From the NCBI GenBank assembly GCA_023653095.1, contig JAMNXP010000002.1, positions 1 to 64,000 of the forward strand: DNA of 64,000 bases. The letters run 5' to 3'. Each line of letters begins with the position of its first letter. Within the stretch, counting starts at the first letter, position 1. The stretch comes from Bacteroidia bacterium. GTDB lineage: Bacteria; Bacteroidota; Bacteroidia; NS11-12g; UBA955. The translations under genes and the position numbers were made by a program. The notes under the pieces were generated by a model. It had not been told where the DNA came from, searched no databases, and was given only the letters and a program-made list of their open reading frames with translations. Positions 1 to 64,000 of this stretch are shown piece after piece.

Positions 1-3000
1 CTGTAGGAGGAGATGGAAGAACCGGTAGCAGCAGCAGAACCACCATCGGTAATTTCAAATTTATTGGCTCTAAAACACAGCGAGGTATCTTTACGAGAGA
101 TGATAGCTGTAGGGTTTTGGTAAACGGTAACGGAAATAGAGGTATCGTGCGAGCAACCTTGAGCGGAGGTGACATAGAGCCTGACGGTCTTAGTTCCAGC
201 AGAGGTAAAAGTGTATCCGTTTAATAATTTACCAAAGCTATCTAAAGTACCATTTATATACCAGCTTTTGTATTGAATAAAACCAGAAGAGATACTGCTG
301 CTATCAATTACTTTAAAACTATTGCCTTTTAAACAGTTTGTAGGACTTGAAATATTGAATTTTGCTTTGGGTAGAGGATTAATAATTATCTTTATGGTTG
401 TATCCCATTTACAACCGTTGGAATCTAAAACACTCAAATAATAAATACCCGAATCAATAAACTTAGTTTGTCCTACCGATAATGGTTTATATTGTTGGTT
501 ACTTGAAGCAGATAGCCACGAGTAGTTTTCTATATATGCAAGATCTTGTAGTTTAATATTTATTGAATCACCCAGACATATATATGTTTTACCAGATAAT
601 TTTCGGCTAGGTAAAGGTAATACATGAATATAAACTGAAGTATCTCTTTGACATCCGTTTGAATCGACAGTTGAGATTTTGTAAAATCCTGAGTCAAGTA
701 ATGTTGATTTTTTTATGGTAAGTATTGAATCATTTCCTAATGTTTTTCCAGCTTTGGACCAAACAACTTGAGAGTGTTTTTGAATGGTGAATTTAAGATT
801 AATACTTTCCCCTAGACAAACAGAATCAGGATGTTTAATTGTTAATGATGAAATTGGGAAGTGTTTCAAAGTGGTTGTTAATGTATCCTTACAACCAAAG
901 GAGTCAATGACAAAAGCTTTATACAAGCCTGTGTCATTAAATTTTAATTTACCTTTTAAAGAGGATGACCAAATACTGTCATTGTTTGGTAATTTCCATT
1001 TTATTGAGGTTATCTTATTACCCCAAACTTGAAGTTTAAAACTGTCAGATAAACAGATTACTGAAGATGGGGAGATTGAATCAATGGGCCCAATTAAAAT
1101 GTTTATTGTATCAGATATTTGACATTCGTTGGAATCAGTAATAATGAAATAATAGTCACCTGTTTGATTGAGAGATATTGCTTGTTTTGTAAAAACTGAG
1201 GTTTTATTATTCAACGGTAAAGAATCCTTCCACCATGATATGAGCTCCTTATCTTTGAGAGGAGAATTTATAGCAAGTTTAATAGAGTCACCTAGACAAA
1301 TTGTAGAGTCTCCAGAAATTTTATTTTGAGGCAACTTCCAATAAAAAGAAACCCTAAAATGAACTGTATCTACACAACCCAAAGAATCAAAAACAATTAA
1401 TTTATACTTACCCGTATCCTTACTTGTTATTTTGAATCTGAAAATCTGATTAGATGAATTAATGGTGGTGTCCTTTCCATTTTTAATTTTTATCCAATTA
1501 AATCTGTAGCGATTAAATTTTACATCCCAAGGATTGTAACTTGGGTTATTCAAATATTTAAAATAGTTTGAACTATCTGTGAAAAACACCGACATGGTAT
1601 CTTGATCGCAAGCAGTATCAAGTTTGATCAATGCAAATTTTTCACAATAATACAGATCTGCGAAATACGCATCGGTTGCGGTTCCATAGGACTGTTGATA
1701 GGCTCTTTTTCGAAGATTTGTATCTGATTTTGTTTGTCCAACAATATAAATATCCCCAAAGCGGCCATGAGAAATACCATGGCAATTGTCATTGTCTTCG
1801 CCACCAAAGTAACTAGCCCATTTTCTTTTCCCTCGATCATCAAATTTAACAACAAATGCATCTTCTGCGTTTTTTATTGTTTTGAAGGCGCCACTTGTTG
1901 CAATGATGTTAGATCTACCGTTTCTTGAATTTGCTGATTCAGTTGTTCCTCCTAAATAAACATAATTTGAATCATCGAGATCAACACCTACCCCAAGATC
2001 ATTCTCATCACCACCATAATAGGTGCACCATTTTAGCTTTAAAGTAGAATTAAACAAAGCTAAGAACGCATCTGTATTTGTTGATAGCTGAGAAGATCCT
2101 TTGTTAATAGTGTCTTGGTGACCATTTTTTGCAATTCCTTTATAGGAATTTGTAGTTCCAGCGATAAATACTTGACTATCGTTAACAATAATTGAATTTG
2201 CATAATCTTCACCCGTATCACCATAATATATAGTTGAAATTAAAGATCCCCATGGAGACATTTTGCCAATAATTGCGTCAATTGATTTAGACAATTTATT
2301 CACGCTGCTCAGGGAATTAGAATTGGTTGATCCTACAAAATAGATAGTGTCATTTTTACCAGTTGAAACAGAACTAAGGATTTCTTTTCCAGATCCACCA
2401 AAATAATCAAAGAATAAGATATTTCCTGAGCTATCAAATTTTGCAATAAAACCATCACCATTGCTATTGTAGCTTTTTTGGTTGGTTGAATAATTGGTCT
2501 TATTGATGGAAAGAGAATCTGAATAAGTTTGCCCAACTAAAATAATATTATTTTTAGAGTCACAAGTTACACCCCATCCTATGTCATCTTCAGATCCCCC
2601 TAAGTAATTTGACCATATCAATTGGCCATTATCATTAAATTTGGCAATGAAAATGTCTTTTTTAGAATGATAGGTGGAGTCAAATTTTGCTTTAAAGGAA
2701 ATAGAATCGGATTGCGTTTCACCAACTGCGATAATATTATTGGATTTGTCAACAGCAATTGACCGAATAATATCCGCATTTTTTCCTCCAAAATAAGTTG
2801 CCCAAATTTTTGAATTGCTTCCACCTTCTTTGTGAAATTTTGTAAGAAAACCGTCTTCGCTTCCACCTATAGTGGTTGAATGTGCGTTTTGACTTGCAAT
2901 GGTTGTTGTACTGGATGTTTTTCCTCCAAAATAAGCATGCCCATCTACACTATTTGATGCAACACAATAGCCCTGATCATTGCCTCCACCTCCAAAATAT

Positions 3001-3716
3001 GTGGCCCATTTTAATAGGGGTAATGGATCAATGATTAAGATTTCGTTTGTATTGATGCCATCTTCTAAAAGTTTAAATCCAATTGTGTTATTTCCTAAAT
3101 CTGCCCATCCAATTTTAACTTTTCGATTTGGATCTGATTTTAGATAACTTACTGGAATTACTTCGATAAATTGTTGGTTGTTCGAAGATGTAAAAACAAT
3201 TGAATCATTTCTAATCTCTAACTTTCGGATACCATTAACCTGTAATTTTATTTTGTTCAGATTTTTTAGTGGCGTAATAAAATCATATTTGGGATTATTT
3301 AGGATGTCATTTGAGAATCGACAATCAACACCATTCCATAGATTTTTTATCCAAAGCTCATCATGAGCTGGTACATTATTAAATTTTTTATTACCTAAAA
3401 AGTAGTTAATGTATTTTTTATTACCTGCAGGTTTCCAAGTGAATTTATTCGGTTTGATAAATTCAAATTGAATTTGATTTATACTAATAGAATCAGAAAT
3501 TTCAGACTTCAGATTTGATTTTTGATATGCAAATCCTTTTTCTCTAATTATTAAATTAAAATTGGCGTTTGATAATACAAAATTTGCATTATCCAGTTGA
3601 TTTAACTCATTAATGAATTGCCCTTTATTTTCAATGAAACCATTCTGACCAAATAATGGTTGAAATAGCAGTGGAAAAATTAAAAAAAACCTAACAAAGG
3701 CTAATAAACTCTTCAT
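1..3716 (-). CDS. Giant secreted SBBP-repeat / Ig-PKD-like repeat protein (partial, C-terminus beyond left edge)
   Basis: I translated the minus strand from the ATG at 3716-3714; the frame stays open for 1238 codons and leaves the window at base 1, so the C-terminus is missing. Residues 1-22 form a signal peptide (MKSLLAFVRFF..., ending FGQ). A short ENKGQ motif follows, as is common at the N-terminus of Bacteroidota SBBP-repeat proteins. From about residue 235 to 690 there are beta-propeller (SBBP) repeats recognisable by recurring WATYFGG / WASYFGG / WSNYLGG and 'D(A/G)F(L/I)AKF' motifs. After that come at least five Ig/PKD-like modules with a CLGDSI...DSG.Y...DSNGC..DT pattern. The architecture predicts a cell-surface or released adhesin-like protein, probably with a T9SS sorting domain in the missing part. 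It lies downstream of argS but has its own likely promoter. The function is unknown; the call of a single intact frame is firm. Confidence 0.88.
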   Translation of the reverse strand, partial: MKSLLAFVRFFLIFPLLFQPLFGQNGFIENKGQFINELNQLDNANFVLSNANFNLIIREKGFAYQKSNLKSEISDSISINQIQFEFIKPNKFTWKPAGNKKYINYFLGNKKFNNVPAHDELWIKNLWNGVDCRFSNDILNNPKYDFITPLKNLNKIKLQVNGIRKLEIRNDSIVFTSSNNQQFIEVIPVSYLKSDPNRKVKIGWADLGNNTIGFKLLEDGINTNEILIIDPLPLLKWATYFGGGGNDQGYCVASNSVDGHAYFGGKTSSTTTIASQNAHSTTIGGSEDGFLTKFHKEGGSNSKIWATYFGGKNADIIRSIAVDKSNNIIAVGETQSDSISFKAKFDSTYHSKKDIFIAKFNDNGQLIWSNYLGGSEDDIGWGVTCDSKNNIILVGQTYSDSLSINKTNYSTNQKSYNSNGDGFIAKFDSSGNILFFDYFGGSGKEILSSVSTGKNDTIYFVGSTNSNSLSSVNKLSKSIDAIIGKMSPWGSLISTIYYGDTGEDYANSIIVNDSQVFIAGTTNSYKGIAKNGHQDTINKGSSQLSTNTDAFLALFNSTLKLKWCTYYGGDENDLGVGVDLDDSNYVYLGGTTESANSRNGRSNIIATSGAFKTIKNAEDAFVVKFDDRGKRKWASYFGGEDNDNCHGISHGRFGDIYIVGQTKSDTNLRKRAYQQSYGTATDAYFADLYYCEKFALIKLDTACDQDTMSVFFTDSSNYFKYLNNPSYNPWDVKFNRYRFNWIKIKNGKDTTINSSNQIFRFKITSKDTGKYKLIVFDSLGCVDTVHFRVSFYWKLPQNKISGDSTICLGDSIKLAINSPLKDKELISWWKDSLPLNNKTSVFTKQAISLNQTGDYYFIITDSNECQISDTINILIGPIDSISPSSVICLSDSFKLQVWGNKITSIKWKLPNNDSIWSSSLKGKLKFNDTGLYKAFVIDSFGCKDTLTTTLKHFPISSLTIKHPDSVCLGESINLKFTIQKHSQVVWSKAGKTLGNDSILTIKKSTLLDSGFYKISTVDSNGCQRDTSVYIHVLPLPSRKLSGKTYICLGDSINIKLQDLAYIENYSWLSASSNQQYKPLSVGQTKFIDSGIYYLSVLDSNGCKWDTTIKIIINPLPKAKFNISSPTNCLKGNSFKVIDSSSISSGFIQYKSWYINGTLDSFGKLLNGYTFTSAGTKTVRLYVTSAQGCSHDTSISVTVYQNPTAIISRKDTSLCFRANKFEITDGGSAAATGSSISSY

Positions 3717-3756
3717 TTAAAAGATTCGTCAAATACCGTTAAGATTCAAAATCTCG

Positions 3757-3785
3757 CTAATATAAGTTATTTTGAGTACTCAAAA
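3757..3785 (-). promoter_or_regulatory. Candidate promoter overlapped by a perfect 16-bp palindrome
   Basis: Between argS and the SBBP-repeat gene, minus strand, TTTG (3784-3781) is followed after 16 nt by TATATTAG (3764-3757), one mismatch from the Bacteroidota -7 box TAnnTTTG. The perfect palindrome TTTTGAGTACTCAAAA (3770-3785) covers the -33 element, the position expected for a dimeric repressor site. The start codon is 40 nt downstream of the -7 box. Only the palindrome is certain; its role is inferred. Confidence 0.4.
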
Positions 3786-3822
3786 GTGAATCATTTTTTA
3801 GATGGTTTAATCTGTTTTGTCA

Positions 3823-5697
3823 CTACATCCTCTCCACCGTCTCAACGCCAATTAGTCGAAGTGAACGCTGCAAAATTTGAGCCGTCTGCCATGCCAATTG
3901 CAAGCGCATGTTGCGTAAATCTTCGTTCGATTCTTTCAAAATGCTTACCTCGTTGTAAACCTTGTTGTAAGACTTGGCCAAATCTAAAACGTATTGGCAA
4001 ATGGCAGCTGGATTGTACTCCTCTGCGGCTGCTGATAAAACGCCATTAAACTCATTCAAAAGTTTGATGCATTCCATTTCGGTGGCATGTAAAACAAGAT
4101 CTATTTTAATGGTACAACCGTCAAAATTTGCAGTCCTCAAGATACTCTTGATTCTCGCATAAGTGTACATCACAAAAGGACCCGTATCACCCTGAAAGTC
4201 TATGCTTTCTTGGGGATTGAACAGCATTCGCTTGCGGGGATCCACCTTTAAAATGAAGAATTTCAAGGCTGCCAAAGAAAGTCTATTGTAGAGGTTATCT
4301 AGTTCTTCTGAAGTCATACCTTCAGTTTTACCCAGTTCTTCGGTTTTGGCCTTAGCTGTGTCGTACATTTCTTGCAATAAATCATCGGCGTCAACCACGG
4401 TGCCCTCCCTACTTTTCATTTTTCCCGATGGAAGATCAACCATTCCATAACTTGCATGATACATTCCGTTCGCATAGGAACGACCCATTTTTTGCATGAT
4501 TAAGAACAATACTTTGAAATGGTAATCTTGCTCATTACCAACCACATAAACGCTTCTATTGATGCCGTGTTCTTGGAATTTTAAATCTGCAGTTCCCATG
4601 TCTTGGGTGATGTAAACCGAGGTGCCATCTCCGCGTTGAACCAACTTTTCATCCAACCCATCTCCAGTCAAATCTATCCAAACAGAACCGTCCGCTTTTT
4701 GAAAAAATACTCCGTTCGATAAGCCTTCTTGAACCACGTCTTTTCCCAATAAATAGGTGTTGCTTTCATAATACATGGCGTCAAAATCCACGCCTAAACG
4801 TTCGTAAGTGCGGTTAAATCCTTCGTAAACCCAGCCGTTCATGGTGCTCCATAAATCAATGATTTCTGGATTTTTTGCCTCCCATTGTCGGAGCATTTCT
4901 TGGCAAGTTTGCATCAAGTCTGACTGATTTCTCACCAAATCTTTGATGTCGCCCTTGAATTTGGCTATCTGTTTTTCCTCCTTGGCTTGCCCCAATTTTT
5001 CAAAGGCATCTTGGTATCGCTTTTGGATGTTTTGATCCTTACAGTTCCAACGTCCCTCCAAAGCCAAAGCAACGTCGTCTGAAGTTTGCTCCTGCAATTT
5101 ATTTTCAAAAACTACGTAATATTTTCCCACCAAATGATCGCCTTTAAGGCCTGAACTGTGGGGATTTTCGCCGTTTCCGAATCGCTGCCATGCCAACATG
5201 CTCTTACAAATATGAATGCCACGGTCGTTGATGAGGTTCGCTTTAATCACATCATAACCAGCAGATTGCATGATTTCCGCGATAGAATATCCCAATAAAA
5301 TATTCCGGATATGTCCCAAATGCAAAGGCTTGTTTGTGTTGGGACTCGAATACTCTACCATGACTTTTTCTCCCTTTCGGGGGATGTTTGACTGCGCATC
5401 AAAATTCAATAATGCCTCAGCCCAAAACGATGGAGAAACGCTTAAGTTCAAAAACCCTTTTATCACATTGAATTGATGTACTTGGGGCGTGGTTTTCAAA
5501 ACAGCTTCACCCAGTTCCTGCGCAGTAGCCTCAGGACTTTTAGCAGATCTTCGGACCAAAGGAAAAACGACAAACGTATAATCGCCCTCAAAGATGGGCT
5601 TGGTTTTCTCGATTTTCACCTCTACATCGGTAGATGCGCCGTACAACTGCTCAATAGCAGATGACAGTCCTTTGATGATTAGATCTTCAATGTTCAT
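3823..5697 (-). CDS. argS: Arginyl-tRNA synthetase
   Basis: A class I aminoacyl-tRNA synthetase that charges tRNA-Arg with arginine in the cytosol. The 624-residue protein has an N-terminal Add-1-like domain, the HIGH-type signature in SSPNTNKPLHLGHIRN (about residues 113-128), a KMSKS equivalent as GKMKSREGT (about residue 425), and a C-terminal anticodon-binding domain with the typical YTYARIKSI motif near residue 505. Length is normal for the family. The ATG at 5697 is preceded by only 19 nt after rlmH, so the two genes are probably co-transcribed. Nothing looks truncated; one essential copy is expected per genome. Confidence 0.97.
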   Translation of the reverse strand: MNIEDLIIKGLSSAIEQLYGASTDVEVKIEKTKPIFEGDYTFVVFPLVRRSAKSPEATAQELGEAVLKTTPQVHQFNVIKGFLNLSVSPSFWAEALLNFDAQSNIPRKGEKVMVEYSSPNTNKPLHLGHIRNILLGYSIAEIMQSAGYDVIKANLINDRGIHICKSMLAWQRFGNGENPHSSGLKGDHLVGKYYVVFENKLQEQTSDDVALALEGRWNCKDQNIQKRYQDAFEKLGQAKEEKQIAKFKGDIKDLVRNQSDLMQTCQEMLRQWEAKNPEIIDLWSTMNGWVYEGFNRTYERLGVDFDAMYYESNTYLLGKDVVQEGLSNGVFFQKADGSVWIDLTGDGLDEKLVQRGDGTSVYITQDMGTADLKFQEHGINRSVYVVGNEQDYHFKVLFLIMQKMGRSYANGMYHASYGMVDLPSGKMKSREGTVVDADDLLQEMYDTAKAKTEELGKTEGMTSEELDNLYNRLSLAALKFFILKVDPRKRMLFNPQESIDFQGDTGPFVMYTYARIKSILRTANFDGCTIKIDLVLHATEMECIKLLNEFNGVLSAAAEEYNPAAICQYVLDLAKSYNKVYNEVSILKESNEDLRNMRLQLAWQTAQILQRSLRLIGVETVERM

Positions 5698-5716
5698 GGA
5701 ACTGCAAAGATACGAA

Positions 5717-6178
5717 TCAGATATGGTGATATCCCGTATTTTTGGAAATCTGGTATGCTCTGTAAATTTGTTCGGTTAATACCAATCGGGCAATCTGGTG
5801 GGGAAACACAAATTCGCTTAGTTTAATGCACTCGCATTGTTGTCTAAGCTCTTCCGAAAATCCGTAAGCTCCACCAATGGCAAAAATCAAATCTCCCCGA
5901 GAGTGATTCATTTTTAATTGAATAAACTCGCTGAACTTCGGTGAACTGTATGATTTTCCTCTTTCATCACATAAAATCAAAGTATCTGAAGGTTTGACCT
6001 TTTTCTTGAGCGCCTCACTTTCAATGAGCTGCTGCTGTTCAGGCTGTGAAACCTTAGACGATGGAATTACCCAAGTTTTTGTAGCGAATATGCCTTGTAA
6101 TTTCTTTAAATAGTCATTGCAAAGTGCATCGATGTGCTCGTTTTTATGGCTTTCTATGTAAGCCAGAACAATGGCCAC
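5717..6178 (-). CDS. rlmH: 23S rRNA pseudouridine-1915 N3-methyltransferase RlmH
   Basis: A small SPOUT-class methyltransferase of 153 residues that methylates the pseudouridine at position 1915 of 23S rRNA on assembled ribosomes using S-adenosylmethionine. Visible family motifs are LCDERGK (about residue 69), FAIGGAYGF (about 98) and the C-terminal knot HQIARLVLTEQIYRAYQI followed by a Tyr-His-His end. The frame opens with GTG at 6178; no closer ATG keeps the N-terminal strand. It sits 3 nt after the stop of the OmpA lipoprotein gene and 19 nt before argS, suggesting one transcript. Confidence 0.95.
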   Translation of the reverse strand: MAIVLAYIESHKNEHIDALCNDYLKKLQGIFATKTWVIPSSKVSQPEQQQLIESEALKKKVKPSDTLILCDERGKSYSSPKFSEFIQLKMNHSRGDLIFAIGGAYGFSEELRQQCECIKLSEFVFPHQIARLVLTEQIYRAYQISKNTGYHHI

Positions 6179-6181
6179 GAC

Positions 6182-7147
6182 TTAGTTGGTATTCAAAATT
6201 TCCAGAATCTTATCCAACTGCGGAGTTAGAATAATCTCGGTTCTTCTGTTCTTTGCACGACCCTCGGGAGTATCATTGCTGGCTACAGGCATGGTTTCAC
6301 CTCTTCCCATAGAGGTAATTCTCTGTGCACCAACGCCGTATTGAATCATGATTCTTGAAATACTGGTTGCCCTCAGAACCGACAAATCAAGGTTGTCTTT
6401 CATTCTCTCAGTTTCCTTCATGGGGATGTTATCAGTGTGTCCTTCAACACCCACTTGAACGTCTGGCTTTTCTTTCAATGCTTTGGCAATTTGCTGCAAA
6501 GCCTCGACTCCTCTAGGATCAACAGAAGTACTTCCACTTTTGAAAAGTAATTTTTCAGGAAGAATAACGTACACCTTTCCGTTTTTGTATTCCACTTTTA
6601 CATCCAACTCTTCAAAACCGGCAAGTGCCTTCATGATAGCCTCTTTCAACAGCAACACTGCACTGTCTTTTCTTCGAAGTTCAGCTTCCAATTCTTTAAC
6701 CCTATTGCTTACTTTCTCCAATTCTTCTCTTAATTGGACCAATCGGGTTCTTTCTCTCTCAGCCTCGGCAAGCGCGTCATTAAGTTCTAATTCTTTATTG
6801 GCAATGGCTTTGTTTTTGGCTTCCAATTCTTTCGCCAATTTCTTTTGTTTTTCGGTAAGATTTTCTCCAAAATTCTGCAAGTAAACACGGTTTTCTTCCA
6901 ATTCGTTGGCGCATATTTGAAGGCTATCTCTCAAAGCTGATGCTCGCAAACGGTTCTCTTCAGATTTGAATTTTACACCTTCCAACACCGCAATGATTGA
7001 ATCGCGATATCTAACCGATTCCCAAGTACGGTGATCACATACAGATATTATGGAGTCACGCTCATGCTGAATAGATTGGTATTGCTTTTTGCTCACGCAA
7101 GAAAATAAAACAACACCCAGTACCGATAGAAACCACAGTTTTCTCAT
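6182..7147 (-). CDS. OmpA-family lipoprotein with long coiled coil
   Basis: An outer-membrane lipoprotein that probably ties the membrane to peptidoglycan. Residues 1-17 form a lipoprotein signal peptide ending in LFSC, with lipidation at Cys17. Residues about 50-175 are a heptad-rich coiled coil full of Glu, Lys and Leu. The C-terminal 120 residues are an OmpA-like peptidoglycan-binding domain (VEGHTDNIPM, LSVLRA, GRGETMPVASND, NRRTEI). The 321-residue protein resembles Pal/OmpA-like proteins common in the phylum. It is the first gene of a likely OmpA-rlmH-argS transcript with a plausible promoter just upstream. Its specific partner is not visible. Confidence 0.88.
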   Translation of the reverse strand: MRKLWFLSVLGVVLFSCVSKKQYQSIQHERDSIISVCDHRTWESVRYRDSIIAVLEGVKFKSEENRLRASALRDSLQICANELEENRVYLQNFGENLTEKQKKLAKELEAKNKAIANKELELNDALAEAERERTRLVQLREELEKVSNRVKELEAELRRKDSAVLLLKEAIMKALAGFEELDVKVEYKNGKVYVILPEKLLFKSGSTSVDPRGVEALQQIAKALKEKPDVQVGVEGHTDNIPMKETERMKDNLDLSVLRATSISRIMIQYGVGAQRITSMGRGETMPVASNDTPEGRAKNRRTEIILTPQLDKILEILNTN

Positions 7148-7153
7148 ACCCTA

Positions 7154-7185
7154 CGAAATTAGACCCGCATTTTCAACCCCGCAAA
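7154..7185 (-). promoter_or_regulatory. Candidate promoter of the OmpA lipoprotein-rlmH-argS unit
   Basis: On the minus strand TTTG (7185-7182) is followed after 20 nt by TAATTTCG (7161-7154), one mismatch from TAnnTTTG. The box ends 6 nt before the ATG at 7147, so the mRNA would have almost no leader. Confidence 0.4.
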
Positions 7186-7260
7186 GCCGCTTTTGAACAT
7201 GTTGTTTATTGTGGACAGAACGGCTTCGCCGGTTACCGGTTTTCGGATGTCGGTTTTCGT

Positions 7261-7314
7261 CCGACCACCGATCACCGACCACCGATCACCGATCACTGAT
7301 CACTGATCACCGAC
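7261..7314. repeat. Heptanucleotide tandem array, GATCGGT type
   Basis: Eight consecutive 7-bp units of the form CCGATCA/CCGACCA/CTGATCA on the plus strand, that is GATCGGT-like on the minus strand. The array abuts the stop codon of the TonB-dependent receptor at 7315-7317 and reads in that gene's sense direction. The preceding 60 nt (about 7225-7260) contain degenerate CGGTTTTCG/CGGTTACCG words probably of the same origin. Confidence 0.9.
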
Positions 7315-9831
7315 CTAAAACTCTATCTTGTAATAGAACAACGGCAAGAATCCTAATTGATAATTTGGGCGTCTAAATGGAGGCTCGTTGATGAAGGTGT
7401 AGTTAAGGATGTTCTTTCTGTTAGTTACATTGATGAAGTCAAAGGCAATTTCATGAGAGATGCCTTTTCCATTAATGCGGTATGAAATACGAACGTCAAA
7501 TCGCATATAGGGTTTGTCAAAGCGTTCGGAATTCTTTTTGGCATCTAACTCTATGTACTCTCTTGCAGCTTGAGATGCAGTAGTATCGAATGGAGAATAT
7601 CTCCTTGCACCGGCAAAGGTGGCCTTTCCTCCAATGTTCAAGATGTTTTTATTTGAGAAAGTGAACTCTTTTGCGAATAGGGCGTTAACTGCATAATTGG
7701 TGTTGAAATCTGAACTCCTCCAAACCCCGTCGCTACCTTGGTATTTAGCGTCGAACACACTTCCCGAGAAAAGGTAATAAAATCCCTTAGAAAAGAAACG
7801 CTCCATCGTCAATTCGTATCCGTAGTTGAATCCAACGCCCTTATTTTCAAGCTTGTTTGGGAAGAAACGGCTGAATCCAGAGCCTGTGTTGGCTAAACTG
7901 AAGGATGATGGCATAACTTCCACGGGAATGTTCCACAAGTTTTGGTAGTAGGTTTCCATCTTGATGCGACTTCCGCGCTTGATGTTGTAATCCCATCCCA
8001 AAACAAAATGAGCACTCTTGGTCATATCCATGTCTAAGTTGTGCGGTTGGGGTTGTCCAGGGCGATTGTAAAAGTATAAATATTCGCTTTGAGTTTGTGC
8101 GTGAATTCCTGTACCAAAATTGAAACTGTTTTTCTGATCCATTCGGTACTGCAAAGAGAAACGAGGCAAGAACCAAGCAGCGTTTAAGTGCGATTCAGCT
8201 TTTGTGCCAGTAATTTCATTCAAAGGATTATAATTGATTCCAAATATTTGCGATTGAATACCCGCCACCATTAACAATTGCTTGTTGAATTTGTACTTGA
8301 ATTGTACGTATGGCATTATTAAGTTGGCATTGCCTGCCGCATTCCAACGAGTTGACCATGTCCAATAATTGGATAGTAATGGGTTGATGTTGAGATTGGA
8401 ATCCTGGAATGTGTAAATAAAGTGTCTGAATTGCACACCGTATTTCCATGATAATTGTGGACTAACACTATTATTAACAAAGAGGTGTGTTCCGATACTT
8501 TGAATTTTAAATGTGTAATCTAGATTTTTTACAGTATCATCGTTTCTGAAAATATGGAATAATTCGCCATCCTTTATAAATGAATCAATGATGGTTCTAA
8601 ATACCAATTCATGATAAGCATTTACAACTTGATGGTTATAACTAAATACTGCTTTGAAATAAGATTTTTTGTTCAATGGCTTTGTATATGATGAGCCTAA
8701 AACATACATCCTAGATCCAAAGTATTGATCCCTATCATTATCTCCATATAAATTGCGACTGGAAATTGAGTCTTTTGATATTATGATGTCGATGTTACTT
8801 TTCCCCCCTATCCCAAAGAAAGAAAGTGATGCATTCTTCTTCAAAGGGAATTTCAAGTGGAACGATGCATCTTGGTAATTTGGGATAGCGTCAGTTCCAA
8901 TAGGGATTTTCAACGCATTGAACATAGATAAGGTAGAGTAACGATAAGTAACCAAGAATGATGACCCTTTTTTTCTATTAAGGGGTCCTTCCGCTAAAAC
9001 GTCCCAACCCAATATACCTAACTGAGAACTAACCTCGAGTTTGCGGGTATTACCGGCTCTGAGTTTTAAGTCAAAGGCACCGGCAATGCTGTTTCCGTAT
9101 TCAGCGGGGAACGCACCCGTAAAGAAGTCGCTATTTCCTAAAATTTTGTTGTTGATGATAGACACAGAACCTCCAGTGGTACCCGGAATGGCAAAATGGT
9201 TGGGATTTGGAATGTCAATTCCTTCCATTCTCCAAAGTATTCCAGATGGAGAGTTACCGCGAACTACAATATCATTTCTCGAATCATCAGCACCTTGCAC
9301 ACCAGCGAAGTTCGATGCCATACGAGCTGGGTCTCCGCGACTTCCAGCGAAACGATCAGTTTCATCAACCGTGAACAAGCGTGCAGATACCAGCGCCGCA
9401 TCGTTGTTGGTTTGATGTCCACCGCGGCGTGTGATGTTAACTTCTGCCACACGTTCAATTTCTTGATCCATTTCAATATTGAGGGCAGCTTCTTTTCCTG
9501 AAGACAACATATATCCGCCTTGCGTGAATAGTTGGTAACCTTTTGCACTTACGCTGATGTTAATACGTCCGATAGGAACTTCCTCAAACGTAAATTTTCC
9601 TTTGGAGTCTGTTTTTGTTTTAAGGGATATTTCTTCGTTTGAGGTTGGAGATTTTCCCAATCCTAATGCCACTTCAGCATCTACAACGGGTTGCTGAGTT
9701 TCTTTATCAAGTACAATTCCAAAAACCGATTGAAATTGTTGCGTTTTGTTTTGAGCGAACAACGATGTTGTGAGAACGCTGAACAATAAAAAGGTAAGTC
9801 TGGGTTTTAAGGAGCAGTTTTTTATGGTCAT
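7315..9831 (-). CDS. TonB-dependent receptor with carboxypeptidase-like regulatory domain
   Basis: An 838-residue outer-membrane beta-barrel transporter energised by TonB/ExbBD. After a signal peptide ending LFAQ (about residue 26) come a carboxypeptidase-like beta-sandwich domain (GIVLDKETQQPVVDAEV, about 38-120), a plug domain (VRGNSPSGILWRMEGIDIPNP, about 190-210) and a C-terminal barrel ending in an aromatic F. No SusD-like lipoprotein lies beside it, so glycan import is not implied, and the substrate cannot be read from sequence. It is transcribed divergently from proteorhodopsin, and a heptanucleotide array begins at its stop codon. Confidence 0.9.
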   Translation of the reverse strand: MTIKNCSLKPRLTFLLFSVLTTSLFAQNKTQQFQSVFGIVLDKETQQPVVDAEVALGLGKSPTSNEEISLKTKTDSKGKFTFEEVPIGRINISVSAKGYQLFTQGGYMLSSGKEAALNIEMDQEIERVAEVNITRRGGHQTNNDAALVSARLFTVDETDRFAGSRGDPARMASNFAGVQGADDSRNDIVVRGNSPSGILWRMEGIDIPNPNHFAIPGTTGGSVSIINNKILGNSDFFTGAFPAEYGNSIAGAFDLKLRAGNTRKLEVSSQLGILGWDVLAEGPLNRKKGSSFLVTYRYSTLSMFNALKIPIGTDAIPNYQDASFHLKFPLKKNASLSFFGIGGKSNIDIIISKDSISSRNLYGDNDRDQYFGSRMYVLGSSYTKPLNKKSYFKAVFSYNHQVVNAYHELVFRTIIDSFIKDGELFHIFRNDDTVKNLDYTFKIQSIGTHLFVNNSVSPQLSWKYGVQFRHFIYTFQDSNLNINPLLSNYWTWSTRWNAAGNANLIMPYVQFKYKFNKQLLMVAGIQSQIFGINYNPLNEITGTKAESHLNAAWFLPRFSLQYRMDQKNSFNFGTGIHAQTQSEYLYFYNRPGQPQPHNLDMDMTKSAHFVLGWDYNIKRGSRIKMETYYQNLWNIPVEVMPSSFSLANTGSGFSRFFPNKLENKGVGFNYGYELTMERFFSKGFYYLFSGSVFDAKYQGSDGVWRSSDFNTNYAVNALFAKEFTFSNKNILNIGGKATFAGARRYSPFDTTASQAAREYIELDAKKNSERFDKPYMRFDVRISYRINGKGISHEIAFDFINVTNRKNILNYTFINEPPFRRPNYQLGFLPLFYYKIEF

Positions 9832-10189
9832 ATGCAGTAATAATACAAGTATATGAAAATTGAGGTTAGGAGTGTAAACTTTATGTAATGATTAGATAAT
9901 GTTGTGTAAGTGTGAAATTATTCGACGAAATACAAGTTTGAAATTTGGTTAATTGATTGAAATTCATTATATTTTGTTTCACTTTTTGCTTTAAAAACTC
10001 TCTACAAATGTTTAATGTATAAAATATTTGATTTTACATTTATGTCAATAAATACAGTAAAAATGCGCTTTTAAACTGTTTAACTTTTTGAAATTCTATA
10101 AATTGTACGTTTAAAGTTTTTATTCAAAGACTAAACCAAAAATATTTAACTTGGTTTATCATTGGACACCAACAAACAAACTATTAAAT
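9832..10189. promoter_or_regulatory. AT-rich divergent intergenic region between TonB receptor and proteorhodopsin
   Basis: About 360 nt without a gene. It is strongly AT-rich and must hold both divergent promoters. For the rhodopsin the best plus-strand match I see is TTTTTG (10085-10090), 15 nt, TACGTTTA (10106-10113), one mismatch from TAnnTTTG. For the receptor, the minus strand has a TATACTTG-like box about 20 nt before the start. No long inverted repeat or small gene is apparent. The promoter positions are tentative. Confidence 0.35.
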
Positions 10190-10939
10190 ATGTTAAGTTT
10201 ATTAAATGCAGGAGGTTCTGAAAAGTTATTAGAACTCTTCAATGCTGGAGACTTGAAGTCTTACACAGCATTCACGTTTTTCGTTGGCACCATGGCTATG
10301 ATGGCTGCCTCTGTATTCTTCTTCTTAGAAATGCGCAATGTTCCTGAGCGCTGGCGTACTTCGGTGTTAATCAGTGGATTAATCACCTTTATCGCTGCCG
10401 TTCACTATTATTACATGCGTGATTTCTTTACAGAAACAGGAACTAGTCCTACATTCTTCCGCTATGTAGATTGGTTGTTGACTGTACCTTTGATGTGTGT
10501 TGAGTTTTACTTAATCACTAAGAAAGCTGGTGCTAAAATTGGACTTCTTTGGAAGTTAATCTTTGCTTCTGTAATTATGTTAGTAACTGGTTACTTCGGT
10601 GAAGCTGTTGATCGTGGAAGCTCTGTATTGTGGGGAGTTCTTTCTGGAGCTGCTTACTTCTACATTGTTTACTTGGTATGGTATGGCGAAGTTGCTGCTT
10701 TGGCAAAGAACGCAGGCGAAAACGTACAAACTGCGGTTCGCGTTCTTGGCTGGTTCGTTTTGGTAGGTTGGGCGATTTATCCTTTGGGATACATCATCGG
10801 AACTCCAGGTGGATTATTCGGAGCTTTTGGTTCTAACGAGCCTAACCCTATGATGGATGTAGTTTACAACATTGGTGATGCTGTGAACAAAATCGGATTT
10901 GGATTGGTGATTTATGCTTTATCACAAAAAGAGAAATAA
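10190..10939 (+). CDS. Proteorhodopsin, green-absorbing proton-pump type
   Basis: A light-driven outward proton pump of seven transmembrane helices that binds retinal. The frame can open with TTG at 10151, but the ATG at 10190 gives a normal 249-residue protein. With that numbering: Asp94 (proton acceptor), Thr98 and Glu105 (proton donor) form the DTE motif in RYVDWLLTVPLMCVEFYL. Met102 sits at the spectral-tuning site, where Met or Leu gives green and Gln blue absorption. His72 pairs with the acceptor, and Lys234 in NIGDAVNKIGFG is the Schiff-base lysine. The gene stands alone, with an AT-rich leader region and its own terminator. No blh or carotenoid genes lie in the window, so retinal must come from elsewhere in the genome or from outside. 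Confidence 0.96.
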   Translation: MLSLLNAGGSEKLLELFNAGDLKSYTAFTFFVGTMAMMAASVFFFLEMRNVPERWRTSVLISGLITFIAAVHYYYMRDFFTETGTSPTFFRYVDWLLTVPLMCVEFYLITKKAGAKIGLLWKLIFASVIMLVTGYFGEAVDRGSSVLWGVLSGAAYFYIVYLVWYGEVAALAKNAGENVQTAVRVLGWFVLVGWAIYPLGYIIGTPGGLFGAFGSNEPNPMMDVVYNIGDAVNKIGFGLVIYALSQKEK

Positions 10940-10960
10940 TATTTTCATCACTTAAAAGAG

Positions 10961-10990
10961 AAAGGCTCTCAGAAATGAGAGCCTTTTTTT
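10961..10990 (+). terminator. Rho-independent terminator after proteorhodopsin, probably bidirectional
   Basis: A perfect 11-bp stem (AAAGGCTCTCA / TGAGAGCCTTT) closes a GAAA tetraloop at 10972-10975 and is followed by a T run. The reverse strand also shows an A/T-flanked stem, so it can end the convergent RNase G transcript. Confidence 0.9.
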
Positions 10991-12536
10991 ATGATATGAT
11001 TTGTTTGTCGGCGTTAATGAATTGATAGCTGCTCAATGTCATATTGGGATCACTTTCCAATTTGAGCCACCTTTTGTGACTAAAATACCATTTCAATCGA
11101 TTAGAAGGAATTCCTGACGTGAAATAATTGGTAATTAGCGGATTGGCTCTCAGTGTCATCTCTTTTTGGTTCATTTGCTCCCAGAGATACACGATTTCAT
11201 TTTCAATTTTGGTCAGAATTTGATTGCTTGAATCTGCTTTTCCAGTGCCGTTGCAAGCACTGCATAATTCAGCAGTTGCAATTTCCAAGGCAGGTCTAAC
11301 GCGCTCTCTGGTAATTTGAACCAAACCAAATTTGGTCATTGGCAGAATGGTGTGTTTTGCCCTGTCGGTAGACATTGCTTGAGTCAATGCTTCATGAAGG
11401 GCGCTTTTTTTCTTGGGATCTTTCATGTCAATAAAGTCAATGACAATGATTCCTCCCATGTCGCGCAATCTAACTTGACGGGCAATTTCATGAACCGCTT
11501 CTTGGTTCACCTGAAATACGTTTTCGTCTCGGTTTTGAGGATCAAAAGATGTATTTCCACTATTAACATCAATAACGTGCAGGGCTTCAGTATGTTCAAT
11601 GACTAAATAAGCTCCACCACTGAAAGGAACGTTCTTACCAAAAAGGTTTTTGATTTGTTTATTGACTCCAAACTGATCAAAAATGGGCGACTTACCTTGA
11701 TAGAGTTTTAAGATCTTGTTACTATCAAGTTTATACTTATCAATGGTCACTTTGAGTGATGCGTGAAGCACAGTATCATCAGTTACAATAGAACTAAAAC
11801 TATTGTTCAGAATGTCGCGCAGCAAAGTGTCAAGTCTATTGGCATTTTGGGTCATTCTTTCACCCACTTTTGCTTTGCGCAAAGAGATGACGAGCTCGTC
11901 CCATTTTTTCAATAAATCTCTTAAGTCTTTGTCGAGTTCTTCCAGTTCAACTCCTTCAGCAACAGTTCTAATGATAACACCAAAGTTTTTGGGTCGGATG
12001 CTTTGAGCAATATCCTTCAATCGATTTTTCTCTTTGGTATTGCCTATTTTCCGAGAAACGGAAATGGTTTTGGAGAATGGAACCAGAATGAAGTATCTAC
12101 CAGGAAGGGAGATATCGCAAGTGATTTTTGGACCTTTATTGGCAATAGGTTCTTTAATTACTTGAACAAGTAATAATTCTCCATTGCGAATGGTTTGCGA
12201 AATTTTACCGGCTTTGTTTGTTTGTTCTTCGAACTCAAAGTCGTCAAGGTCGCTAGGAAAACGCGAATTTTCGCGTACAATTTTGGTGAATTTTTGGACC
12301 GACTTAATGTTTGGTCCTAAATCAAAATAGGTGAGGAAGCCGTCTTTTTCGGCTTTAAGATCTACAAACGCTGCATTAAGGGAGGGTGAGATTTTACGCA
12401 CCTTCCCCAAATAGAAATCACCTACCTGAAAAGGTGCATCAAACTCTTCTTTGTGAAACTCGGAGAGCTTTTTGTCGCTAAGTAGGGCAATTTCTAAACC
12501 AGACGAAGTTCTTTTTATGAATAACTCGTTCGTCAA
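10989..12536 (-). CDS. rng: Ribonuclease E/G family protein (RNase G)
   Basis: A 515-residue endoribonuclease for rRNA and mRNA processing. It has an N-terminal S1 RNA-binding domain (about residues 35-130, FYLGKVRKISPSLNAAFVD), the catalytic DNase I-like part with the metal site in VIDVNSG (about 325) and IIVIDFIDM (about 362), and the Zn-link cysteines in CSACNGTG (about 437). It lacks the long C-terminal scaffold of enterobacterial RNase E. The initiator is TTG at 12536 and gives the usual N-terminus (TNELFIKRTSSGLEIALL); no ATG fits. It lies just downstream of the 29-residue AURKAIP1-like gene. Confidence 0.93.
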   Translation of the reverse strand: MTNELFIKRTSSGLEIALLSDKKLSEFHKEEFDAPFQVGDFYLGKVRKISPSLNAAFVDLKAEKDGFLTYFDLGPNIKSVQKFTKIVRENSRFPSDLDDFEFEEQTNKAGKISQTIRNGELLLVQVIKEPIANKGPKITCDISLPGRYFILVPFSKTISVSRKIGNTKEKNRLKDIAQSIRPKNFGVIIRTVAEGVELEELDKDLRDLLKKWDELVISLRKAKVGERMTQNANRLDTLLRDILNNSFSSIVTDDTVLHASLKVTIDKYKLDSNKILKLYQGKSPIFDQFGVNKQIKNLFGKNVPFSGGAYLVIEHTEALHVIDVNSGNTSFDPQNRDENVFQVNQEAVHEIARQVRLRDMGGIIVIDFIDMKDPKKKSALHEALTQAMSTDRAKHTILPMTKFGLVQITRERVRPALEIATAELCSACNGTGKADSSNQILTKIENEIVYLWEQMNQKEMTLRANPLITNYFTSGIPSNRLKWYFSHKRWLKLESDPNMTLSSYQFINADKQIIS

Positions 12537-12556
12537 AGCAAGATGTTAATTGCTAA

Positions 12557-12646
12557 TTATTTTTTCTTGTGACGGTTCTTGCGCAAACGCTTTTTACGTT
12601 TGTGAGTCGCAATTTTATGTCTTTTTCTTTTTTTACCGCTTGGCAT
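12557..12646 (-). CDS. 29-residue AURKAIP1/COX24-domain (bS22/mS38-like) protein
   Basis: A very small basic protein beginning MPSGKKRKRHKIATHK and ending RHKKK. More than half of its residues are Lys, Arg or His. This matches the tiny conserved Bacteroidota proteins annotated as AURKAIP1/COX24-domain, relatives of mitochondrial mS38 and mycobacterial bS22, which bind the small ribosomal subunit. The ATG at 12646 and TAA at 12557-12559 are clear, and it lies 20 nt upstream of RNase G. A ribosomal role is inferred from the family, not shown here. Confidence 0.85.
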   Translation of the reverse strand: MPSGKKRKRHKIATHKRKKRLRKNRHKKK

Positions 12647-12669
12647 AGTCTTTATTTCTTTAAGGTGTG

Positions 12670-13482
12670 TTACTTGGTTTTACGCTGCTGTTTGATTGCT
12701 AGGTCTAAATACACTTTCGCATTCACAGAGTCGCCCATTTGCCCGTATAAGTCGCTTGCTTCAAACAACCAATAAGGATTTTGGGGTTGCAAAGATATCA
12801 ATTTTTCCGATTTTTTCACAGCCTTTTGCCATTGATTTGACTTTTTAAGTAAGTTTAGGTGAATGAAGTTCAATTCAACATTGTTGCTATCAATGCTCAT
12901 GGCTTTTCTAAGCGTGCCCAAAAACGCCATGGGTTGTTTCAGATATTCGCTCTGGTAAATGATGAGCGCATTGTAAAGTGCCACTGAATTGGAGTCAATA
13001 GCAAAGCCCTTATCAATCCATTTTTTACCTTGTTGGAAAAGGAAATTTCTAACTTGAGTATTGTCGTGCTCAGAGGCTCCGCTAAACATGAATTGTCTTG
13101 CCGTTTCAATGGGGCTGCCTTGATTGTGGAACTCGGTAAGATCACTCTTAATCAGTGTATATAATGGCTGTAAACCCGTCTCTTCCGCCCATTTCAAGGC
13201 AATTTTCAAGCTGTCAGAAGAGTTTTCTTTGGGGTCTTTTAAAATGATGCGAGCAATGTCTTGGGGGGGCTTTGTTTTATCAAACAGGGCCGTAAAAAAC
13301 TGAATTCGGTCAACCGGAGCAAAATCTTGTCCTTTACCCATTGCGGGCATTTCTCCTGGAGCGGATGCGGCAGACGTAGTTGGTAATCTTTCTGAAGATT
13401 TCCAGCGATTAGCAATGAACAACACCGATAAAGCCACACCTGCCGCGAGGGCAATAGAAATATGTTTGCCGGTGTTGTTCAC
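12670..13482 (-). CDS. Membrane-anchored TPR protein
   Basis: A 270-residue protein with an N-terminal membrane segment (about residues 8-25, SIALAAGVALSVLFIA), a Pro/Ala/Ser linker and a helical C-terminal part with TPR-like repeats (ALYNALIIYQSEYLKQ, WLFEASDLYGQMGDSVNAKVYL). It is probably a periplasm-facing scaffold in the inner membrane. The initiator is GTG at 13482; the first in-frame ATG would remove the membrane segment. It lies between the HU gene and the small AURKAIP1-like gene on the same strand. No specific function can be assigned. Confidence 0.75.
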   Translation of the reverse strand: MNNTGKHISIALAAGVALSVLFIANRWKSSERLPTTSAASAPGEMPAMGKGQDFAPVDRIQFFTALFDKTKPPQDIARIILKDPKENSSDSLKIALKWAEETGLQPLYTLIKSDLTEFHNQGSPIETARQFMFSGASEHDNTQVRNFLFQQGKKWIDKGFAIDSNSVALYNALIIYQSEYLKQPMAFLGTLRKAMSIDSNNVELNFIHLNLLKKSNQWQKAVKKSEKLISLQPQNPYWLFEASDLYGQMGDSVNAKVYLDLAIKQQRKTK

Positions 13483-13505
13483 TTAAAAAATAGGTAAATG
13501 CCTGA

Positions 13506-13805
13506 TTAGAGGCGGTCGCTCAATACCTTGCTCTCTTTTACTTGTTGAGCAAATTCTTTTGCAGGTTTGAAACGTGCCACATGGTGAGCAGGAACAACCA
13601 ACGAAGTGTTTCTCTTTATATTTCTGGCAACTTTCGTTTTTCTCTCCTTCAGCTCAAATGTGCCAAATCCTCTAAGGTAAATGTTGTTACCGTTAATCAT
13701 TGCATTTTTTACAACCACAAATAAGTTGTCGATGGTGTCCGCAATAGCAGCCTTCTCAAGACCGGTGCGAACAGCAATTTCGTTTACGATTTCTGACTTT
13801 GTCAT
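13506..13805 (-). CDS. HU/IHF-family DNA-binding protein
   Basis: A 99-residue nucleoid protein that bends DNA as a dimer. The family pattern is visible: an N-terminal helical part (TKSEIVNEIAVRTGL), the GFGTFELKERK strand turn (about residues 46-56) and the beta-arm containing Arg-Asn...Val-Pro-Ala with the Pro that intercalates into DNA (about 64-72). It has a slightly extended C-terminal tail. It is transcribed divergently from mutY across a 49-nt gap. Confidence 0.92.
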   Translation of the reverse strand: MTKSEIVNEIAVRTGLEKAAIADTIDNLFVVVKNAMINGNNIYLRGFGTFELKERKTKVARNIKRNTSLVVPAHHVARFKPAKEFAQQVKESKVLSDRL

Positions 13806-13854
13806 GATTCAAGGTGCAAAATAAGTAGATAAACACGTTTTTTGCACTATCAAG

Positions 13855-14853
13855 ATGCAAAGAGTTATCCCAAAGTTATTGACCTGGTACAGCGAAAATT
13901 ATAGACAATTGCCCTGGAGAGAAACTCAAAACCCCTATCATATCTGGGTTTCCGAGATAATTCTCCAACAAACTCGGGTTGATCAAGGACTTTCCTATTA
14001 TTTTCGTTTTCTCGATAAATTCCCTGAAATACACGACTTAGCCCAAGGAGAAGAGGCAGAAATACTCAAAGTTTGGCAAGGATTGGGTTATTATGCCAGA
14101 GCTAGAAACATGCAAAAAGCGGCTAAATTGATTTTAAGTCAGTTTAATGGCGATTTTCCTACAAATTATACAGAAATTTTACAACTACCTGGTGTAGGAA
14201 GTTACACTGCAGCGGCAATAGCCTCGTTTGCCTATAAAATACCGGTAGCAGCCATTGATGGAAATGTTAAACGAGTCATTTCTAGATTTTTAGGTATACA
14301 GACTCCCATTGATAAAATGGCTTTTATGAAGGATACCCAGCATTATTTAAATGAGCAAATTCCTCGAATTGAACCAGATATTTTCAATCAAGCAATGATT
14401 GAACTGGGAGCGTTGGTTTGCACACCCACCCAACCAAAATGTGTGGCTTGCCCGCTTTTGGATGAGTGTTTTGCAGCACGGGAATCAAAACAGAATTTAT
14501 ATCCCGTAGTAGCAAAAAAACAAAAAGCCACTGATTGGGAAATTAACTATGCGCTTATTGAGAAAGACGGTGAAATATTGTTGAATAAACGTGAATCAAA
14601 AGGTATTTGGGGTGGGTTGCACGAGTTTCCACAGTTGAGCGAAAAAAATCCTCCGAAACAAGAAGAAAAAATAACCGAATATGAACATAAATTGAGCCAT
14701 AAAAACATCAAAGCAAGACTATTTAAAGTAGATTCTGACAACTACTTGAGTCAAGAAAATCAAGAAGTTGTGTGGGTGAAAATGGAAAATATAAATTTTT
14801 TTCCAATGCACAAGTTAATGCTTAAATTCGTCGAATATCTGGGTTGGAAATAA
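13855..14853 (+). CDS. mutY: A/G-specific adenine DNA glycosylase
   Basis: Removes adenine mispaired with 8-oxoguanine, preventing G:C to T:A mutation. The 332-residue protein has the HhH-GPD fold (LPWRETQNPYHIWVSEIILQQT near residue 18, with the catalytic Glu; the hairpin LPGVGSYTAAAIA near 117; catalytic Asp in AIDGNVKRV near 141). The iron-sulfur cluster cysteines lie in CTPTQPKCVACPLLDEC (about 190-206), and a C-terminal NUDIX-like domain recognises 8-oxoG. It is the first gene of the conserved mutY-ssb-gldE-gldD cluster of Bacteroidota. Confidence 0.96.
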   Translation: MQRVIPKLLTWYSENYRQLPWRETQNPYHIWVSEIILQQTRVDQGLSYYFRFLDKFPEIHDLAQGEEAEILKVWQGLGYYARARNMQKAAKLILSQFNGDFPTNYTEILQLPGVGSYTAAAIASFAYKIPVAAIDGNVKRVISRFLGIQTPIDKMAFMKDTQHYLNEQIPRIEPDIFNQAMIELGALVCTPTQPKCVACPLLDECFAARESKQNLYPVVAKKQKATDWEINYALIEKDGEILLNKRESKGIWGGLHEFPQLSEKNPPKQEEKITEYEHKLSHKNIKARLFKVDSDNYLSQENQEVVWVKMENINFFPMHKLMLKFVEYLGWK

Positions 14854-14879
14854 TCTATACCTAACAACAACTTAACTCA

Positions 14880-15251
14880 ATGATAAATAAAGCAATTCTT
14901 CTGGGTCGATTGGGTAAAGACCCCGTGATTCGAAAACTTGACAGCGGCAGGGTAGTGGCCAATGTATCTCTTGCTACCAACGAGTATTATACCAAAGACG
15001 GTCAACGCTTGGAAAGTACCGAGTGGCACAACCTAGAAATGTGGGACCAGCAGGCGTTGAATGCAGAGAAATACTTCAAAAAAGGCATGCTGCTTTACGT
15101 AGAAGGTAAAATTCGTACAGATAAATACACAGATACAGACGGCAACGAGAAGCAATTACGTAAAATTAGGGTAATCTCTTACCAAATGATTGAGCCCCTA
15201 AACGGTCGAGTCGGTGAGTCACATGCGGGTGATGACGAAAATCATCCGTAA
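14880..15251 (+). CDS. ssb: Single-stranded DNA-binding protein
   Basis: A 123-residue OB-fold protein that coats single-stranded DNA in replication and repair. The N-terminus NKAILLGRLGKDPVIR and the central STEWHNLEMWDQQA are typical. The C-terminal tail is short and acidic (GDDENHP) and lacks the classical DDDIPF end, so this may be an accessory SSB and another copy may exist. It sits 26 nt after mutY and just before gldE, as in other genomes of the phylum. Confidence 0.92.
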   Translation: MINKAILLGRLGKDPVIRKLDSGRVVANVSLATNEYYTKDGQRLESTEWHNLEMWDQQALNAEKYFKKGMLLYVEGKIRTDKYTDTDGNEKQLRKIRVISYQMIEPLNGRVGESHAGDDENHP

Positions 15252-15265
15252 TTTTGCTTGAAATC

Positions 15266-16621
15266 ATGAATCCCCTCCCTGCTATATTTTTGCCCCTTAC
15301 CATCCTCGGTATGTTTAAGCCCATTGCTGCATCTGATTGGCCCTTGCTGATTGGTGTTTTCGTATGGATGATTGTTTTGTTGACTATTTCTGCCGTTTGT
15401 TCGAGCAGTGAAAATGCGTTTTTTTCGAATAAAGAGTCAGATCTTGAATTTTACTCGCAAAGTAATCTCAACTCCCATAAGAAGATCATAAAAATATTGG
15501 CGAATCCCAAAAAACTCCTCGCCAGTATGTTGCTGATGAATAGTTTAGTGAACATTGCTTTCATCATTTCGTCGTTGTTTTTTTACGATATGATTTTGAA
15601 CGAAGTAGAATATCCGTGGATAAAACTGATCTTTGATACCCTTGTAGTCACATTGGTCATTCTGATTTTTGGTGAAGTGGTTCCCAAAGTATATGCCACA
15701 AAAAACTATAGAGCCGCATCTGAGTGGTTGGTATATCCCATGTCAAGCATAGTTTGGATGCTGGCGCCTTTTACTTTATTGCTGGAGCGTTTAGGATTAA
15801 TCTTGGAAAGGCGTTCTAAATCAACTGGACCCGTAATTTCGGCAGAAGAAATTGCAGATGCCATTGATCTCACCACAAGAGAAGACGATATTGATCAAGA
15901 AAAGCAAATACTCAAAGGAATTGTGAACATGTCGAACATTCAAGTGAAGCAAATTATGCGTTCAAGATTGGATGTTGTGGCATTAAATTCGGCACTGAAT
16001 TATCACGAGGTTTTGAATGAAATTAAGAAATCAGAATTCTCAAGGTATCCGGTTTTTAAAGAGACCTTAGATCAAGTAATAGGAATACTGAATGTAAAAA
16101 CACTATTGCCTTACATTGATGAATTGGCTGATTTTCAATGGCAAAAACTGATACATAAGCTGTATTATGTGCCTGAAAACAAGCCCATTGATGACCTTCT
16201 CAACGAGTTTCAACAAAAGCGACTTCACATGGCCATTGTGGTAGATGAATTTGGAGGGACCTCTGGCATTGTTACTTTGGAAGATTTATTGGAAGAAGTT
16301 TTTGGCGAATTAAACGATGAGTTCGACGAAGAAACAGAGTGGGTCCAAAAAATCAATGATCAAACCTACATATTCGAAGGGCGTTGCCTGTTGGTAGATT
16401 TCTTGCGCGAAGTGGATCTTCCGCATGATATTTTCAACGATCAAAAGTACTCTTCAGATTCGTTGGCAGGTTTGATGTCAGAAGAACTTGGAAAAATCCC
16501 CCGCAGGGGAGAGAAAATAAAAATAAAGGGAATTCAGTTTATAGTAAATGCAGCAGATCCTAAGCGCGTTAAAAAAATCAAAGTGATATTCCCCGTTGAT
16601 AGAAATGAAATTGAGCAATAA
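15266..16621 (+). CDS. gldE: GldE, CNNM/CorC-type membrane protein associated with gliding motility
   Basis: An inner-membrane protein of about 451 residues when started at the ATG 15266 (a TTG at 15254 is also in frame). It has a CNNM (DUF21) membrane domain with about four helices (residues 1-150), a tandem CBS pair (about 215-340; KQIMRSRLDVVAL, DEFGGTSGIVTLEDLLEEVFGE) and a CorC/HlyC C-terminal domain. Known members stabilise or support GldD in the T9SS/gliding apparatus; CNNM proteins also handle divalent cations. The end overlaps gldD by 17 nt, showing translational coupling. Confidence 0.9.
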   Translation: MNPLPAIFLPLTILGMFKPIAASDWPLLIGVFVWMIVLLTISAVCSSSENAFFSNKESDLEFYSQSNLNSHKKIIKILANPKKLLASMLLMNSLVNIAFIISSLFFYDMILNEVEYPWIKLIFDTLVVTLVILIFGEVVPKVYATKNYRAASEWLVYPMSSIVWMLAPFTLLLERLGLILERRSKSTGPVISAEEIADAIDLTTREDDIDQEKQILKGIVNMSNIQVKQIMRSRLDVVALNSALNYHEVLNEIKKSEFSRYPVFKETLDQVIGILNVKTLLPYIDELADFQWQKLIHKLYYVPENKPIDDLLNEFQQKRLHMAIVVDEFGGTSGIVTLEDLLEEVFGELNDEFDEETEWVQKINDQTYIFEGRCLLVDFLREVDLPHDIFNDQKYSSDSLAGLMSEELGKIPRRGEKIKIKGIQFIVNAADPKRVKKIKVIFPVDRNEIEQ

Positions 16622-17198
16622 ATTCCTTTTTCCCGCATTCACAGCGTTGTTTTCGTTGATTTCTTGCGGTTCCGATAACGACTTCGTACCCAAACCACAC
16701 GCCTATCCCAAAATGGCGCTTCCCGATAAGTCATACAAACCATTTCCAGTTTCAAGTGCTCCTTTTAGCTTTGAGATTCCCTCTTATGCAACCATTCAAG
16801 AAGATACTTTGAACCCAGGAAAACACTGGTATAATATGAAGTTTCCCAGTTTAGATGTGACCCTCCACCTTACTTATCACCGCTTTAACACTTGGGAAGG
16901 CTACGATTCTATGGTTGCTGATACGCGAACCTTAGTCAATAAACACATCCAAAAAGCCGAAGACATTGTGGAAGATCCTGTTGAAAATTACAACCCCAAG
17001 ATTCACGGCGTACTTTTTCACATCCAAGGAAATACCGCTAGCAATCTGAATTTTTATACCACAGATTCTGCAAAACACTTTGTAAGGGGCGCACTTTATT
17101 TTGATAAAAAGACCGAGAATGATTCTATTCGTCCTGTTTTTGAGTTTCTTCAAGACGATATTTATCACGCCATTAAAACCTTCCAATGGAAAAATTAG
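16605..17198 (+). CDS. gldD: Gliding motility lipoprotein GldD
   Basis: A lipoprotein of about 197 residues needed for gliding and T9SS function in flavobacteria. The signal peptide ends LFSLISC; starting at ATG 16605 rather than the TTG at 16596 gives the better signal. Family landmarks are the motif HAYPKMALPDKSYKPF, then FSFEIPSYATI and the C-terminal FFLQDD-like DDIYHAIKTFQW. Its place directly after gldE, with coding overlap, supports the call. Its end overlaps the next gene by 13 nt. Confidence 0.88.
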   Translation: MKLSNKFLFPAFTALFSLISCGSDNDFVPKPHAYPKMALPDKSYKPFPVSSAPFSFEIPSYATIQEDTLNPGKHWYNMKFPSLDVTLHLTYHRFNTWEGYDSMVADTRTLVNKHIQKAEDIVEDPVENYNPKIHGVLFHIQGNTASNLNFYTTDSAKHFVRGALYFDKKTENDSIRPVFEFLQDDIYHAIKTFQWKN

Positions 17199-19102
17199 TC
17201 ACCTTTGGTCTGTTTGTTTTTTCTTTCTTGGGATGCGGAATCGTACCCCTTAACGCACAGTCTAAATGTCAAAAATTGCTCAATGAAGCCTATGTTTCTT
17301 ATGAAGAAGCCAAATTCAAAGATGCCCTAAAAAAGACCGAAAAGTTCATCAAATGCGATCCCAAAAGTTCATCTGGATACGCTCTAAAAGCGGTCCTTTT
17401 GGAAAGTCTGAGAGACAGTGCGGGTGCTTTATCTGCCCATCGAAAGTGCATTCAAACTGATTCGTTATATCAGCCAAGCTATTTTTATTACGCCTTATAT
17501 TTATATCAACTCAACCGTTATCAAGAAGCGCTAGATGTTTTGAATGATTTCGAAAAAGCTTCTGCAAGAGACGGATTTGTGCCTCGAAAGCATGCTGCAT
17601 CAGAAGCCCTTAAAGACAAAACTCAGCGACTAAAAGGCACTTGTGATTTGGCATTGAAAGAGCGCTTTGAATTGTCAAACCTGAAGATTGAAAATATGGG
17701 TCCTGCCATTAATTCAAACCTCAACGAATACTGGCCTGGTATGCCCATTAATGCCAAAGTGTTTGTTTACACTCGGTTAGCGGATATGCAAGAAGATTTT
17801 TACTTCGCTCAAAAAGGCGAAGACGGTGAATGGTTGAAATCACGACCAGCACCCGGACGAATCAATACTCCCGAAAATGAAGGAACCACCTCGGTGTTTT
17901 TAGGGGCTGAAAATCAAATGCTGTTTTATACCGTCTGTAATCAGGGTGGGTTCGGAAGTTGTGATTTGTTTTTTAGCATGCTCGAACCCAATGGCACCTG
18001 GGGCAAACGCCAAAATATGGGTCCGGTGGTGAATTCAGCGGCATGGGATGCTCAACCTTCGGTTAGTGGTGATGGAAATACGTTGGTATTTGCCAGTGCC
18101 AGACCCGGTGGATTTGGAGGAAAGGATCTTTGGGTGTCTTTCAGAAGAAACGGTCAATGGGGTACCCCCGTTAATTTAGGTCCAACGGTAAATACAGAAT
18201 ACGACGAAGAAGCGCCTTTTCTGCATTACGACGGACGAACATTGTATTTCTCTAGTAACGGACATACGGGTTACGGCGGACATGATTTATTTCTCACTCG
18301 CTTGGGCGATGACAATAAATGGGGCAAGCCTGAGAATCTTGGAAAAGGCATCAATACCACCTCTGATGATGTTGGATTTTACGTAGATGCCTTTGGTTAT
18401 AAAGCGTATTTCGCGTCTTCCCGCGATGGCGGATTGGGCGGATTAGACATTTATCAAATGGTACTGCCTGATAGACTTAAACCTCAGCCCGTTAATTATT
18501 TATTGGGAAGGGTAGTTGCAAAAAATACGGGTCAGCCTGTAAGAGCCCGTGTAAGATTGGTTGATCTGGCACAAAATAAAGTGGTTTACGCTGATAGTGT
18601 AGAGCGTTTCCTCATTCCCATCGTGGCAGGAAAAAATTATGCCCTGCATTCTATGGCACAAGGATATTTGTTTGATTCTAGGAACTTTCAACCTGAACTT
18701 TCATCTCTCGACAAACCTTTCGAAGTAGTGGCGGAATTGGAACAAATCAAAGTGGATCAAGTAGTTCAACTGCGTAATTTGTTTTTTGATGTTGACAAAT
18801 TTGATCTCAAACCAGAAAGTGAAACCGAACTTAAGGTAGTTATCAATTTGCTTAAGGCCAATCCCAAAATGCGTATTTTGATTGCTGGACACACAGACAA
18901 CACAGGAAGTGAAGCTCACAATAAAACCTTATCTGAGAATAGAGCAAATTCAGTCAAATCGTATCTCACAGCAGCTGGAATTGAAGCAAATAGGCTTCAA
19001 GCCAAAGGATTTGGAAGTTCACAGCCCATGGAATCGAATGATACCGATGCCGGAAAAGCACGAAATCGTCGAATTGAGATGAAAATTCTCCAAATTAATT
19101 AG
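17186..19102 (+). CDS. PorE-like TPR / PD40 propeller / OmpA protein
   Basis: A 638-residue envelope protein. After a signal peptide (about 25 residues; a Cys17 lipobox FLGC is also possible) come TPR repeats (about 30-155), a PD40/WD40-like beta-propeller (about 170-430; PSVSGDGNTLVFASARPGGFGG, LHYDGRTLYFSSNGHTG), a carboxypeptidase-like beta-sandwich (about 435-520) and a C-terminal OmpA domain (LIAGHTDNTGSEAHN, NRRIEM). This domain order is that of PorE, the peptidoglycan-linked outer-membrane component of the T9SS. Several paralogues with this order occur per genome, so the symbol is withheld. Overlap with gldD fits a T9SS-related operon. Confidence 0.82.
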   Translation: MEKLVTFGLFVFSFLGCGIVPLNAQSKCQKLLNEAYVSYEEAKFKDALKKTEKFIKCDPKSSSGYALKAVLLESLRDSAGALSAHRKCIQTDSLYQPSYFYYALYLYQLNRYQEALDVLNDFEKASARDGFVPRKHAASEALKDKTQRLKGTCDLALKERFELSNLKIENMGPAINSNLNEYWPGMPINAKVFVYTRLADMQEDFYFAQKGEDGEWLKSRPAPGRINTPENEGTTSVFLGAENQMLFYTVCNQGGFGSCDLFFSMLEPNGTWGKRQNMGPVVNSAAWDAQPSVSGDGNTLVFASARPGGFGGKDLWVSFRRNGQWGTPVNLGPTVNTEYDEEAPFLHYDGRTLYFSSNGHTGYGGHDLFLTRLGDDNKWGKPENLGKGINTTSDDVGFYVDAFGYKAYFASSRDGGLGGLDIYQMVLPDRLKPQPVNYLLGRVVAKNTGQPVRARVRLVDLAQNKVVYADSVERFLIPIVAGKNYALHSMAQGYLFDSRNFQPELSSLDKPFEVVAELEQIKVDQVVQLRNLFFDVDKFDLKPESETELKVVINLLKANPKMRILIAGHTDNTGSEAHNKTLSENRANSVKSYLTAAGIEANRLQAKGFGSSQPMESNDTDAGKARNRRIEMKILQIN

Positions 19103-19116
19103 TATATTATCTAATT

Positions 19117-19839
19117 ATGTCAAAGTTAAGTGAAAATGAAAGGGCTCGAATAGAGAAAGCCTTTGCCAATAAAGATTGGCCTGAAATTGCAAGTTCCAAC
19201 AGCTGGAGTATATTCAAAATAATGGCTGAATTTGTTGAAGGATTCGATAAATTGGCTAAAATTGGTCCTTGTGTGTCCATATTTGGATCGGCTCGTACCA
19301 ATCCTGCTCATAAGCATTATCATCTTGCCGAGCAAATTGCTCAATTGCTTTCTGATGCGGGATGGGGAATCATCACCGGTGGAGGTCCTGGTATCATGGA
19401 AGCCGGAAATAAAGGCGCCAAACAAGGTAGAAGTGCTTCTGTTGGATTGAATATTAATTTGCCTTTTGAAACCAATAACAATCCCTATCAGGATGATGAT
19501 AAAAGATTGTTTTTTGATTATTTCTTCGTTCGAAAAATGATGTTTTTGAAGTATTCTCAAGGAATTGTGGTAATGCCCGGTGGCTTTGGTACCCTTGATG
19601 AACTTTTCGAAGCCTTAACTTTGGTTCAAACAGACATGCGAGCTAAGTTTCCTATTATTTTGGTTGATAAATCCTTTTGGAGTCCTTTGTTGGATTGGAT
19701 TCAGAACACACTGATTACGCAAGAAGAATATGTCAGTCAACGTGACATGTTGTTATTTTCTGTGGTAGATACAGCAGATGAAGCGGTAAATGTGCTTCTT
19801 GATTTCTATCAAACTTATCAAATGAAACCCAACTTCTAA
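19117..19839 (+). CDS. LOG-family (TIGR00730) Rossmann-fold protein
   Basis: A 240-residue cytosolic protein of the lysine-decarboxylase-like/LOG family, whose studied members are nucleotide-5'-monophosphate phosphoribohydrolases (cytokinin-activating LOG or PpnN-like). It carries the glycine-rich TGGGPGIMEAGNKGA (about residues 87-101) and the diagnostic PGGFGTLDELFEALT (about 152-166), with catalytic Arg/Glu. It follows the PorE-like gene after 14 nt. Its 3' end overlaps the convergent phospholipase-like gene by 4 nt. Confidence 0.88.
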   Translation: MSKLSENERARIEKAFANKDWPEIASSNSWSIFKIMAEFVEGFDKLAKIGPCVSIFGSARTNPAHKHYHLAEQIAQLLSDAGWGIITGGGPGIMEAGNKGAKQGRSASVGLNINLPFETNNNPYQDDDKRLFFDYFFVRKMMFLKYSQGIVVMPGGFGTLDELFEALTLVQTDMRAKFPIILVDKSFWSPLLDWIQNTLITQEEYVSQRDMLLFSVVDTADEAVNVLLDFYQTYQMKPNF

Positions 19840-20717
19840 AGTTCGGGTTGGCCCGCAAGGATCCATGCAGTATAAATACAATCTCTAAAGAAGGAGATAG
19901 ACGTCAGCATTTGTTGTTCAACCAAGCCTTGTTGGCTTCGATGAAAATCTGCAATGTACTTTTCGCTGAATGACAAGGAAACTTCAGATTTTTTCTGTTG
20001 AAAACCTTGTTGTAAATGCTGAGGTAAGTTCTTTCTAATTTTCAATTCCTCTTCAAATACCGTTGAGGTTAGTTGATGAGCACGATTGATTTGCAGCCAA
20101 ATTTCAGCAGCTGGAGATTCAAAATACCTAGCTTCTGGCGGTAAGTTCAGCAATGTATCCATAAAACGAGCAGGAACTTGAGTTTCCCATAAAGCGTGAA
20201 TGCCTTGTTGGTCAGTAAGATGCCCATTGTAATTGGAGGTGGTATGCAACGGTACACAGGCATCAGCGGCATAATGTCCCAGATCTGCCGTGGCTCTTAG
20301 TATTTTGTCTAAATCACCTAAAGCAAATGCATTTTTCAACCGGTGAATTTGGAAAATGAGGTTCCAAGGTAACCATCCCGATTCATGAAGTCGTTCAAAT
20401 CCAAATTTAGTAACTGCCGAATCATAGAATACAGGCATTGAATCTAAGGGCATATTATAATCTTCAATATCAATGTAGTGTTTGGATGCCTCCGAAGTGT
20501 CAATATAACGCCGCATGTCTGGGTCAACAGCATGCTCCATCAAATAAGCAATGTGTGGTTTGTAAAATTTAAATAATGGTTGCGGCAGTGATAAGCACGC
20601 ATGTTTGTGGATGAATCTGTGAGGTTCGAAGCCCCATTGTGCATTAGCGCGAACCACATTTACTTCAAACGCAGTGAAAATCAATAAAAACAAAACTCCT
20701 CTATTCCAACCCCTCAT
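19836..20717 (-). CDS. Secreted zinc-dependent phospholipase C / S1-P1 nuclease-like protein
   Basis: A secreted helical hydrolase of about 293 residues with the trinuclear-zinc fold. I chose the ATG at 20717, which gives a signal peptide (RGWNRGVLFLLIFTAFE...) and removes an upstream extension lying inside pdxJ. Likely metal ligands are the Trp-Gly and His residues in AQWGFEPHRFIHKHA (near the mature N-terminus) and the cluster DLGHYAADACVPLH followed by GIHALWE. Substrate (phospholipid, phosphate ester or nucleic acid) cannot be told. It sits 7 nt after pdxJ and so is probably co-transcribed. Confidence 0.78.
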   Translation of the reverse strand: MRGWNRGVLFLLIFTAFEVNVVRANAQWGFEPHRFIHKHACLSLPQPLFKFYKPHIAYLMEHAVDPDMRRYIDTSEASKHYIDIEDYNMPLDSMPVFYDSAVTKFGFERLHESGWLPWNLIFQIHRLKNAFALGDLDKILRATADLGHYAADACVPLHTTSNYNGHLTDQQGIHALWETQVPARFMDTLLNLPPEARYFESPAAEIWLQINRAHQLTSTVFEEELKIRKNLPQHLQQGFQQKKSEVSLSFSEKYIADFHRSQQGLVEQQMLTSISFFRDCIYTAWILAGQPEL

Positions 20718-20724
20718 GATGTTT

Positions 20725-21450
20725 CTATACTTTAAGTTGATGTAAGTACATCTGAATTGTATTCTGCAGGCCATGGTAAAGTGCGTCGCAAACCAAAGCG
20801 TGACCAATTGAAACTTCTTGAAGGTTAGGGAGTTGCTGAGATAAATAATTTAAATTTTGTAGGTCTAAGTCGTGCCCTGCGTTCAAGCCAATTCCCAAGC
20901 GTTCTGCCTCACGCGCGGTAGCAACAAAGGGCTCTACAGCCAATTCTTTGTTGGTGCTAAAATTTGTAGCATACGATTCAGTGTAAAGTTCAATTCTATC
21001 GGCTCCGGTGAGTACTGCTGATTCTACGAGCTTTGGATTGGCTTCTAAGAATATGCTCACCCTCGAGGCGCTTTTTTTCAGATCTGCCACCACCGTTTTT
21101 AAAAAGTCTAAGTATTTGATGGTATTCCATCCCGCATTAGAAGTAAGAACTCTCGGAGGGTCTGGAACCAATGTTACTTGTTCAGGTTTGATTTCATGTA
21201 TGAGCTGAATGAATTGAGGCGATGGATATCCTTCAATGTTAAATTCAGTGCTAACCACTTTTTTGAGATCGTAAACATCAGCGAAACGAATGTGTCTCTC
21301 GTCAGGTCTTGGATGAACGGTAATTCCTTGTGCACCAAAAGCTTCGCAGTCTTTGGCAATCTGAACTAGATTGGGATTATTGCCACCGCGGGCATTGCGA
21401 ATGGTTGCGAATTTATTGATATTAACGCTCAGTTTCGTTCTTTGTATCAT
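20725..21450 (-). CDS. pdxJ: Pyridoxine 5'-phosphate synthase
   Basis: Condenses 3-amino-2-oxopropyl phosphate with 1-deoxyxylulose 5-phosphate to make pyridoxine 5'-phosphate, the last ring-forming step of DXP-dependent vitamin B6 synthesis. The 241-residue TIM barrel has NINKFATIRNARGG near the N-terminus, GITVHPRPDERHI (catalytic His), LVPDPP, GADRIELYTESYA and GLNAGHDLD. Length is normal. A consensus promoter ends 4 nt before the ATG. Confidence 0.96.
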   Translation of the reverse strand: MIQRTKLSVNINKFATIRNARGGNNPNLVQIAKDCEAFGAQGITVHPRPDERHIRFADVYDLKKVVSTEFNIEGYPSPQFIQLIHEIKPEQVTLVPDPPRVLTSNAGWNTIKYLDFLKTVVADLKKSASRVSIFLEANPKLVESAVLTGADRIELYTESYATNFSTNKELAVEPFVATAREAERLGIGLNAGHDLDLQNLNYLSQQLPNLQEVSIGHALVCDALYHGLQNTIQMYLHQLKV

Positions 21451-21454
21451 GCTC

Positions 21455-21483
21455 CAAAATTACTGTTTTGTAAGTTGTACAAA
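21455..21483 (-). promoter_or_regulatory. Consensus Bacteroidota promoter of pdxJ, leaderless geometry
   Basis: Minus strand TTTG (21483-21480), 17 nt, TAATTTTG (21462-21455): a perfect match to TTTG-N17..23-TAnnTTTG. The box ends 4 nt before the ATG at 21450, so transcription should start at or next to the start codon. The box also overlaps the stop codon of the upstream gene at 21460-21462. Confidence 0.65.
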
Positions 21484-23058
21484 AATACGGGGTATTTCTG
21501 GGGATGCCGCATCGGAGATTTGCGTTTTGTGCAACAAAATGTATTGAAATTGCAACTTCCAATGACGTGCTAATTTTGCTGAAATTTGAAGATTGTAAAA
21601 ATGTCCAGAACCTTTGAAACTAATCACCCCTACAGGTTGATAAATCAATGATTGTGACGCGTAAATGCGCAAAAATGGGGCTTGATAGGTGAGAATTTGT
21701 GCGCGAATTTTGAAGATATTCCATTGCGTCTCAAACTGAGCGCTTATCCAATTTGATGTGCCCAAATCTCTACTTTTTACGGCGAGAAATCCAAACTTAA
21801 GGTTGGTTTCCTCTTTGATTTCCCAAGTATTCTGCAATGATAGTTGGATTTGGTTTAGGGTTTGAGCTACTTTCACCATCGAGTGGGTGATTCCTGATGT
21901 AAACTCCGATTTAATTGTCCAAATTTCTTGTTGATTACGCCGCTGAAGGGGTAAATGATTTGGAAGCGATTCATACAGGTGATACCTAAACTGAAGAAGT
22001 GTATGTTTGTTTAACTTGCTGTCAATTCCCCAACTTAAAAGGTGTTTGCCAATTTCTGATTTCTTGAAGGAAGAGAAAAAGGGACTTAAATATCCAGGGT
22101 TGATTCGTTGATATCTCAATCCCCATTGCAGATTTGAGTTTAGCGAGCCCAAGGTTGAAACATACAGGGCTGAGCGCAGCTTATGGTCAAATGCCCAATG
22201 AATGTTCCATCGAATGCCGAGCAAGGAAGATTTCATTAGGGATAATTGATGAGCGTGATTTTGCGCCGAATAAGTGGAAATCCATTGAACATCCACGGGT
22301 AAATTGTGAATCGTGACTGCGGCAAATGAACGTCCATCTGAAGAAGTGAAAAATGCCAGATTCAGTTTCTTGCGCCAAGGTACTTGAAAGCCAAATCCCA
22401 AAGGGACGGGTTGGCTTCCTCCATATCTGCTTAAACTGACCGATTGATATGACCAACTACCTAAGTTGAATAGTTTTCCAACGGGAAAAGGGGGAGAGGC
22501 GATCAACCCTTGGTTTTCTTGAATCATCACGTTCCCTATATAGGTTTTTAAGTGCCGAAATCTGAATTCAGACGACCAAGATTTTAAGACAGGCTTTTGG
22601 GTAGAAGTATCATATTCCATGAGCCATGAATGTTTGCCGTATTTGAGGGATTCGGCGCGACCTGAAAGTCTGAAATTGAGGTGATTCGGGCCTTTCCATA
22701 AAAACCGTTGAGTGAAAGAAGGTTTCAAGAATGTTAGCTCATAAAACAGAATCTTACCCTTTAATTTTCTGAGAACTTCGGGTGAGAATCCGCACAAAAG
22801 CAGTTCCTCCATTTCTACAATTGGGCCGTGAAGGGAGCGGTGATTGATGATGTTTAAAGCTCTTTCGGGGCCAATCAACGGATGCGCAGAAAGTTGATCA
22901 ACGGTTAGATCATTGATTTTTATGGTTTCAGTAAAAAACGATGATTCATCTTGATATTCTTGAATTTCTAGGTCGGTTTCAAACTGAGAAAACAGCATGG
23001 AATTCCCTAAAAAGATGCTTAAGGTTAAAAGAATTTTAGGGCAGGGAAAGTCCGGCAT
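21460..23058 (-). CDS. Outer-membrane beta-barrel protein with helix-hairpin-helix domain
   Basis: A secreted protein of about 532 residues. The ATG at 23058 gives a good signal peptide ending SMLFSQ; the longer frame to 23115 adds an implausible leader. Residues about 45-110 resemble a ComEA-type helix-hairpin-helix (LSAHPLIGPERALNIINHRS), and the rest is a series of amphipathic beta strands ending in an aromatic-rich C-terminus, as in outer-membrane barrels. Such HhH-barrel proteins are found across Bacteroidota without a proven role. It overlaps the upstream barrel-like gene by 23 nt. Confidence 0.7.
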   Translation of the reverse strand: MPDFPCPKILLTLSIFLGNSMLFSQFETDLEIQEYQDESSFFTETIKINDLTVDQLSAHPLIGPERALNIINHRSLHGPIVEMEELLLCGFSPEVLRKLKGKILFYELTFLKPSFTQRFLWKGPNHLNFRLSGRAESLKYGKHSWLMEYDTSTQKPVLKSWSSEFRFRHLKTYIGNVMIQENQGLIASPPFPVGKLFNLGSWSYQSVSLSRYGGSQPVPLGFGFQVPWRKKLNLAFFTSSDGRSFAAVTIHNLPVDVQWISTYSAQNHAHQLSLMKSSLLGIRWNIHWAFDHKLRSALYVSTLGSLNSNLQWGLRYQRINPGYLSPFFSSFKKSEIGKHLLSWGIDSKLNKHTLLQFRYHLYESLPNHLPLQRRNQQEIWTIKSEFTSGITHSMVKVAQTLNQIQLSLQNTWEIKEETNLKFGFLAVKSRDLGTSNWISAQFETQWNIFKIRAQILTYQAPFLRIYASQSLIYQPVGVISFKGSGHFYNLQISAKLARHWKLQFQYILLHKTQISDAASPEIPRIFVQLTKQ

Positions 23059-23797
23059 AAAATGAAAGATTAAAAGTTTGAAAAGATGAAAAGTAGCCAG
23101 ACTGAAAGGCCGCATTGATGCGGTCAGAAACTCGATACAAAAGGATGAATTGGTTTAATCTTCGTTGTGGGTGTGATTCAATGCCAAGCCAAATCTGATT
23201 GAAAGCGGGATAGTAAAAGGAACAAGAAAATAAATGCGTGTTTTCGCTGATGCTAAATGAAGGTACTGTGTAATTGACGTTGAGCATTCCGCCTTGTTTT
23301 AAGCGTATATGGTAACCCAATCCCATAGATTTATTGTTCTGGAAATAGGCGCTGAACCTAGAATTTTTGGTATTTCTGTAGGATACACTTGCACCTGGAA
23401 CAAAACTCCATGAACTTAAAGTAGATTTTTGCCATTGAGTGGATAGGGCTACATCAAACTTTGGATGCTGCCACAGGTACCCCATAGAAGCATGTGTTGT
23501 TTGAAAATCAGGACTTCCAAAATACATTAGGTTCAAGCCGTAAGTATGCTTGTTGTGGTAAAGGCAACTAAAATCAAAGGCATTGAGGTCAGTTCCGGTG
23601 ACTATTTTTTGGGAAGTTAGACCCGTTTCAAACCCAGATGTTTTGGCATGCCTCAAAATATTCACCAATTCGTGAGGTTGTTCTTGAAATTGAATCCAGT
23701 TCCACGGAACTGCCTGTGATTTCAAGATGTGAACGTTTGCGAAAAATGCAAAACTAAAGACGAAAATTGATGTGTGTAGTTTGTTATATCCCCTCAT
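23036..23797 (-). CDS. Predicted outer-membrane beta-barrel protein
   Basis: A 253-residue protein with an N-terminal signal peptide (MRGYNKLHTSIFVFSFAFFANVH), followed by alternating beta strands rich in aromatic residues (GYLWQHPKFDVALSTQW, SVSYRNTKNSRFSAYFQ), typical of small barrels resembling the PorP/SprF class in size and layout. I do not recognise a specific family. It starts 4 nt inside the end of the MerR gene and overlaps the following HhH-barrel gene, so the three are translationally coupled. Confidence 0.6.
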   Translation of the reverse strand: MRGYNKLHTSIFVFSFAFFANVHILKSQAVPWNWIQFQEQPHELVNILRHAKTSGFETGLTSQKIVTGTDLNAFDFSCLYHNKHTYGLNLMYFGSPDFQTTHASMGYLWQHPKFDVALSTQWQKSTLSSWSFVPGASVSYRNTKNSRFSAYFQNNKSMGLGYHIRLKQGGMLNVNYTVPSFSISENTHLFSCSFYYPAFNQIWLGIESHPQRRLNQFILLYRVSDRINAAFQSGYFSSFQTFNLSFYAGLSLP

Positions 23798-24141
23798 TCC
23801 AGCTGCTCTTTCAACTTTAACAGTTGAGATTTGAAACTTCTCAGTTGGTCAACTAAAATGCGCCGAGCATCGGTTTCTTGCGGGTTTCGGCTTACTTTTT
23901 TTGATACGTGAGATAGTCTCAGTCCCTTGTTATGTGAAAGATACTGGATTTCTTTTAAGACTTCAATGTCTTTAAGAGTGTAGATACGGTCGCCCTTTTT
24001 GTTTTTCATGGGCTGGATTTGGGGGAAATTCTTCTCCCAAAAACGCAATGTAGAGGCGTTTACTCCCAACATTTCAGCCACGTCTCCAATTTTGAAGTAC
24101 TTACGAGTAGATTCAGTATTTGATTGGTTTTCGAGGCTCAT
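23794..24141 (-). CDS. MerR-family transcriptional regulator
   Basis: A 115-residue regulator when started at the ATG 24141 (a TTG at 24162 is also in frame but lies close to the -7 box). The winged helix-turn-helix signature is clear: YFKIGDVAEMLGVNASTLRFWEKNFPQIQP (about residues 15-44), then GDRIYTLKDIEVLKEIQYL. A short C-terminal coiled coil replaces an effector domain and no metal-binding cysteines are present. It is co-directional with the upstream M23 peptidase gene and overlaps the next gene by 4 nt. Confidence 0.88.
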   Translation of the reverse strand: MSLENQSNTESTRKYFKIGDVAEMLGVNASTLRFWEKNFPQIQPMKNKKGDRIYTLKDIEVLKEIQYLSHNKGLRLSHVSKKVSRNPQETDARRILVDQLRSFKSQLLKLKEQLE

Positions 24142-24159
24142 GAGATAGGGTACGAGGTG

Positions 24160-24167
24160 CAAAATTA
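24160..24167 (-). promoter_or_regulatory. Candidate -7 box for the MerR gene
   Basis: TAATTTTG on the minus strand, a perfect TAnnTTTG, 18 nt upstream of the chosen ATG and overlapping the M23 peptidase stop codon. No convincing -33 element was found. Confidence 0.3.
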
Positions 24168-25121
24168 GTCAAAACGATTGGCTTCGCGTTGAGATAATTC
24201 TAGCATTTGTTGGTATTGTTCGTCTGTAAGGTCGTTTCTGTAGAAGAATGCAGGGTTCAGCGGATTGTCGTTTTTGCGAACTTCATAGTGAAGGTGAGGT
24301 CCAGTAGATCTACCGGTATTTCCTACATAACCAATCAGTTGTCCACGCTTAACCTTTTCGCCAGCCCTGACTGCAAATCGACTCAAGTGACCATACAAGG
24401 TGGTGTATCCATGTCCGTGTTGAACGATGATGTGATTTCCATATCCCCAAGTTTCTTGGGAAACTTTAGAAACGCGTCCGTCACCGGTGGCATAAACTTC
24501 CGTACCCACTTCGGCGGTAAAATCCATTCCTCCGTGAAACGAAAAAGTATGATAAAAGGGGTCGAGTCTGTAACCAAATCCGCTGGCCATGCGCTTCAGG
24601 TCTTTGTTGGCGACAGGCATAATGGCGGGAATGGAATTGACTAGGTCAGACCTATTTTTAATGAGTTTATCGAGTTGTTTGTATGACTTTTCTTGAGTGG
24701 CAACCAACGATTTAATTTGGTCCATGCGCACATGAAGTTTTTTGAGGTTGTCGCCGTAAGACAATTTCAACAAGGCGTTGTAGTTGGCTTTTTCGAGCTT
24801 TTCCAATTTTGGAGGATCAACCCCATAGATGGCGCGATATACTTCAACGTCTTTTTGCTGTAAATCGGAAATTTGTTGGTCAAGCGATTCAATTTGTTTT
24901 TCCAAAGAACGAATGGCGCTCAATGTATTTGATTGACTGGCCGCGGAAGAATTGTCAAACTTTTCGGTTAGGAATTGAGCTAAAACCAAGGCTGTAAGTC
25001 CAACAGAAACAATGATGAGTGCTGAAAAACCAATCACTCGCCAAATCATGTAGCGACGGTTTTCGGAAACCTTTTCGAAGCTGAGACTTTTGGGATTATA
25101 AAAGTACTTGGTTCTTGCCAT
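24165..25121 (-). CDS. M23-family peptidoglycan endopeptidase
   Basis: A membrane-anchored zinc metallopeptidase of about 318 residues (ATG at 25121). It has a transmembrane helix near residues 26-48 (VIGFSALIIVSVGLTALVLA), a coiled coil (about 60-150) and a LytM/peptidase M23 domain with the zinc ligands in HGGMDF (about 198) and GPHLHYEVR (about 279), plus the GHGYTTLYGHL loop. It would act on peptide cross-links in the periplasm, or activate an amidase if degenerate, though the catalytic motifs look intact. Length and layout match bacterial MepM-like proteins. Confidence 0.92.
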   Translation of the reverse strand: MARTKYFYNPKSLSFEKVSENRRYMIWRVIGFSALIIVSVGLTALVLAQFLTEKFDNSSAASQSNTLSAIRSLEKQIESLDQQISDLQQKDVEVYRAIYGVDPPKLEKLEKANYNALLKLSYGDNLKKLHVRMDQIKSLVATQEKSYKQLDKLIKNRSDLVNSIPAIMPVANKDLKRMASGFGYRLDPFYHTFSFHGGMDFTAEVGTEVYATGDGRVSKVSQETWGYGNHIIVQHGHGYTTLYGHLSRFAVRAGEKVKRGQLIGYVGNTGRSTGPHLHYEVRKNDNPLNPAFFYRNDLTDEQYQQMLELSQREANRFD

Positions 25122-25176
25122 GGTTTCCGAATCGTACAAGTATAACGAAAACCACCCTAAATTTATGCCCGCCGGT

Positions 25177-25701
25177 CTAATTTTCCTCGAAAAACTCTTT
25201 GTACTCTGCAGCTCGTTTTACGTATTCTTGGGCGTTGGAATGTATTTTTTCTTCTACTTCGGGACCTAAATTTTTGACTATTTTGGCTGGTACTCCCAAG
25301 ACCATGGAATAAGGCGGAACCACCATTCCAGATGGAACCAAAGCATTTGCACCTACAATAGAATAGGCCCCAATTTTAGCGTTGTTTAACACCGTTGCAC
25401 CCATCCCAATCAGAACATGATGATCTAGAATTGCACCATGAACAATGGCCGAATGTCCAATAACACAATCACTCCCAATCAAGCAGGGGTCACCTGGATC
25501 GGCATGTAAAACGGCATTATCTTGAATGTTGGTGCGGTCTCCCACTTGAATAAGATCAGTGTCTCCGCGAAGAACAGCTCCAAACCACACGCTACTATGC
25601 TCACCCAACTCAACGGTGCCTATAACGGTAGCGTTTGGTGCGATGAATGCAGAGGATGCTTTTTTCGGGGGATGTTTTAAGCGTTCTTTCAGGGATTTCA
25701 T
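25177..25701 (-). CDS. Gamma-class carbonic anhydrase family protein
   Basis: A left-handed beta-helix hexapeptide-repeat protein of about 174 residues (ATG at 25701; a longer frame would begin inside the promoter). The three zinc-binding histidines are present: VLHAD and IGHSAIVHG. Repeats run VWFGAVLRGD, IQDNAVLHAD, IGMGATVLNNA, VGANALVPSG. Members of this family hydrate CO2 or are inactive relatives (YrdA/PaaY type). It is divergent from hutI. Confidence 0.9.
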   Translation of the reverse strand: MKSLKERLKHPPKKASSAFIAPNATVIGTVELGEHSSVWFGAVLRGDTDLIQVGDRTNIQDNAVLHADPGDPCLIGSDCVIGHSAIVHGAILDHHVLIGMGATVLNNAKIGAYSIVGANALVPSGMVVPPYSMVLGVPAKIVKNLGPEVEEKIHSNAQEYVKRAAEYKEFFEEN

Positions 25702-25733
25702 GGTTGGAATTTTACGATTAATGCGTACATCTA

Positions 25734-25765
25734 CAAACATAGGATTAACTTCGCATGCATGTCAA
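25734..25765 (-). promoter_or_regulatory. Candidate promoter of the carbonic anhydrase gene
   Basis: Minus strand TTG (25765-25763), 21 nt, TATGTTTG (25741-25734), a perfect -7 box. The start codon is 33 nt downstream. The -33 element lies inside the first codons of hutI. Confidence 0.45.
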
Positions 25766-27024
25766 CGATTTTCACCAATATATCGAAGATACACGGGTTA
25801 ATGTCCCCAGAAAGAAACAAATTCAACCTGAAATTTGGCCAGGAGATGTCTCAAGTTGACTGTCTTTCTGATGCTTATATTAAAGTTGAAAACGGCCGTA
25901 TTTTAGAAATTGGAAGTGGAATGCCTGAACTGAAAGATGAAGATCAAGTAATTGATTTACAAGGAAAAGAAGTACTCCCTGGTTTCGTGGATTCACATAC
26001 ACATTTGGTGTTTGCGGCGCCACGTCACGAAGAATTTTCTCTGAGAATCAAGGGGGCGAGTTACGAAGAAATTGCCGAAGCAGGGGGTGGCATATTGAAT
26101 TCGGCGGCGAAATTGAGGTTGATGTCAGAAGATGAACTTTTTGATCATGCTTCCGAAAGAGTGAAATCGATGATTCTACATGGCACCACGTGCATAGAAA
26201 TTAAAAGTGGATACGGATTGAGTGTAGATTCAGAGCTCAAAATGTTGAGGGTAATCAAGAGATTGAAAGAGGCATTTCCCATTTTAATTAAAGCCACTTT
26301 TTTGGGTGCGCACGCCTTTCCGAAGGAGTTCAAACAGCAGCCCGATGCCTATATTGATCTCATTTTAAGAGATATGCTTCCGGCAGTAATTGCCGATGAT
26401 TTAGCAGATCATATAGATGTTTTTTGCGACCGCGGATTTTTCACGCAAGAGCAAACCGAAAGGATTTTGACTCAATCTCAGAAATACGGTTTGCCATCAA
26501 AGATTCATGGTAATGAATTGGGATTAACGGGTGGAGTGCAAGTGGCGGTGAAAATGGAATCTTGGAGTGTTGATCACCTAGAACATTGCAGCGAGGTGGA
26601 ATTTGAATTGATGCGAGATTCATTTTCTCATGAATACGGCGGTACCATGCCTGTGGCTTTGCCTGGAACCTCTTATTTCTTGGGAATTCCATATGCCCCA
26701 ACTCGAAAGATGATTGATTTTGGTTTGCCGGTGGTTCTAGCAACAGACTTCAATCCGGGTTCTAGTCCAATACATTCTTTACAAAATATTGCATCTTTGG
26801 CATGCACTCAAATGAAGATGCTTCCCGAAGAGGTATTTCATGCCATTACCTGTAATGCTGCTCACAGTTTGAGGCTTGGCAATGAGGTAGGTTCTTTAGG
26901 AATAGGAATGCGGGCTGATTTTTTGGTGATGAAAACCCGCGATTCTATAAAAACGATTCCTTATTTCATGGGACAAAATCAGGTGGAAAGAGTGTTCATC
27001 GAAGGGCAAGAGTTTTTTGCCTAA
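25759..27024 (+). CDS. hutI: Imidazolonepropionase
   Basis: Hydrolyses 4-imidazolone-5-propanoate to N-formimino-L-glutamate, the third step of histidine degradation. The 421-residue amidohydrolase has the metal-binding FVDSHTHLVFA (about residues 76-86), GAHAFPKE (about 182), IHGNELG, VDHLEHC and ATDFNPGSSP (about 327). The active-site loop AGGGI is present. No hutU, hutH or hutG is next to it, so the pathway genes are dispersed. A weak -7-like box TAACTTCG (25746-25753) lies 5 nt before the ATG. Confidence 0.95.
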   Translation: MSTIFTNISKIHGLMSPERNKFNLKFGQEMSQVDCLSDAYIKVENGRILEIGSGMPELKDEDQVIDLQGKEVLPGFVDSHTHLVFAAPRHEEFSLRIKGASYEEIAEAGGGILNSAAKLRLMSEDELFDHASERVKSMILHGTTCIEIKSGYGLSVDSELKMLRVIKRLKEAFPILIKATFLGAHAFPKEFKQQPDAYIDLILRDMLPAVIADDLADHIDVFCDRGFFTQEQTERILTQSQKYGLPSKIHGNELGLTGGVQVAVKMESWSVDHLEHCSEVEFELMRDSFSHEYGGTMPVALPGTSYFLGIPYAPTRKMIDFGLPVVLATDFNPGSSPIHSLQNIASLACTQMKMLPEEVFHAITCNAAHSLRLGNEVGSLGIGMRADFLVMKTRDSIKTIPYFMGQNQVERVFIEGQEFFA

Positions 27025-27052
27025 AATTCAACACAGGCGCCACAGAATGTAG

Positions 27053-27060
27053 TAATTTTG
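27053..27060 (+). promoter_or_regulatory. -7 promoter box of the bacilliredoxin gene, leaderless geometry
   Basis: TAATTTTG, a perfect TAnnTTTG, ends 5 nt before the ATG at 27066. No clear -33 TTG was seen. Confidence 0.45.
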
Positions 27061-27065
27061 TGATT

Positions 27066-27485
27066 ATGCCTTATCCAGAAATGATGGTTGCTCCTATGAG
27101 AGCCGAGTTGACCAATAAAGGGTTTACCGAATTAAAATCTGCTGCTGAAGTTGAAGCGGCTATGAATGGAAATAACGACACTACTCTTGTAGTAGTAAAT
27201 TCAGTTTGTGGTTGTGCTGCGGGAAGCGCTAGACCAGGAATTCTAAAGTCATTGGAAATTTCGTCTAAAAAGCCGGTTAAATTGGTGACCGTTTTCGCAG
27301 GGCAAGATTTGGATGCAGTGGCTAAAGCACGCGAATTTATGGTGCCATTCCCTCCATCGTCTCCTGCAGTTGCTCTTTTCAAAAATGGCGAAGTGGTTCA
27401 CATGGTTGAACGTCACATGATTGAAGGTAGAACTGCTGATATGGTGGCTGATAATTTAGCTGCTGCTTATGAGCAATTTTGCTAA
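27066..27485 (+). CDS. Bacilliredoxin (BrxA/BrxB family)
   Basis: A 139-residue thioredoxin-like protein with the CGC active site in NSVCGCAAGSARPG (about residues 46-59), characteristic of bacilliredoxins that remove bacillithiol from thiolated proteins. The ATG at 27066 is preferred over GTG at 27060, which overlaps the promoter box. The C-terminus ends with a Cys, and the gene overlaps the following inositol monophosphatase gene by 17 nt. Bacillithiol use is known for parts of Bacteroidota; it is inferred here. Confidence 0.9.
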   Translation: MPYPEMMVAPMRAELTNKGFTELKSAAEVEAAMNGNNDTTLVVVNSVCGCAAGSARPGILKSLEISSKKPVKLVTVFAGQDLDAVAKAREFMVPFPPSSPAVALFKNGEVVHMVERHMIEGRTADMVADNLAAAYEQFC

Positions 27486-28266
27486 TCTACTGCCTGAAGT
27501 TCTGAAGGTGTGCAAAGAAGTTGGAGAGTTTCAACTTCAACATCTTCAAAAGGTAGGATTGGAAGCCATTGAAGAAAAAACGGCCAATCAGTTGGTGAGT
27601 TTTGTAGACAAAAACAGCGAGCAAATGCTGGTTGATGGCTTAAAAACTTTACTTCCCAATTCAACCATTATAGGTGAAGAAAGCGCTCCAGAAAACAGAA
27701 CGTTGACCTCCGAAACCTGGATCATTGACCCATTAGACGGAACCACAAACTTCTTACACGGATTACCCGTATTTTCCATCAGCGTAGCCCTATTTGTTGA
27801 CGGACAACCGCATCTTGCCGTAGTAGAGTGTCCAGCGTTGAAAGAATCATTTACAGCGGCTTTGGGAAAGGGAGCTTGGCTAAATGGTGAACCCATTGCG
27901 GTGGCAACCAATCCTGATTTGAAAAATAGCTTAATTGCCACTGGATTTCCATATTACACCTTCGGGAAGATGTCTGAATACCTTGAATTGCTAGAGGTCT
28001 TCATGAGGTCTACTCAGGGTTTGCGACGTATGGGCTCTGCCGCAATAGATTTAGCTTATGTTGCTTGCGGTCGATTTGATGCCTTTTTTGAGATGAATTT
28101 ATCTCCTTGGGACATTGCCGCTGGCATACTTCTGGTAAGAGAAGCGGGAGGGCAGGTAACAGATTTTCACGGGAAGGAAGATATTGTATTTGATCAAGAA
28201 ATCATTGCTGCTTCGAGTGTGATTTATGACACCTTCACCAAAGAAGTTGCCTTAAAATTGGGCTAA
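27469..28266 (+). CDS. Inositol monophosphatase family protein
   Basis: A 265-residue magnesium-dependent sugar-phosphate or nucleotide phosphatase. The metal-binding motifs are IIGEES (about residue 64), WIIDPLDGTTNFLHG (about 84-98) and the C-terminal NLSPWDIAAGILLVREAGG (about 205-223). The family includes inositol-1-phosphatase (SuhB) and 3'(2'),5'-bisphosphate phosphatase (CysQ); the sequence alone favours the SuhB-like branch. It overlaps the bacilliredoxin gene. Confidence 0.9.
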   Translation: MSNFANLLPEVLKVCKEVGEFQLQHLQKVGLEAIEEKTANQLVSFVDKNSEQMLVDGLKTLLPNSTIIGEESAPENRTLTSETWIIDPLDGTTNFLHGLPVFSISVALFVDGQPHLAVVECPALKESFTAALGKGAWLNGEPIAVATNPDLKNSLIATGFPYYTFGKMSEYLELLEVFMRSTQGLRRMGSAAIDLAYVACGRFDAFFEMNLSPWDIAAGILLVREAGGQVTDFHGKEDIVFDQEIIAASSVIYDTFTKEVALKLG

Positions 28267-28286
28267 TCTTTGCCATTCTAAGTTTG
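28258..28286 (+). promoter_or_regulatory. Candidate promoter of the LysE-SBF gene pair
   Basis: TTG (28258-28260), 18 nt, TAAGTTTG (28279-28286): a perfect -7 box with good spacing. The -33 lies in the end of the monophosphatase gene; the ATG at 28305 is 18 nt further on. Confidence 0.5.
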
Positions 28287-28304
28287 CGGGGTTAACTTGC
28301 AAAC

Positions 28305-28967
28305 ATGGATTGGGCGCTCGCAGTAATACGCGGTATAGGTTACGGATTGTTCTTAGGAATGATGAGTTTCGGACCTGCATTTTTTGCGCTCATTCAAGTA
28401 GGAATGCAAGGTGGAAAGAAGGCGGGTTGGCGAATGGCCACGGGCATTTTTTTAGCCGATTTGGTGGTTGCCTTAGCTTGTTTTTATGGTTTGGCAGGGT
28501 TGTTCTCCACGCCTTGGTTTCAGTTGGTATTTTCTGGATTTGCTGCTTCTGGTATCTTGTTTATGGGAGTAAGAGGGTTTGTAGTGAAATACCGTAATTT
28601 CATTGAAAACCTGCAAAAACCGATGAATCCCAACGCAAATTTACTTCAAGGATTCATTGTCAATTTGATGAATCCCTTCGTGATTCTCTTGTGGGTGGGT
28701 ATTTTGGGAGCCATTTCTGTTGGACATGATAGTGCCATTGATCATGAATATACCATTTTGGTGGAAATGATGAGTATATTGCTTACAGTCTTTACTTTAG
28801 ACCTTGGAAAAGTGTACTTGAGCGACTATATAGGTAAGAAGTTGAATCTTCGCATATATTATTATTTCAATAAATATGTGGGGCTACTTCTGGTATTGAT
28901 TGGTGTTTATTATGCCTATCATTTCGTTAAATTACTGATCAGTCAAGTGCCTGCATTATTTCAATAA
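28305..28967 (+). CDS. LysE/RhtB-family amino-acid exporter
   Basis: A 220-residue inner-membrane protein with about six hydrophobic helices. The family signature is at the N-terminus, MMSFGPAFFALIQVGMQGGKKAGWRMATGIFLAD (about residues 19-52), and NLMNPFVILLWVGILG lies near 121. It probably exports amino acids or small metabolites. It is followed after 6 nt by the SBF transporter gene, and the two appear to share the promoter upstream. Confidence 0.85.
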   Translation: MDWALAVIRGIGYGLFLGMMSFGPAFFALIQVGMQGGKKAGWRMATGIFLADLVVALACFYGLAGLFSTPWFQLVFSGFAASGILFMGVRGFVVKYRNFIENLQKPMNPNANLLQGFIVNLMNPFVILLWVGILGAISVGHDSAIDHEYTILVEMMSILLTVFTLDLGKVYLSDYIGKKLNLRIYYYFNKYVGLLLVLIGVYYAYHFVKLLISQVPALFQ

Positions 28968-28973
28968 AATTTA

Positions 28974-29885
28974 ATGAGTTTTATAGGCCAAAATATCAAT
29001 CTTTTATTGAATGTGGTACTGGGTATGATCATGTTTGGCTTGGGATTAAGCCTAAAAAAACACGATTTTAAAGTGCTCTTTGATCAACCGCGCTCTTTAG
29101 CGGTGGGTTTGTTTTCACAAATGATATTGCTGCCCATTTTGGCTTATATCTTAGTGTCTAATGCAACCTTGCCAGTGGAATTTAAGGTAGGAATCATGAT
29201 TCTGAGTGTCTGTCCTGGAGGCATTACTTCTAATTTGGTAAGTTACTTTGTTAAAGGGAATGTCGCTCTTTCAGTTAGTTTAACCGTCTCCAATGCGGTT
29301 TTGTCGTTGATTTCAATTCCCTTGTTGGTGAATGTTTTTCTTTGGTGGTTGATGCCTGAAAAGAACAGTGATTTTATTGCTCTTCCCTTATTTGACACCT
29401 TTGTAGCTATTTTCTTGGTTACTTTAGTGCCTGCGGGATTGGGTATGTTGGTGCGAACATTCTTAGGCAAGAAAATCTTACAAATTCAAAAGGTGATAAA
29501 TATAATTTTACCCCTTTTACTTTTATTGGTTTTTGCAACCAAGTTTTTAGCGGGTCAAGATCATGGGGGTACAAGCATGACGGCCAATGAAACCATGATG
29601 CTTACTCCCTACGTTATTGCTTTCAATGTGCTTTCCATGTTGATGGGATTTTTAATCGGAATTCCATTCATGTTATCATTTAAAAATAGAATCACCATGG
29701 CCATCGAAGTGGGTTTGCATAATACAGCTTTGGGTTTATTGATTGCCGGGCAATTGCTGAACAATACTGAAATGGAAAAGCCAGCCTTGGTCTATGCCTT
29801 ATATTCTTTTGCAGTAACCTTTGGAGTGAGTTGGTTACTCATTAGGCTCAGGTTGCATCGCCTGAAAAAACGCAGTAAGATCTGA
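28974..29885 (+). CDS. Bile acid:sodium symporter (SBF) family transporter
   Basis: A 303-residue membrane protein of about nine helices, homologous to BASS-type sodium symporters. Diagnostic motifs are SVCPGGITSNLVSYFVKGNVALSVSLT (about residues 78-104) with sodium-site residues, and EVGLHNTALGLLIA (about 243). Substrates in bacteria include organic acids such as pantoate; none is shown here. Its last 51 nt overlap the 3' end of the convergent nadD gene, an unusually long tail-to-tail coding overlap. Confidence 0.9.
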   Translation: MSFIGQNINLLLNVVLGMIMFGLGLSLKKHDFKVLFDQPRSLAVGLFSQMILLPILAYILVSNATLPVEFKVGIMILSVCPGGITSNLVSYFVKGNVALSVSLTVSNAVLSLISIPLLVNVFLWWLMPEKNSDFIALPLFDTFVAIFLVTLVPAGLGMLVRTFLGKKILQIQKVINIILPLLLLLVFATKFLAGQDHGGTSMTANETMMLTPYVIAFNVLSMLMGFLIGIPFMLSFKNRITMAIEVGLHNTALGLLIAGQLLNNTEMEKPALVYALYSFAVTFGVSWLLIRLRLHRLKKRSKI

Positions 29886-30425
29886 TACTATTTCAGTAGG
29901 AACGAGGTGGTTTATTGGCTCATTTTCCCACAGCAAATCTCGAATTTCAGTAGCAGATATATCTATCAATGGAGCGTCATACCAAGTGGCTCCAAATGGC
30001 ATGGGTTCAGCCGGTTTTGGGTAGCCAGGACGTGCATAGACGTGTAACGGACAAATTTGCGATAATTGCTCTGCAAATTGCCATTTATGAAAGGTGTAGA
30101 GGTTGTCGGCGCCCATAATCAAGGAAAAATGGTGTTCTGGATATTTTTCGTAAAAATGAACGGCTGATTTATAGGTGTAAGACGGTAAACTCAAATGAAA
30201 CTCTTCATCAGAACAACTCAGTTGTGGCTCATTGATTAATGCGTTTTGAACCCATTGCAATCTGAGCGCTGCTGGTATTAAAGTTTCTTCTGATTTGTGG
30301 GGATTTAGGGGCGATGGTACAAACCACATTTCATCGAAATTGCCGTGTTCCAAAATGTATTTTGCAACTTGAAGGTGCCCAATGTGTATGGGATTGAAAG
30401 ATCCAAAATACAAGCCTACTCTCAT
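29835..30425 (-). CDS. nadD: Nicotinate-nucleotide adenylyltransferase
   Basis: Transfers AMP from ATP to nicotinate mononucleotide in NAD synthesis. The 196-residue protein has the nucleotidyltransferase motif GSFNPIHIGHL (about residues 8-18) and the C-terminal ISATEIRDLL (about 171). FVPSPLNPHK is also typical. Its start overlaps the end of gmk by 4 nt, and its 3' end overlaps the SBF gene by 51 nt. Confidence 0.95.
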   Translation of the reverse strand: MRVGLYFGSFNPIHIGHLQVAKYILEHGNFDEMWFVPSPLNPHKSEETLIPAALRLQWVQNALINEPQLSCSDEEFHLSLPSYTYKSAVHFYEKYPEHHFSLIMGADNLYTFHKWQFAEQLSQICPLHVYARPGYPKPAEPMPFGATWYDAPLIDISATEIRDLLWENEPINHLVPTEIVSDLTAFFQAMQPEPNE

Positions 30426-30994
30426 GATTCTTTGTGGTAAAAATCTGAAACCAATTTTTCACAGGTTTCAAATGTTTCTTCCAATACATCATTAACAACT
30501 ACCACATCATATTGGTTTTCAAAGCTCAATTCATAATTGGCTTTGGCTATGCGTTCTTTGAGTTGATGTTCTACTTCGGTGCTTCGTTTGGTAAGTCTTT
30601 CTAACAATACATCTACGTTGGGAGGTCTCAGAAAAACGGCTAGTGCTTGTTCGCCAAATTTACGCTTTAAGTTTAGTCCGCCTTTTACATCAACATCAAA
30701 GACTACCATCTTATTGTTGGCCCAAATTTTTTCTACTTCACTCCACAGAGTTCCGTACAGAATACCGGCATATACCTCTTCGTATTCCAGGAAGGCATTT
30801 TCTTCAATTTTTTGGCGAAAAACATCTTCGGAAAGGAAGTGATATTCACGGCCGTCTACCTCACCCGGACGAGGCTGTCTGGTAGTTGCGCTCACAGAGA
30901 AGCCGAGCTGATGCTGCAGCTTTTCCATCAGGTGTTTAACCACAGTGGTTTTGCCTGATCCCGAAGGCGCTGAAAAGATGAGGAGCTTATTCAA
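30422..30994 (-). CDS. gmk: Guanylate kinase
   Basis: Phosphorylates GMP to GDP using ATP. The 190-residue protein has the P-loop SAPSGSGKTT (about residues 8-17), the GMP-binding SATTRQPRPGEVDGREYHF (about 35-53) and the lid region RLTKRSTEVEHQLKERI. The only initiator that gives the normal N-terminus is TTG at 30994. It lies 3 nt after the PNGase F-like gene and is coupled with nadD by a 4-nt overlap. Confidence 0.95.
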   Translation of the reverse strand: MNKLLIFSAPSGSGKTTVVKHLMEKLQHQLGFSVSATTRQPRPGEVDGREYHFLSEDVFRQKIEENAFLEYEEVYAGILYGTLWSEVEKIWANNKMVVFDVDVKGGLNLKRKFGEQALAVFLRPPNVDVLLERLTKRSTEVEHQLKERIAKANYELSFENQYDVVVVNDVLEETFETCEKLVSDFYHKES

Positions 30995-30997
30995 AAC

Positions 30998-32950
30998 TTA
31001 ATATAATACAACTTTGGAAGTGCAAAGGTCGTTGTTTTGTTTGAAATTGACCATATAGACCCCTGGTTGTCTGTTTTTGAGGTCAATCCATTGATATACA
31101 CTGAAATTAGGCTCAAGTATTTTTGATTCAATGAGTTGCCCTTGCATATTCCTAATTTCAATGACTGCTTGAGTTGCATTTTTTGCAAATAATTCAGGGA
31201 TTTCTACGGCGAATCCATCAGAAGCTGGGTTTGGATAAACCTTCAAAACAGCAGTTGGTTTCTCCAAATCTGCCGTGCTAACGGGAAATCCTACGGTAAA
31301 ATCATAGCGAATGGATGTCCCAAAATCAATCCCAAAGTTCTTGTGTAATACACCGCTAACCTCATTTCTTAATTGAAGCGAGCCGTTACCATCATAGGTG
31401 TTTGCCCACCATCCCAATCCGTCTTCATTGAGATTGTAGTCTTTAGGGGAAATGCCCGTATCGGAGAATTCGAAGGTGAAACACCCATTACCCAAGATAA
31501 TGGTATCTCTGTGGATGGTGTTTTTGGCGGTGAAATTCTTCTTTTCATGAACAATATTTCCTTGAGGACCAATGATTCTGTAGCTGTTCTCGCTCGGCGC
31601 GTTGTTGGTTTTAAAAACCACAATGACTTTATTTGGTAGCGCAGGAGGAACAGCGGGCATGGTAACTTGCTGATAGTTGTTGGAAGCATCTTCATCCGTT
31701 TTGCCGTTTACTTTTAGAACGCGGCATTCAAATTGGTTACTCACTGACGTCCAATCAAAATAGGAGGGAAGATAAACATTGAATGTTTCGTTTGAGTGAA
31801 TCACGCCTTTCCAAAGATATTTTTCCAGTTTTCCACCGGTGATTCCGTATTCCAATTCTAAACTTTGAATGGGTTCTTTTCCGGTGTTTCGGATTTTCAC
31901 TTCGGGTTCGCTGCAAATGGGATTCATGCGCGAATATTGAGGGTGATTGGAAGGTTTCAATATGTCTTCAATGGTTGCGTCTGTCTGATATTTATATTCG
32001 CCAAATTCCACCAAATATGCGGTGATGACATAGTTTGAGCTTCCACCGGTACGCACATAGGTTTCCATGTCGAGGTCAAAATTGTGAGGCTTCCCGTTTT
32101 CGGGGACTTCAAAATTGTACTCTTCTACGTTTTGTCCTGGACACCAAGAAGCGCGGTCATAGACCCAGGTTCCGCCTTGAGGGAAAACCGGATTGCTGCC
32201 ACAGTTGTCGCGCCAAACCCAAGCGGTGTCAACGTATTGGCTGTCAAGCCAAAGGTAACGACGTTTGGGACAAAATTCAGCGCAGTTGCTGGGTTGATCC
32301 ATGCCATGGCCGGTTTGTATGATTTTGAAGCGCGAGTATTTGGTGCCTTGAGTGGGTGTCCAAGTAAAATTCTCTGCGCGTGCCTCAAAAATAGAATCGT
32401 TGCCATAGGGAATGCTTTTTTGCATGATGCGTTTTATTCCCACAACATCTCTGATGGATGGACCTTCGTGCATGATGAATTTTAAAGTGATGATCCAGCC
32501 GCGGCCATTGCGGGTTTCGTAGCCAGTGTGTCTGTATTTGATTTGAACCGAATCTCTGAACAATGATTGGAAATCGGTGATGTCAAACTTCCAAGTATGT
32601 TTCCACTGACTGTTGAAGGTAAGTCCGTAGGGCGTAATGAATCGCATGATTTCCCATCCCAAAGAATCATTGAAAGTGCCACGGCGATTATCTAAATATA
32701 TGTAGTTGAGATAGTCCCATTCTCCGCAGGTCATTCCTGTTGGACATTGAAACGAGAGTTCGCAGTACATGCGTTGGAAGTTTTTGTCTTTTGGGAAGAC
32801 GCCCCATCTGCTGTAATCGGTGCTTCCGCGTGAAGGATCTGTTTGTATGAGGACTTTGTCGTGGGTAGTGACGATGGTCTGTGCTTTAATTCCAGTAACA
32901 AAAAATAAGCAAGTAAATAACAGGAAACACTTTGATTTGAGTGAATGCAT
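30998..32950 (-). CDS. PNGase F-like glycoamidase with T9SS sorting domain
   Basis: A secreted protein of about 650 residues (ATG at 32950; signal peptide ending GIKAQ). The N-terminal 300 residues follow the layout of peptide-N4-(N-acetyl-beta-glucosaminyl)asparagine amidase F: TCGEWDYLNYIYL matches the PNGase F segment around its catalytic Asp60, RFITPYG follows, NCAEFCPKRR matches the segment around Glu206, and GGTWVYDRASWCPG is the conserved second-domain motif. The C-terminus (KVYPNPASDGF ... VYMVNFKQN) is a type A T9SS sorting domain. It would remove N-linked glycans from proteins outside the cell. Alignment with PNGase F is from memory. No glycosidase cluster surrounds it; gmk and nadD follow directly. 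Confidence 0.72.
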   Translation of the reverse strand: MHSLKSKCFLLFTCLFFVTGIKAQTIVTTHDKVLIQTDPSRGSTDYSRWGVFPKDKNFQRMYCELSFQCPTGMTCGEWDYLNYIYLDNRRGTFNDSLGWEIMRFITPYGLTFNSQWKHTWKFDITDFQSLFRDSVQIKYRHTGYETRNGRGWIITLKFIMHEGPSIRDVVGIKRIMQKSIPYGNDSIFEARAENFTWTPTQGTKYSRFKIIQTGHGMDQPSNCAEFCPKRRYLWLDSQYVDTAWVWRDNCGSNPVFPQGGTWVYDRASWCPGQNVEEYNFEVPENGKPHNFDLDMETYVRTGGSSNYVITAYLVEFGEYKYQTDATIEDILKPSNHPQYSRMNPICSEPEVKIRNTGKEPIQSLELEYGITGGKLEKYLWKGVIHSNETFNVYLPSYFDWTSVSNQFECRVLKVNGKTDEDASNNYQQVTMPAVPPALPNKVIVVFKTNNAPSENSYRIIGPQGNIVHEKKNFTAKNTIHRDTIILGNGCFTFEFSDTGISPKDYNLNEDGLGWWANTYDGNGSLQLRNEVSGVLHKNFGIDFGTSIRYDFTVGFPVSTADLEKPTAVLKVYPNPASDGFAVEIPELFAKNATQAVIEIRNMQGQLIESKILEPNFSVYQWIDLKNRQPGVYMVNFKQNNDLCTSKVVLY

Positions 32951-33095
32951 TTTCCAAAAATAAGGGTAAATAAGGGTCAAAATCAAAAAAACAGGAGCAG
33001 AATATTAATAAATGATTATTTCGGTGTAGGGCTTTTTAATTTAATGATAACTCAAGGTTAACGGGTTGTTTTTAAGAAAGGGTAAACTTTGAATC

Positions 33096-35969
33096 ATGAT
33101 AACAAACTTACGTTCTGCAATTCGTTTGGGTGCTGTTGTTGCATTCCTATTCGCGGGAGTCAACACGGTTCATGCCCAAGTGATTTCCTATTGGAATTTT
33201 AACTCTTCCACCCCCGATGGGTCAACATCAACCGGCACAACGTCTCCTATTTTAGGAGCTGGAAAAATTGTATTGCAAAATACCACAACTACTTACGCGT
33301 CTGGATTTGGTAGTTCTGATACGTTTTCATACGATAATAGTGGTTTGAATAGCACAAATTATCCAACCCAAGGTACTAAGTCAAAAGAACACGGAGTAGC
33401 ATTTTACGTGAGTACCGTAGGTAAAAAGAACATCATTGTAAAATGGGATAATCGTCATTCAAATACCGCCTCTAAGTGGGTTGCATTGCAGTATACCGTA
33501 GATTCAATTAATTGGATTGATTTCACTGGAACCGGAACAGATACATTGGGACACTACAGAGCCCTTGCTGGTGACGTATGGAATAACAATAGATTGGCAA
33601 ATTTATCGAGCATTGACTCAGTGAATGATAATCCAAAGTTCGGATTCAGAATTGTGACTGCGTTTGTACCCGGAACCACCTCTTACATAGCATCAAAATC
33701 AACTTCAACTTACGGCGGAGGAACATTGAGATTTGATGGTGTTGCTGTTTTGGGGGATGATATCCCAGTAATAACCTCTACAGATACTTTATTCTTACTA
33801 AGTCCAGCAAATAACGCGAGTGTTACTGTAGAAAAAAACAATCCTGCGTTAATCAATATTTCATGGTCTAAGCACGATTCTTGCGTGGCGTACACTTGGA
33901 AAGCAGATTTGGTTATCGGTAATTTCTCTAAACCTTTGTTGGCTATTCCATCCAACAACAGTGGAACTGATACCGTTTTAACTATAACTAGTGGACTTAT
34001 TGATCAGCAGTTAGCTGGGTTAGGTATAGCAGAAGGCGATTCTGTAACCATAAAATGGACAGTTACCGGCTACACTAAAACTGATTCAATTTGGGCTTTT
34101 AACCCTTACACAATTACACTAAAAAGATCAAAAGTTCCTGCTAGTCCTTTGAAAGCGGGAGATCTTGCCATTGTAGCTTACAGAACCTCGGCTGATGTTT
34201 CAGATGAGTTTGCGGTTTTGGCATTGACTGATATCGCCGAAGACATTAAAGTCATGTTTACGGATTCGAAATTCACATCCAACGCTGTGCCTCAATGCGC
34301 TAATGGGTTGGAGTGGATTTCTCCTAAAGGTGGATTAAAGGCTGGTTCTGTTTTTGTAGTAGGAAACGATAAAGGTACGGTAGACACTGGTTCTATTTCT
34401 GGAAAAACATTTGGGTTGAGCTCAAGCAGTGACCAAATCATTGCCTATTGCGGCACCTATTATAATCCAACCCATATCACTGCATTGAGTACAAATGCAT
34501 GGGCTACGGCGAATACCAGTTGTTCTGGTGGAAGTTCATTGATCCCATCGTCGTTGACGAACGCGACAAACGCAATTTCACATCAATCTACTAAAGGTGG
34601 AAATGGCACCAACACCATGAATGCTTACTACAACGGAATTACGGATGCATCTGCAGCTGATTTGTTGGCAGCCATCATGGATACCACCAATTGGAACGGA
34701 ATTTCAGTTAAGGCTACACAAACTTGGCCAGATTGGAAGTTCTTCGAAAAGGCTCAAGCATTGGAATTTGATTTGTTGTCTCCAGCTGATGCTACTGATT
34801 TAACCGTAGAGTCTGGTGACAATACTCCTGTGAATATTACATGGGAATCTTTGAAGAGCGCTACCAAATATGTATGGAAAGCCGATGTATTGACTGGTGA
34901 TTTCAGCAAACCAGCATTAGCAATACCTTCCAATAATTCAGGGGTTGATACTGTTTTGACTTTGACTGTTTCGGCTATTGATGCTGCTTTGGCTAACTTG
35001 GGATTGACTCAAGGACAATCTATCAACTTGAAGTGGACCGTTACTGCTTTCATGGGAAGTGGTGATAGCGTTAATGCGAAAGCTCCTTTTGGAATTAAAT
35101 TGACGCGTAAGGCTGCTGCACATGTAAATAAATTCAAAGCAGGTGATTTCGCAGTAATTGCATATAGAATGAATGCATCAACACCCGATGAATTTGCTTT
35201 ATTGACTTTCGTTGATATCGCCGAGGGAACTGAATTGCATTTTGCAGATGCGAAATTTACAGGTACGGCTCAGTGCGATGACGGATTGGTTTGGACAGCC
35301 CCTGCGGGCGGCGTTAAAGCAGGTGAAGTGATCGATGTTTTGAATGATAATCCTGCGGTTGATAAAGGTTCTGTTACCGGTGCTTCTTTTGGATTGAGCA
35401 GCGGGGGAGACCAAGTGATGATTTGGGAAGGTCCAGCAGCACAGGCAAATCATATTACAGCCTTGAGTTCAAACGCTTGGGCAACATCTGGAATTACCTG
35501 TGCATCCAAAAGCACAAGTATCCTACCAACCAATTTGACCAACGGTGTAAATGCAATATCTCACGAGAAAACCAACGGTGGCGACGGAAGCAATACCGTA
35601 AATGCTTATTACACCGGAACCATGGAAGGCACCTTCGATGAAATCAAAAAATTGGTCGCAGATTATAAAAATTGGAACGGCACTGGAGCAGGAACAGCGG
35701 CTCAAACTTGGCCAACATGGAACTTTACAGGTAAAGCTGCTTCTAACGTTGAACTCGCAAGAAATAGTTTCAAGCTATATCCAAATCCTTCAAATGGAGT
35801 GGTTTACAGCTCGAAAGAAATGAAATTTACGGTATTGGATTTAGCCGGTAAGGTGGTGTACCAGTCTGTTGTTGCAGAAAACAAGTTAGATGTAAGCAAT
35901 TTAACCAATGGAGTGTATTTCGTGAAGAATGAAATGGGCTTCACTCAACAACTGATAGTACAGCAATAA
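33096..35969 (+). CDS. Secreted T9SS protein with two duplicated SusE-like plus lamin-tail-like modules
   Basis: A 957-residue secreted protein. The signal peptide ends VHAQ (residue 28) and a jelly-roll-like N-terminal domain follows (to about 225). A SusE-like domain (about 231-345; LSPANNASVTVEKNNPALINISW, WKADLVIGNFSKP) is followed by a lamin-tail-like domain (about 350-550; AGDLAIVAYR...DEFAVLALTDIAE). Both are then repeated (about 555-668 and 680-885). The C-terminus KLYPNPSNGVV is a type A T9SS domain. It is the first gene of an operon with a TonB-dependent receptor 3 nt downstream. It probably captures a ligand at the surface; the ligand is unknown. Confidence 0.8.
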   Translation: MITNLRSAIRLGAVVAFLFAGVNTVHAQVISYWNFNSSTPDGSTSTGTTSPILGAGKIVLQNTTTTYASGFGSSDTFSYDNSGLNSTNYPTQGTKSKEHGVAFYVSTVGKKNIIVKWDNRHSNTASKWVALQYTVDSINWIDFTGTGTDTLGHYRALAGDVWNNNRLANLSSIDSVNDNPKFGFRIVTAFVPGTTSYIASKSTSTYGGGTLRFDGVAVLGDDIPVITSTDTLFLLSPANNASVTVEKNNPALINISWSKHDSCVAYTWKADLVIGNFSKPLLAIPSNNSGTDTVLTITSGLIDQQLAGLGIAEGDSVTIKWTVTGYTKTDSIWAFNPYTITLKRSKVPASPLKAGDLAIVAYRTSADVSDEFAVLALTDIAEDIKVMFTDSKFTSNAVPQCANGLEWISPKGGLKAGSVFVVGNDKGTVDTGSISGKTFGLSSSSDQIIAYCGTYYNPTHITALSTNAWATANTSCSGGSSLIPSSLTNATNAISHQSTKGGNGTNTMNAYYNGITDASAADLLAAIMDTTNWNGISVKATQTWPDWKFFEKAQALEFDLLSPADATDLTVESGDNTPVNITWESLKSATKYVWKADVLTGDFSKPALAIPSNNSGVDTVLTLTVSAIDAALANLGLTQGQSINLKWTVTAFMGSGDSVNAKAPFGIKLTRKAAAHVNKFKAGDFAVIAYRMNASTPDEFALLTFVDIAEGTELHFADAKFTGTAQCDDGLVWTAPAGGVKAGEVIDVLNDNPAVDKGSVTGASFGLSSGGDQVMIWEGPAAQANHITALSSNAWATSGITCASKSTSILPTNLTNGVNAISHEKTNGGDGSNTVNAYYTGTMEGTFDEIKKLVADYKNWNGTGAGTAAQTWPTWNFTGKAASNVELARNSFKLYPNPSNGVVYSSKEMKFTVLDLAGKVVYQSVVAENKLDVSNLTNGVYFVKNEMGFTQQLIVQQ

Positions 35970-35972
35970 GAA

Positions 35973-38711
35973 GTGAATAGACTTCTTGCCATATTCTCTG
36001 CGTTTCTCTTAACTGCAATCGCAGAAGCTCAGTCAACGGGTGTCATTCGTGGGGTGGTTTCAGACGCCATCACGGAGGCACCCATTGCCTCTTGTAAAAT
36101 AACATCACTAGAAGGTGTTACGTTGGGATTCTCAAAACTTGATGGCTCCTTTGAAATTAAAACTGCGACAAGTCAAGCCTATTTTGAGCATCCTGATTTT
36201 GTCAAGAAATCCATTGAGTTAAAATTTTCGGGTTTTAACATGGTGTCTCTGATGCCTTTGGACGCTCAAATTGACGAAGTCAATATTTCTACCAAGAAAG
36301 ACGATGGAACTGAGCTGAGTGCGAGGCTTTCCGAGAAAACGTCCCTTACAGTAAAAAATATCATATCCTCTCAAGAGATTGATGTATCGCCAGATATTAC
36401 GGTGGCGAATGTGATTCAACGAGTATCGGGCATTTCCATCGAGCGAAATAACAACGGAGACGGGCAGCATGCCATTGTACGTGGTATGGATAAGCGCTAC
36501 AATTACACTTTGGTGAATGGAATTAAAATTCCGTCGCCAGACAATAAAAATAGATACGTTCCCTTAGATATTTTCCCTTCCGATCTACTTGATCGCTTGG
36601 AAGTTACCAAAGCACTGACTCCAAATATGGAAGGAGATGCTATTGGAGGTGTGGTTGATATGAAACTGAAAGACGCTCCCAATCGCAAGATTTTTAATGT
36701 GAATGTGGGTACGGGTTACAGTCAACTATTTTTAGACAGAGATTACCGTTCGTTTGAAACTCAAGACGTTTCTCGTAGGTCTCCACATGCAGTGAATGGG
36801 ACTGATTATAGAGCGAAAACAGCTGATTTTCTGATGTCTAATTTGGTGTATACCGATGGGCAAGCACCTTTGAATCAGCTTTTTGGATTATCTATGGGAA
36901 ATCGTTTTATGAAAGGTCGATTGGGAGGAATTCTTGCCCTAAGTTATCAAAACACCTACCGCGGAGCTAATTCCATGTTCATGTCTACTTTTATTCAACC
37001 CGAAACCAATACCCCTTATTACGAGATCATGCAGTTGCGGAAGTTTTCGGCTCAGCAGCGCAGAACTGGGGTGCATACCAAATGGGATTATAAATTTAGC
37101 AACCGCAGCCAAATCAGTTTATACGCGGCTTATATAGGACTTTTAGATCGTGAAGTTCGCGATAGGGTAGACACCATTTTGAAGATTGGCCGTGGACAAG
37201 GGCCCGGAACGGGTAGAGTAGAACTTCGAAATAGAAGTCGACAGAAGTTTCAAGATATTTACAACGCCACACTCCAAGGAAAACATCAATTGGGTGGGGT
37301 GAAAATGGATTGGTCGGCCGTGTATTCCTTAGCCATTCAAGACGATCCTGATATGGCTCAATTTGCGCTATTAACCGAAGTTTTGAAGGACAGTGCAGGC
37401 AATTTTATTGATAAGCCAGACGTGATTGATCGTGATTTTACCCGCAGATGGGTACACAACAGCGACCAAGACATTGCACTTTATTACAATGCCAGTTATC
37501 TCACCAAATTGGGAGAGTCTGTGGTTGATTTTTCTGCTGGTGGACTCTATAGGATGAAGAACAGGAGTCATGAATTCAATTCTTATTTATTTAGAAATGT
37601 TCCGGTTGGGCAAGTTTGGACAGGCTCCCCTTACAATCATACTTGGGAGCTTTTTAATACCTTGGGTACGCCAACAGATCCATTGAATTACGATTGCAAT
37701 GAGAATGTTCTCGGCCTGTATGGTATGGCTAAGTGGGAATATTTGAAATGGCAAGCCTTGGGTGGCGTTCGATTCGAGAACACCGCGTTTGATTGGGAAA
37801 CTCAAGCACCCAAAACCGTTAACGGAAGAACCGGTAGCATCAGATACAGCGACCTTTTGCCCAGCATCCATATTAAATACCTGGCCAATAATAATATGCA
37901 GGTGAGAAGTTCTTACTTCGCGTCTATTTCTAGACCAAGTTTCTATGAGGTAATTCCCTACGAGATCAACGAAGAAGATTTCCGAGAGAGAGGAAATCCC
38001 TTTCTACGAAGAACCCAAGCACACAATTTTGATTTGCGATTGGAGCATTTTTCCAAACAGGTGAACAAATTTATGGTGGGTGCATTTTATAAGAAGATCA
38101 TCAACCCCATCGAAAGCGCTTTGGTCATTACGGGCCAAACGGTTTATGCTCAGCCCAATAACTTTGGAACGGCATTCAATTATGGAGTAGAAGTGGATGC
38201 TTCTCGCTATTTTGGAAACTTTGGGATAAGAGGATTTTACACGTTCACCAATTCCAGCATTACCACATCTAAAATAGTCAAATTTAGAAACGATCAAGGA
38301 AGTTTAACCCAGCGAAACGAAGATCAGACACGTCCACTTCAAGGTCAATCGAAGCATATTTTCAATGCCTCTTTGTTGTATAAAAACACTAAGACTGGTA
38401 CCGACATTCAACTTTCTGGGGTTTATACCGGACAGAGAATCATGACCGTTTCTCCTTATTTAAATAACGATGTTTGGCAACGAGCCTATTTCATTGTTGA
38501 TTTTTCAATTGAACAAAAAGTGGCCAAGAATTGGTTTTTCTATGCCAAGTTGAATAATCTTTTGAATACACCCATGAGGGCTGATATCCTTCTTCCGAAT
38601 ACTTTCAATCCTGAGCAAGCGCCCTATTTGGATGCAAGTAGTTCCGTATTGGTGAGGGAAGATTTTTACGGCCAAACTTATTTCGCAGGAATCAAATTTA
38701 AATTTTTATAA
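35973..38711 (+). CDS. TonB-dependent receptor of the duplicated-module operon
   Basis: A 912-residue outer-membrane transporter. The initiator is GTG at 35973, 3 nt after the previous stop. Signal peptide ending IAEAQ, a carboxypeptidase-like domain (about 24-95), a plug domain (ISSQEIDVSPDITVANVIQRVSGISIERN near 130; VRGMDKRYNYTLVNGIKIPSP near 168) and a 22-strand barrel ending in F-K-F-L. It resembles the SusC-like/TonB receptor class that pairs with a surface lipoprotein. Here the partner is a beta-helix lipoprotein instead of SusD. The imported substrate is unknown. Confidence 0.88.
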   Translation: MNRLLAIFSAFLLTAIAEAQSTGVIRGVVSDAITEAPIASCKITSLEGVTLGFSKLDGSFEIKTATSQAYFEHPDFVKKSIELKFSGFNMVSLMPLDAQIDEVNISTKKDDGTELSARLSEKTSLTVKNIISSQEIDVSPDITVANVIQRVSGISIERNNNGDGQHAIVRGMDKRYNYTLVNGIKIPSPDNKNRYVPLDIFPSDLLDRLEVTKALTPNMEGDAIGGVVDMKLKDAPNRKIFNVNVGTGYSQLFLDRDYRSFETQDVSRRSPHAVNGTDYRAKTADFLMSNLVYTDGQAPLNQLFGLSMGNRFMKGRLGGILALSYQNTYRGANSMFMSTFIQPETNTPYYEIMQLRKFSAQQRRTGVHTKWDYKFSNRSQISLYAAYIGLLDREVRDRVDTILKIGRGQGPGTGRVELRNRSRQKFQDIYNATLQGKHQLGGVKMDWSAVYSLAIQDDPDMAQFALLTEVLKDSAGNFIDKPDVIDRDFTRRWVHNSDQDIALYYNASYLTKLGESVVDFSAGGLYRMKNRSHEFNSYLFRNVPVGQVWTGSPYNHTWELFNTLGTPTDPLNYDCNENVLGLYGMAKWEYLKWQALGGVRFENTAFDWETQAPKTVNGRTGSIRYSDLLPSIHIKYLANNNMQVRSSYFASISRPSFYEVIPYEINEEDFRERGNPFLRRTQAHNFDLRLEHFSKQVNKFMVGAFYKKIINPIESALVITGQTVYAQPNNFGTAFNYGVEVDASRYFGNFGIRGFYTFTNSSITTSKIVKFRNDQGSLTQRNEDQTRPLQGQSKHIFNASLLYKNTKTGTDIQLSGVYTGQRIMTVSPYLNNDVWQRAYFIVDFSIEQKVAKNWFFYAKLNNLLNTPMRADILLPNTFNPEQAPYLDASSSVLVREDFYGQTYFAGIKFKFL

Positions 38712-38712
38712 C

Positions 38713-40041
38713 ATGAAAAAAATCATTTACACTTTGTCGCTCGCAACCTTAGCCTTTTTGGCTTCTTGCGGAGAAGAAGACACAAAAATTGACGATGGCA
38801 AACAAGATAGCGTTGTTACCATCTCAGATGCCACAACTGAATTAAAGGGTTACATGCGTGGAACCCTCAAAGCGGGTAAAACCTATTACTTGATTGCTGA
38901 CATGATTGTACCTGAAAACGAAACCGTTACCGTTGAGCCAGGAGTAACTGTTATTGCAGTTGGAGACGGTACAGCTATTGGTCCTGAAATTACTGTAGGT
39001 GGTACTTTTGCTGCGTTGGGTACAAAGGCTCAACCTATCAAGTTTACAGTCCCTGCTGATAAAAATGATATCAGCAACATTTTTGCTGGACTTTGGGGTG
39101 GATTTCAATGCAAGACCACTGCAAAAGCATTGGTATTGAAGTGGTGTCAAGTGGAATATTTAGGCGGTGAGGGCGGACCTGCTTCTCCGCGCGCGGGAAA
39201 AACGAGATATGGTTTCTCTTCTTTAGACCCAAATACTGAAATTGTTGTAGAAGATTGTTGGTTCCGCGGTTCTGTAGATGATATGTTCCGTCCCAATGGT
39301 GGTAAAATCCATATGGTTCGCAACGTATTTGAATTCGCTGGCGAAACAGGTGGAGATGGCTTGAACATCAAAGGTGGTACACTTGGTAATATAGCATACA
39401 ACTTATTCATTGGTGGTGCCACAAACGCTTACAAAGTTTCCAACGAAGGTTCTTCAACGGTTCAAACCAACGTGAACGTATACAACAATATCGCAATTAA
39501 CTGCGGATACCGTCGTGCAGGTAACACCCGCGGAGCAAACATCAACTACGAAGTGGGTGCTCGTGGATATGCTTACAACAACATCATTGTAAACTGCAAG
39601 CGCGGCATGCGTGTTTTGGAGGACGGTGATTTGCAAAACATCAAATTTGATAACAACCTTTATTATGCAGCACACCAAGCTATGGTTGACGAGTTCATCC
39701 CAACCGATGCCACTACGCCAACTAAAGCTGTATTGGGAAGTAATAACATCATTGGTAAAGCAGGTGAAAACGATCCTATGTTTGCGAATGTCAATGTAAC
39801 TCAATTTGCATTGGCTGATTTCGAAGCAGGTAGTACACAGCCTCGTGCGATGAACGAAAAAGGCACCAACGATTTCCGTTTGAAATCAGGTTCACCTTGC
39901 ATTGGAAAAGGTAAAACTGATTTTTCACCAGTATCTGTACAGTGGGTTCACGCAACCGGCGCATTGGCCCCAAGTACTGCTTCTCCCAATAAAGATTTGG
40001 GTGCATTCCCAACAGATAATTCTGGGAATCAGTATTTTTAA
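38713..40041 (+). CDS. Parallel beta-helix lipoprotein
   Basis: A 442-residue lipoprotein: the signal peptide ends LAFLASC (Cys19) and is followed by an Asp/Glu-rich linker, a feature of surface-exported Bacteroidota lipoproteins. The body repeats VEPGVTVIAV, EYLGGEGG, NVYNNIAINCG and NNIIVNCKRGM, the Asn ladders and short strands of a right-handed beta-helix as in pectate lyase folds. A catalytic triad is not evident, so it may bind rather than cleave a polymer. It starts 1 nt after the receptor stop, so it is tightly co-translated. Confidence 0.78.
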   Translation: MKKIIYTLSLATLAFLASCGEEDTKIDDGKQDSVVTISDATTELKGYMRGTLKAGKTYYLIADMIVPENETVTVEPGVTVIAVGDGTAIGPEITVGGTFAALGTKAQPIKFTVPADKNDISNIFAGLWGGFQCKTTAKALVLKWCQVEYLGGEGGPASPRAGKTRYGFSSLDPNTEIVVEDCWFRGSVDDMFRPNGGKIHMVRNVFEFAGETGGDGLNIKGGTLGNIAYNLFIGGATNAYKVSNEGSSTVQTNVNVYNNIAINCGYRRAGNTRGANINYEVGARGYAYNNIIVNCKRGMRVLEDGDLQNIKFDNNLYYAAHQAMVDEFIPTDATTPTKAVLGSNNIIGKAGENDPMFANVNVTQFALADFEAGSTQPRAMNEKGTNDFRLKSGSPCIGKGKTDFSPVSVQWVHATGALAPSTASPNKDLGAFPTDNSGNQYF

Positions 40042-40210
40042 GGTGGTGGTCGGTTTTCGGTGATCGGTGATCGGTGATCGGTGATCGGTGATCGGTGATC
40101 GGTGATCGGTGATCGGTAATCGGTGGTCAGCCGTCAGCGGTCAGCGGTCAGCGGTCAGCGGACAGCGGACAGCGGATTTCTAAACCCTCAACTCTCAACT
40201 CTCAACTCTA
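40042..40210 (+). repeat. Heptanucleotide tandem array, GATCGGT to GGTCAGC to CAACTCT
   Basis: Directly after the beta-helix lipoprotein stop codon. TGATCGG is repeated eight times without error (40061-40116). It then passes, still in 7-bp register, through TAATCGG, TGGTCAG and CCGTCAG into CGGTCAG (three copies) and CGGACAG (two copies). After a short gap come about three CTCAACT units (about 40186-40208). The register kept across word changes is direct evidence that the words derive from one another. Confidence 0.95.
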
Positions 40211-40228
40211 GAGATTATATTTGAAATT

Positions 40229-41188
40229 GTGTACCAAATTGTTAAAATAAGCATTGCCGCGACCTTGGTCGCGGCAATTGCGCATTGTGAGAAGCCCGCA
40301 GTTTTTGGTCCTCCATTAATTGGAGACCCGTGGGCTGAATCGTATACCGAGTTTGATTATTCCGTTAGTGACGTTTCGCAGGATAGTTCGTTTGGGCCAT
40401 TCACTCAAATGGGTATGCTTGAGAATCCGTCCCTCAAAGAAAATTCTGGACTAGCCCCTTGCTCTTACCGTAGTGATTGGTTGTACGGACATAATGACGG
40501 TGGAGATTTTAACCGCTTTTTTGTTTTCGATACTACCGGAAAGAATGTTCGTCATATAACGGTTCCGGGATTTTCAAACCGTGATTGCGAGGACATGGGT
40601 ATTGATCAAAACCCCATCGATGGAAAGAAATATCTGTATCTCGCTGATTTTGGGGACAACAATGCTGTTTATCCGGAGATTTACGTTTATAGGTTTGCTG
40701 AACCTATTTTGTCATCCAATGCAGGCGATACCTCAGTTGAAACTGCCGAAAAGCTCACTTTTGTTTATCCCGATGGACCCCGCGACGCGGAAACCTTGTT
40801 GGTTGATCCTTGGAGTCACCATTTGTATATTGTCACTAAGCGAGAGTCAAAGGCTCGAGTTTATAAAGCTGAATATCCATTTAAATTAGCTGCAGGTGAA
40901 ACCAAAATCACCCTACAGAAGGTCGCTCAATTGCCTTTTAGTGGACTGGTTGGAGGAGACATCAGTGCTGATGGCAAGCACATTTTAATCAAAAATTACG
41001 GACAAATTTTCTATTGGACCCGCAACGACGGCGAACCGGTAACGGTTGCCTTGAGCCGCAAGCCCAAAGTGGTTCCATACAAAATAGAAACCCAAGGCGA
41101 AGCCGTTTGCTGGTCAAATGATTCAAGGAGCTACTATACAGTGAGTGAAGGTAAAGCCGCGCCCATTTATAAGGGTGGGTTTCGTTAA
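40229..41188 (+). CDS. Predicted lipoprotein with beta-propeller-like repeats
   Basis: A 319-residue protein with GTG start at 40229 and a lipoprotein-like signal peptide (ISIAATLVAAIAHC, Cys20). The body contains repeated blades such as ENSGLAPCSYRSDWLYGHNDGG, YLYLADFGDNNAVYPEIYVYRF and HHLYIVTKRESKARVYKAEYP, suggesting a WD/SdiA-regulated-like propeller outside the cell. I do not recognise a specific enzyme family. It lies between two heptanucleotide arrays and is not obviously part of a larger operon. Confidence 0.7.
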   Translation: MYQIVKISIAATLVAAIAHCEKPAVFGPPLIGDPWAESYTEFDYSVSDVSQDSSFGPFTQMGMLENPSLKENSGLAPCSYRSDWLYGHNDGGDFNRFFVFDTTGKNVRHITVPGFSNRDCEDMGIDQNPIDGKKYLYLADFGDNNAVYPEIYVYRFAEPILSSNAGDTSVETAEKLTFVYPDGPRDAETLLVDPWSHHLYIVTKRESKARVYKAEYPFKLAAGETKITLQKVAQLPFSGLVGGDISADGKHILIKNYGQIFYWTRNDGEPVTVALSRKPKVVPYKIETQGEAVCWSNDSRSYYTVSEGKAAPIYKGGFR

Positions 41189-41189
41189 A

Positions 41190-41280
41190 TAGCGGACAGC
41201 GCTCAGCATTCAGCGGTCAGCAGTCAGCGGTCAGCGGTCAGCAGTCAGCCGACAGCCGATAATCGATAACCGATAACCGT
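41190..41280. repeat. Heptanucleotide tandem array, GGTCAGC type with degenerate GATAACC end
   Basis: Between convergent genes. Units CAGCGGT/CAGCAGT/CAGCGGA run from just after the stop at 41186-41188. Toward the tonB-like gene they change to CCGATAA/TCGATAA words. Less regular than the 40.1-kb array but clearly of the same 7-bp family. Confidence 0.85.
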
Positions 41281-41294
41281 ACAGCTATCAATTT

Positions 41295-41738
41295 TCACTG
41301 CATATTAAACATCAACGGTATCTCGAAATAACTATTGATGGGAAGTCCGTCTTTTTTGCCGGGATTCCAGCGTTTTGATCTTTTAAGGATTCGGATGGTT
41401 TCATGCGTGAATTCAGGGCATGCAGCAACTGTTTTCATGGGCTTAAAATTGCTCAATTCTCCGTTCTTGTTCACCGTGAAGCGAACAACCACTTTTCCGC
41501 TGATTCCTTCATCCATGCATCTTGTGGGGTATTTTACCTGATCGCTGATGAATCGATAGAATTTCTGCTCTCCTCCGGGGTAATTTGCTCGCTCAAAAGA
41601 GGGAGAATTCATTGCGTCTAAATCAATGACATCTTTATCATAAACTGCTGCTTCGGCCTGTGGCTTGGGTGAGTCTAATTCTTGAGCATGAGTCGAAGAC
41701 AGAATAAATATCCCCAGAAAAAAGAGAAACGTTTTCAT
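41295..41738 (-). CDS. Small periplasmic TonB C-terminal domain protein
   Basis: A protein of about 147 residues (ATG at 41738) with a cleavable signal peptide ending STHAQ and one TonB C-terminal domain (YPTRCMDEGISGKVVVRFTVNKNGEL, about residues 65-90; RSKRWNPGKKDGLPINSYFEIPLMF at the end). It lacks the N-terminal anchor and the Pro-rich spacer of a true energy transducer, so it is more likely a soluble TonB-domain protein with a Cys pair (CMDEG / ACPEF). A heptanucleotide array follows its stop codon. Confidence 0.82.
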   Translation of the reverse strand: MKTFLFFLGIFILSSTHAQELDSPKPQAEAAVYDKDVIDLDAMNSPSFERANYPGGEQKFYRFISDQVKYPTRCMDEGISGKVVVRFTVNKNGELSNFKPMKTVAACPEFTHETIRILKRSKRWNPGKKDGLPINSYFEIPLMFNMQ

Positions 41739-41787
41739 CGAACAAATATAATATAAGCATTTCAAAACCTTTAAAATTGCTACTTGT

Positions 41788-41795
41788 TACTTTTG
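41788..41795 (+). promoter_or_regulatory. -7 promoter box of the nitroreductase gene, leaderless geometry
   Basis: TACTTTTG, a perfect TAnnTTTG, ends 4 nt before the ATG at 41800. The -33 position lacks a clear TTG. Confidence 0.4.
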
Positions 41796-41799
41796 TATT

Positions 41800-42429
41800 A
41801 TGTCATTGATTGAATCGCTTCGCTGGAGATACGCTGTTAAGAATTATAGAAATCAAGTTGTTGAACAAGACAAACTAGATCAGATTTTAGAATCTATTCG
41901 ATTGACTCCAACCTCAATGGGTCTGCAAACATTTAAGGTGTTTGTGATTAGTGATCAAGCCATGAGACAAGAAATGTTGACCAAGGTTTGCAAGCAACCT
42001 CAGACGGTGGAAGCAAGCCATTTGCTGGTTTTTGCAGCCTATTCAGAGTTGAACGATGATCAAATAGATCAATACATGTTGAGGATTGCTGAAACTCGCA
42101 ATCAAGATGTATCGGAATTAGATAAATTCAAAATGGGCATTAAAGGTTTCACCAGTAAAATGAGTAAAGACGAATTTATGTCGTGGACGTCTAAGCAAAC
42201 CTACATTGCACTTGGAACTGCAATGGCAGCTGCAGCACATTTGGAGGTAGATTCTACCCCTATGGAGGGATTTGATAACAAAGCCATGGATGAACTATTG
42301 AATCTGCAAAGCCAAGGTTTGTTCTCTACTGTGATGTTGGCTGTAGGATATAGAGATGCGGAAAAAGATTTCTTGGCGAAAGCAAAAAAGGTAAGAAAAT
42401 CAATAGAAGAGTTATTTTTAGTGAAGTAA
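41800..42429 (+). CDS. Nitroreductase-family NAD(P)H-dependent oxidoreductase
   Basis: A 209-residue FMN flavoprotein of the NfsB-like group. Recognisable parts are the N-terminal RWRYAVKNYRNQVV with the FMN-phosphate Arg, RLTPTSMGLQTFKVFVI (about residues 35-51), and AHLEVDSTPMEGFDNKAMDELL (about 147-168), which is diagnostic. Members reduce quinones or nitroaromatics with NAD(P)H as dimers. It is a single gene with its own promoter. Confidence 0.9.
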   Translation: MSLIESLRWRYAVKNYRNQVVEQDKLDQILESIRLTPTSMGLQTFKVFVISDQAMRQEMLTKVCKQPQTVEASHLLVFAAYSELNDDQIDQYMLRIAETRNQDVSELDKFKMGIKGFTSKMSKDEFMSWTSKQTYIALGTAMAAAAHLEVDSTPMEGFDNKAMDELLNLQSQGLFSTVMLAVGYRDAEKDFLAKAKKVRKSIEELFLVK

Positions 42430-42504
42430 TTTATCAGACTAAATTTTTTGTAAGTCATTGGTTTTGTTTGTAAAATATTACTAAGTTTTCTAGAAATTGT
42501 TTTG

Positions 42505-42529
42505 AATGTTCAATAATATTTTGAACATT
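42505..42529 (+). promoter_or_regulatory. 9-bp inverted repeat upstream of the LamG T9SS protein gene
   Basis: AATGTTCAA (42505-42513) and TTGAACATT (42521-42529) are separated by 7 nt and lie 22 nt before the ATG at 42552. The geometry suits a dimeric regulator site; it is too AT-rich and has no T run, so it is a poor terminator for the preceding gene. Confidence 0.4.
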
Positions 42530-42551
42530 TGAGATAACAACAATAATTTCT

Positions 42552-44690
42552 ATGAAAAAATCTTTACTGTTTTTAATTTTTTATATGGCTGTAAGCCATA
42601 TTTATGCCCAGAATCGCGCGCTGCATTTTGACGGTGTAGATGATTATGTAGAATTATCAAACCACACGGGCTTAAGTGGTCCTAAATACATAACCATTGA
42701 ATCTTGGATTTACGTAGATAATTTCAACAGTTCACCATGTAATGTCTGCGCACCTATTGTTTGGCATCAAGATGACGCCTACAGATTTGGAACGGGAAAT
42801 GCTAAGGGAATTCATTTTGATATCAGCGATGGCTCCAATACTCAGTCTTTCAGTATTTCTAGTGGACTCAATCAAAATCAATGGCACCATATTGCAGGTA
42901 CTTTCGACGGAAGTTGGATGAGGATTTATCTGGACGGTGTTTTGAAAGACTCTTCCTCGGCAAAGTTTAGTGCCTTAGGATACAATTCAAGTTCAACTCC
43001 GATTTGGATTGGAGACCCAGTTACGGGTTACGGTGGAATCATTGAAGAGACCCGCATTTGGGATTATGCTAGAACAAAAAAACAAATTCAAGATGGGATG
43101 TATAAAAAATTCCCCAAATCCGAAAAGGGATTGCTACTGCAATTGAGCTATGAGGATGGCGTGCCGTATAAAAAGAATACCAGTATAACTTCTGTCAAGG
43201 ATGATACGCCCAACGGAAATAATGGAAAATTGAACAATTTCTACCTAGATGATTCTACATCGAATTTTGTCATAGGTAGGTCGTTTTGTGACTCTACCGT
43301 TTATGGCAAAGCTACCGTTACAGCATGTGATAAATATACTTTTCCCTCGAAAAAAAGGTTCGCATCCAAAACAGGGACATATAGCGATACGATAGTCTCA
43401 GTGAATGGCTGCGATTCGGTAATTACCTTCGATGTGACCATTAAAAAGAGCAGTTCTTATACCATCAGAACGGTAGTGTGTGATTCTTTTGAGAGTCCCA
43501 CTTTCAAAGGTTCGCACTACTATAAATCTGGAAAGTATCAAGAAAAAACCAGCAACTACTTGGGATGTGACTCTATCATCACCATTTTCTTGACGGTCAC
43601 TTCCAAAGCAGAAACTAATTTCAAGTATTCTGCGTGTTATTCGGTAAAATTGAACGGCCCATCGGGCAGAACCGTGACTAAGTCAGGTACTTATTATGAC
43701 ACTCTCAAGGGTTGGGGTGGATGTGACTCCATTCTAATTCATACGGTAACCATCAAGGATAGAAGCTATGCCAAACGCCGACTAGATTTCTGTCGATTCG
43801 TAGTTTGTCCTACAGATAAAGAGGTTATTTATCGTTCCGAGGGACTTTATTACGATACCATTACCAATTATTTGGGCTGCGACAGCATCATCGAATACGA
43901 AGTAAAGTCCACCAAATCTACCGGAAACATCAGCGTGAGAACCTGTGGAAGTTATAAAAGTCCAAGCGGAGAATACACTTGGAACGTGTCTGGAAAATAC
44001 CGCGATACGTTGATAGGAGGAAATTATAAGGCATGTGATAGTTTCATCAACATTGATTTGACCATCATCAAGCCAACGGCTGTGAATTTGTCTGAAAAAG
44101 GCTGCGGAATGTTTGTGACTCCTCAAGGTAAGAAGGTGACGAAATCGGGCAAGGTAGTTGAAACGCTCAAGTCAAGAGAGGGCTGCGACAGCGTCATTTA
44201 CACCATTGATGTTACCATTGTTGATGTGAATACATCGGTTTCGAGGGATTGGAATACATTAACGGCTTCAGCAACAGGAGCGGCATTCCAATGGTTGGAT
44301 TGCAATCAATCACAATCACCCATTACCGGTGAAACCAACGCATCGTTTTCCCCAACAGGAAACGGGAAGTTTGCCGTTGAAGTTAAGCAAAACGGATGTA
44401 CGGATACATCGGTATGCTTGGTTTTTGCGTATACCGGATTGAGTGACATGGGAATTCAACCAATGAATATTTTACCTAATCCTAGTACAGGTCAATTCAC
44501 CTTGGAGGTGCCAGATTTATTGCATCATGCAGAAATGAAGGTTTATAGTTCATCTGGGCAAGTGGTTTATATTGAAGACTTAAAGGAATTCAAAAAAGGA
44601 TCATTTACATTGAAATTAAATCCTGGAGTTTACACGGTCTTGATTCAATCAAATTCGGGTAAAACTCAAGGCAGAATAGTTTTTGAATAG
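42552..44690 (+). CDS. LamG-domain T9SS cargo with five GCDS repeats
   Basis: A 712-residue secreted protein: signal peptide ending IYAQ (residue 20), a LamG/concanavalin-like domain (about 21-200; LHFDGVDDYVELSNHTG, NQWHHIAGTFDGSWMRIYLDG), then about five repeats of roughly 63 residues, each ending in a GCDS(V/I)I motif (about 245-555). An Ig-like segment follows, and a type A T9SS sorting domain closes the protein (NILPNPSTGQF ... TVLIQSNSG). It is probably a cell-surface carbohydrate- or protein-binding adhesin. It has no co-directional partner nearby. Confidence 0.85.
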   Translation: MKKSLLFLIFYMAVSHIYAQNRALHFDGVDDYVELSNHTGLSGPKYITIESWIYVDNFNSSPCNVCAPIVWHQDDAYRFGTGNAKGIHFDISDGSNTQSFSISSGLNQNQWHHIAGTFDGSWMRIYLDGVLKDSSSAKFSALGYNSSSTPIWIGDPVTGYGGIIEETRIWDYARTKKQIQDGMYKKFPKSEKGLLLQLSYEDGVPYKKNTSITSVKDDTPNGNNGKLNNFYLDDSTSNFVIGRSFCDSTVYGKATVTACDKYTFPSKKRFASKTGTYSDTIVSVNGCDSVITFDVTIKKSSSYTIRTVVCDSFESPTFKGSHYYKSGKYQEKTSNYLGCDSIITIFLTVTSKAETNFKYSACYSVKLNGPSGRTVTKSGTYYDTLKGWGGCDSILIHTVTIKDRSYAKRRLDFCRFVVCPTDKEVIYRSEGLYYDTITNYLGCDSIIEYEVKSTKSTGNISVRTCGSYKSPSGEYTWNVSGKYRDTLIGGNYKACDSFINIDLTIIKPTAVNLSEKGCGMFVTPQGKKVTKSGKVVETLKSREGCDSVIYTIDVTIVDVNTSVSRDWNTLTASATGAAFQWLDCNQSQSPITGETNASFSPTGNGKFAVEVKQNGCTDTSVCLVFAYTGLSDMGIQPMNILPNPSTGQFTLEVPDLLHHAEMKVYSSSGQVVYIEDLKEFKKGSFTLKLNPGVYTVLIQSNSGKTQGRIVFE

Positions 44691-44847
44691 AGTGGAGAGT
44701 TTAGAGTTTAGGGTTTAGGGTTTAGGGTTTAGGGTTTAGGGTTTAGGGTTTAGGGTGTAGAGGTCGCTCAACTCTAAACTCTCTACTCTAAACCGATCAC
44801 CGATCACCGATCACCGATCACTGATCACCGATCACCGATCACCGTCA
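44691..44847. repeat. Heptanucleotide arrays: TTTAGGG block, CAACTCT block and GATCGGT block
   Basis: This 157-nt gap between two convergent genes is filled by 7-bp words. GGGTTTA occurs six times perfectly (44711-44752), flanked by GAGTTTA and GGGTGTA variants. A degenerate CAACTCT/AAACTCT/CTACTCT stretch follows (about 44768-44791). Then ACCGATC-type units run to 44847, which on the minus strand read GATCGGT directly from the stop codon of the START-domain gene. Confidence 0.93.
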
Positions 44848-45513
44848 TCAAAACCGTTCTTTAATATCGGGGTGCTTGAAGCTGCTGTGTTTCTGCACCT
44901 CGGTATTTTTGAGTTTTTTGATGCTTTCGTAGGGGCCTTCCGATATGAACATGTTGAGAATCCATGCGGGAACGCTTCCCCCGGGATCAGACTTCAAATA
45001 ATAGGTACACTCAATTTTATTTTTAGCTACAGGTAAAAGCTCCCAAATCGCGATGTTGTTTTTGACGCGCACTACATTTTCAACGGTTTTAAGATAGTTA
45101 TGTTGTGAACTTGAATATACCGTAGTTTTGAAGGTTTTCGGGTCTTGACTTAATGCTATGTGCATGACTACATCGCGGTCATTCACGGGCCAGGGTGCGT
45201 CAACGTAGTGATAAGCGAGGAATTCCTTCTCATTGATTTTTTTGACCAGCTTAGACTTAGACGTTGAATACACCCAATTTTTGTAGTTGTCATAATCAAT
45301 CAGGGCACCTACAATGGCATTGAGAGAGCTTTCAATGGTAACAATGGCCTTGATTTCTTTAAAAGGTGTTCCTTCTTGCGAACGGGTATAAACGGTGATT
45401 CCATCGCCTTCGCGACTTTTGTGCCATTCTTTTTCTTTCTGGGGATGCTGATTCGTTTTTGATGGGAAAAAGGCACTGATCCAACTCAAACACAGCAACA
45501 ATCCAATTTTCAT
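44848..45513 (-). CDS. START-domain lipid-binding-like protein
   Basis: A 221-residue protein with an N-terminal signal-like segment (MKIGLLLCLSWISAFF) and a START/polyketide-cyclase-like lipid-binding domain: EWHKSREGDGITVYTRSQEG, VGALIDYDNYKNWVY, YHYVDAPWPVNDRDVVMH. Such proteins bind hydrophobic ligands in the periplasm; the ligand is unknown. It follows the VGINT-type secreted protein gene after 4 nt, so the two form a unit. Confidence 0.85.
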   Translation of the reverse strand: MKIGLLLCLSWISAFFPSKTNQHPQKEKEWHKSREGDGITVYTRSQEGTPFKEIKAIVTIESSLNAIVGALIDYDNYKNWVYSTSKSKLVKKINEKEFLAYHYVDAPWPVNDRDVVMHIALSQDPKTFKTTVYSSSQHNYLKTVENVVRVKNNIAIWELLPVAKNKIECTYYLKSDPGGSVPAWILNMFISEGPYESIKKLKNTEVQKHSSFKHPDIKERF

Positions 45514-45517
45514 TTAT

Positions 45518-46201
45518 CTAAGGGATATTTGATTCCGTCACAAGTATAGTGCAAAAGTCATTTGAATCTACGATAATCCCAGATTCTACTCTGATTCCAT
45601 AGGTGTGGGAGCCCGATTCGTTTTCGAAAACAGCCATAATGGTTGGCAATGTATAGTGAGTGCTGGTGTTGTTAAAATAAAAGTTTCGAGAAGCAACAGA
45701 GTTTCCATCTCTCATTAACCTGAATGTTATAAAATTTGTATTTGTAGTAAAGGCTGATAAACTGGCAGTAACAACCACATCTCCACCGCTTGCAGAGTAG
45801 GTGCCAGTCCAATTGGTAACATTGGTTGGCCCATTTATGCTCGTTGTGCTGGCTGCTATATTATTGATGAGTACGGTATGTTTGGTGGTTTGTTTATCGT
45901 GATTGATTAGACGCTGCCATTTAGAACCATCGAAGTAATAATAACCCGGTGTAACTGCATTGGTAGATGAGCCTGCCGAAGCCGTATTGTAAATGAGCAG
46001 TCCATTTGCAGGCGACGAAATGGTAGAATTGTCAGTAATTGAAGTCAATGCCACACGTGGAGGAAGAAATCCTTTATTGCTCGCGGTCACATCAAGTTGC
46101 GCTGATGCGTTGGGGGAGGAGGTATTTATTCCTACTTGCGAAAATGCTGCAAGTTGTATACCGAAGCACAAAGCGATGAAGAAAATGCGATGAAATTTCA
46201 T
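45518..46201 (-). CDS. Secreted VGINTSSP-type repeat protein
   Basis: A 227-residue secreted protein. The signal peptide ends FSQ and is followed by the Bacteroidota motif VGINTSSPNASAQLDV...KGFLPPRVALT, found at the start of many secreted or tail-fibre-like proteins of unknown function. The rest is Thr/Ser/Asn-rich beta structure (NNIAASTTSINGPTNV). A role in surface structures is only a guess. A -7 box lies about 22 nt upstream. Confidence 0.7.
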   Translation of the reverse strand: MKFHRIFFIALCFGIQLAAFSQVGINTSSPNASAQLDVTASNKGFLPPRVALTSITDNSTISSPANGLLIYNTASAGSSTNAVTPGYYYFDGSKWQRLINHDKQTTKHTVLINNIAASTTSINGPTNVTNWTGTYSASGGDVVVTASLSAFTTNTNFITFRLMRDGNSVASRNFYFNNTSTHYTLPTIMAVFENESGSHTYGIRVESGIIVDSNDFCTILVTESNIP

Positions 46202-46223
46202 TTAAATGCGTTGGAAGAGATTT

Positions 46224-46231
46224 CAAAAATA
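46224..46231 (-). promoter_or_regulatory. -7 box for the VGINT-START gene pair
   Basis: TATTTTTG on the minus strand, a perfect TAnnTTTG, 22 nt upstream of the ATG at 46201. It lies back-to-back with the tRNA promoter at 46244-46251 on the plus strand. Confidence 0.4.
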
Positions 46232-46243
46232 ATGAAAAACCCT

Positions 46244-46251
46244 TATATTTG
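46244..46251 (+). promoter_or_regulatory. -7 promoter box of the tRNA gene
   Basis: TATATTTG, a perfect TAnnTTTG, 17 nt before the tRNA 5' end. A weak TTTC (46221-46224) stands 19 nt upstream in the -33 position. Confidence 0.5.
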
Positions 46252-46268
46252 CAGTCCTTTTAAAGGAA

Positions 46269-46342
46269 GGGCCTATAGCTCATTCGGTTAGAGCAACTGA
46301 CTCATAATCAGTAGGTGCTTGGTTCGATTCCAAGTGGGCCCA
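46269..46342 (+). tRNA. tRNA with CAT anticodon (Met elongator or Ile2)
   Basis: A full cloverleaf: acceptor GGGCCTA pairs with TGGGCCC, D-arm GCTC/GAGC, anticodon stem ACTGA/TCAGT with loop CTCATAA, T-arm CTTGG-TTCGATT-CCAAG and discriminator A; CCA is not encoded. The CAT anticodon fits elongator methionine or the lysidine-modified isoleucine tRNA. The loop and GGGCC acceptor look more like tRNA-Ile2, but identity cannot be fixed without comparison with the other CAT tRNAs of the genome. Confidence 0.95.
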
Positions 46343-46345
46343 CAG

Positions 46346-46376
46346 AAAAGCCTCTCAGCAATGAGGGGCTTTTTTT
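46346..46376 (+). terminator. Rho-independent terminator of the tRNA gene
   Basis: A 12-bp stem (AAAAGCCTCTCA / TGAGGGGCTTTT, one G-T pair) with a GCAA loop and T run, starting 3 nt after the tRNA. Confidence 0.92.
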
Positions 46377-46383
46377 GAATTTG

Positions 46384-46513
46384 GTCTATGGTCTTTGGCT
46401 GACGGCTGAGCTGACGGCTGACGGCTGACGGCTGCCCGCTGAAACAAACTACACACTAAACTCTCCGCTATACACACCAATCCTAAGCTCTAAACTCTCA
46501 ACCCTCAACTCTA
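46384..46513. repeat. Degenerate heptanucleotide arrays: GGCTGAC block and CAACTCT-like block
   Basis: GGCTGAC units (46398-46430, about five, one shortened) are followed by GCTGCCC/GCTGAAA variants and a degenerate AAACTCT/CAACCCT/CAACTCT stretch to 46513. They fill part of the 448-nt gap between the tRNA terminator and the exopolysaccharide locus. Confidence 0.8.
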
Positions 46514-46824
46514 TTGTAATGTTGTTGTAAAATAAAACCGTCAAGTCTCTACAAAATAGTTGGATACATCTACCGAATTCTTGGTATGTAACTTTAAGCA
46601 TATGATCTGTTTAACATGCTTTTTGGTGGTCAAATTGTAATTGAAAAGCCAGATTCTATTGGTCTTTCCGAATATTCCATTCATCGAAATGAACTCGATT
46701 TCACATTATGTTAATGGTACTATTCAATACCTTTGCAATGCAAAAAAACTCAGAGATTTTTTAATCTAAATCATTAAGTTTTAAATGCACCTCAATATCG
46801 TATTTTGGAATCCAAGAATTGAAC
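46514..46824 (+). promoter_or_regulatory. Leader region and candidate promoter of the exopolysaccharide locus
   Basis: About 310 nt without a gene. The best promoter match is TACCTTTG (46728-46735), a perfect TAnnTTTG with a weak -33 (ATTATG near 46705). It would leave an untranslated leader of about 80 nt before the sugar transferase ATG at 46825. I see no long hairpin or riboswitch-like pattern. Confidence 0.4.
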
Positions 46825-47400
46825 ATGATAGAAAGATTTATTGCCCTTTTGTTGCTGATTTTGCTGCTCCCTTTCTTTTCGGTGATTTTCTTGCTGATTT
46901 ACATTGAAGACGGATATCCCTTTGTTTTTCGGCAGTTTAGAGTGGGGCAACACGGTAGTGTGTTTGTGTTTTATAAAATCAGAACCATGCGCCGCGATAC
47001 CCCAGAAACATCTACCAGTGAATTGGATGAGATTGGCAAGTGGGTGCTGATAACCGGTTATTATTTGCGAAAATACTCCATTGATGAAGCTATGAACCTC
47101 ATCAATATCATTAAAGGAGATATGTCCTTCATTGGGCCCCGTCCCTTGATAGCGTCTGAAGTGTACATGCATGAAAAACGCCACGAATTGGGAATTTATA
47201 AACAAAAACCGGGTGTTACCGGTTGGGCACAAATTAACGGACGCGACATCATTTCGGACGATCGAAAATTGGAATTAGAGAAGTATTATCTTGATAATAA
47301 GAGTTTTAGACTCAAATACATCATTTTGATGAAAACCATATTCTATGTGTTTTGGGCTGTTCGACAAAAATTAAGCAAGCCCGCAATTTCCCAGGAATAG
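46825..47400 (+). CDS. Initiating undecaprenyl-phosphate sugar-phosphotransferase
   Basis: Transfers a sugar-1-phosphate from a nucleotide sugar to undecaprenyl phosphate, the first step of polysaccharide repeat-unit assembly. The protein has about 191 residues (ATG at 46825; TTG at 46819 also in frame). An N-terminal reentrant membrane helix (FIALLLLILLLPFFSVIFLL) precedes the bacterial sugar-transferase motifs FYKIRTMRRDTPE, GDMSFIGPRPLI and KPGVTGWAQINGRD. Its size is that of the PglC-like minimal core. It opens the exopolysaccharide locus. Confidence 0.93.
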   Translation: MIERFIALLLLILLLPFFSVIFLLIYIEDGYPFVFRQFRVGQHGSVFVFYKIRTMRRDTPETSTSELDEIGKWVLITGYYLRKYSIDEAMNLINIIKGDMSFIGPRPLIASEVYMHEKRHELGIYKQKPGVTGWAQINGRDIISDDRKLELEKYYLDNKSFRLKYIILMKTIFYVFWAVRQKLSKPAISQE

Positions 47401-47422
47401 TTTTAGTCGTGATTATACTCCC

Positions 47423-47430
47423 TAATTTTG
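47423..47430 (+). promoter_or_regulatory. Candidate internal promoter before the Wza-like gene
   Basis: TAATTTTG, a perfect TAnnTTTG, stands 55 nt before the ATG at 47486, with only a weak T-rich -33. It could allow separate expression of the export genes. Confidence 0.35.
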
Positions 47431-47485
47431 CCGCCCTTTTGAGTTTGTCTGTGCGTAACTCAGGAGGCGGAGCTCTGCAAAATCC

Positions 47486-49858
47486 ATGAAATTAAATATG
47501 TTTACGTTGAAATATAAGTCTTTTATTACCCTTTTTCTTTTTCTTTCTGTTGGACTTTTATTAAATGCCCAAATTAGTTTTGGGAAAACCAAATCGAGCG
47601 ATTATTCCGATCAAGAAATTTTTCAACTCATTCAAAAAGCTGAGAATGCTGGATTGGGCGAAGCGCAAATTGTTGACATTGCAAAAGCTCAAGGAGTTCA
47701 AGATGCTGAATTGGAAAAGTTTAGAGAACGAGTTCTGAGCCTCAAAAAATCAGTGAACGTCCTCCCTGAAAAAACTCAGCCCGCAAACAGTCCTTCCATC
47801 AGAACTCAGAGCCAGGAGACTCAACCCAAAGTTCCGGCTCCGCTTGTTGAGCCGCAGCCCAATGACGGCGAATTTGCTTGGGATTTTGCCAGATTGTTTG
47901 ATGAAAAACGTTTTCCTGCATTCGCTAACGGCAGAACCTTTAAGGCGCCAGATCAATACATCATTGGCGTGGGTGACGAAATCAGCGTAACTGTATTTGG
48001 CAATAGTTATTTCAACAAAGTGAGCCGAGTGGATGACCGCGGACGAATTGATTTGGGTACCGCTCTGGGAAAGGTATATGTAAAAGGTTTGCCCTTTTCG
48101 AAGTTAGAAAAAGTCATAGCGTCGGCCGTAGGCCAAAAAATAAATCTCAATGGAAATGAACTAGAAGTAGATCTTTCGTTTTCCCGACAAATATCTGTGA
48201 ATGTGACCGGCGAGGTTCAAAAACCGGGCACTTACCAACTTCCGGCGGCCAATACGGTGTTTAATCTTTTGGTGCTTTCGGGTGGTCCCACAAAATTGGG
48301 AAGTGTCCGTAATATCGATGTGATTAGAGGGGGTAAGTCATTGTATAGCTTTGATTTATATGAATTCTTATTAAATCCCGAGAATAATTTATTCCTCGAA
48401 GACGGTGATTTTATTGTTGTGAAACCCATCCAGAAGACGGTGATAATTAAAGGGGGTGTTCAGCGTCCTGGTAAGTTCGAACTGCTTAAAAATGAAGGGT
48501 TTAATCATGCGGTTAAATTTGCCGGGGGATTTTCGGCTAAAGCCGATGATTCACGCGTGACCATTTCCCGACTTGACGGTAAGGAAAGAACTTTAGTTCA
48601 GATGAACTATTCCAAAGAAATGTCCCCCGAAAAACTTGAATTAAAAGACGGCGATGAGGTATTTATTTTTGAGCAAAGCGATGATTTGCAGAGCAAAGTA
48701 AAGGTATCGGGTGAAGTGTATTTCCCTGGAAATTACGCGTTAAAATCAGGGATGACGGTGAAGAATTTGTTAGATCTTGCCGGTGGTTTGACGAATCAAT
48801 CCAACCAAGAGATGGCCTTTGTAATTCGCACTTTGACTGATGGGAGCTCAGAGTATTTGCGACTTCCATTGACTGAGAGCGAGTTGACTAACTTTTTCCT
48901 TCAGAACAACGATCAACTAATCATTTTCGCAAAATCACGGTTTACGGATGCCTTTCAAGTGGAAGTTCGCGGCGAGGTGAGAAATCCCGTCAAGATTGAC
49001 TACAAAAAAGGGTTAACCTTGGGTGTTTTATTGGATTTTGCCGGGGGACTAAAATACAGTGCAGATGCGGCCGAAGTAGAAATATTGCGAAGTTCAATTC
49101 ACAAAAGTGACTTTAAATTGGGAGATAGAAATAAGACTGAATCCCTGAAAATAGCCCTGAATGCTAGTGGATTTGAGAATATTCCTTTGATGGCTGAAGA
49201 CATTGTCATTGTAAGAAGGGTGTCGAACTTGAATGACCGAATAGGGGTACAAATTGAGGGTGAAGTAACGCATCCAGGGGTATTTGTGATGGCCAAAAAC
49301 GAGAATCGGGTGCGTGATTTAATTGAAAAGGGCGGAGGATTGACCGAGTTTGCTTATCCGGAGGCAGCACAGATTTACCGTAAAAACGGACAGCAGTTGG
49401 TGTTCAATTTGAAAGATGTATTGAAGTCCAAAAACAGCGAATTTAACTATCGATTGGAAGAGGGAGATAGACTTTTTGTACCCTTGAAGCAAGATCTGGT
49501 TTTGCTGCCCAATACAGATACTTTATTGAGTCAAGACAAGATTTTAGCACCCCATATTTCGGGTAAGCGTGCCAGTTTTTACATGAAAAATTATTCCTTG
49601 GGATTCAACAAGGAATTCAAGAAAAAGCGATTGTACGTGGTTGAGCCAGGTGGGAAAATTGACCGGTCTAAGAACTTCGGATTGTTTGTTGTTACACCTA
49701 AGGTTGCCGCAGGATCAGAAATTCATTTCCAGCCAGCACCTGTAAAGGCACAGAAGGAAAAGGTTGATAGCAAAACAGATTGGAATCGAGTGATTGAAAA
49801 CTTCACGGTAAAACTGACCGGATTCGCTACTTTGTGGGTATTGTTAAGTAGAATTTAA
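47486..49858 (+). CDS. Wza-like polysaccharide export protein with multiple SLBB domains
   Basis: A 790-residue outer-membrane export channel component. The signal peptide ends LLLNAQ (about residue 28), followed by a variable linker with many Gln/Pro. The Poly_export domain is at about 155-240 (YIIGVGDEISVTVFG, VDDRGRIDLG), followed by about five SLBB domains, each with a GEV..PG.(Y/F) motif (VTGEVQKPGTYQLP, IKGGVQRPGKFEL, VSGEVYFPGNYAL, VRGEVRNPVKI, IEGEVTHPGVFVM). The C-terminus has a hydrophobic segment. It is longer than E. coli Wza, as usual in Bacteroidota. It is co-transcribed with the Wzz-like gene 4 nt downstream. Confidence 0.92.
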   Translation: MKLNMFTLKYKSFITLFLFLSVGLLLNAQISFGKTKSSDYSDQEIFQLIQKAENAGLGEAQIVDIAKAQGVQDAELEKFRERVLSLKKSVNVLPEKTQPANSPSIRTQSQETQPKVPAPLVEPQPNDGEFAWDFARLFDEKRFPAFANGRTFKAPDQYIIGVGDEISVTVFGNSYFNKVSRVDDRGRIDLGTALGKVYVKGLPFSKLEKVIASAVGQKINLNGNELEVDLSFSRQISVNVTGEVQKPGTYQLPAANTVFNLLVLSGGPTKLGSVRNIDVIRGGKSLYSFDLYEFLLNPENNLFLEDGDFIVVKPIQKTVIIKGGVQRPGKFELLKNEGFNHAVKFAGGFSAKADDSRVTISRLDGKERTLVQMNYSKEMSPEKLELKDGDEVFIFEQSDDLQSKVKVSGEVYFPGNYALKSGMTVKNLLDLAGGLTNQSNQEMAFVIRTLTDGSSEYLRLPLTESELTNFFLQNNDQLIIFAKSRFTDAFQVEVRGEVRNPVKIDYKKGLTLGVLLDFAGGLKYSADAAEVEILRSSIHKSDFKLGDRNKTESLKIALNASGFENIPLMAEDIVIVRRVSNLNDRIGVQIEGEVTHPGVFVMAKNENRVRDLIEKGGGLTEFAYPEAAQIYRKNGQQLVFNLKDVLKSKNSEFNYRLEEGDRLFVPLKQDLVLLPNTDTLLSQDKILAPHISGKRASFYMKNYSLGFNKEFKKKRLYVVEPGGKIDRSKNFGLFVVTPKVAAGSEIHFQPAPVKAQKEKVDSKTDWNRVIENFTVKLTGFATLWVLLSRI

Positions 49859-49862
49859 AGAA

Positions 49863-50909
49863 ATGTCACAAGAATTAAGGCCACAAATGAGGTTCCGCGA
49901 CGATGAGATATCGTTGAGGGATTTAATTTTAAAGATAAAAAATACTTATCGGCTACTATTAAAAAACTGGTGGAAACTGGCGTTGGCAGGACTTTTGGGA
50001 GCCTCTTTGGGGGTTGCCTACAGTTTAATAAAGAAGGTTAATTACACGGCTGAATTGGTATTTGTCACGGCCGAAGCTGAGGAAGGAGGATTGAGTAAAT
50101 TGAGCGCCATTGGGTCTCAATTTGGCTTCGATTTTGGCGGTGGAAGTTCAGGTGCTTTTGGAGGAGACAATCTACTGGAGCTCATGAAAAGCAGGTTGTT
50201 GGTAGAGCAAACCTTGTTCGATAGTTTGGAGCATGATGGAAAGAGGCATCGTTTAATAGAATACTATCTAAAAAGAGATTCACAAGAAAAATCAGAAACG
50301 CCCCCGGTAGAATTATCTAGTATTTCTACGCGAGATGATTGTGGTTACAGGCAAGATTCATTGCTGAAGGAGGTTTATAAAAGAATTACCAAAGGTGGGT
50401 TGGTGGTAGAGAATCAAGATAAGGAATTAGCTTTCAAGAGGGTGGCATTTACAGATATCGACCCTGTTTTTGCGAAGTCGTTTGTTGAGAACCTAACCAA
50501 TAACGTAACGGCATTTTATTTGGAGACCAAGAACAGGCAGTCTATTGCGAACATTAGATTGTTAGAGCGAAAAGCCGATAGTATAGAGGTTGTTTTGCGT
50601 TCAAAGATGGTTTCTGCGGCCATTCAACGAGATCAAAACCAGTTCTTGACCAACACCGAAGGAACGGTTCAAATGGTCAAGCAGCAGATGGAAGTTCAGT
50701 TATTAACGACCATGTATGCTGAGGTTGTAAAGAATTTAGAATTGTCGCGCACCATGAGTGCTCACAGCCAGCCCTTGATTCAAATCATCGACAAGCCTCG
50801 CTTCCCTTTAGAAGACGACGGCGGTGGTTTGCTGAAGTTTTTAATTTTAGGTGGATTGTTGGGGGTTTTGGCGATATCTGCAAGAATTATTTTGCGGAAA
50901 ATAGTATAG
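49863..50909 (+). CDS. Wzz-like polysaccharide chain-length / co-polymerase protein
   Basis: A 348-residue inner-membrane protein with two transmembrane helices (about 36-57, LALAGLLGASLGVAYSLI, and about 322-342, FLILGGLLGVLAISARII) around a periplasmic coiled-coil domain (LLERKADSIEVVLRSKMVSA). A Pro-rich motif precedes the second helix (IIDKPRFPLED), as in Wzz. No tyrosine-kinase domain is fused. It works with the Wza-like channel and the polymerase to set chain length. Confidence 0.88.
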   Translation: MSQELRPQMRFRDDEISLRDLILKIKNTYRLLLKNWWKLALAGLLGASLGVAYSLIKKVNYTAELVFVTAEAEEGGLSKLSAIGSQFGFDFGGGSSGAFGGDNLLELMKSRLLVEQTLFDSLEHDGKRHRLIEYYLKRDSQEKSETPPVELSSISTRDDCGYRQDSLLKEVYKRITKGGLVVENQDKELAFKRVAFTDIDPVFAKSFVENLTNNVTAFYLETKNRQSIANIRLLERKADSIEVVLRSKMVSAAIQRDQNQFLTNTEGTVQMVKQQMEVQLLTTMYAEVVKNLELSRTMSAHSQPLIQIIDKPRFPLEDDGGGLLKFLILGGLLGVLAISARIILRKIV

Positions 50910-50938
50910 AGTTAAAATAATATAATTAATAAAGGATT

Positions 50939-52234
50939 TTGAGCTTTTACTCAAAAATTAAAACCAAACTTATCCAAAATGAACTTTATAAGGATTCATT
51001 TTGGGCTTTGTTGGGTAATTTTTTTGGAAAAGGACTTTCATATGTTGCTGGTATTTTTGTTGCGCGTATTTTGGGTTCAGAGGATTTTGGTGAATATGGG
51101 TTAATCAGAAATGTTGTGATTTCCATTTCAGTATTTTCTACTTTTGGTTTAGGATTCACCTCAACTAAGTTAATTGCTGACTTAGCAATTAATGATAAGG
51201 AACAAATCCGTTATTTAATTAATGATGTAATCAAAATCACATCAATTATCAGTGGCATTATTTCAATTGCGGTGTATATCCTGGCCGATCCAATTTCTGA
51301 ATTTGCTTTGAATTCAGTATCCTTGAAAGGCCCCTTGAGGATTGTATCATTATGGATTTTTTTTAATTCTATTTCTACAACTCAAATTGCCATTCTTTCA
51401 GGTTTAGGTGTTTATAAGATCCTTGCAAAATGGAGTTTGATTATAGGTGTGTTTACATTTTCAATAAGTCTTTTATTTACAAGTCTGTGGAATTTGAACG
51501 GTGCATTATTAGCATTATTAATAACCCAAATATCAAGTTGGTTAATTTATAAAGGATTAATAAAAAATTACATACGGGAACGCGCATTTGAAAAGGGACA
51601 ACACAAAATTCAAGTTAAGAGTATTATCAAATTCACTTTGCCTATTGCTTTACAAGATATCACATATTCCATTTTTGGTGTAGTTACGAACTTGATATTA
51701 GTGCATAATTCAAATTATAAAGAAATAGGATTGTATAATGCGGCAAATCAAATAAGTGCAATTGTGCTCTTTTTTCCAGTTGTTTTGAGAAACGTATTTC
51801 TGACGCATTTTTCTAAGATGAAATTAAAAGATTCAAAAAATGATTTTAATATATTAAAACATGTATTTTTAATTAATTTTATTGTAACAGGACTGCCTAT
51901 TTTTTTGATTGTTGTCTTTAATACAACAATTACTTCATTGTTTGGCAATAGTTATATTGGTCTCAAAAATGTTATGATCATTAATGTTATAACGGTTTTT
52001 TTTTTAAGTTCAATTAATATTCTCTCACAATGGTTTTTATCAAATGATAAAAATTGGTTTATTTTTTGGGTAAAATTAATTAGGGATGTTTTGTTGATTT
52101 TGGTTTTGTGCTTTTTTTTAGGAATTGATTTTTCTGGTTCATTATCAATATCTTGGTCAATGTTAATAGTGAATAGTGTGCTTTTTTTGTTTATGATTTA
52201 TAAGATTAATGTTAAAAAAATTAATAAATATTAA
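50939..52234 (+). CDS. Wzx-type oligosaccharide flippase
   Basis: A 431-residue MATE/MOP-superfamily membrane protein with about twelve helices; it starts ALLGNFFGKGLSYVAGIFVARILGSEDFGEYGL, a typical polysaccharide-flippase N-terminus. It flips lipid-linked repeat units across the inner membrane. The initiator is TTG at 50939, preceded by an AAAGGA-like site; no ATG lies near. It overlaps the polymerase gene by 26 nt. From here the DNA is visibly more AT-rich than the flanks. Confidence 0.9.
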   Translation: MSFYSKIKTKLIQNELYKDSFWALLGNFFGKGLSYVAGIFVARILGSEDFGEYGLIRNVVISISVFSTFGLGFTSTKLIADLAINDKEQIRYLINDVIKITSIISGIISIAVYILADPISEFALNSVSLKGPLRIVSLWIFFNSISTTQIAILSGLGVYKILAKWSLIIGVFTFSISLLFTSLWNLNGALLALLITQISSWLIYKGLIKNYIRERAFEKGQHKIQVKSIIKFTLPIALQDITYSIFGVVTNLILVHNSNYKEIGLYNAANQISAIVLFFPVVLRNVFLTHFSKMKLKDSKNDFNILKHVFLINFIVTGLPIFLIVVFNTTITSLFGNSYIGLKNVMIINVITVFFLSSINILSQWFLSNDKNWFIFWVKLIRDVLLILVLCFFLGIDFSGSLSISWSMLIVNSVLFLFMIYKINVKKINKY

Positions 52235-53450
52235 ATCATCGAACCTGCTGATACTGGGTTTTTTTTTATTGATTTGGTCTAATAATGCATTCGTATTTGG
52301 CGGTTATACGTTAAAATTAATTTCATTATTTGTTGGTTTTTTATTAATAGTTTTTATATCATTTCGAGAATTTAAAAGTAATCGAGTATATTATCAAATG
52401 ATACTATATTCTTTTTTATATTTTATTACACTTTGGGTTATTTCAATTTTTAAGCATCAACACATTGACATCACCGGTATTGTTTTTAGTATCATTATTT
52501 TGTTCTTGTATATTTCTGGTTATCTATTGTCTCGCAACAGTTTTTATTCTCTTGAAATAGGTAATAATCTTATAAGTTCATTGTTGTTTTTTACTTTGAT
52601 TGGTTCGGCTTCATTTTTCTTTAAACAATTGAGCAATTTTGAGCCTACATTGAATAGTGATTTGAGAAATACTGGTGAAGAAAGTTTAAATCCTAACGGT
52701 GTTGCGTTTACCCAAGCATTGTTATTTTTGTTTTTATTCTGGGTTTCAAATGCTGTAAAAACTATTTTTTTGAGAGTTTTAAGAATGATTACTTTAGTAA
52801 GCGTCTTATTAATAATTATTATGACCGGGGCGAGGGGAGCAATGCTTTCATTATTTTTGGTTTTTTTCTTCATGTTCTTCAGTAAGTTGCTGATTTATAG
52901 GTTAACCTATTCAGCGCTTTTTAAAGGTTTATTTGTTATTTTGTTATCGATTCTTCTTTTTTCATTTATAGTTTCCTTGATACCAATTCTGCAGTATAAA
53001 TTATTGTTTTTTGGGGAACGTCTATTTTCAATGGTTGATTTTTTCAATGGAGCAAGTCGTGATTTGTCCATTAATGAAAGGTCTATTGTTTACGAGGATT
53101 TTTTTAAAAATTGGTTGTCATATTATATTGGGAAAGAGAATTACTCAGGGTATCCACATAATTTATTTTTAGAAATTTATATGAGGTGGGGTGTGTTTGG
53201 TCTTCCATTGATATTTTTCATGTTTCGAGGATTATTTTTATCTTTTTATGGATTATTTAAATCTCAATTTATTCCTCAAATCAATCAAATCAATCAAATC
53301 AATACTAATAGGATTAATTTGATTTTTCTATTTTCATTATTTTTTATTTTTTCTTTTTTTCAGGCACAGACGAGTTTAAATATTGAGATGAATAGAAGTT
53401 TGTGGATTTCATTGGGTTTTTTCAATGGTTATTTTAATAAATCTATATAG
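52209..53450 (+). CDS. Wzy-type polysaccharide polymerase (O-antigen ligase family)
   Basis: A 413-residue membrane protein with about eleven helices. The family loop is visible: MTGARGAMLSLFLVFF (about residues 199-214) and the periplasmic loop ending YPHNLFLEIYMRWG (about 316-329), typical of Wzy_C proteins that polymerise repeat units. A small in-frame QIN tripeptide repeat (about 53279-53304) lies in a cytoplasmic loop. It is coupled to the flippase by overlap and followed closely by the glycosyltransferases. Confidence 0.88.
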   Translation: MLKKLINIKSSNLLILGFFLLIWSNNAFVFGGYTLKLISLFVGFLLIVFISFREFKSNRVYYQMILYSFLYFITLWVISIFKHQHIDITGIVFSIIILFLYISGYLLSRNSFYSLEIGNNLISSLLFFTLIGSASFFFKQLSNFEPTLNSDLRNTGEESLNPNGVAFTQALLFLFLFWVSNAVKTIFLRVLRMITLVSVLLIIIMTGARGAMLSLFLVFFFMFFSKLLIYRLTYSALFKGLFVILLSILLFSFIVSLIPILQYKLLFFGERLFSMVDFFNGASRDLSINERSIVYEDFFKNWLSYYIGKENYSGYPHNLFLEIYMRWGVFGLPLIFFMFRGLFLSFYGLFKSQFIPQINQINQINTNRINLIFLFSLFFIFSFFQAQTSLNIEMNRSLWISLGFFNGYFNKSI

Positions 53451-53452
53451 CA

Positions 53453-54415
53453 TTGTCTAGTATTATATATACGACCACTTTTTACATAAATAAAAATCAA
53501 GATATTAGATATGAACTTGATTCTTACTTTAAGTGTATTTGTGTATTTTTCGCTTCCGTAAAATTATTTCATGAGTCAAATCGAAAAGTTCTATTTATCA
53601 ATTCAGATCTTCCAATTTTGTATAGGCGCATTTTAGAGGATTTGAAAGTTGAAATAATTATTATTCAAGAGAGGGATATCTATTACGCAAACAGTAAAGA
53701 ATTGAATAATGATTTTCCTGGTTGTTTATTTAAACTAGATGTTTTACAATTTATTGACAAAAATAAACTTCAATTTTCCAATATAAAATATATATACATT
53801 TTGGATAATGATATATTGTTTTTGAATGAATTTCATTTTGAAATGATGGGTGTTGGTGGATTAGTAATTGATTATCCAGAGGATCGAATTGTTAATGGTC
53901 AATCAATAGAAAATTTACAATTTGTTTCAGATCTAATGAATTTTGATAAGCCCGTAAGATGGTTTGGTGGAGAGTTTATAGGGATAGAATGGAATAGATT
54001 GACTTTAGTTAACAGTCTAATTGAAGAGATTTGGAATGCGTTTGTAGGTGTCAAAGATAAATTAGGAGCAAAAGTTACAGAGGAGCATATAATATCTGTT
54101 TTATATTCCAATTCAGTGTTAAATGTGACAGTCTTTAATGATGTTATTAAGAGGGTATGGACCACATTTGGTTATAATAACGTGGATGGTCAAGAGTACA
54201 AATTTTTACTATTGCATTTCCCTTCAGAAAAGGGGAAATTATTCAATAAAATTTTCGAATATATTTCACATAATACTGATTTTTTTACCACAATTGGGAT
54301 TTCAAATTATATTAATATGGTATTAAAGCCGACAAGAAAATACCACATATTTAAAAATTTTTACAGATTAACTGGGATGCTTTCAGTTGTAAAGCAATCC
54401 TTAATTCATCGATAG
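53453..54415 (+). CDS. Putative GT-A glycosyltransferase
   Basis: A 320-residue protein with a DxD-like motif in YIYILDNDILFLNEF (about residues 120-134), characteristic of GT-A enzymes, preceded by YFKCICVFFASVKLF. The mid-protein VRWFGGEFIGIEW resembles acceptor-site loops of GT8-like enzymes. The initiator is TTG at 53453, 2 nt after the polymerase stop; the first internal ATG is beyond residue 130. It probably adds one sugar to the lipid-linked repeat; donor and acceptor are unknown. Family assignment is tentative. Confidence 0.7.
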   Translation: MSSIIYTTTFYINKNQDIRYELDSYFKCICVFFASVKLFHESNRKVLFINSDLPILYRRILEDLKVEIIIIQERDIYYANSKELNNDFPGCLFKLDVLQFIDKNKLQFSNIKYIYILDNDILFLNEFHFEMMGVGGLVIDYPEDRIVNGQSIENLQFVSDLMNFDKPVRWFGGEFIGIEWNRLTLVNSLIEEIWNAFVGVKDKLGAKVTEEHIISVLYSNSVLNVTVFNDVIKRVWTTFGYNNVDGQEYKFLLLHFPSEKGKLFNKIFEYISHNTDFFTTIGISNYINMVLKPTRKYHIFKNFYRLTGMLSVVKQSLIHR

Positions 54416-54416
54416 G

Positions 54417-55460
54417 TTGAATTGTATTATTATATATAATCAATATAGTCATTATAGAAAGGATTTATTTGATTCATTGGTTAGTTATGAAAATGTAAAT
54501 TTTCAGTTGTTTTATGGATTGAATTCTTCAGATTTCATTAGGCAATTCGGGCTTAGTCAACTTAAAAATATTTATTTTAAAGAACATTTGATTTGGCAGC
54601 GAGGAGCTGTAAATATCTTTTTAAAATCAAAACCCAATTCCAAATTCATTTTAACGGGTGAAGTCACGATTTTGTCTAACTGGTTGATTTGTCTTTTCGC
54701 GAAATTCAGCAATAAGAAAGTGTTTCTACATTCACATGGTTTCACTTTTAGGGAAAATCATTTTTTAAGACTTGTAAGATTTTCCTTTTATAAATTATCC
54801 AGCGGAATGTTGCTCTATGATTCATTTCAGTTGAGGTATATTAGAAAGTATTATGGAATTAAAAGTATTAGTATAAATAATTCTGTCTTTTATGATGATT
54901 TGAAGGAATTGAGAAATCAAATAATATGGAATAATAAAAGCTCTGAGATTTTATACATTGGAAGAATTATTGCGGGGAAAAACCTTGAATGGCTCATTGA
55001 GGCGATTTCAAATACAAGATATACTTTAAAATTTATTGGGCCTGGTTCTGATGTGTATTTTAACGAATTAAAATTATTAAGCGCTCGTCATAAAGTTTCT
55101 TTGGTGATTCTTAGTGAATTGTATAATAATAGAGCTCTGTTAGAACACACAAATAATTCTATTTGTATGGTGCTTCCGGGGAATTGTGGATTGTCTGGAC
55201 TGCATTCTATTCAGCTTGGATTGCCTGTTGTTACTCATACTTACAGGCAATTACAAACTCCGGAATTTAACTATATTATTGAAGGTATAAATGGATATTT
55301 GTATAAATATAATGAAAGGGAGAGTTTCTTGAAATGTATAGAAAACTGTGAGAGAATTAAAAGTCAATCATGTGATTTAAATGATTTTTATTGGAATTAT
55401 ATTGAGGAAAATTTTTCAATAAATTCTCAAATATCTAAAATTTCTAAATTTATTCAATAG
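54417..55460 (+). CDS. GT4-like glycosyltransferase
   Basis: A 347-residue GT-B protein. The C-terminal half has ILYIGRIIAGKNLEWLIEAI (about residues 178-197), the usual nucleotide-sugar-binding start, and GNCGLSGLHSIQLGLPVVTH (about 263-282), equivalent to the EXXXXXXXE region but with Gly/Ser in place of the first Glu. The initiator is TTG at 54417, next to the previous stop. It acts at the cytosolic face on the repeat unit; the sugar is unknown. Confidence 0.8.
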   Translation: MNCIIIYNQYSHYRKDLFDSLVSYENVNFQLFYGLNSSDFIRQFGLSQLKNIYFKEHLIWQRGAVNIFLKSKPNSKFILTGEVTILSNWLICLFAKFSNKKVFLHSHGFTFRENHFLRLVRFSFYKLSSGMLLYDSFQLRYIRKYYGIKSISINNSVFYDDLKELRNQIIWNNKSSEILYIGRIIAGKNLEWLIEAISNTRYTLKFIGPGSDVYFNELKLLSARHKVSLVILSELYNNRALLEHTNNSICMVLPGNCGLSGLHSIQLGLPVVTHTYRQLQTPEFNYIIEGINGYLYKYNERESFLKCIENCERIKSQSCDLNDFYWNYIEENFSINSQISKISKFIQ

Positions 55461-55471
55461 AACAATAAAAT

Positions 55472-56449
55472 TTGAATAAAAAACAATTTGCTTTTGTCGG
55501 CCCTCTTTCAGGTCAAGTTACAGGACAAAGAATTGCTTTTGAGGCTTTACTAAGTCTTAATGGTTGTTTTTTCGATATTCTCGATAATCTTAACATCCTA
55601 AAAATATTATTTCGTGTAAATAGATTTTCAGGTATTTACATAACAGGTAGTCGCTCTTATTTAGGATTTCTGAGGGATTCTTTGTTTTTATTTCCATTTA
55701 TTGTTTTTAATAAAAAAATTATTATTCATATTCACGGGGATGATTTGGATTATTTGCTTTTTTCAAAATTAATGGTCTTTAGTAGAATTTCGAGATTTGT
55801 TTATAAAAGGTCGTTAATTATATCGTGTAACCCAGATCAATTTAAACGATATTCAAAGGACTTTAAATTACATTTAATTGAAAATTTTTCAAGATTTGAA
55901 ATTCAAAAAGTAAGGAATTCTAAATCGAAAAGGTTTATTTATTTGTCGACTATATCTTTGGAAAAAGGTATTTTTGATTGGCTTGAAATTATAGAGGAGA
56001 TTGGACCAAATTACGAATTTGATATAATCGGAGATTTTGACTTAAATAAATTAGACTATGCTAAATTTAATCATTATATAAATCGATTATTAGCCTTGAA
56101 TTATAGGGTGAATTTACATGGAAGAATGTTGGGTGAGGAATTGTCAGAGTTCTTGAATATCGCCACAGATTTAATTTTCATATCGAAACATCCAACAGAG
56201 AATATGCCTTTGGTGTTGTTAGAGGCAGCGGCTAAAGGTTTAAAATTACATGTCACTGTTCATCGTAATTTGAATTTAAGATTTGGTTTAAAAACTAATG
56301 CTGTGGATCTTTCATTCTCTGCGAAGAAGCTTGCTTATAACATTTTGAATTCAAGTGATATATTCTTGGAATACAACCAGCATATCGTCGAGACTTACTA
56401 TTCAAAATCTGTATATATTGAGAAATTAAAAAGTGTAGTCAATAATTAA
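55472..56449 (+). CDS. GT4-like glycosyltransferase
   Basis: A 325-residue GT-B protein. The N-terminal domain begins FAFVGPLSGQVTGQRIAFEALL; the C-terminal domain has FIYLSTISLEKGIFDWLEII (about residues 152-171) and the sugar-binding FISKHPTENMPLVLLEAAAKG (about 235-255), with the expected Glu...Glu pair. The initiator is TTG at 55472. It follows the previous gene after 11 nt and belongs to the same AT-rich glycosyltransferase run. Confidence 0.85.
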   Translation: MNKKQFAFVGPLSGQVTGQRIAFEALLSLNGCFFDILDNLNILKILFRVNRFSGIYITGSRSYLGFLRDSLFLFPFIVFNKKIIIHIHGDDLDYLLFSKLMVFSRISRFVYKRSLIISCNPDQFKRYSKDFKLHLIENFSRFEIQKVRNSKSKRFIYLSTISLEKGIFDWLEIIEEIGPNYEFDIIGDFDLNKLDYAKFNHYINRLLALNYRVNLHGRMLGEELSEFLNIATDLIFISKHPTENMPLVLLEAAAKGLKLHVTVHRNLNLRFGLKTNAVDLSFSAKKLAYNILNSSDIFLEYNQHIVETYYSKSVYIEKLKSVVNN

Positions 56450-56453
56450 TAGT

Positions 56454-57206
56454 TTGCTTTTGTATAAATTCTCCATCATCACAGCCACCTACAATAGCCA
56501 AAGTTCAATCTTTCAATGTTTGAGTTCAATTCTGAATCAGACCTACTCAAACTTTGAAATAGTTTTGGTTGATGGGGTTTCTACAGATCATACGTTACAA
56601 ATAATTAAAGAATTTCATGATTCGAGAATCAAGGTGGTTTCTGAGCCTGATAATGGACTTTACGATGCTTTAAATAAAGGAATTACTAGGGCTACTGGTG
56701 ATGTCATTGGATTTATGCATTCCGATGACTTTTTTGCAAATCCAAACGTACTTGAAAATCTGATCGCAGCGTTTCATGATGAAAAAGTACATGGCGTTTA
56801 CTCTAATCTTAAATACGTATCCCAAGAAAATCCAGAGAAAGTTCTGCGCAATTGGAAGTCTAAAGATTTTCAATACAATAATTTAAAATACGGTTGGATG
56901 CCCCCACATCCCACGCTGTTTCTTAGAAAAGAGGTATATCAGCAAATAGGATCCTTCAATAGAAGGTTGGAAATTGCAGCTGATTACGACTTTATTCTTC
57001 GGTTGTTTACTTCAAGTAAGTTCAAGATTCAATACCTGAATATTTATATCACCCACATGCGAATGGGGGGTGCCAGCAATGGGTCTCTAAATTCAATCTT
57101 ACGAAAATCATGTGAAGACTATCAAGTAATATCCCAATTTAAATTATGGGGTATTTTCACGTTGATTTTTAAAAATCTGCGCAAGTTGCCGCAGGTTTTT
57201 CTGTGA
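56454..57206 (+). CDS. GT2-family glycosyltransferase
   Basis: A 250-residue GT-A enzyme: SIITATYNSQSSIFQCLSSI (about residues 7-26), VLVDGVSTDHT with the nucleotide-binding Asp, SEPDNGLYDALNKGI, and the metal-binding FMHSDDFF (about 88). PPHPTLFLRKEVY and AADYDFILRL complete the WecA-like GT2 pattern. The initiator is TTG at 56454. It is the last gene of the exopolysaccharide locus; a small hairpin overlaps its stop. Confidence 0.9.
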   Translation: MLLYKFSIITATYNSQSSIFQCLSSILNQTYSNFEIVLVDGVSTDHTLQIIKEFHDSRIKVVSEPDNGLYDALNKGITRATGDVIGFMHSDDFFANPNVLENLIAAFHDEKVHGVYSNLKYVSQENPEKVLRNWKSKDFQYNNLKYGWMPPHPTLFLRKEVYQQIGSFNRRLEIAADYDFILRLFTSSKFKIQYLNIYITHMRMGGASNGSLNSILRKSCEDYQVISQFKLWGIFTLIFKNLRKLPQVFL

Positions 57207-57225
57207 TCATCTTAATTCACAGAAA
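57198..57225. terminator. Possible bidirectional hairpin between the GT2 and MazF genes
   Basis: TTTCTGTG (57198-57205) pairs with CACAGAAA (57218-57225) around a 12-nt loop. It covers both stop codons. There is no long T run on either side, so termination is uncertain. Confidence 0.3.
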
Positions 57226-57547
57226 TATTAGCTTTAATTTTAGTAGTTAATTCTAACATCGATGGTCTGCTAATTGTTGCAAATCGTTTTATGATAATAT
57301 TTCTGCTGACAGTAAATATTTCATTGATTCGAACTTCACTATCATATTTTAGCTCTCGGTCAATTTCTGATGTTAATAAGCGAAATGAAAATTGGTCAGA
57401 GCGAATCACTGAAGTGACTTTTGCCACTATATACGAACTTTGATTTTCTGTGGTCCTTGAAATAATGACGGCAGGTCTCTGTTTTATCTGAGATAAATCA
57501 GTAAATGGGTAAGGAATTAATACAATATCTCCTTGCTTGTAATACAT
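57212..57547 (-). CDS. MazF/PemK-like endoribonuclease toxin
   Basis: A 111-residue SH3-barrel toxin that cleaves mRNA. The N-terminal GDIVLIPYPFTDLSQIKQRPAVIIS (about residues 6-30) is diagnostic, with the catalytic Arg-Pro pair, and ITSV-like AKVTSVIRSD follows. It lies 3 nt after the gene of an unrelated helical protein that is probably its antitoxin. The pair stands at the end of the exopolysaccharide locus, pointing toward it. Confidence 0.88.
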   Translation of the reverse strand: MYYKQGDIVLIPYPFTDLSQIKQRPAVIISRTTENQSSYIVAKVTSVIRSDQFSFRLLTSEIDRELKYDSEVRINEIFTVSRNIIIKRFATISRPSMLELTTKIKANISVN

Positions 57548-57550
57548 ATT

Positions 57551-57982
57551 TCAATAAGTATTCCAATGGTCATCTAAGTGGTTATTCCAATCTGTAGATA
57601 ACACAGCTTCCGACAATTGGTAGTTTTCATTTAAGTCTTCCACTGCATTCAACTGGTTATTTAATTGGATGATGGAGTTGATTAATTCAAGAGAAGCAGT
57701 TTTGAATGGTCTTGCACTTTCCGCAGTGATTTGTTCTATATTGCTTTTGAGGTATTGTATGATTGGAATTAAAACTCTTATTGATTGTGCTTGGATTTTT
57801 GCTTTTTCAGCGCTGAGGTATTTAACTTTTGAAATGGAATCTTTAATTCTTGATGATGATGCATTTATTCGTGGAATTGAATTGTCATTGAAGCTATTCC
57901 ATGCATTTTGAGAATGATTGCTGCTGGTGATTGTTCCGATGGATTCAATAATCTTTTGAATATCGCTGTTCAAAGAAATCAT
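57551..57982 (-). CDS. Probable antitoxin of the MazF-like module, unusual type
   Basis: A 143-residue mostly helical, Ser/Asn/Ile-rich protein with no recognisable ribbon-helix-helix or AbrB domain, unlike MazE. Its C-terminus (LSEAVLSTDWNNHLDDHWNTY) resembles the acidic-aromatic tails by which many antitoxins bind MazF/PIN toxins. The coding order antitoxin-toxin and the 3-nt gap also fit. The N-terminal two thirds look like a coiled-coil bundle (SAEKAKIQAQSIRVLIPIIQYL). Assignment rests on position and tail only. Confidence 0.6.
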   Translation of the reverse strand: MISLNSDIQKIIESIGTITSSNHSQNAWNSFNDNSIPRINASSSRIKDSISKVKYLSAEKAKIQAQSIRVLIPIIQYLKSNIEQITAESARPFKTASLELINSIIQLNNQLNAVEDLNENYQLSEAVLSTDWNNHLDDHWNTY

Positions 57983-58043
57983 GTTGTAAAATTAACTATT
58001 ATTTGTATTTATCGAGGAACCACTCCATCATTTTCACCTTCAA

Positions 58044-59819
58044 TTATTTGCGATTTTTGCAATATGAATTGACCGTTTGCCGCAATTCCTCAAAATCTCC
58101 GGTTTTCACAATTTGAACCAATTCTGAGGCGTCAATTCCGCACGCTTCCGTTGTGATGACTTGTATGCCCCTAGATAGGGCTTTCAATATGAGTCGAGGC
58201 TGGTGTTCCACATAGGTGGGATAAATGACTAGCCCAATCTTCGACCAATCTCCTATAAATTTCTCATTTTTTATTCCATCCCAAAAATTGGGGCCTTCGA
58301 ACATTTTGCCTAAAACCATGAGATTTAGGTTCAGTTCTTTTGCTAATTTTTTGATTTCGTAGGCGCCTTTTCGTCCCACAGCAGAGGCCGGGAATAATAC
58401 CGTCAAAGGGCTATCCATGTGACTTGCAACCTTTCCTTCTTCCTTTTGAAATGGCGGAATGTGCCAATTGAGTTTAATCGATTTTCTATTGAAAATTTGC
58501 GCGATTTCTGTGTGTGGTGTGATGATTTTTCGTGACAGATTTAGACCTTTTTTTTCCCAATCAATGATTTCATTTGGTGCCCTAAAATCATTGAGAGTTG
58601 GACTGGTTTGATGATTTTTTAAGGCGAAATTTAAACGTTCGTGCAGTTTTTCTAGGGGAAGTCTATTCATTAAAACATCGAAAGTTCTTCCGCCCAATGC
58701 GCCATAATGGACTAGAAAAGGAAGCAGATTTTGGGAAATCACCAAATGGGTGCTCTCAATGGGAATCATCTTCGCCGCAGCTAATGCAATTTTTTCGTCT
58801 AACTCGAGACTCAAGCCGAAAATATTGTTCTGCTTCGGCGCAAAGCGTAATTTTAATGCTCTGTAAATCCCTTGAAAAGCAGTTGATTTATGATTGCCTT
58901 TCTTCAACGATGCCCATGAATATCTATGGGTTTTTATCAATGCATTGCGCTTTAAAGGGACTATAAAAAAGTCGTTTTCAGAATGATTTTTCTCAATATA
59001 ATCATCAAATTCTGGCCACTTTTCATCTAATATAAGGGTGGTTTTTGGACTAGTGAGAGCAATGGTTTTTTCGGATGGATGTTTATAACACGAGGTGTTG
59101 CCGCAAGAGTAACAGTCGTTTAATGAAGAAACCTGCTGCGTTGATACATGCAATTCATGCGCAACTTTCTGGTTTGTAATTGATCTGAATTTCACCATGA
59201 TGTGTGTTGAATTCAATTCAACGTCTATTTTGAAATCATGTTTAGCTTTAAAACGCAGGTCTAAATAATTCCACTTAACGGTGGCGTCGCGGTCTTTTTC
59301 GGCGAGGGAGCCTTTGATGATTTTGGTGTGTTTGTGTCGCTCAATGATTTCGAAGTTGGCCTTGAGGGCTGCATCATATAAGGCATTCGACAACTGGCAA
59401 AGTCCGCCGGCAACGGTGGGAACAATGCAACCTTCCCTGATTTCACGTCCCACAACAAAACCTTGCCCTAAGTTCGGATACCCTATGTGTTTCCAAAAAC
59501 TGAAGGTTTGATTAGCTTGGACATGAAGGCCGTTGATTTTTCGAGCGGCGATGCGCAAATTTTCTATTTTACCGGCAGTCAAAATCCAATTATTGGCGTT
59601 ATCATGGGGATTCCATAGTTCGGTTTCGGAGGATGTGATGACCGGGGAAGAACCATATTTGTAGTGTTCAATCGCAAATTTTGGGCAGGGGGAAAGTGTA
59701 TTTTGAATGAACCGCTTCAAAATCAGACCCGCTATTTTTAGTCTGAAGATGGAATCATTCCAGAAATTGTGTTTTTCGCTGAGGATATTGGTTTGATTCA
59801 AGGTGAAAATAGAACGCAA
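58044..59819 (-). CDS. VanW-domain / glycosyltransferase fusion protein
   Basis: A 591-residue fusion. Residues about 70-215 are a VanW domain (NQTFSFWKHIGYPNLGQGFVVGREI, GGLCQLSNALYDAALKANF). A small four-Cys element follows (CYSCGNTSCYKH, about 235-250). The rest is GT4-like, with LTVLFPASAVGRKGAYEIKKLAKEL (about 470-495) and a C-terminal EHQPRLILKALSRGIQVITTEACG donor-site motif. The initiator is TTG at 59819. VanW proteins are linked to cell-wall or vancomycin-resistance loci with unknown chemistry; the fusion suggests a role in modifying a surface glycan. It lies between toxin-antitoxin modules, downstream of the polysaccharide locus. Confidence 0.75.
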   Translation of the reverse strand: MRSIFTLNQTNILSEKHNFWNDSIFRLKIAGLILKRFIQNTLSPCPKFAIEHYKYGSSPVITSSETELWNPHDNANNWILTAGKIENLRIAARKINGLHVQANQTFSFWKHIGYPNLGQGFVVGREIREGCIVPTVAGGLCQLSNALYDAALKANFEIIERHKHTKIIKGSLAEKDRDATVKWNYLDLRFKAKHDFKIDVELNSTHIMVKFRSITNQKVAHELHVSTQQVSSLNDCYSCGNTSCYKHPSEKTIALTSPKTTLILDEKWPEFDDYIEKNHSENDFFIVPLKRNALIKTHRYSWASLKKGNHKSTAFQGIYRALKLRFAPKQNNIFGLSLELDEKIALAAAKMIPIESTHLVISQNLLPFLVHYGALGGRTFDVLMNRLPLEKLHERLNFALKNHQTSPTLNDFRAPNEIIDWEKKGLNLSRKIITPHTEIAQIFNRKSIKLNWHIPPFQKEEGKVASHMDSPLTVLFPASAVGRKGAYEIKKLAKELNLNLMVLGKMFEGPNFWDGIKNEKFIGDWSKIGLVIYPTYVEHQPRLILKALSRGIQVITTEACGIDASELVQIVKTGDFEELRQTVNSYCKNRK

Positions 59820-59858
59820 GAATAGTGCGAATTTGTATGTCTATAAAAAAGTTTATTC

Positions 59859-59893
59859 TACGTATTGATTTATATAATTAATACGTATATTTG
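59859..59893 (+). promoter_or_regulatory. Leaderless promoter with overlapping operator, first VapBC module
   Basis: TTG (59865-59867), 18 nt, TATATTTG (59886-59893), a perfect -7 box ending 4 nt before the ATG at 59898. An inverted repeat TACGTATT (59859-59866) / AATACGTA (59880-59887) with 13-nt spacer covers both promoter elements, the classic place for self-repression by the antitoxin. Confidence 0.6.
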
Positions 59894-59897
59894 ATTT

Positions 59898-60143
59898 ATG
59901 GATACAAAGCTTACCTTGAAATTAAGTCAGGAGGTAATTGAGAAGGCCAAAGAATACGCAAAATTCAATCAAGTTAGTTTGTCAAAGTTGATTGAGAATT
60001 ATTTGGAAAATATTACCTCAAAAATGGAGCAACCTTATGAAATAACGCCCTTGGTACGCAGTTTATCGGGTGTGATCAAGGAAAACTCTCGGGATGACCA
60101 TAAACAGGAGTACGCGAAATATTTGGAGGAGAAATACAAGTAA
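59898..60143 (+). CDS. VapB-like antitoxin (DUF6364 ribbon-helix-helix type)
   Basis: An 81-residue antitoxin. The N-terminal MDTKLTLKLSQEVIEKAKEYAKFNQVSLSKLIENYL is a ribbon-helix-helix DNA-binding domain of the DUF6364 group; the C-terminal tail (SGVIKENSRDDHKQEYAKYLEEKYK) would wrap the PIN toxin. Its stop overlaps the toxin start as TAATG. An inverted repeat overlaps its promoter. Confidence 0.88.
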   Translation: MDTKLTLKLSQEVIEKAKEYAKFNQVSLSKLIENYLENITSKMEQPYEITPLVRSLSGVIKENSRDDHKQEYAKYLEEKYK

Positions 60144-60559
60144 TGGAGCGAATATTTGTTGATACAGATGTTTGTTTGGACCTTTTGACAGGACGGCAAC
60201 CACATAATATTTTTGCAGCGCAGCTCTTTTCTCTTGCAGATTTAAAACAATTAGAGCTATGTGTTTCCTCCTTGGCTTTTTCTAATCTGAATTACATTCT
60301 GAGTAGGCAGTATTCTCAAGCAGAATCGCGGAAAATTTTACTAAAATTTAAGACTTTGGTTACGGTTTTGGCTGTTTCTGAGAAGACGGTTGAATTAGCT
60401 TTATTATCGGATTTTAAAGATTTTGAGGATGGCTTGCAACATCAAACAGCACTTGAATTTGGAATAGAAGCCATTATTACTCGTAACTTAAAAGATTACA
60501 AGCGGGCGGATACTATTGTTATGACTGCGGAACAGTATTTGTTATCGAGAAATTTATAG
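60143..60559 (+). CDS. PIN-domain ribonuclease toxin (VapC-like)
   Basis: A 138-residue PIN domain with the acidic metal site: Asp8/Asp10 in FVDTDVCLDLL, Asp/Glu in DFKDFEDGLQHQTA (about residues 93-106) and the C-terminal AIITRNLKDYKRAD. It cleaves RNA and is neutralised by the preceding antitoxin. Its last 6 nt overlap the next toxin gene tail-to-tail. Confidence 0.9.
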   Translation: MERIFVDTDVCLDLLTGRQPHNIFAAQLFSLADLKQLELCVSSLAFSNLNYILSRQYSQAESRKILLKFKTLVTVLAVSEKTVELALLSDFKDFEDGLQHQTALEFGIEAIITRNLKDYKRADTIVMTAEQYLLSRNL

Positions 60560-60934
60560 GATTGTTAATCCATAACTTTCAAAAGTCTTGTCTTGGGTTA
60601 TTAAGTTGAAATCATGATTTAAACACTGGCTGATTATGATTCTATCAAATGGATCAGTGTGGTGAAATGGGAGGTTTTGAAGCTTCAGGAAGTCTGAATT
60701 TTGGATAGGTAAAATTGCCCAGCCGCTTCGTTCAATATAGAAGAATAAATCTGTAAGCGGTATGGGTAATATTAATTTACCAATACTGATTTTGATGGTT
60801 AATTCCCAAATAGATGCTTGGCTGATAAATATGTGATTTTGCGTGTCTTCGATGGCTGTTCTAATCTCATGGGTGATTTTGTGGTTCCCCTCAAGTATCC
60901 AAATTAATGTATGAGTATCTAATATTAGATTCAT
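60554..60934 (-). CDS. PIN-domain toxin of the second VapBC module
   Basis: A 126-residue PIN protein of the 'DTHTLIW' subgroup: NLILDTHTLIWILEGN (residues 2-17), ISQASIWELTIKISIGKL, and PFHHTDPFDRIIISQCL (about 89-105) with the catalytic Asp residues. It starts 4 nt inside its antitoxin gene. It is distantly related to, not a copy of, the convergent PIN toxin beside it. Confidence 0.9.
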   Translation of the reverse strand: MNLILDTHTLIWILEGNHKITHEIRTAIEDTQNHIFISQASIWELTIKISIGKLILPIPLTDLFFYIERSGWAILPIQNSDFLKLQNLPFHHTDPFDRIIISQCLNHDFNLITQDKTFESYGLTIL

Positions 60935-61302
60935 GGGGTGTATTCTTTGAATTCATCTAAGGGAGCATCAAAATCTTCAGCCATGAATATTTGCCCTTTT
61001 AATAATCCCCACAAACTTGGTCTTGGTTGACTAGAGTTTTGATAAATCAGAAACTGAGTGAATTCAAGGACTTGAATTTGCTTTTGCAGAGATAATTTTT
61101 CGAGACCAGTTGTGACATCTGTAGCAATGCTACTGACAGAGTTGTAAGCGAGTAAAGGCTCTGAAGCAATTTTTGTTTTATTGTAATTAATGAGTAAATC
61201 CTCAATTTTTTCGCTGAGGCTTTTGCCTTCCTTCATTGACCAGAATTTCGACTTTTGATGGACGATGTCGTCAATGGTAATGTTGATGCGTTTTTTATTC
61301 AT
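60931..61302 (-). CDS. Composite antitoxin: RHH (DUF6364-like) plus DUF2281-like tail
   Basis: A 123-residue antitoxin. Residues 1-40 look like a ribbon-helix-helix DNA-binding unit (RINITIDDIVHQKSKFWSMKEGKSLSEKIEDLL). Residues about 68-123 match the DUF2281-type antitoxin tail (LSLQKQIQVLEFTQFLIYQ then SLWGLLKGQIFMAEDFDAPLDEF), normally found as a separate small antitoxin. The two halves are joined by a Ser/Thr linker. A leaderless promoter and an inverted repeat lie upstream. Confidence 0.85.
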   Translation of the reverse strand: MNKKRINITIDDIVHQKSKFWSMKEGKSLSEKIEDLLINYNKTKIASEPLLAYNSVSSIATDVTTGLEKLSLQKQIQVLEFTQFLIYQNSSQPRPSLWGLLKGQIFMAEDFDAPLDEFKEYTP

Positions 61303-61306
61303 GCAT

Positions 61307-61344
61307 CAAAAATAATCAATGTGTATTAATCTAAAAAATACACA
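61307..61344 (-). promoter_or_regulatory. Leaderless promoter with inverted-repeat operator, second VapBC module
   Basis: Minus-strand TATTTTTG (61314-61307), a perfect -7 box ending 4 nt before the ATG at 61302. The inverted repeat TGTGTATT (61320-61327) / AATACACA (61337-61344) with 9-nt spacer occupies the -33 region. The half-sites share GTATT/AATAC with the first VapBC operator. Confidence 0.55.
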
Positions 61345-61347
61345 CTT

Positions 61348-62922
61348 TTACATTTGCAATTTTTGCAAAACTTGGTAGTCAATTTTACTGAAATGTCTTG
61401 GGTCACGAGGTATTTTGAGCAATTTAATATCGCCGTCAGGCAGTCCCAAGGAACGCAAATCTTCTTCAACAGGAGAGAAGCATCCGAGTTTGGGGTAGGC
61501 CAAATGTTTGAAAGACTTACATCTATTGAGCTCTAAGAAATAAACGAGTTTGTTGTTGACTTTCAATACGGTACCCAAAATCACTCCCGGAATGTGTCGG
61601 AGCTGATATTCGAGGATAAAGGGGTAGAGTGGAACTCCATTCCAATCAATGATTTGTTGGCAACGACCCAATAAATGAAGTTGTCCGTGCCGGTCAATAT
61701 AGCCTGAATCGCCGGTTCGGTGAAATAATTTATCATCAATGCATATCTTGGAATCAGCTTTTTGTTGTTCTGCTTGGGGACCAAAATAATCTTTAACCAC
61801 ATGATTTCCGGCAACGGCAATTTCGCCAATCTGACCCGTTTCAAGTACCTGTTGTGAGTGGATATCTAAAATTTTAACGACAGTACAAGATTCTATTTTT
61901 CCAACACAAAGTCCATCTTCAAAAGTGGAATCGGCGGTCTGAATGAGTGTGCGTGCATTGATGCTGGAAATAGGTTCTGCCTCGGTACTACCGTAAACAA
62001 TTTCTACCCTGGAGTTTGGAAATGCGGTGAGCCACAATTTTGCTGCCGATGGAAAAACAGGAGCACCTCCGCTGAAAATTTCACGCACCGAACTTAAGTT
62101 GGTTGAGATGTTTTGAGATAGGCTTTTAATACATAGTTGGTCAATGAAATACGGTGAAGCGATGATGCGATTAACGCGAAATTTCTTAATGGTTTTAATA
62201 ATCTTTTGAGCCTTTAAATTATCGGGTTTTTTGCTGCTCCATTTTACAATAACACTGCTAATTCCTAGACCTAGATTGATCATCAATACAATGGGCAATA
62301 CAGGCATGTCTATTGTATCATCGCGGGTTTGGAGGGTATTTTGGAGGGCTAAAAATTGTTGATGAAGAATTTCGTGAGTGCGTATAACTGCTTTAGGTGT
62401 GCCAGTGCTTCCGGTGGTGAACGTGATCAGTGCAGTGTCATTCGAGGCATCGATGGCTACCGCATCGTGGTAGAGGCTTTTCTTAGCGTTCTTTATTTCT
62501 CGCGTGGTAATTCTGATGGGTATTTTTCTAATTTCCTTGATTAAATGTCCCAAGGAAGCAGCCAACGAAATGCCAATAAATCCTTTGCAGTCAGCTATTT
62601 GGCAGGAAGTTTTTAAGCGGTTAAGTTTGGCCCATTCATCGATAAAAACGGCGGTGCAACCCATTTGAAACAAGGCCAATACGCTGACATATAAATCAAT
62701 GCTCATGGGTACGAAGACCAAAACGCGGTCACCTGACTTTAGGCCTCGTTCTACAAATAATGAATGTGCGGCATCAATTTTATGTCGAAGTTCACCGAAG
62801 GTTACTTTTGAATGTTCATCGGCGATGGCTAGGCGTTTGGAATTCATAATCGCGGCAACACGGAAATGTTCCATGATGTTTCCTTTGGTTAAGGTCTTTG
62901 CGATATGAATGATGTTGGACAT
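61348..62922 (-). CDS. AMP-forming acyl ligase (fatty-acid CoA ligase-like)
   Basis: A 524-residue adenylate-forming enzyme (ANL superfamily). Motifs: P-loop-like TFTTGSTGTPKAV (about residue 165), EIFSGGAPVFPSAAKLW, VYGSTEAEPIS (about 310), FHRTGDSGYIDRHGQLHLLGR (about 405-425) with the adenylate-binding Asp, and a C-terminal lysine in HFSKIDYQ. Residues about 30-130 follow the usual ANL start. The YGSTEAEP motif resembles OleC-like and other fatty-acid ligases. It is 1 nt downstream of the GNAT-like gene; the two may add or transfer an acyl group. Confidence 0.85.
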   Translation of the reverse strand: MSNIIHIAKTLTKGNIMEHFRVAAIMNSKRLAIADEHSKVTFGELRHKIDAAHSLFVERGLKSGDRVLVFVPMSIDLYVSVLALFQMGCTAVFIDEWAKLNRLKTSCQIADCKGFIGISLAASLGHLIKEIRKIPIRITTREIKNAKKSLYHDAVAIDASNDTALITFTTGSTGTPKAVIRTHEILHQQFLALQNTLQTRDDTIDMPVLPIVLMINLGLGISSVIVKWSSKKPDNLKAQKIIKTIKKFRVNRIIASPYFIDQLCIKSLSQNISTNLSSVREIFSGGAPVFPSAAKLWLTAFPNSRVEIVYGSTEAEPISSINARTLIQTADSTFEDGLCVGKIESCTVVKILDIHSQQVLETGQIGEIAVAGNHVVKDYFGPQAEQQKADSKICIDDKLFHRTGDSGYIDRHGQLHLLGRCQQIIDWNGVPLYPFILEYQLRHIPGVILGTVLKVNNKLVYFLELNRCKSFKHLAYPKLGCFSPVEEDLRSLGLPDGDIKLLKIPRDPRHFSKIDYQVLQKLQM

Positions 62923-62923
62923 T

Positions 62924-63991
62924 TTATAGATCTATTCCGAACAGTTGGTATTCTGAAATGATTTCGGCTTCCAAAGATTCAGAGCACCTCAACGATGCTG
63001 CATCTATGTGCATGAATGAGTGAACTACTTGAAAAATGCCCAGTTTTTTGGCTTTTTGTTGTAAAATATCTGTCATCACCAAGCCCAATCCACCAAGTCT
63101 AAAATCGGGTTTTCGAGCTACAGTTTTCATGATGATGGAATTATTTTCAATGTCTAAGTAGGCAAAGACAAATCCTTGCAAATTCCGTTCCAATTCTGCC
63201 AAAAGCACCCATTCGGGATCAATTAAATGTTTGATTTCGTTGTATTTGAGTAAAAAGTCCTTCCAATGTATGGGTGTGTAGTAGGGATTGTGTTGGAAGG
63301 CCACGAGGCTGAGCTCGTGGATATTTTGAAGTTCTTGTTCCCAAAGATTTAGGTTTAGATGCCTGAAACTAATGCCTTGAATTTCCAATTGACTTTTCCG
63401 TTCATCCAATCTCGAAATACTTCCAGGAATTTCGTGCATGAGGGTACTTACATAACGTTCAATGGGTTTGAAACCCGCAATTTCAAACAATTCAATCAGT
63501 TCAGGTTGATATGGGAGATCCCCCAAAAAATTGCGATGAGAAGCGGTTTTTAAACGATAATCGTTCCAAGTGCTACCGTTCATGGGGCAAACGATGCGGT
63601 TGTAGCCGTTGTGTTTGGACCAGGTTATCAGGTTTCGGAGGTCAGTGGTTGGTGATCGGTGATCGGTGATCGGTGAGCGGTGATCGGTGGTCAGTGATCG
63701 GTTTTCAGTGTTCGGCTGAGGGCTGAAAGCTGACGGCTGCCGGCTTTTGACTGAAATGGCTAGTGTTTTAGAATTTAGGGGATGGAGATGGATGGTGGTC
63801 GGTGAACGGTGATCGGTGGTCAGTGGTCGGCTGTCGGCTGTCGGCTGCCCGCTGCCCGCTGAAAGCTGATTTCTGATGTCAATCACAATGGTGTTGTAAA
63901 AGTAACCGTTGTCTTGAGGGCGAAGTTCTGACATCAGGTCTGACTGTTCTGTTAGTGTGGGAACCACCTGTGAACATCTTCTGGTGACCAT
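62924..63991 (-). CDS. GNAT-like acyltransferase with translated heptanucleotide repeats (5' end possibly beyond window)
   Basis: A protein of about 355 residues when started at the ATG 63991, but the frame is open to the window edge, so the true start may lie outside. The C-terminal half is a GNAT acetyltransferase (VLLAELERNLQGFVFAYLD, RKPDFRLGGLGLVMTDILQQ). The central part has ICPMNGSTWNDYRL-like IVCPMNGSTWNDYRL typical of related proteins. Residues about 39-66 and 80-118 are encoded by heptanucleotide arrays and read as TDHRSPI-type seven-residue repeats. The gene precedes the acyl ligase with 1-nt spacing. Confidence 0.75.
   Translation of the reverse strand: MVTRRCSQVVPTLTEQSDLMSELRPQDNGYFYNTIVIDIRNQLSAGSGQPTADSRPLTTDHRSPTTIHLHPLNSKTLAISVKSRQPSAFSPQPNTENRSLTTDHRSPITDHRSPTTDLRNLITWSKHNGYNRIVCPMNGSTWNDYRLKTASHRNFLGDLPYQPELIELFEIAGFKPIERYVSTLMHEIPGSISRLDERKSQLEIQGISFRHLNLNLWEQELQNIHELSLVAFQHNPYYTPIHWKDFLLKYNEIKHLIDPEWVLLAELERNLQGFVFAYLDIENNSIIMKTVARKPDFRLGGLGLVMTDILQQKAKKLGIFQVVHSFMHIDAASLRCSESLEAEIISEYQLFGIDL
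63638..63750. repeat. Heptanucleotide array inside the GNAT-like coding sequence (first block)
   Basis: GGTGATCGGTGATCGG-type units, with GAGCGGT and GGTCAGT variants, run from about 63640 to 63712, then GGCTGAG/AGCTGAC words to 63750. On the coding (minus) strand this is the ACCGATC orientation, which contains no stop codon in any frame. Confidence 0.9.
63793..63875. repeat. Heptanucleotide array inside the GNAT-like coding sequence (second block)
   Basis: GATGGTGGTCGGTGAACGGTGATCGG-like units (split here as GGTCGGT, GAACGGT, GATCGGT, GGTCAGT) are followed by GGCTGTC and GCTGCCC repeats to about 63865. The coding strand again reads the stop-free complement. Confidence 0.88.
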
Positions 63992-64000
63992 CAAATTCCA

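Follow-up and report, generated by a model that had tools for sequence, protein, structure and literature searches.

The window analysed here, a 64-kb stretch of a draft genome that is 74.8% complete (G000), carries tandem arrays of seven-nucleotide units at six loci (Table 1). A first-pass annotation had proposed these loci as heptamer arrays, and this is borne out by a shift-match scan in which all 8 period-7 runs of the window fall at the same six loci, with Tandem Repeats Finder in agreement. When periods 2-30 were scanned, runs besides those at 7 were recovered only at 14, 21 and 28, and dinucleotide shuffles of the window (n=10) gave 0 runs at any period. The same annotation rightly described a small heptamer vocabulary in which one word turns into another without loss of register, and such an in-register change is present in the sequence at 40061-40172. 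The locus at 44687 consists of two opposed arrays, GTTTAGG followed by GATCACC, and its neighbouring gene adjoins its partner only in G000 and in G002 (20 loci compared), the latter being an array-rich congener with a genome that is 99% complete.

Table 1. Heptamer arrays of the window, their words, the adjoining genes and the corresponding place in G002
Feature	Position	Strand	Words	Genes in the window	Counterpart in G002
Heptamer array	7258..7317	-	GGTGATC/GGTGGTC; G-rich strand is minus	Starts at 3' end of minus-strand ORF 7315-9831	Array at same junction, other words
Two-ended array	40044..40217	+	GGTGATC to AGCGGTC/AGCCGTC to CTCAACT	Starts directly after stop codon of plus-strand ORF 38713-40041	
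Array	41191..41280		AGCGGTC/AGCAGTC to CCGATAA	Separates converging ORFs 40229-41188 (+) and 41295-41765 (-)	Array at counterpart junction, other words
Two-ended array	44687..44847		GTTTAGG left, CTCAACT-type words, GATCACC right	Fills gap between converging stop codons of ORFs 42552-44690 (+) and 44848-45513 (-)	The two genes overlap (about 4 bp); no array
Shorter array	46397..46513		GGCTGAC to degenerate CTCAACT-type words	Behind tRNA-Met (46269-46343)	
Two arrays	63638..63871	+	GGTGATC; GGTGGTC to GTCGGCT	Both within minus-strand ORF 62924-64969	Unrelated sequence at array position of orthologue, no array

Extent, polarity and word order

The arrays extend well beyond the window. Samples covering 0.86 of the 2.04 Mb of G000 and 1.24 Mb of G002 contain 59 and 51 period-7 array clusters, respectively, against at most 5 and at most 3 at any period that is not a multiple of seven; these densities are not unbiased because some G000 stretches were picked by GGTGATC matches and some G002 stretches by synteny. 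Both the window and the G000 sample contain hardly any tandem periods other than 7 and its multiples. Three consecutive GGTGATC units (at most 2 mismatches) have 156 forward and 180 reverse matches in G000, with overlapping matches taken separately so that these are not numbers of arrays, while the reversed pattern has 0. The family is thus not confined to the six places in the window, in keeping with the genome-wide family suggested earlier. Among 13 congeners, G002 alone is also array-rich.

The arrays lie mostly at gene-gene junctions and chiefly at the 3' ends of genes. By the ORF calls made in this analysis, which define the genes in all counts of array context, 30 clusters in G000 and 23 in G002 are located between converging genes, only 3 and 4 between divergent genes, and 5/59 and 6/51 within ORFs.

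At these junctions the arrays have a fixed polarity. When two-ended arrays were classed by their edges, the G-rich strand ran inward from the flanks (+-) in 37 and outward (-+) in 0; in intergenic regions free of arrays the two classes number 45 and 36. Classification by halves instead of edges gave 12 against 0 in G000 and 17 against 1 in G002, and the left half was the more G-rich in 49 versus 8 arrays of G000 and 39 versus 7 of G002. Single-orientation arrays follow a corresponding flank rule, in that 32/35 lie closer to the flank that the G-rich strand adjoins with its 5' side, including 12/14 of those between co-directional genes.

The words also keep one order at unlinked loci. For example, GGTGATC lies 5' of AGCGGTC in 20/20 cases in G000, and the summed imbalance of word order is 531 in G000 and 210 in G002, versus 239 +/- 35 and 151 +/- 18 under random reversal. 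An age gradient running inward from the flank was considered and rejected, as we found no flank-to-interior gradient in either unit purity or vocabulary of the arrays.

Kept sites and changed words in a sister species

Comparison of G000 with G002 indicates that the sites of arrays persist across species divergence while their vocabulary turns over in concert. Among 237 orthologous junctions, 13 have an array in both species, 2 in G000 only, 2 in G002 only and 220 in neither (Fisher p 1.3e-17). A separate placement route found 14/17 placed clusters to be shared, with two of the 14 mapping to one G002 site. The mean word overlap at the 14 orthologous array pairs is nevertheless only 0.0008, as compared with 0.010 for arbitrary pairs of a G000 and a G002 array and with 0.177 and 0.071 among arrays within G000 and within G002, respectively. 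A handful of arrays use the vocabulary of the other species, which relics, or transfer of a locus together with its arrays, would give. Among the published work searched, no match was found for wholesale turnover of words or for a conserved word order.

Although bacterial heptamer repeats were recognised decades ago, no account of their origin or of the number seven is generally accepted. Two sister species whose arrays occupy the same junctions with almost no words in common make the question testable. The pattern points to some process by which short repeats are made alike over an entire bacterial genome, much as satellite DNA is in eukaryotes, and with a fixed strand polarity.

Possible origins of the arrays

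We tentatively favor an origin in which the arrays form a dispersed, polar heptamer satellite whose members are repeatedly copied onto exposed 3' ends from other members and change in length through slippage by sevens. A break or gap at a gene junction would expose a 3' end that would then be extended along the G-rich strand, templated by another array of the family. Copying would occur by microhomology or template switching, with a short common motif such as GGT as the likely annealing point. Extension from one flank would give rise to a single-orientation array and extension from both flanks to a head-to-head array, after which slippage and unequal exchange would alter array length by multiples of seven. 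As arrays would be copied again and again from whatever pool was current, the vocabulary of each genome would change as a whole. Should this be the case, each array would mark a 3' end that was once exposed and extended, and the arrays together would document where breaks at gene ends had been repaired in nature.

Of this satellite model, the period-7 arrays across the genome, the shared sites, the turnover of words, the polarity, the flank rule and the word order are observed, whereas we infer the breakage, the polymerase and the copying from array to array, of which no event was seen in the data analysed. Pairs of arrays that share variant strings of at least 35 bp number 13 in G000, versus 12 and 14 in an order-7 Markov simulation, and 3 in G002, versus 3 and 4, this null, which is trained on the same arrays, being conservative for a comparison concerned with block copying. 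Local spread was rejected, since local recombination would predict an effect of closeness and word sharing between arrays of one genome does not fall with distance. Ku was not found in 14/14 congeneric genomes, and classical end joining is therefore not the joiner.

Alternatively, the arrays could be selected gene-end elements, such as terminators, RNA-binding sites or quadruplex sites, for which a G-rich, periodic, inward-running strand is selected and the exact words are irrelevant. Selection of this kind would fit the conserved sites, the polarity and the flank rule, as well as an enrichment between converging genes (24/105 versus 24/571 other pairs in G000; 20/161 versus 21/819 in G002), and repeats of this type from Xanthomonas and Nostoc are reported to form quadruplexes in vitro (PMC4692102). 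We nonetheless regard it as unlikely. Selection alone does not account for the shared words and their order, and 22/22 empty converging junctions, as well as most other orthologous junctions, do without arrays. In its hairpin or terminator form it was rejected, since the left and right halves of one array show no advantage in folding over halves paired anew at random (z +1.1, n=11; z +0.8, n=19) and no hairpin occurs where an array switches.

Replication slippage with point mutation at each site and no exchange between sites, as put forward in the first-pass annotation, agrees with the change of words in register and with the higher-order repeats of 14 and 21 bp. A preference for seven has been published and a link to polymerase slippage proposed there (PMC4692102). 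That part of the earlier proposal stands, in that slippage is probably required for changes in length by steps of seven. As a whole account it is already disfavored, and we judge it to be rather improbable: it does not explain why unlinked arrays have common words in one order regardless of distance, why orthologous arrays of sister species have almost none in common, or why there are 37 +- arrays against 0 -+ arrays. Loss of mismatch repair as its cause was rejected, as MutS_V was found in 9/9 genomes searched and MutS is present in both G000 and G002.

A further possibility is telomerase-like addition, in which 3' ends receive heptamers from an enzyme that acts in trans and brings a changing template of its own. 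The G-rich 3' strand and the head-to-head, two-ended arrays are features expected of such an enzyme, as are words common in trans regardless of distance, a species-specific vocabulary and a conserved order, and a bacterial reverse transcriptase that makes tandem-repeat DNA from a noncoding RNA template, DRT10, has been reported in a preprint (PMC12632851). DRT10 and telomerase resemble what is seen here in their working, with short tandem repeats on the 3' strand and realignment of the template through a short motif, whereas DRT10 cDNA is protein-primed and has 9-nt repeats in the example described (PMC12632851). The arrays are not assigned to DRT10, given that the reverse transcriptase domain RVT_1 was not found in the array-bearing G002; it is present in 1/14 congeneric genomes, that of the window, where the single copy best matches a type VI retron reverse transcriptase. 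Several or changing templates would also be required for a genome to carry multiple words and composites in a set order, and the missing age gradient is a further difficulty. We therefore consider telomerase-like addition improbable, and give equally little credence to a variant, lacking a recognisable RVT_1, in which trans-acting, vocabulary-bearing repeat addition would heal 3' ends exposed at junctions by means of G-rich heptamers particular to the species. Were repeat addition responsible, word order from the flank inward would be a genome-wide record of a source changing over time, and a templated polymerase behind it would constitute a new bacterial enzyme activity.

Insertion by a REP/RAYT-like or insertion-sequence-like mobile element is very improbable. 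The arrays are dispersed and intergenic, four junctions are discordant between the sister species, and a non-heptamer motif, TCACGCTTCGCTAGGACT, recurs at 7 positions of the sampled G000 sequence. However, turnover of words at kept sites differs from insertion, and an 18-mer count gave no repeated flank common to arrays beyond the heptamers themselves. Y1_Tnp was found in 1/14 congeners (G012) and not in the available sequence of G000 or in G002. The earlier statement that spread by a mobile element is not shown still stands. Lastly, an assembly or binning artefact, which the draft state of the window's genome might bring to mind, is hardly credible, as arrays are also present in genomes assembled independently (that of G002 and many more from the phylum), heptamer arrays have been published for closed genomes (PMC4692102), and array-rich and array-poor stretches lie on a single 654-kb contig.

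Heptamer repeats in other bacteria

The STRR heptamers of cyanobacteria are dispersed tandem heptamers like the present arrays, and the first-pass annotation was right to name them as the closest parallel. Three STRR heptanucleotides are described from Calothrix, and heptamer repeats with an edge rule and conserved sites have already been published for Xanthomonas (PMC4692102). The GGGNATC repeats of Xanthomonas and Nostoc are likewise dispersed, mostly intergenic and seldom located between divergent genes; their G-rich strand is the sense strand near stop codons and the antisense strand near starts, and paired sites are in convergent orientation (PMC4692102). The arrays studied here share the unit of seven, the intergenic location, the strand leading away from the nearer gene and the convergent pairs. 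Unlike the GGGNATC repeats, described as having one word type per organism that is common to two Xanthomonas species (PMC4692102), G000 and G002 have multiple words per genome, a conserved order and near-zero sharing between sisters. GGGNATC is not a main word in G000, where ATCGGGT, which on rotation is GGGTATC and fits GGGNATC, is found in 2/59 clusters; in G002 it is one of several main words (ATCGGGT in 12/51 clusters).

The earlier statement that no named equivalent exists in Bacteroidota has to be corrected, as TAACTGA heptamer repeats have been published for Beggiatoaceae, Cyanobacteria and five Bacteroidetes (PMC4679880) and a generic GGT-anchored heptamer pattern matched in 161/395 sampled genomes of the phylum, with some matches on very large contigs and with G169 and G192, two genomes of a single genus, both rich in them. 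The TAACTGA repeats are also intergenic and sporadic across species, with other heptamers intermixed in some genomes and no evident transfer mechanism in the published account (PMC4679880). Reverse-complemented and rotated, TAACTGA reads AGTTATC, one letter from the GGTTATC of these arrays; TAACTGA itself is absent from the 25 commonest words of G000 and of G002. In their main genome the TAACTGA repeats lie directly upstream of start codons (PMC4679880), whereas the present arrays abut gene ends.

Among the distinct words of G002 no trinucleotide is more enriched than GGT/ACC, which ranks second among those of G000. In 37 clusters of other genomes obtained free of any query, the RGT/ACY share is 0.757. 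A universal GGT anchor of heptamers is only suggestive, because words are related by descent and this share is not above the maximum of 500 letter shuffles (0.811). Loci outside the genus were fetched with the word GGTGATC, many matches being in coding DNA. Among the matches listed, and with 48 clusters inside ORFs left out of the count, the flank rule is weak (36/58, p 0.043) and applies to 7/15 arrays at gene starts. Polarity at the external loci, again among the matches listed, is 83 versus 53 for all array lengths and 27 versus 5 for arrays of at least 90 bp.

Heptamer arrays in the window and its genome

The window comes from contig 2 of a draft genome (G000) of 2.04 Mb in 14 contigs that is 74.8% complete. 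Por secretion-tail and TonB domains in proteins encoded by the window are in keeping with the phylum Bacteroidota. A shift-match scan over periods 2-30 resolved the six loci of the window into period-7 arrays comprising 8 runs; no other basic period within 2-30 was detected there, and 10 shuffles gave none. Across a 0.86 Mb sample of G000 we identified 59 array clusters totaling 8451 bp, with periods up to 35 that are not multiples of 7 giving at most 5 clusters each. The commonest words, i.e. 7-bp tandem units, are GGTGATC, AGCCGTC, AGCGGTC, GGTCTTT and AACTCTC, which occur in 40, 23, 21, 16 and 11 of these clusters, respectively. The number of arrays per 20 kb correlates with masked GC both in G000 and in its array-rich congeneric sister species, G002 (Spearman 0.55 and 0.60). 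An array-poor, low-GC region of G000 has a single period-7 run in eight 20-kb stretches (see table). One window array is located within an open reading frame whose length differs from that of its G002 ortholog by 132 nt, which is divisible by three. Another consists of TTTAGGG, the plant telomere repeat, whose presence in the G000 vocabulary is most likely a coincidence. Additionally, a second dispersed motif, TCACGCTTCGCTAGGACT, occurs at 7 places outside arrays in the G000 sample (for example in the sampled stretches L032, L047 and L273), some of them near arrays.

Coordinates of individual features (L, sampled DNA stretch; C, contig of the genome named)
Feature	Position	Context or strand	Remark
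Array within ORF	window 63638-63871	ORF 62924-64969 (-)	G002 gene has other sequence there
TTTAGGG array	window 44699-44760		~nine copies
Array-poor region	G000 C1:80001-380000 (L033-L040)		low GC
Cluster	G000 C1:8541 (L031)		at least 96% G002 words
Two clusters, C3:55074 and C3:55993	G000 C3:55074-56142 (L049)		at least 96% G002 words
Cluster	G002 C10:12141 (L258)		entirely G000 words
High-identity stretches	L047:17096-19215 and L048:1-4006		matched to G002 C19 (L207)
Reverse transcriptase, 292 aa	L280:182-1060, G000 C11 near contig end	-	best PADLOC match type VI retron RT

Array sites and array words in the sister species

G002 shares 82% identity with G000 in one window protein and 67-84% DNA identity over syntenic blocks. 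A sample of 1.24 of its ~2.5 Mb contains 51 clusters, with only period 7 and its multiples present in any number, and its commonest words are ACCGGGT (19 of 51 clusters), CGGGTTT (18), ATCGGGT (12), CCATAGT (11) and CTCTAGT (9). Both flanks could be placed in the G002 sample for 17 of the 59 G000 clusters, and an array is present there in 14 (two of which map to one G002 site); in the reverse direction an array is present in 14 of 16. Among 237 junctions between neighboring genes found in both samples, 13 carry an array in both species, 2 in G000 only, 2 in G002 only and 220 in neither (Fisher p 1.3e-17), the corresponding counts for co-directional genes alone being 6, 0, 0 and 160. Array sites are not simply all long gaps, as 39 of the 220 empty junctions measure at least 100 bp in G000. 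At the four discordant junctions the genes of the array-less genome overlap by ~4 bp (three cases) or lie 3 bp apart, and where read in detail both flanking genes are full length.

The words at these sites are a different matter. Word overlap in 14 orthologous array pairs averages 0.0008, being zero in twelve of them and 0.007 and 0.003 in the other two, versus 0.010 for arbitrary G000-G002 pairs, 0.177 within G000 and 0.071 within G002. Thus, arrays are alike within a genome and orthologous arrays are no more alike than random ones. Within a genome, sharing is independent of distance, at 0.137 (<10 kb) versus 0.182 (between contigs) in G000 and 0.079 versus 0.071 in G002. Three G000 clusters and one G002 cluster are written in the vocabulary of the other species (see table). 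Among the 40 of 148 candidates scored, the 7-kb stretch around the two on contig C3 matches G002 at 71 places, all of them in its arrays and none in its genes. Such clusters resemble relics, or loci that were transferred together with the arrays they carry. Separately, the stretches of L047 and L048 listed in the table match G002 at 97-98.5% identity, the other matches listed being at 64-89%, and may represent rRNA or recent transfer.

Polarity, placement and word order

When the two halves of a cluster are compared, the left one is the more G-rich in 49 of the 57 clusters that could be decided in G000 (p 1.4e-8); in G002 this is the case for 39 of 46 (p 9e-7). When two-ended clusters are scored by their outer 35 bp, the G-rich strands read inward from both flanks (+-) in 37 cases and outward (-+) in none, versus 45 and 36 in array-free intergenic regions. 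This polarity also holds between co-directional genes, and since the pattern is unchanged by reverse complementing, replication direction cannot be its source. For 32 of 35 single-orientation arrays the nearer gene is the one lying 5' with respect to the G-rich strand, and this holds for 12 of the 14 between co-directional genes (9 of 44, having no called neighbor or lying inside an ORF, were left out). Among intergenic clusters at loci in other genomes, 13 are scored +- and none -+, but the nearness rule is weak there (36 of 58). Arrays prefer converging genes and often start at a stop codon.

With strand assigned by the words themselves, word pairs hold to a single order, the summed imbalance being 531 in G000 versus 239 +/- 35 under random reversal (none of 1000 as high) and 210 in G002 versus 151 +/- 18 (p <=0.002). 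For example, GGTGATC is on the 5' side in 20 of 20 arrays where it is paired with AGCGGTC and in 16 of 16 where it is paired with AGCCGTC; its order relative to AGTGATC is looser (19 of 27). Along the G-rich strand the words can be arranged in small steps through GGTGATC, AGTGATC, AGCGATC, AGCGGTC and AGCCGTC, and this identical path at unlinked loci points to a common composite ancestor or a common source.

Origin and distribution of the arrays

Shared words, order, polarity and turnover would all be explained if arrays are copied from each other wherever 3' ends are exposed, a model in which breakage, copying and the enzyme responsible are inferred. Extension from each flank would be of the G-rich strand, events at both ends would yield head-to-head arrays resembling fused telomeres, and repeated copying from the current pool would shift the vocabulary as a whole. 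Not favoring such copying, there is no excess of long shared strings between arrays and no gradient along them, and Ku was not found. A templated repeat polymerase would account for the same four features; RVT_1 is absent from G002, and the sole reverse transcriptase of G000, which is the only RVT_1 among 14 congeneric genomes, best matches a retron enzyme. Slippage plus point mutation, as proposed in the first-pass annotation, accounts for array length and higher-order repeats but not for these four features. The arrays may have a functional role at gene ends, but hairpin tests were negative.

Among the 57 relatives searched, G000 itself is the only one with three tandem copies of GGTGATC. 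A generic pattern of five GGT trinucleotides at seven-base spacing is present in 8 of the 57: G000, its congeners G002 (280 forward and 355 reverse matches) and G003 (five), and five genomes outside the genus with words of their own (GGTAAGT in G014, for instance). Of 395 genomes sampled across the phylum, 161 contain it as well. Stretches from five array-poor relatives in or near the genus, excluding two short G001 contigs masked as N, were scanned likewise and are without a comparable array, the sole exceptions being two weak runs of 28-32 bp that are rich in AT. At one genome per species, the exact GGTGATC triplet occurs in at least 103 stretches from many phyla; among the matches listed, many are inside longer heptamer arrays with related words and some are coding. 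Heptamer arrays are genuine and widespread, and as a class of repeat they are under-described.

Heptamer over-abundance, for which a connection to the way the polymerase contacts DNA has been proposed, is described for the repeats of Xanthomonas and Nostoc, as are the edge rule, pairs in convergent orientation and the conservation of sites (PMC4692102). TAACTGA repeats have been described in Beggiatoaceae, in Cyanobacteria and in five Bacteroidetes (PMC4679880). Concerted word turnover and conserved word order were not found among the papers listed by searches of open-access literature. What is new is that the heptamer vocabulary of one genome is shared, ordered and polar, and is almost wholly replaced between sister species at sites that are kept.

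The GGTGATC triplet is also present in seven stretches (L174-L180) on six viral-collection contigs, which may be viral or misassigned host DNA; one of these stretches, L175, contains 5 period-7 runs in 12.9 kb.
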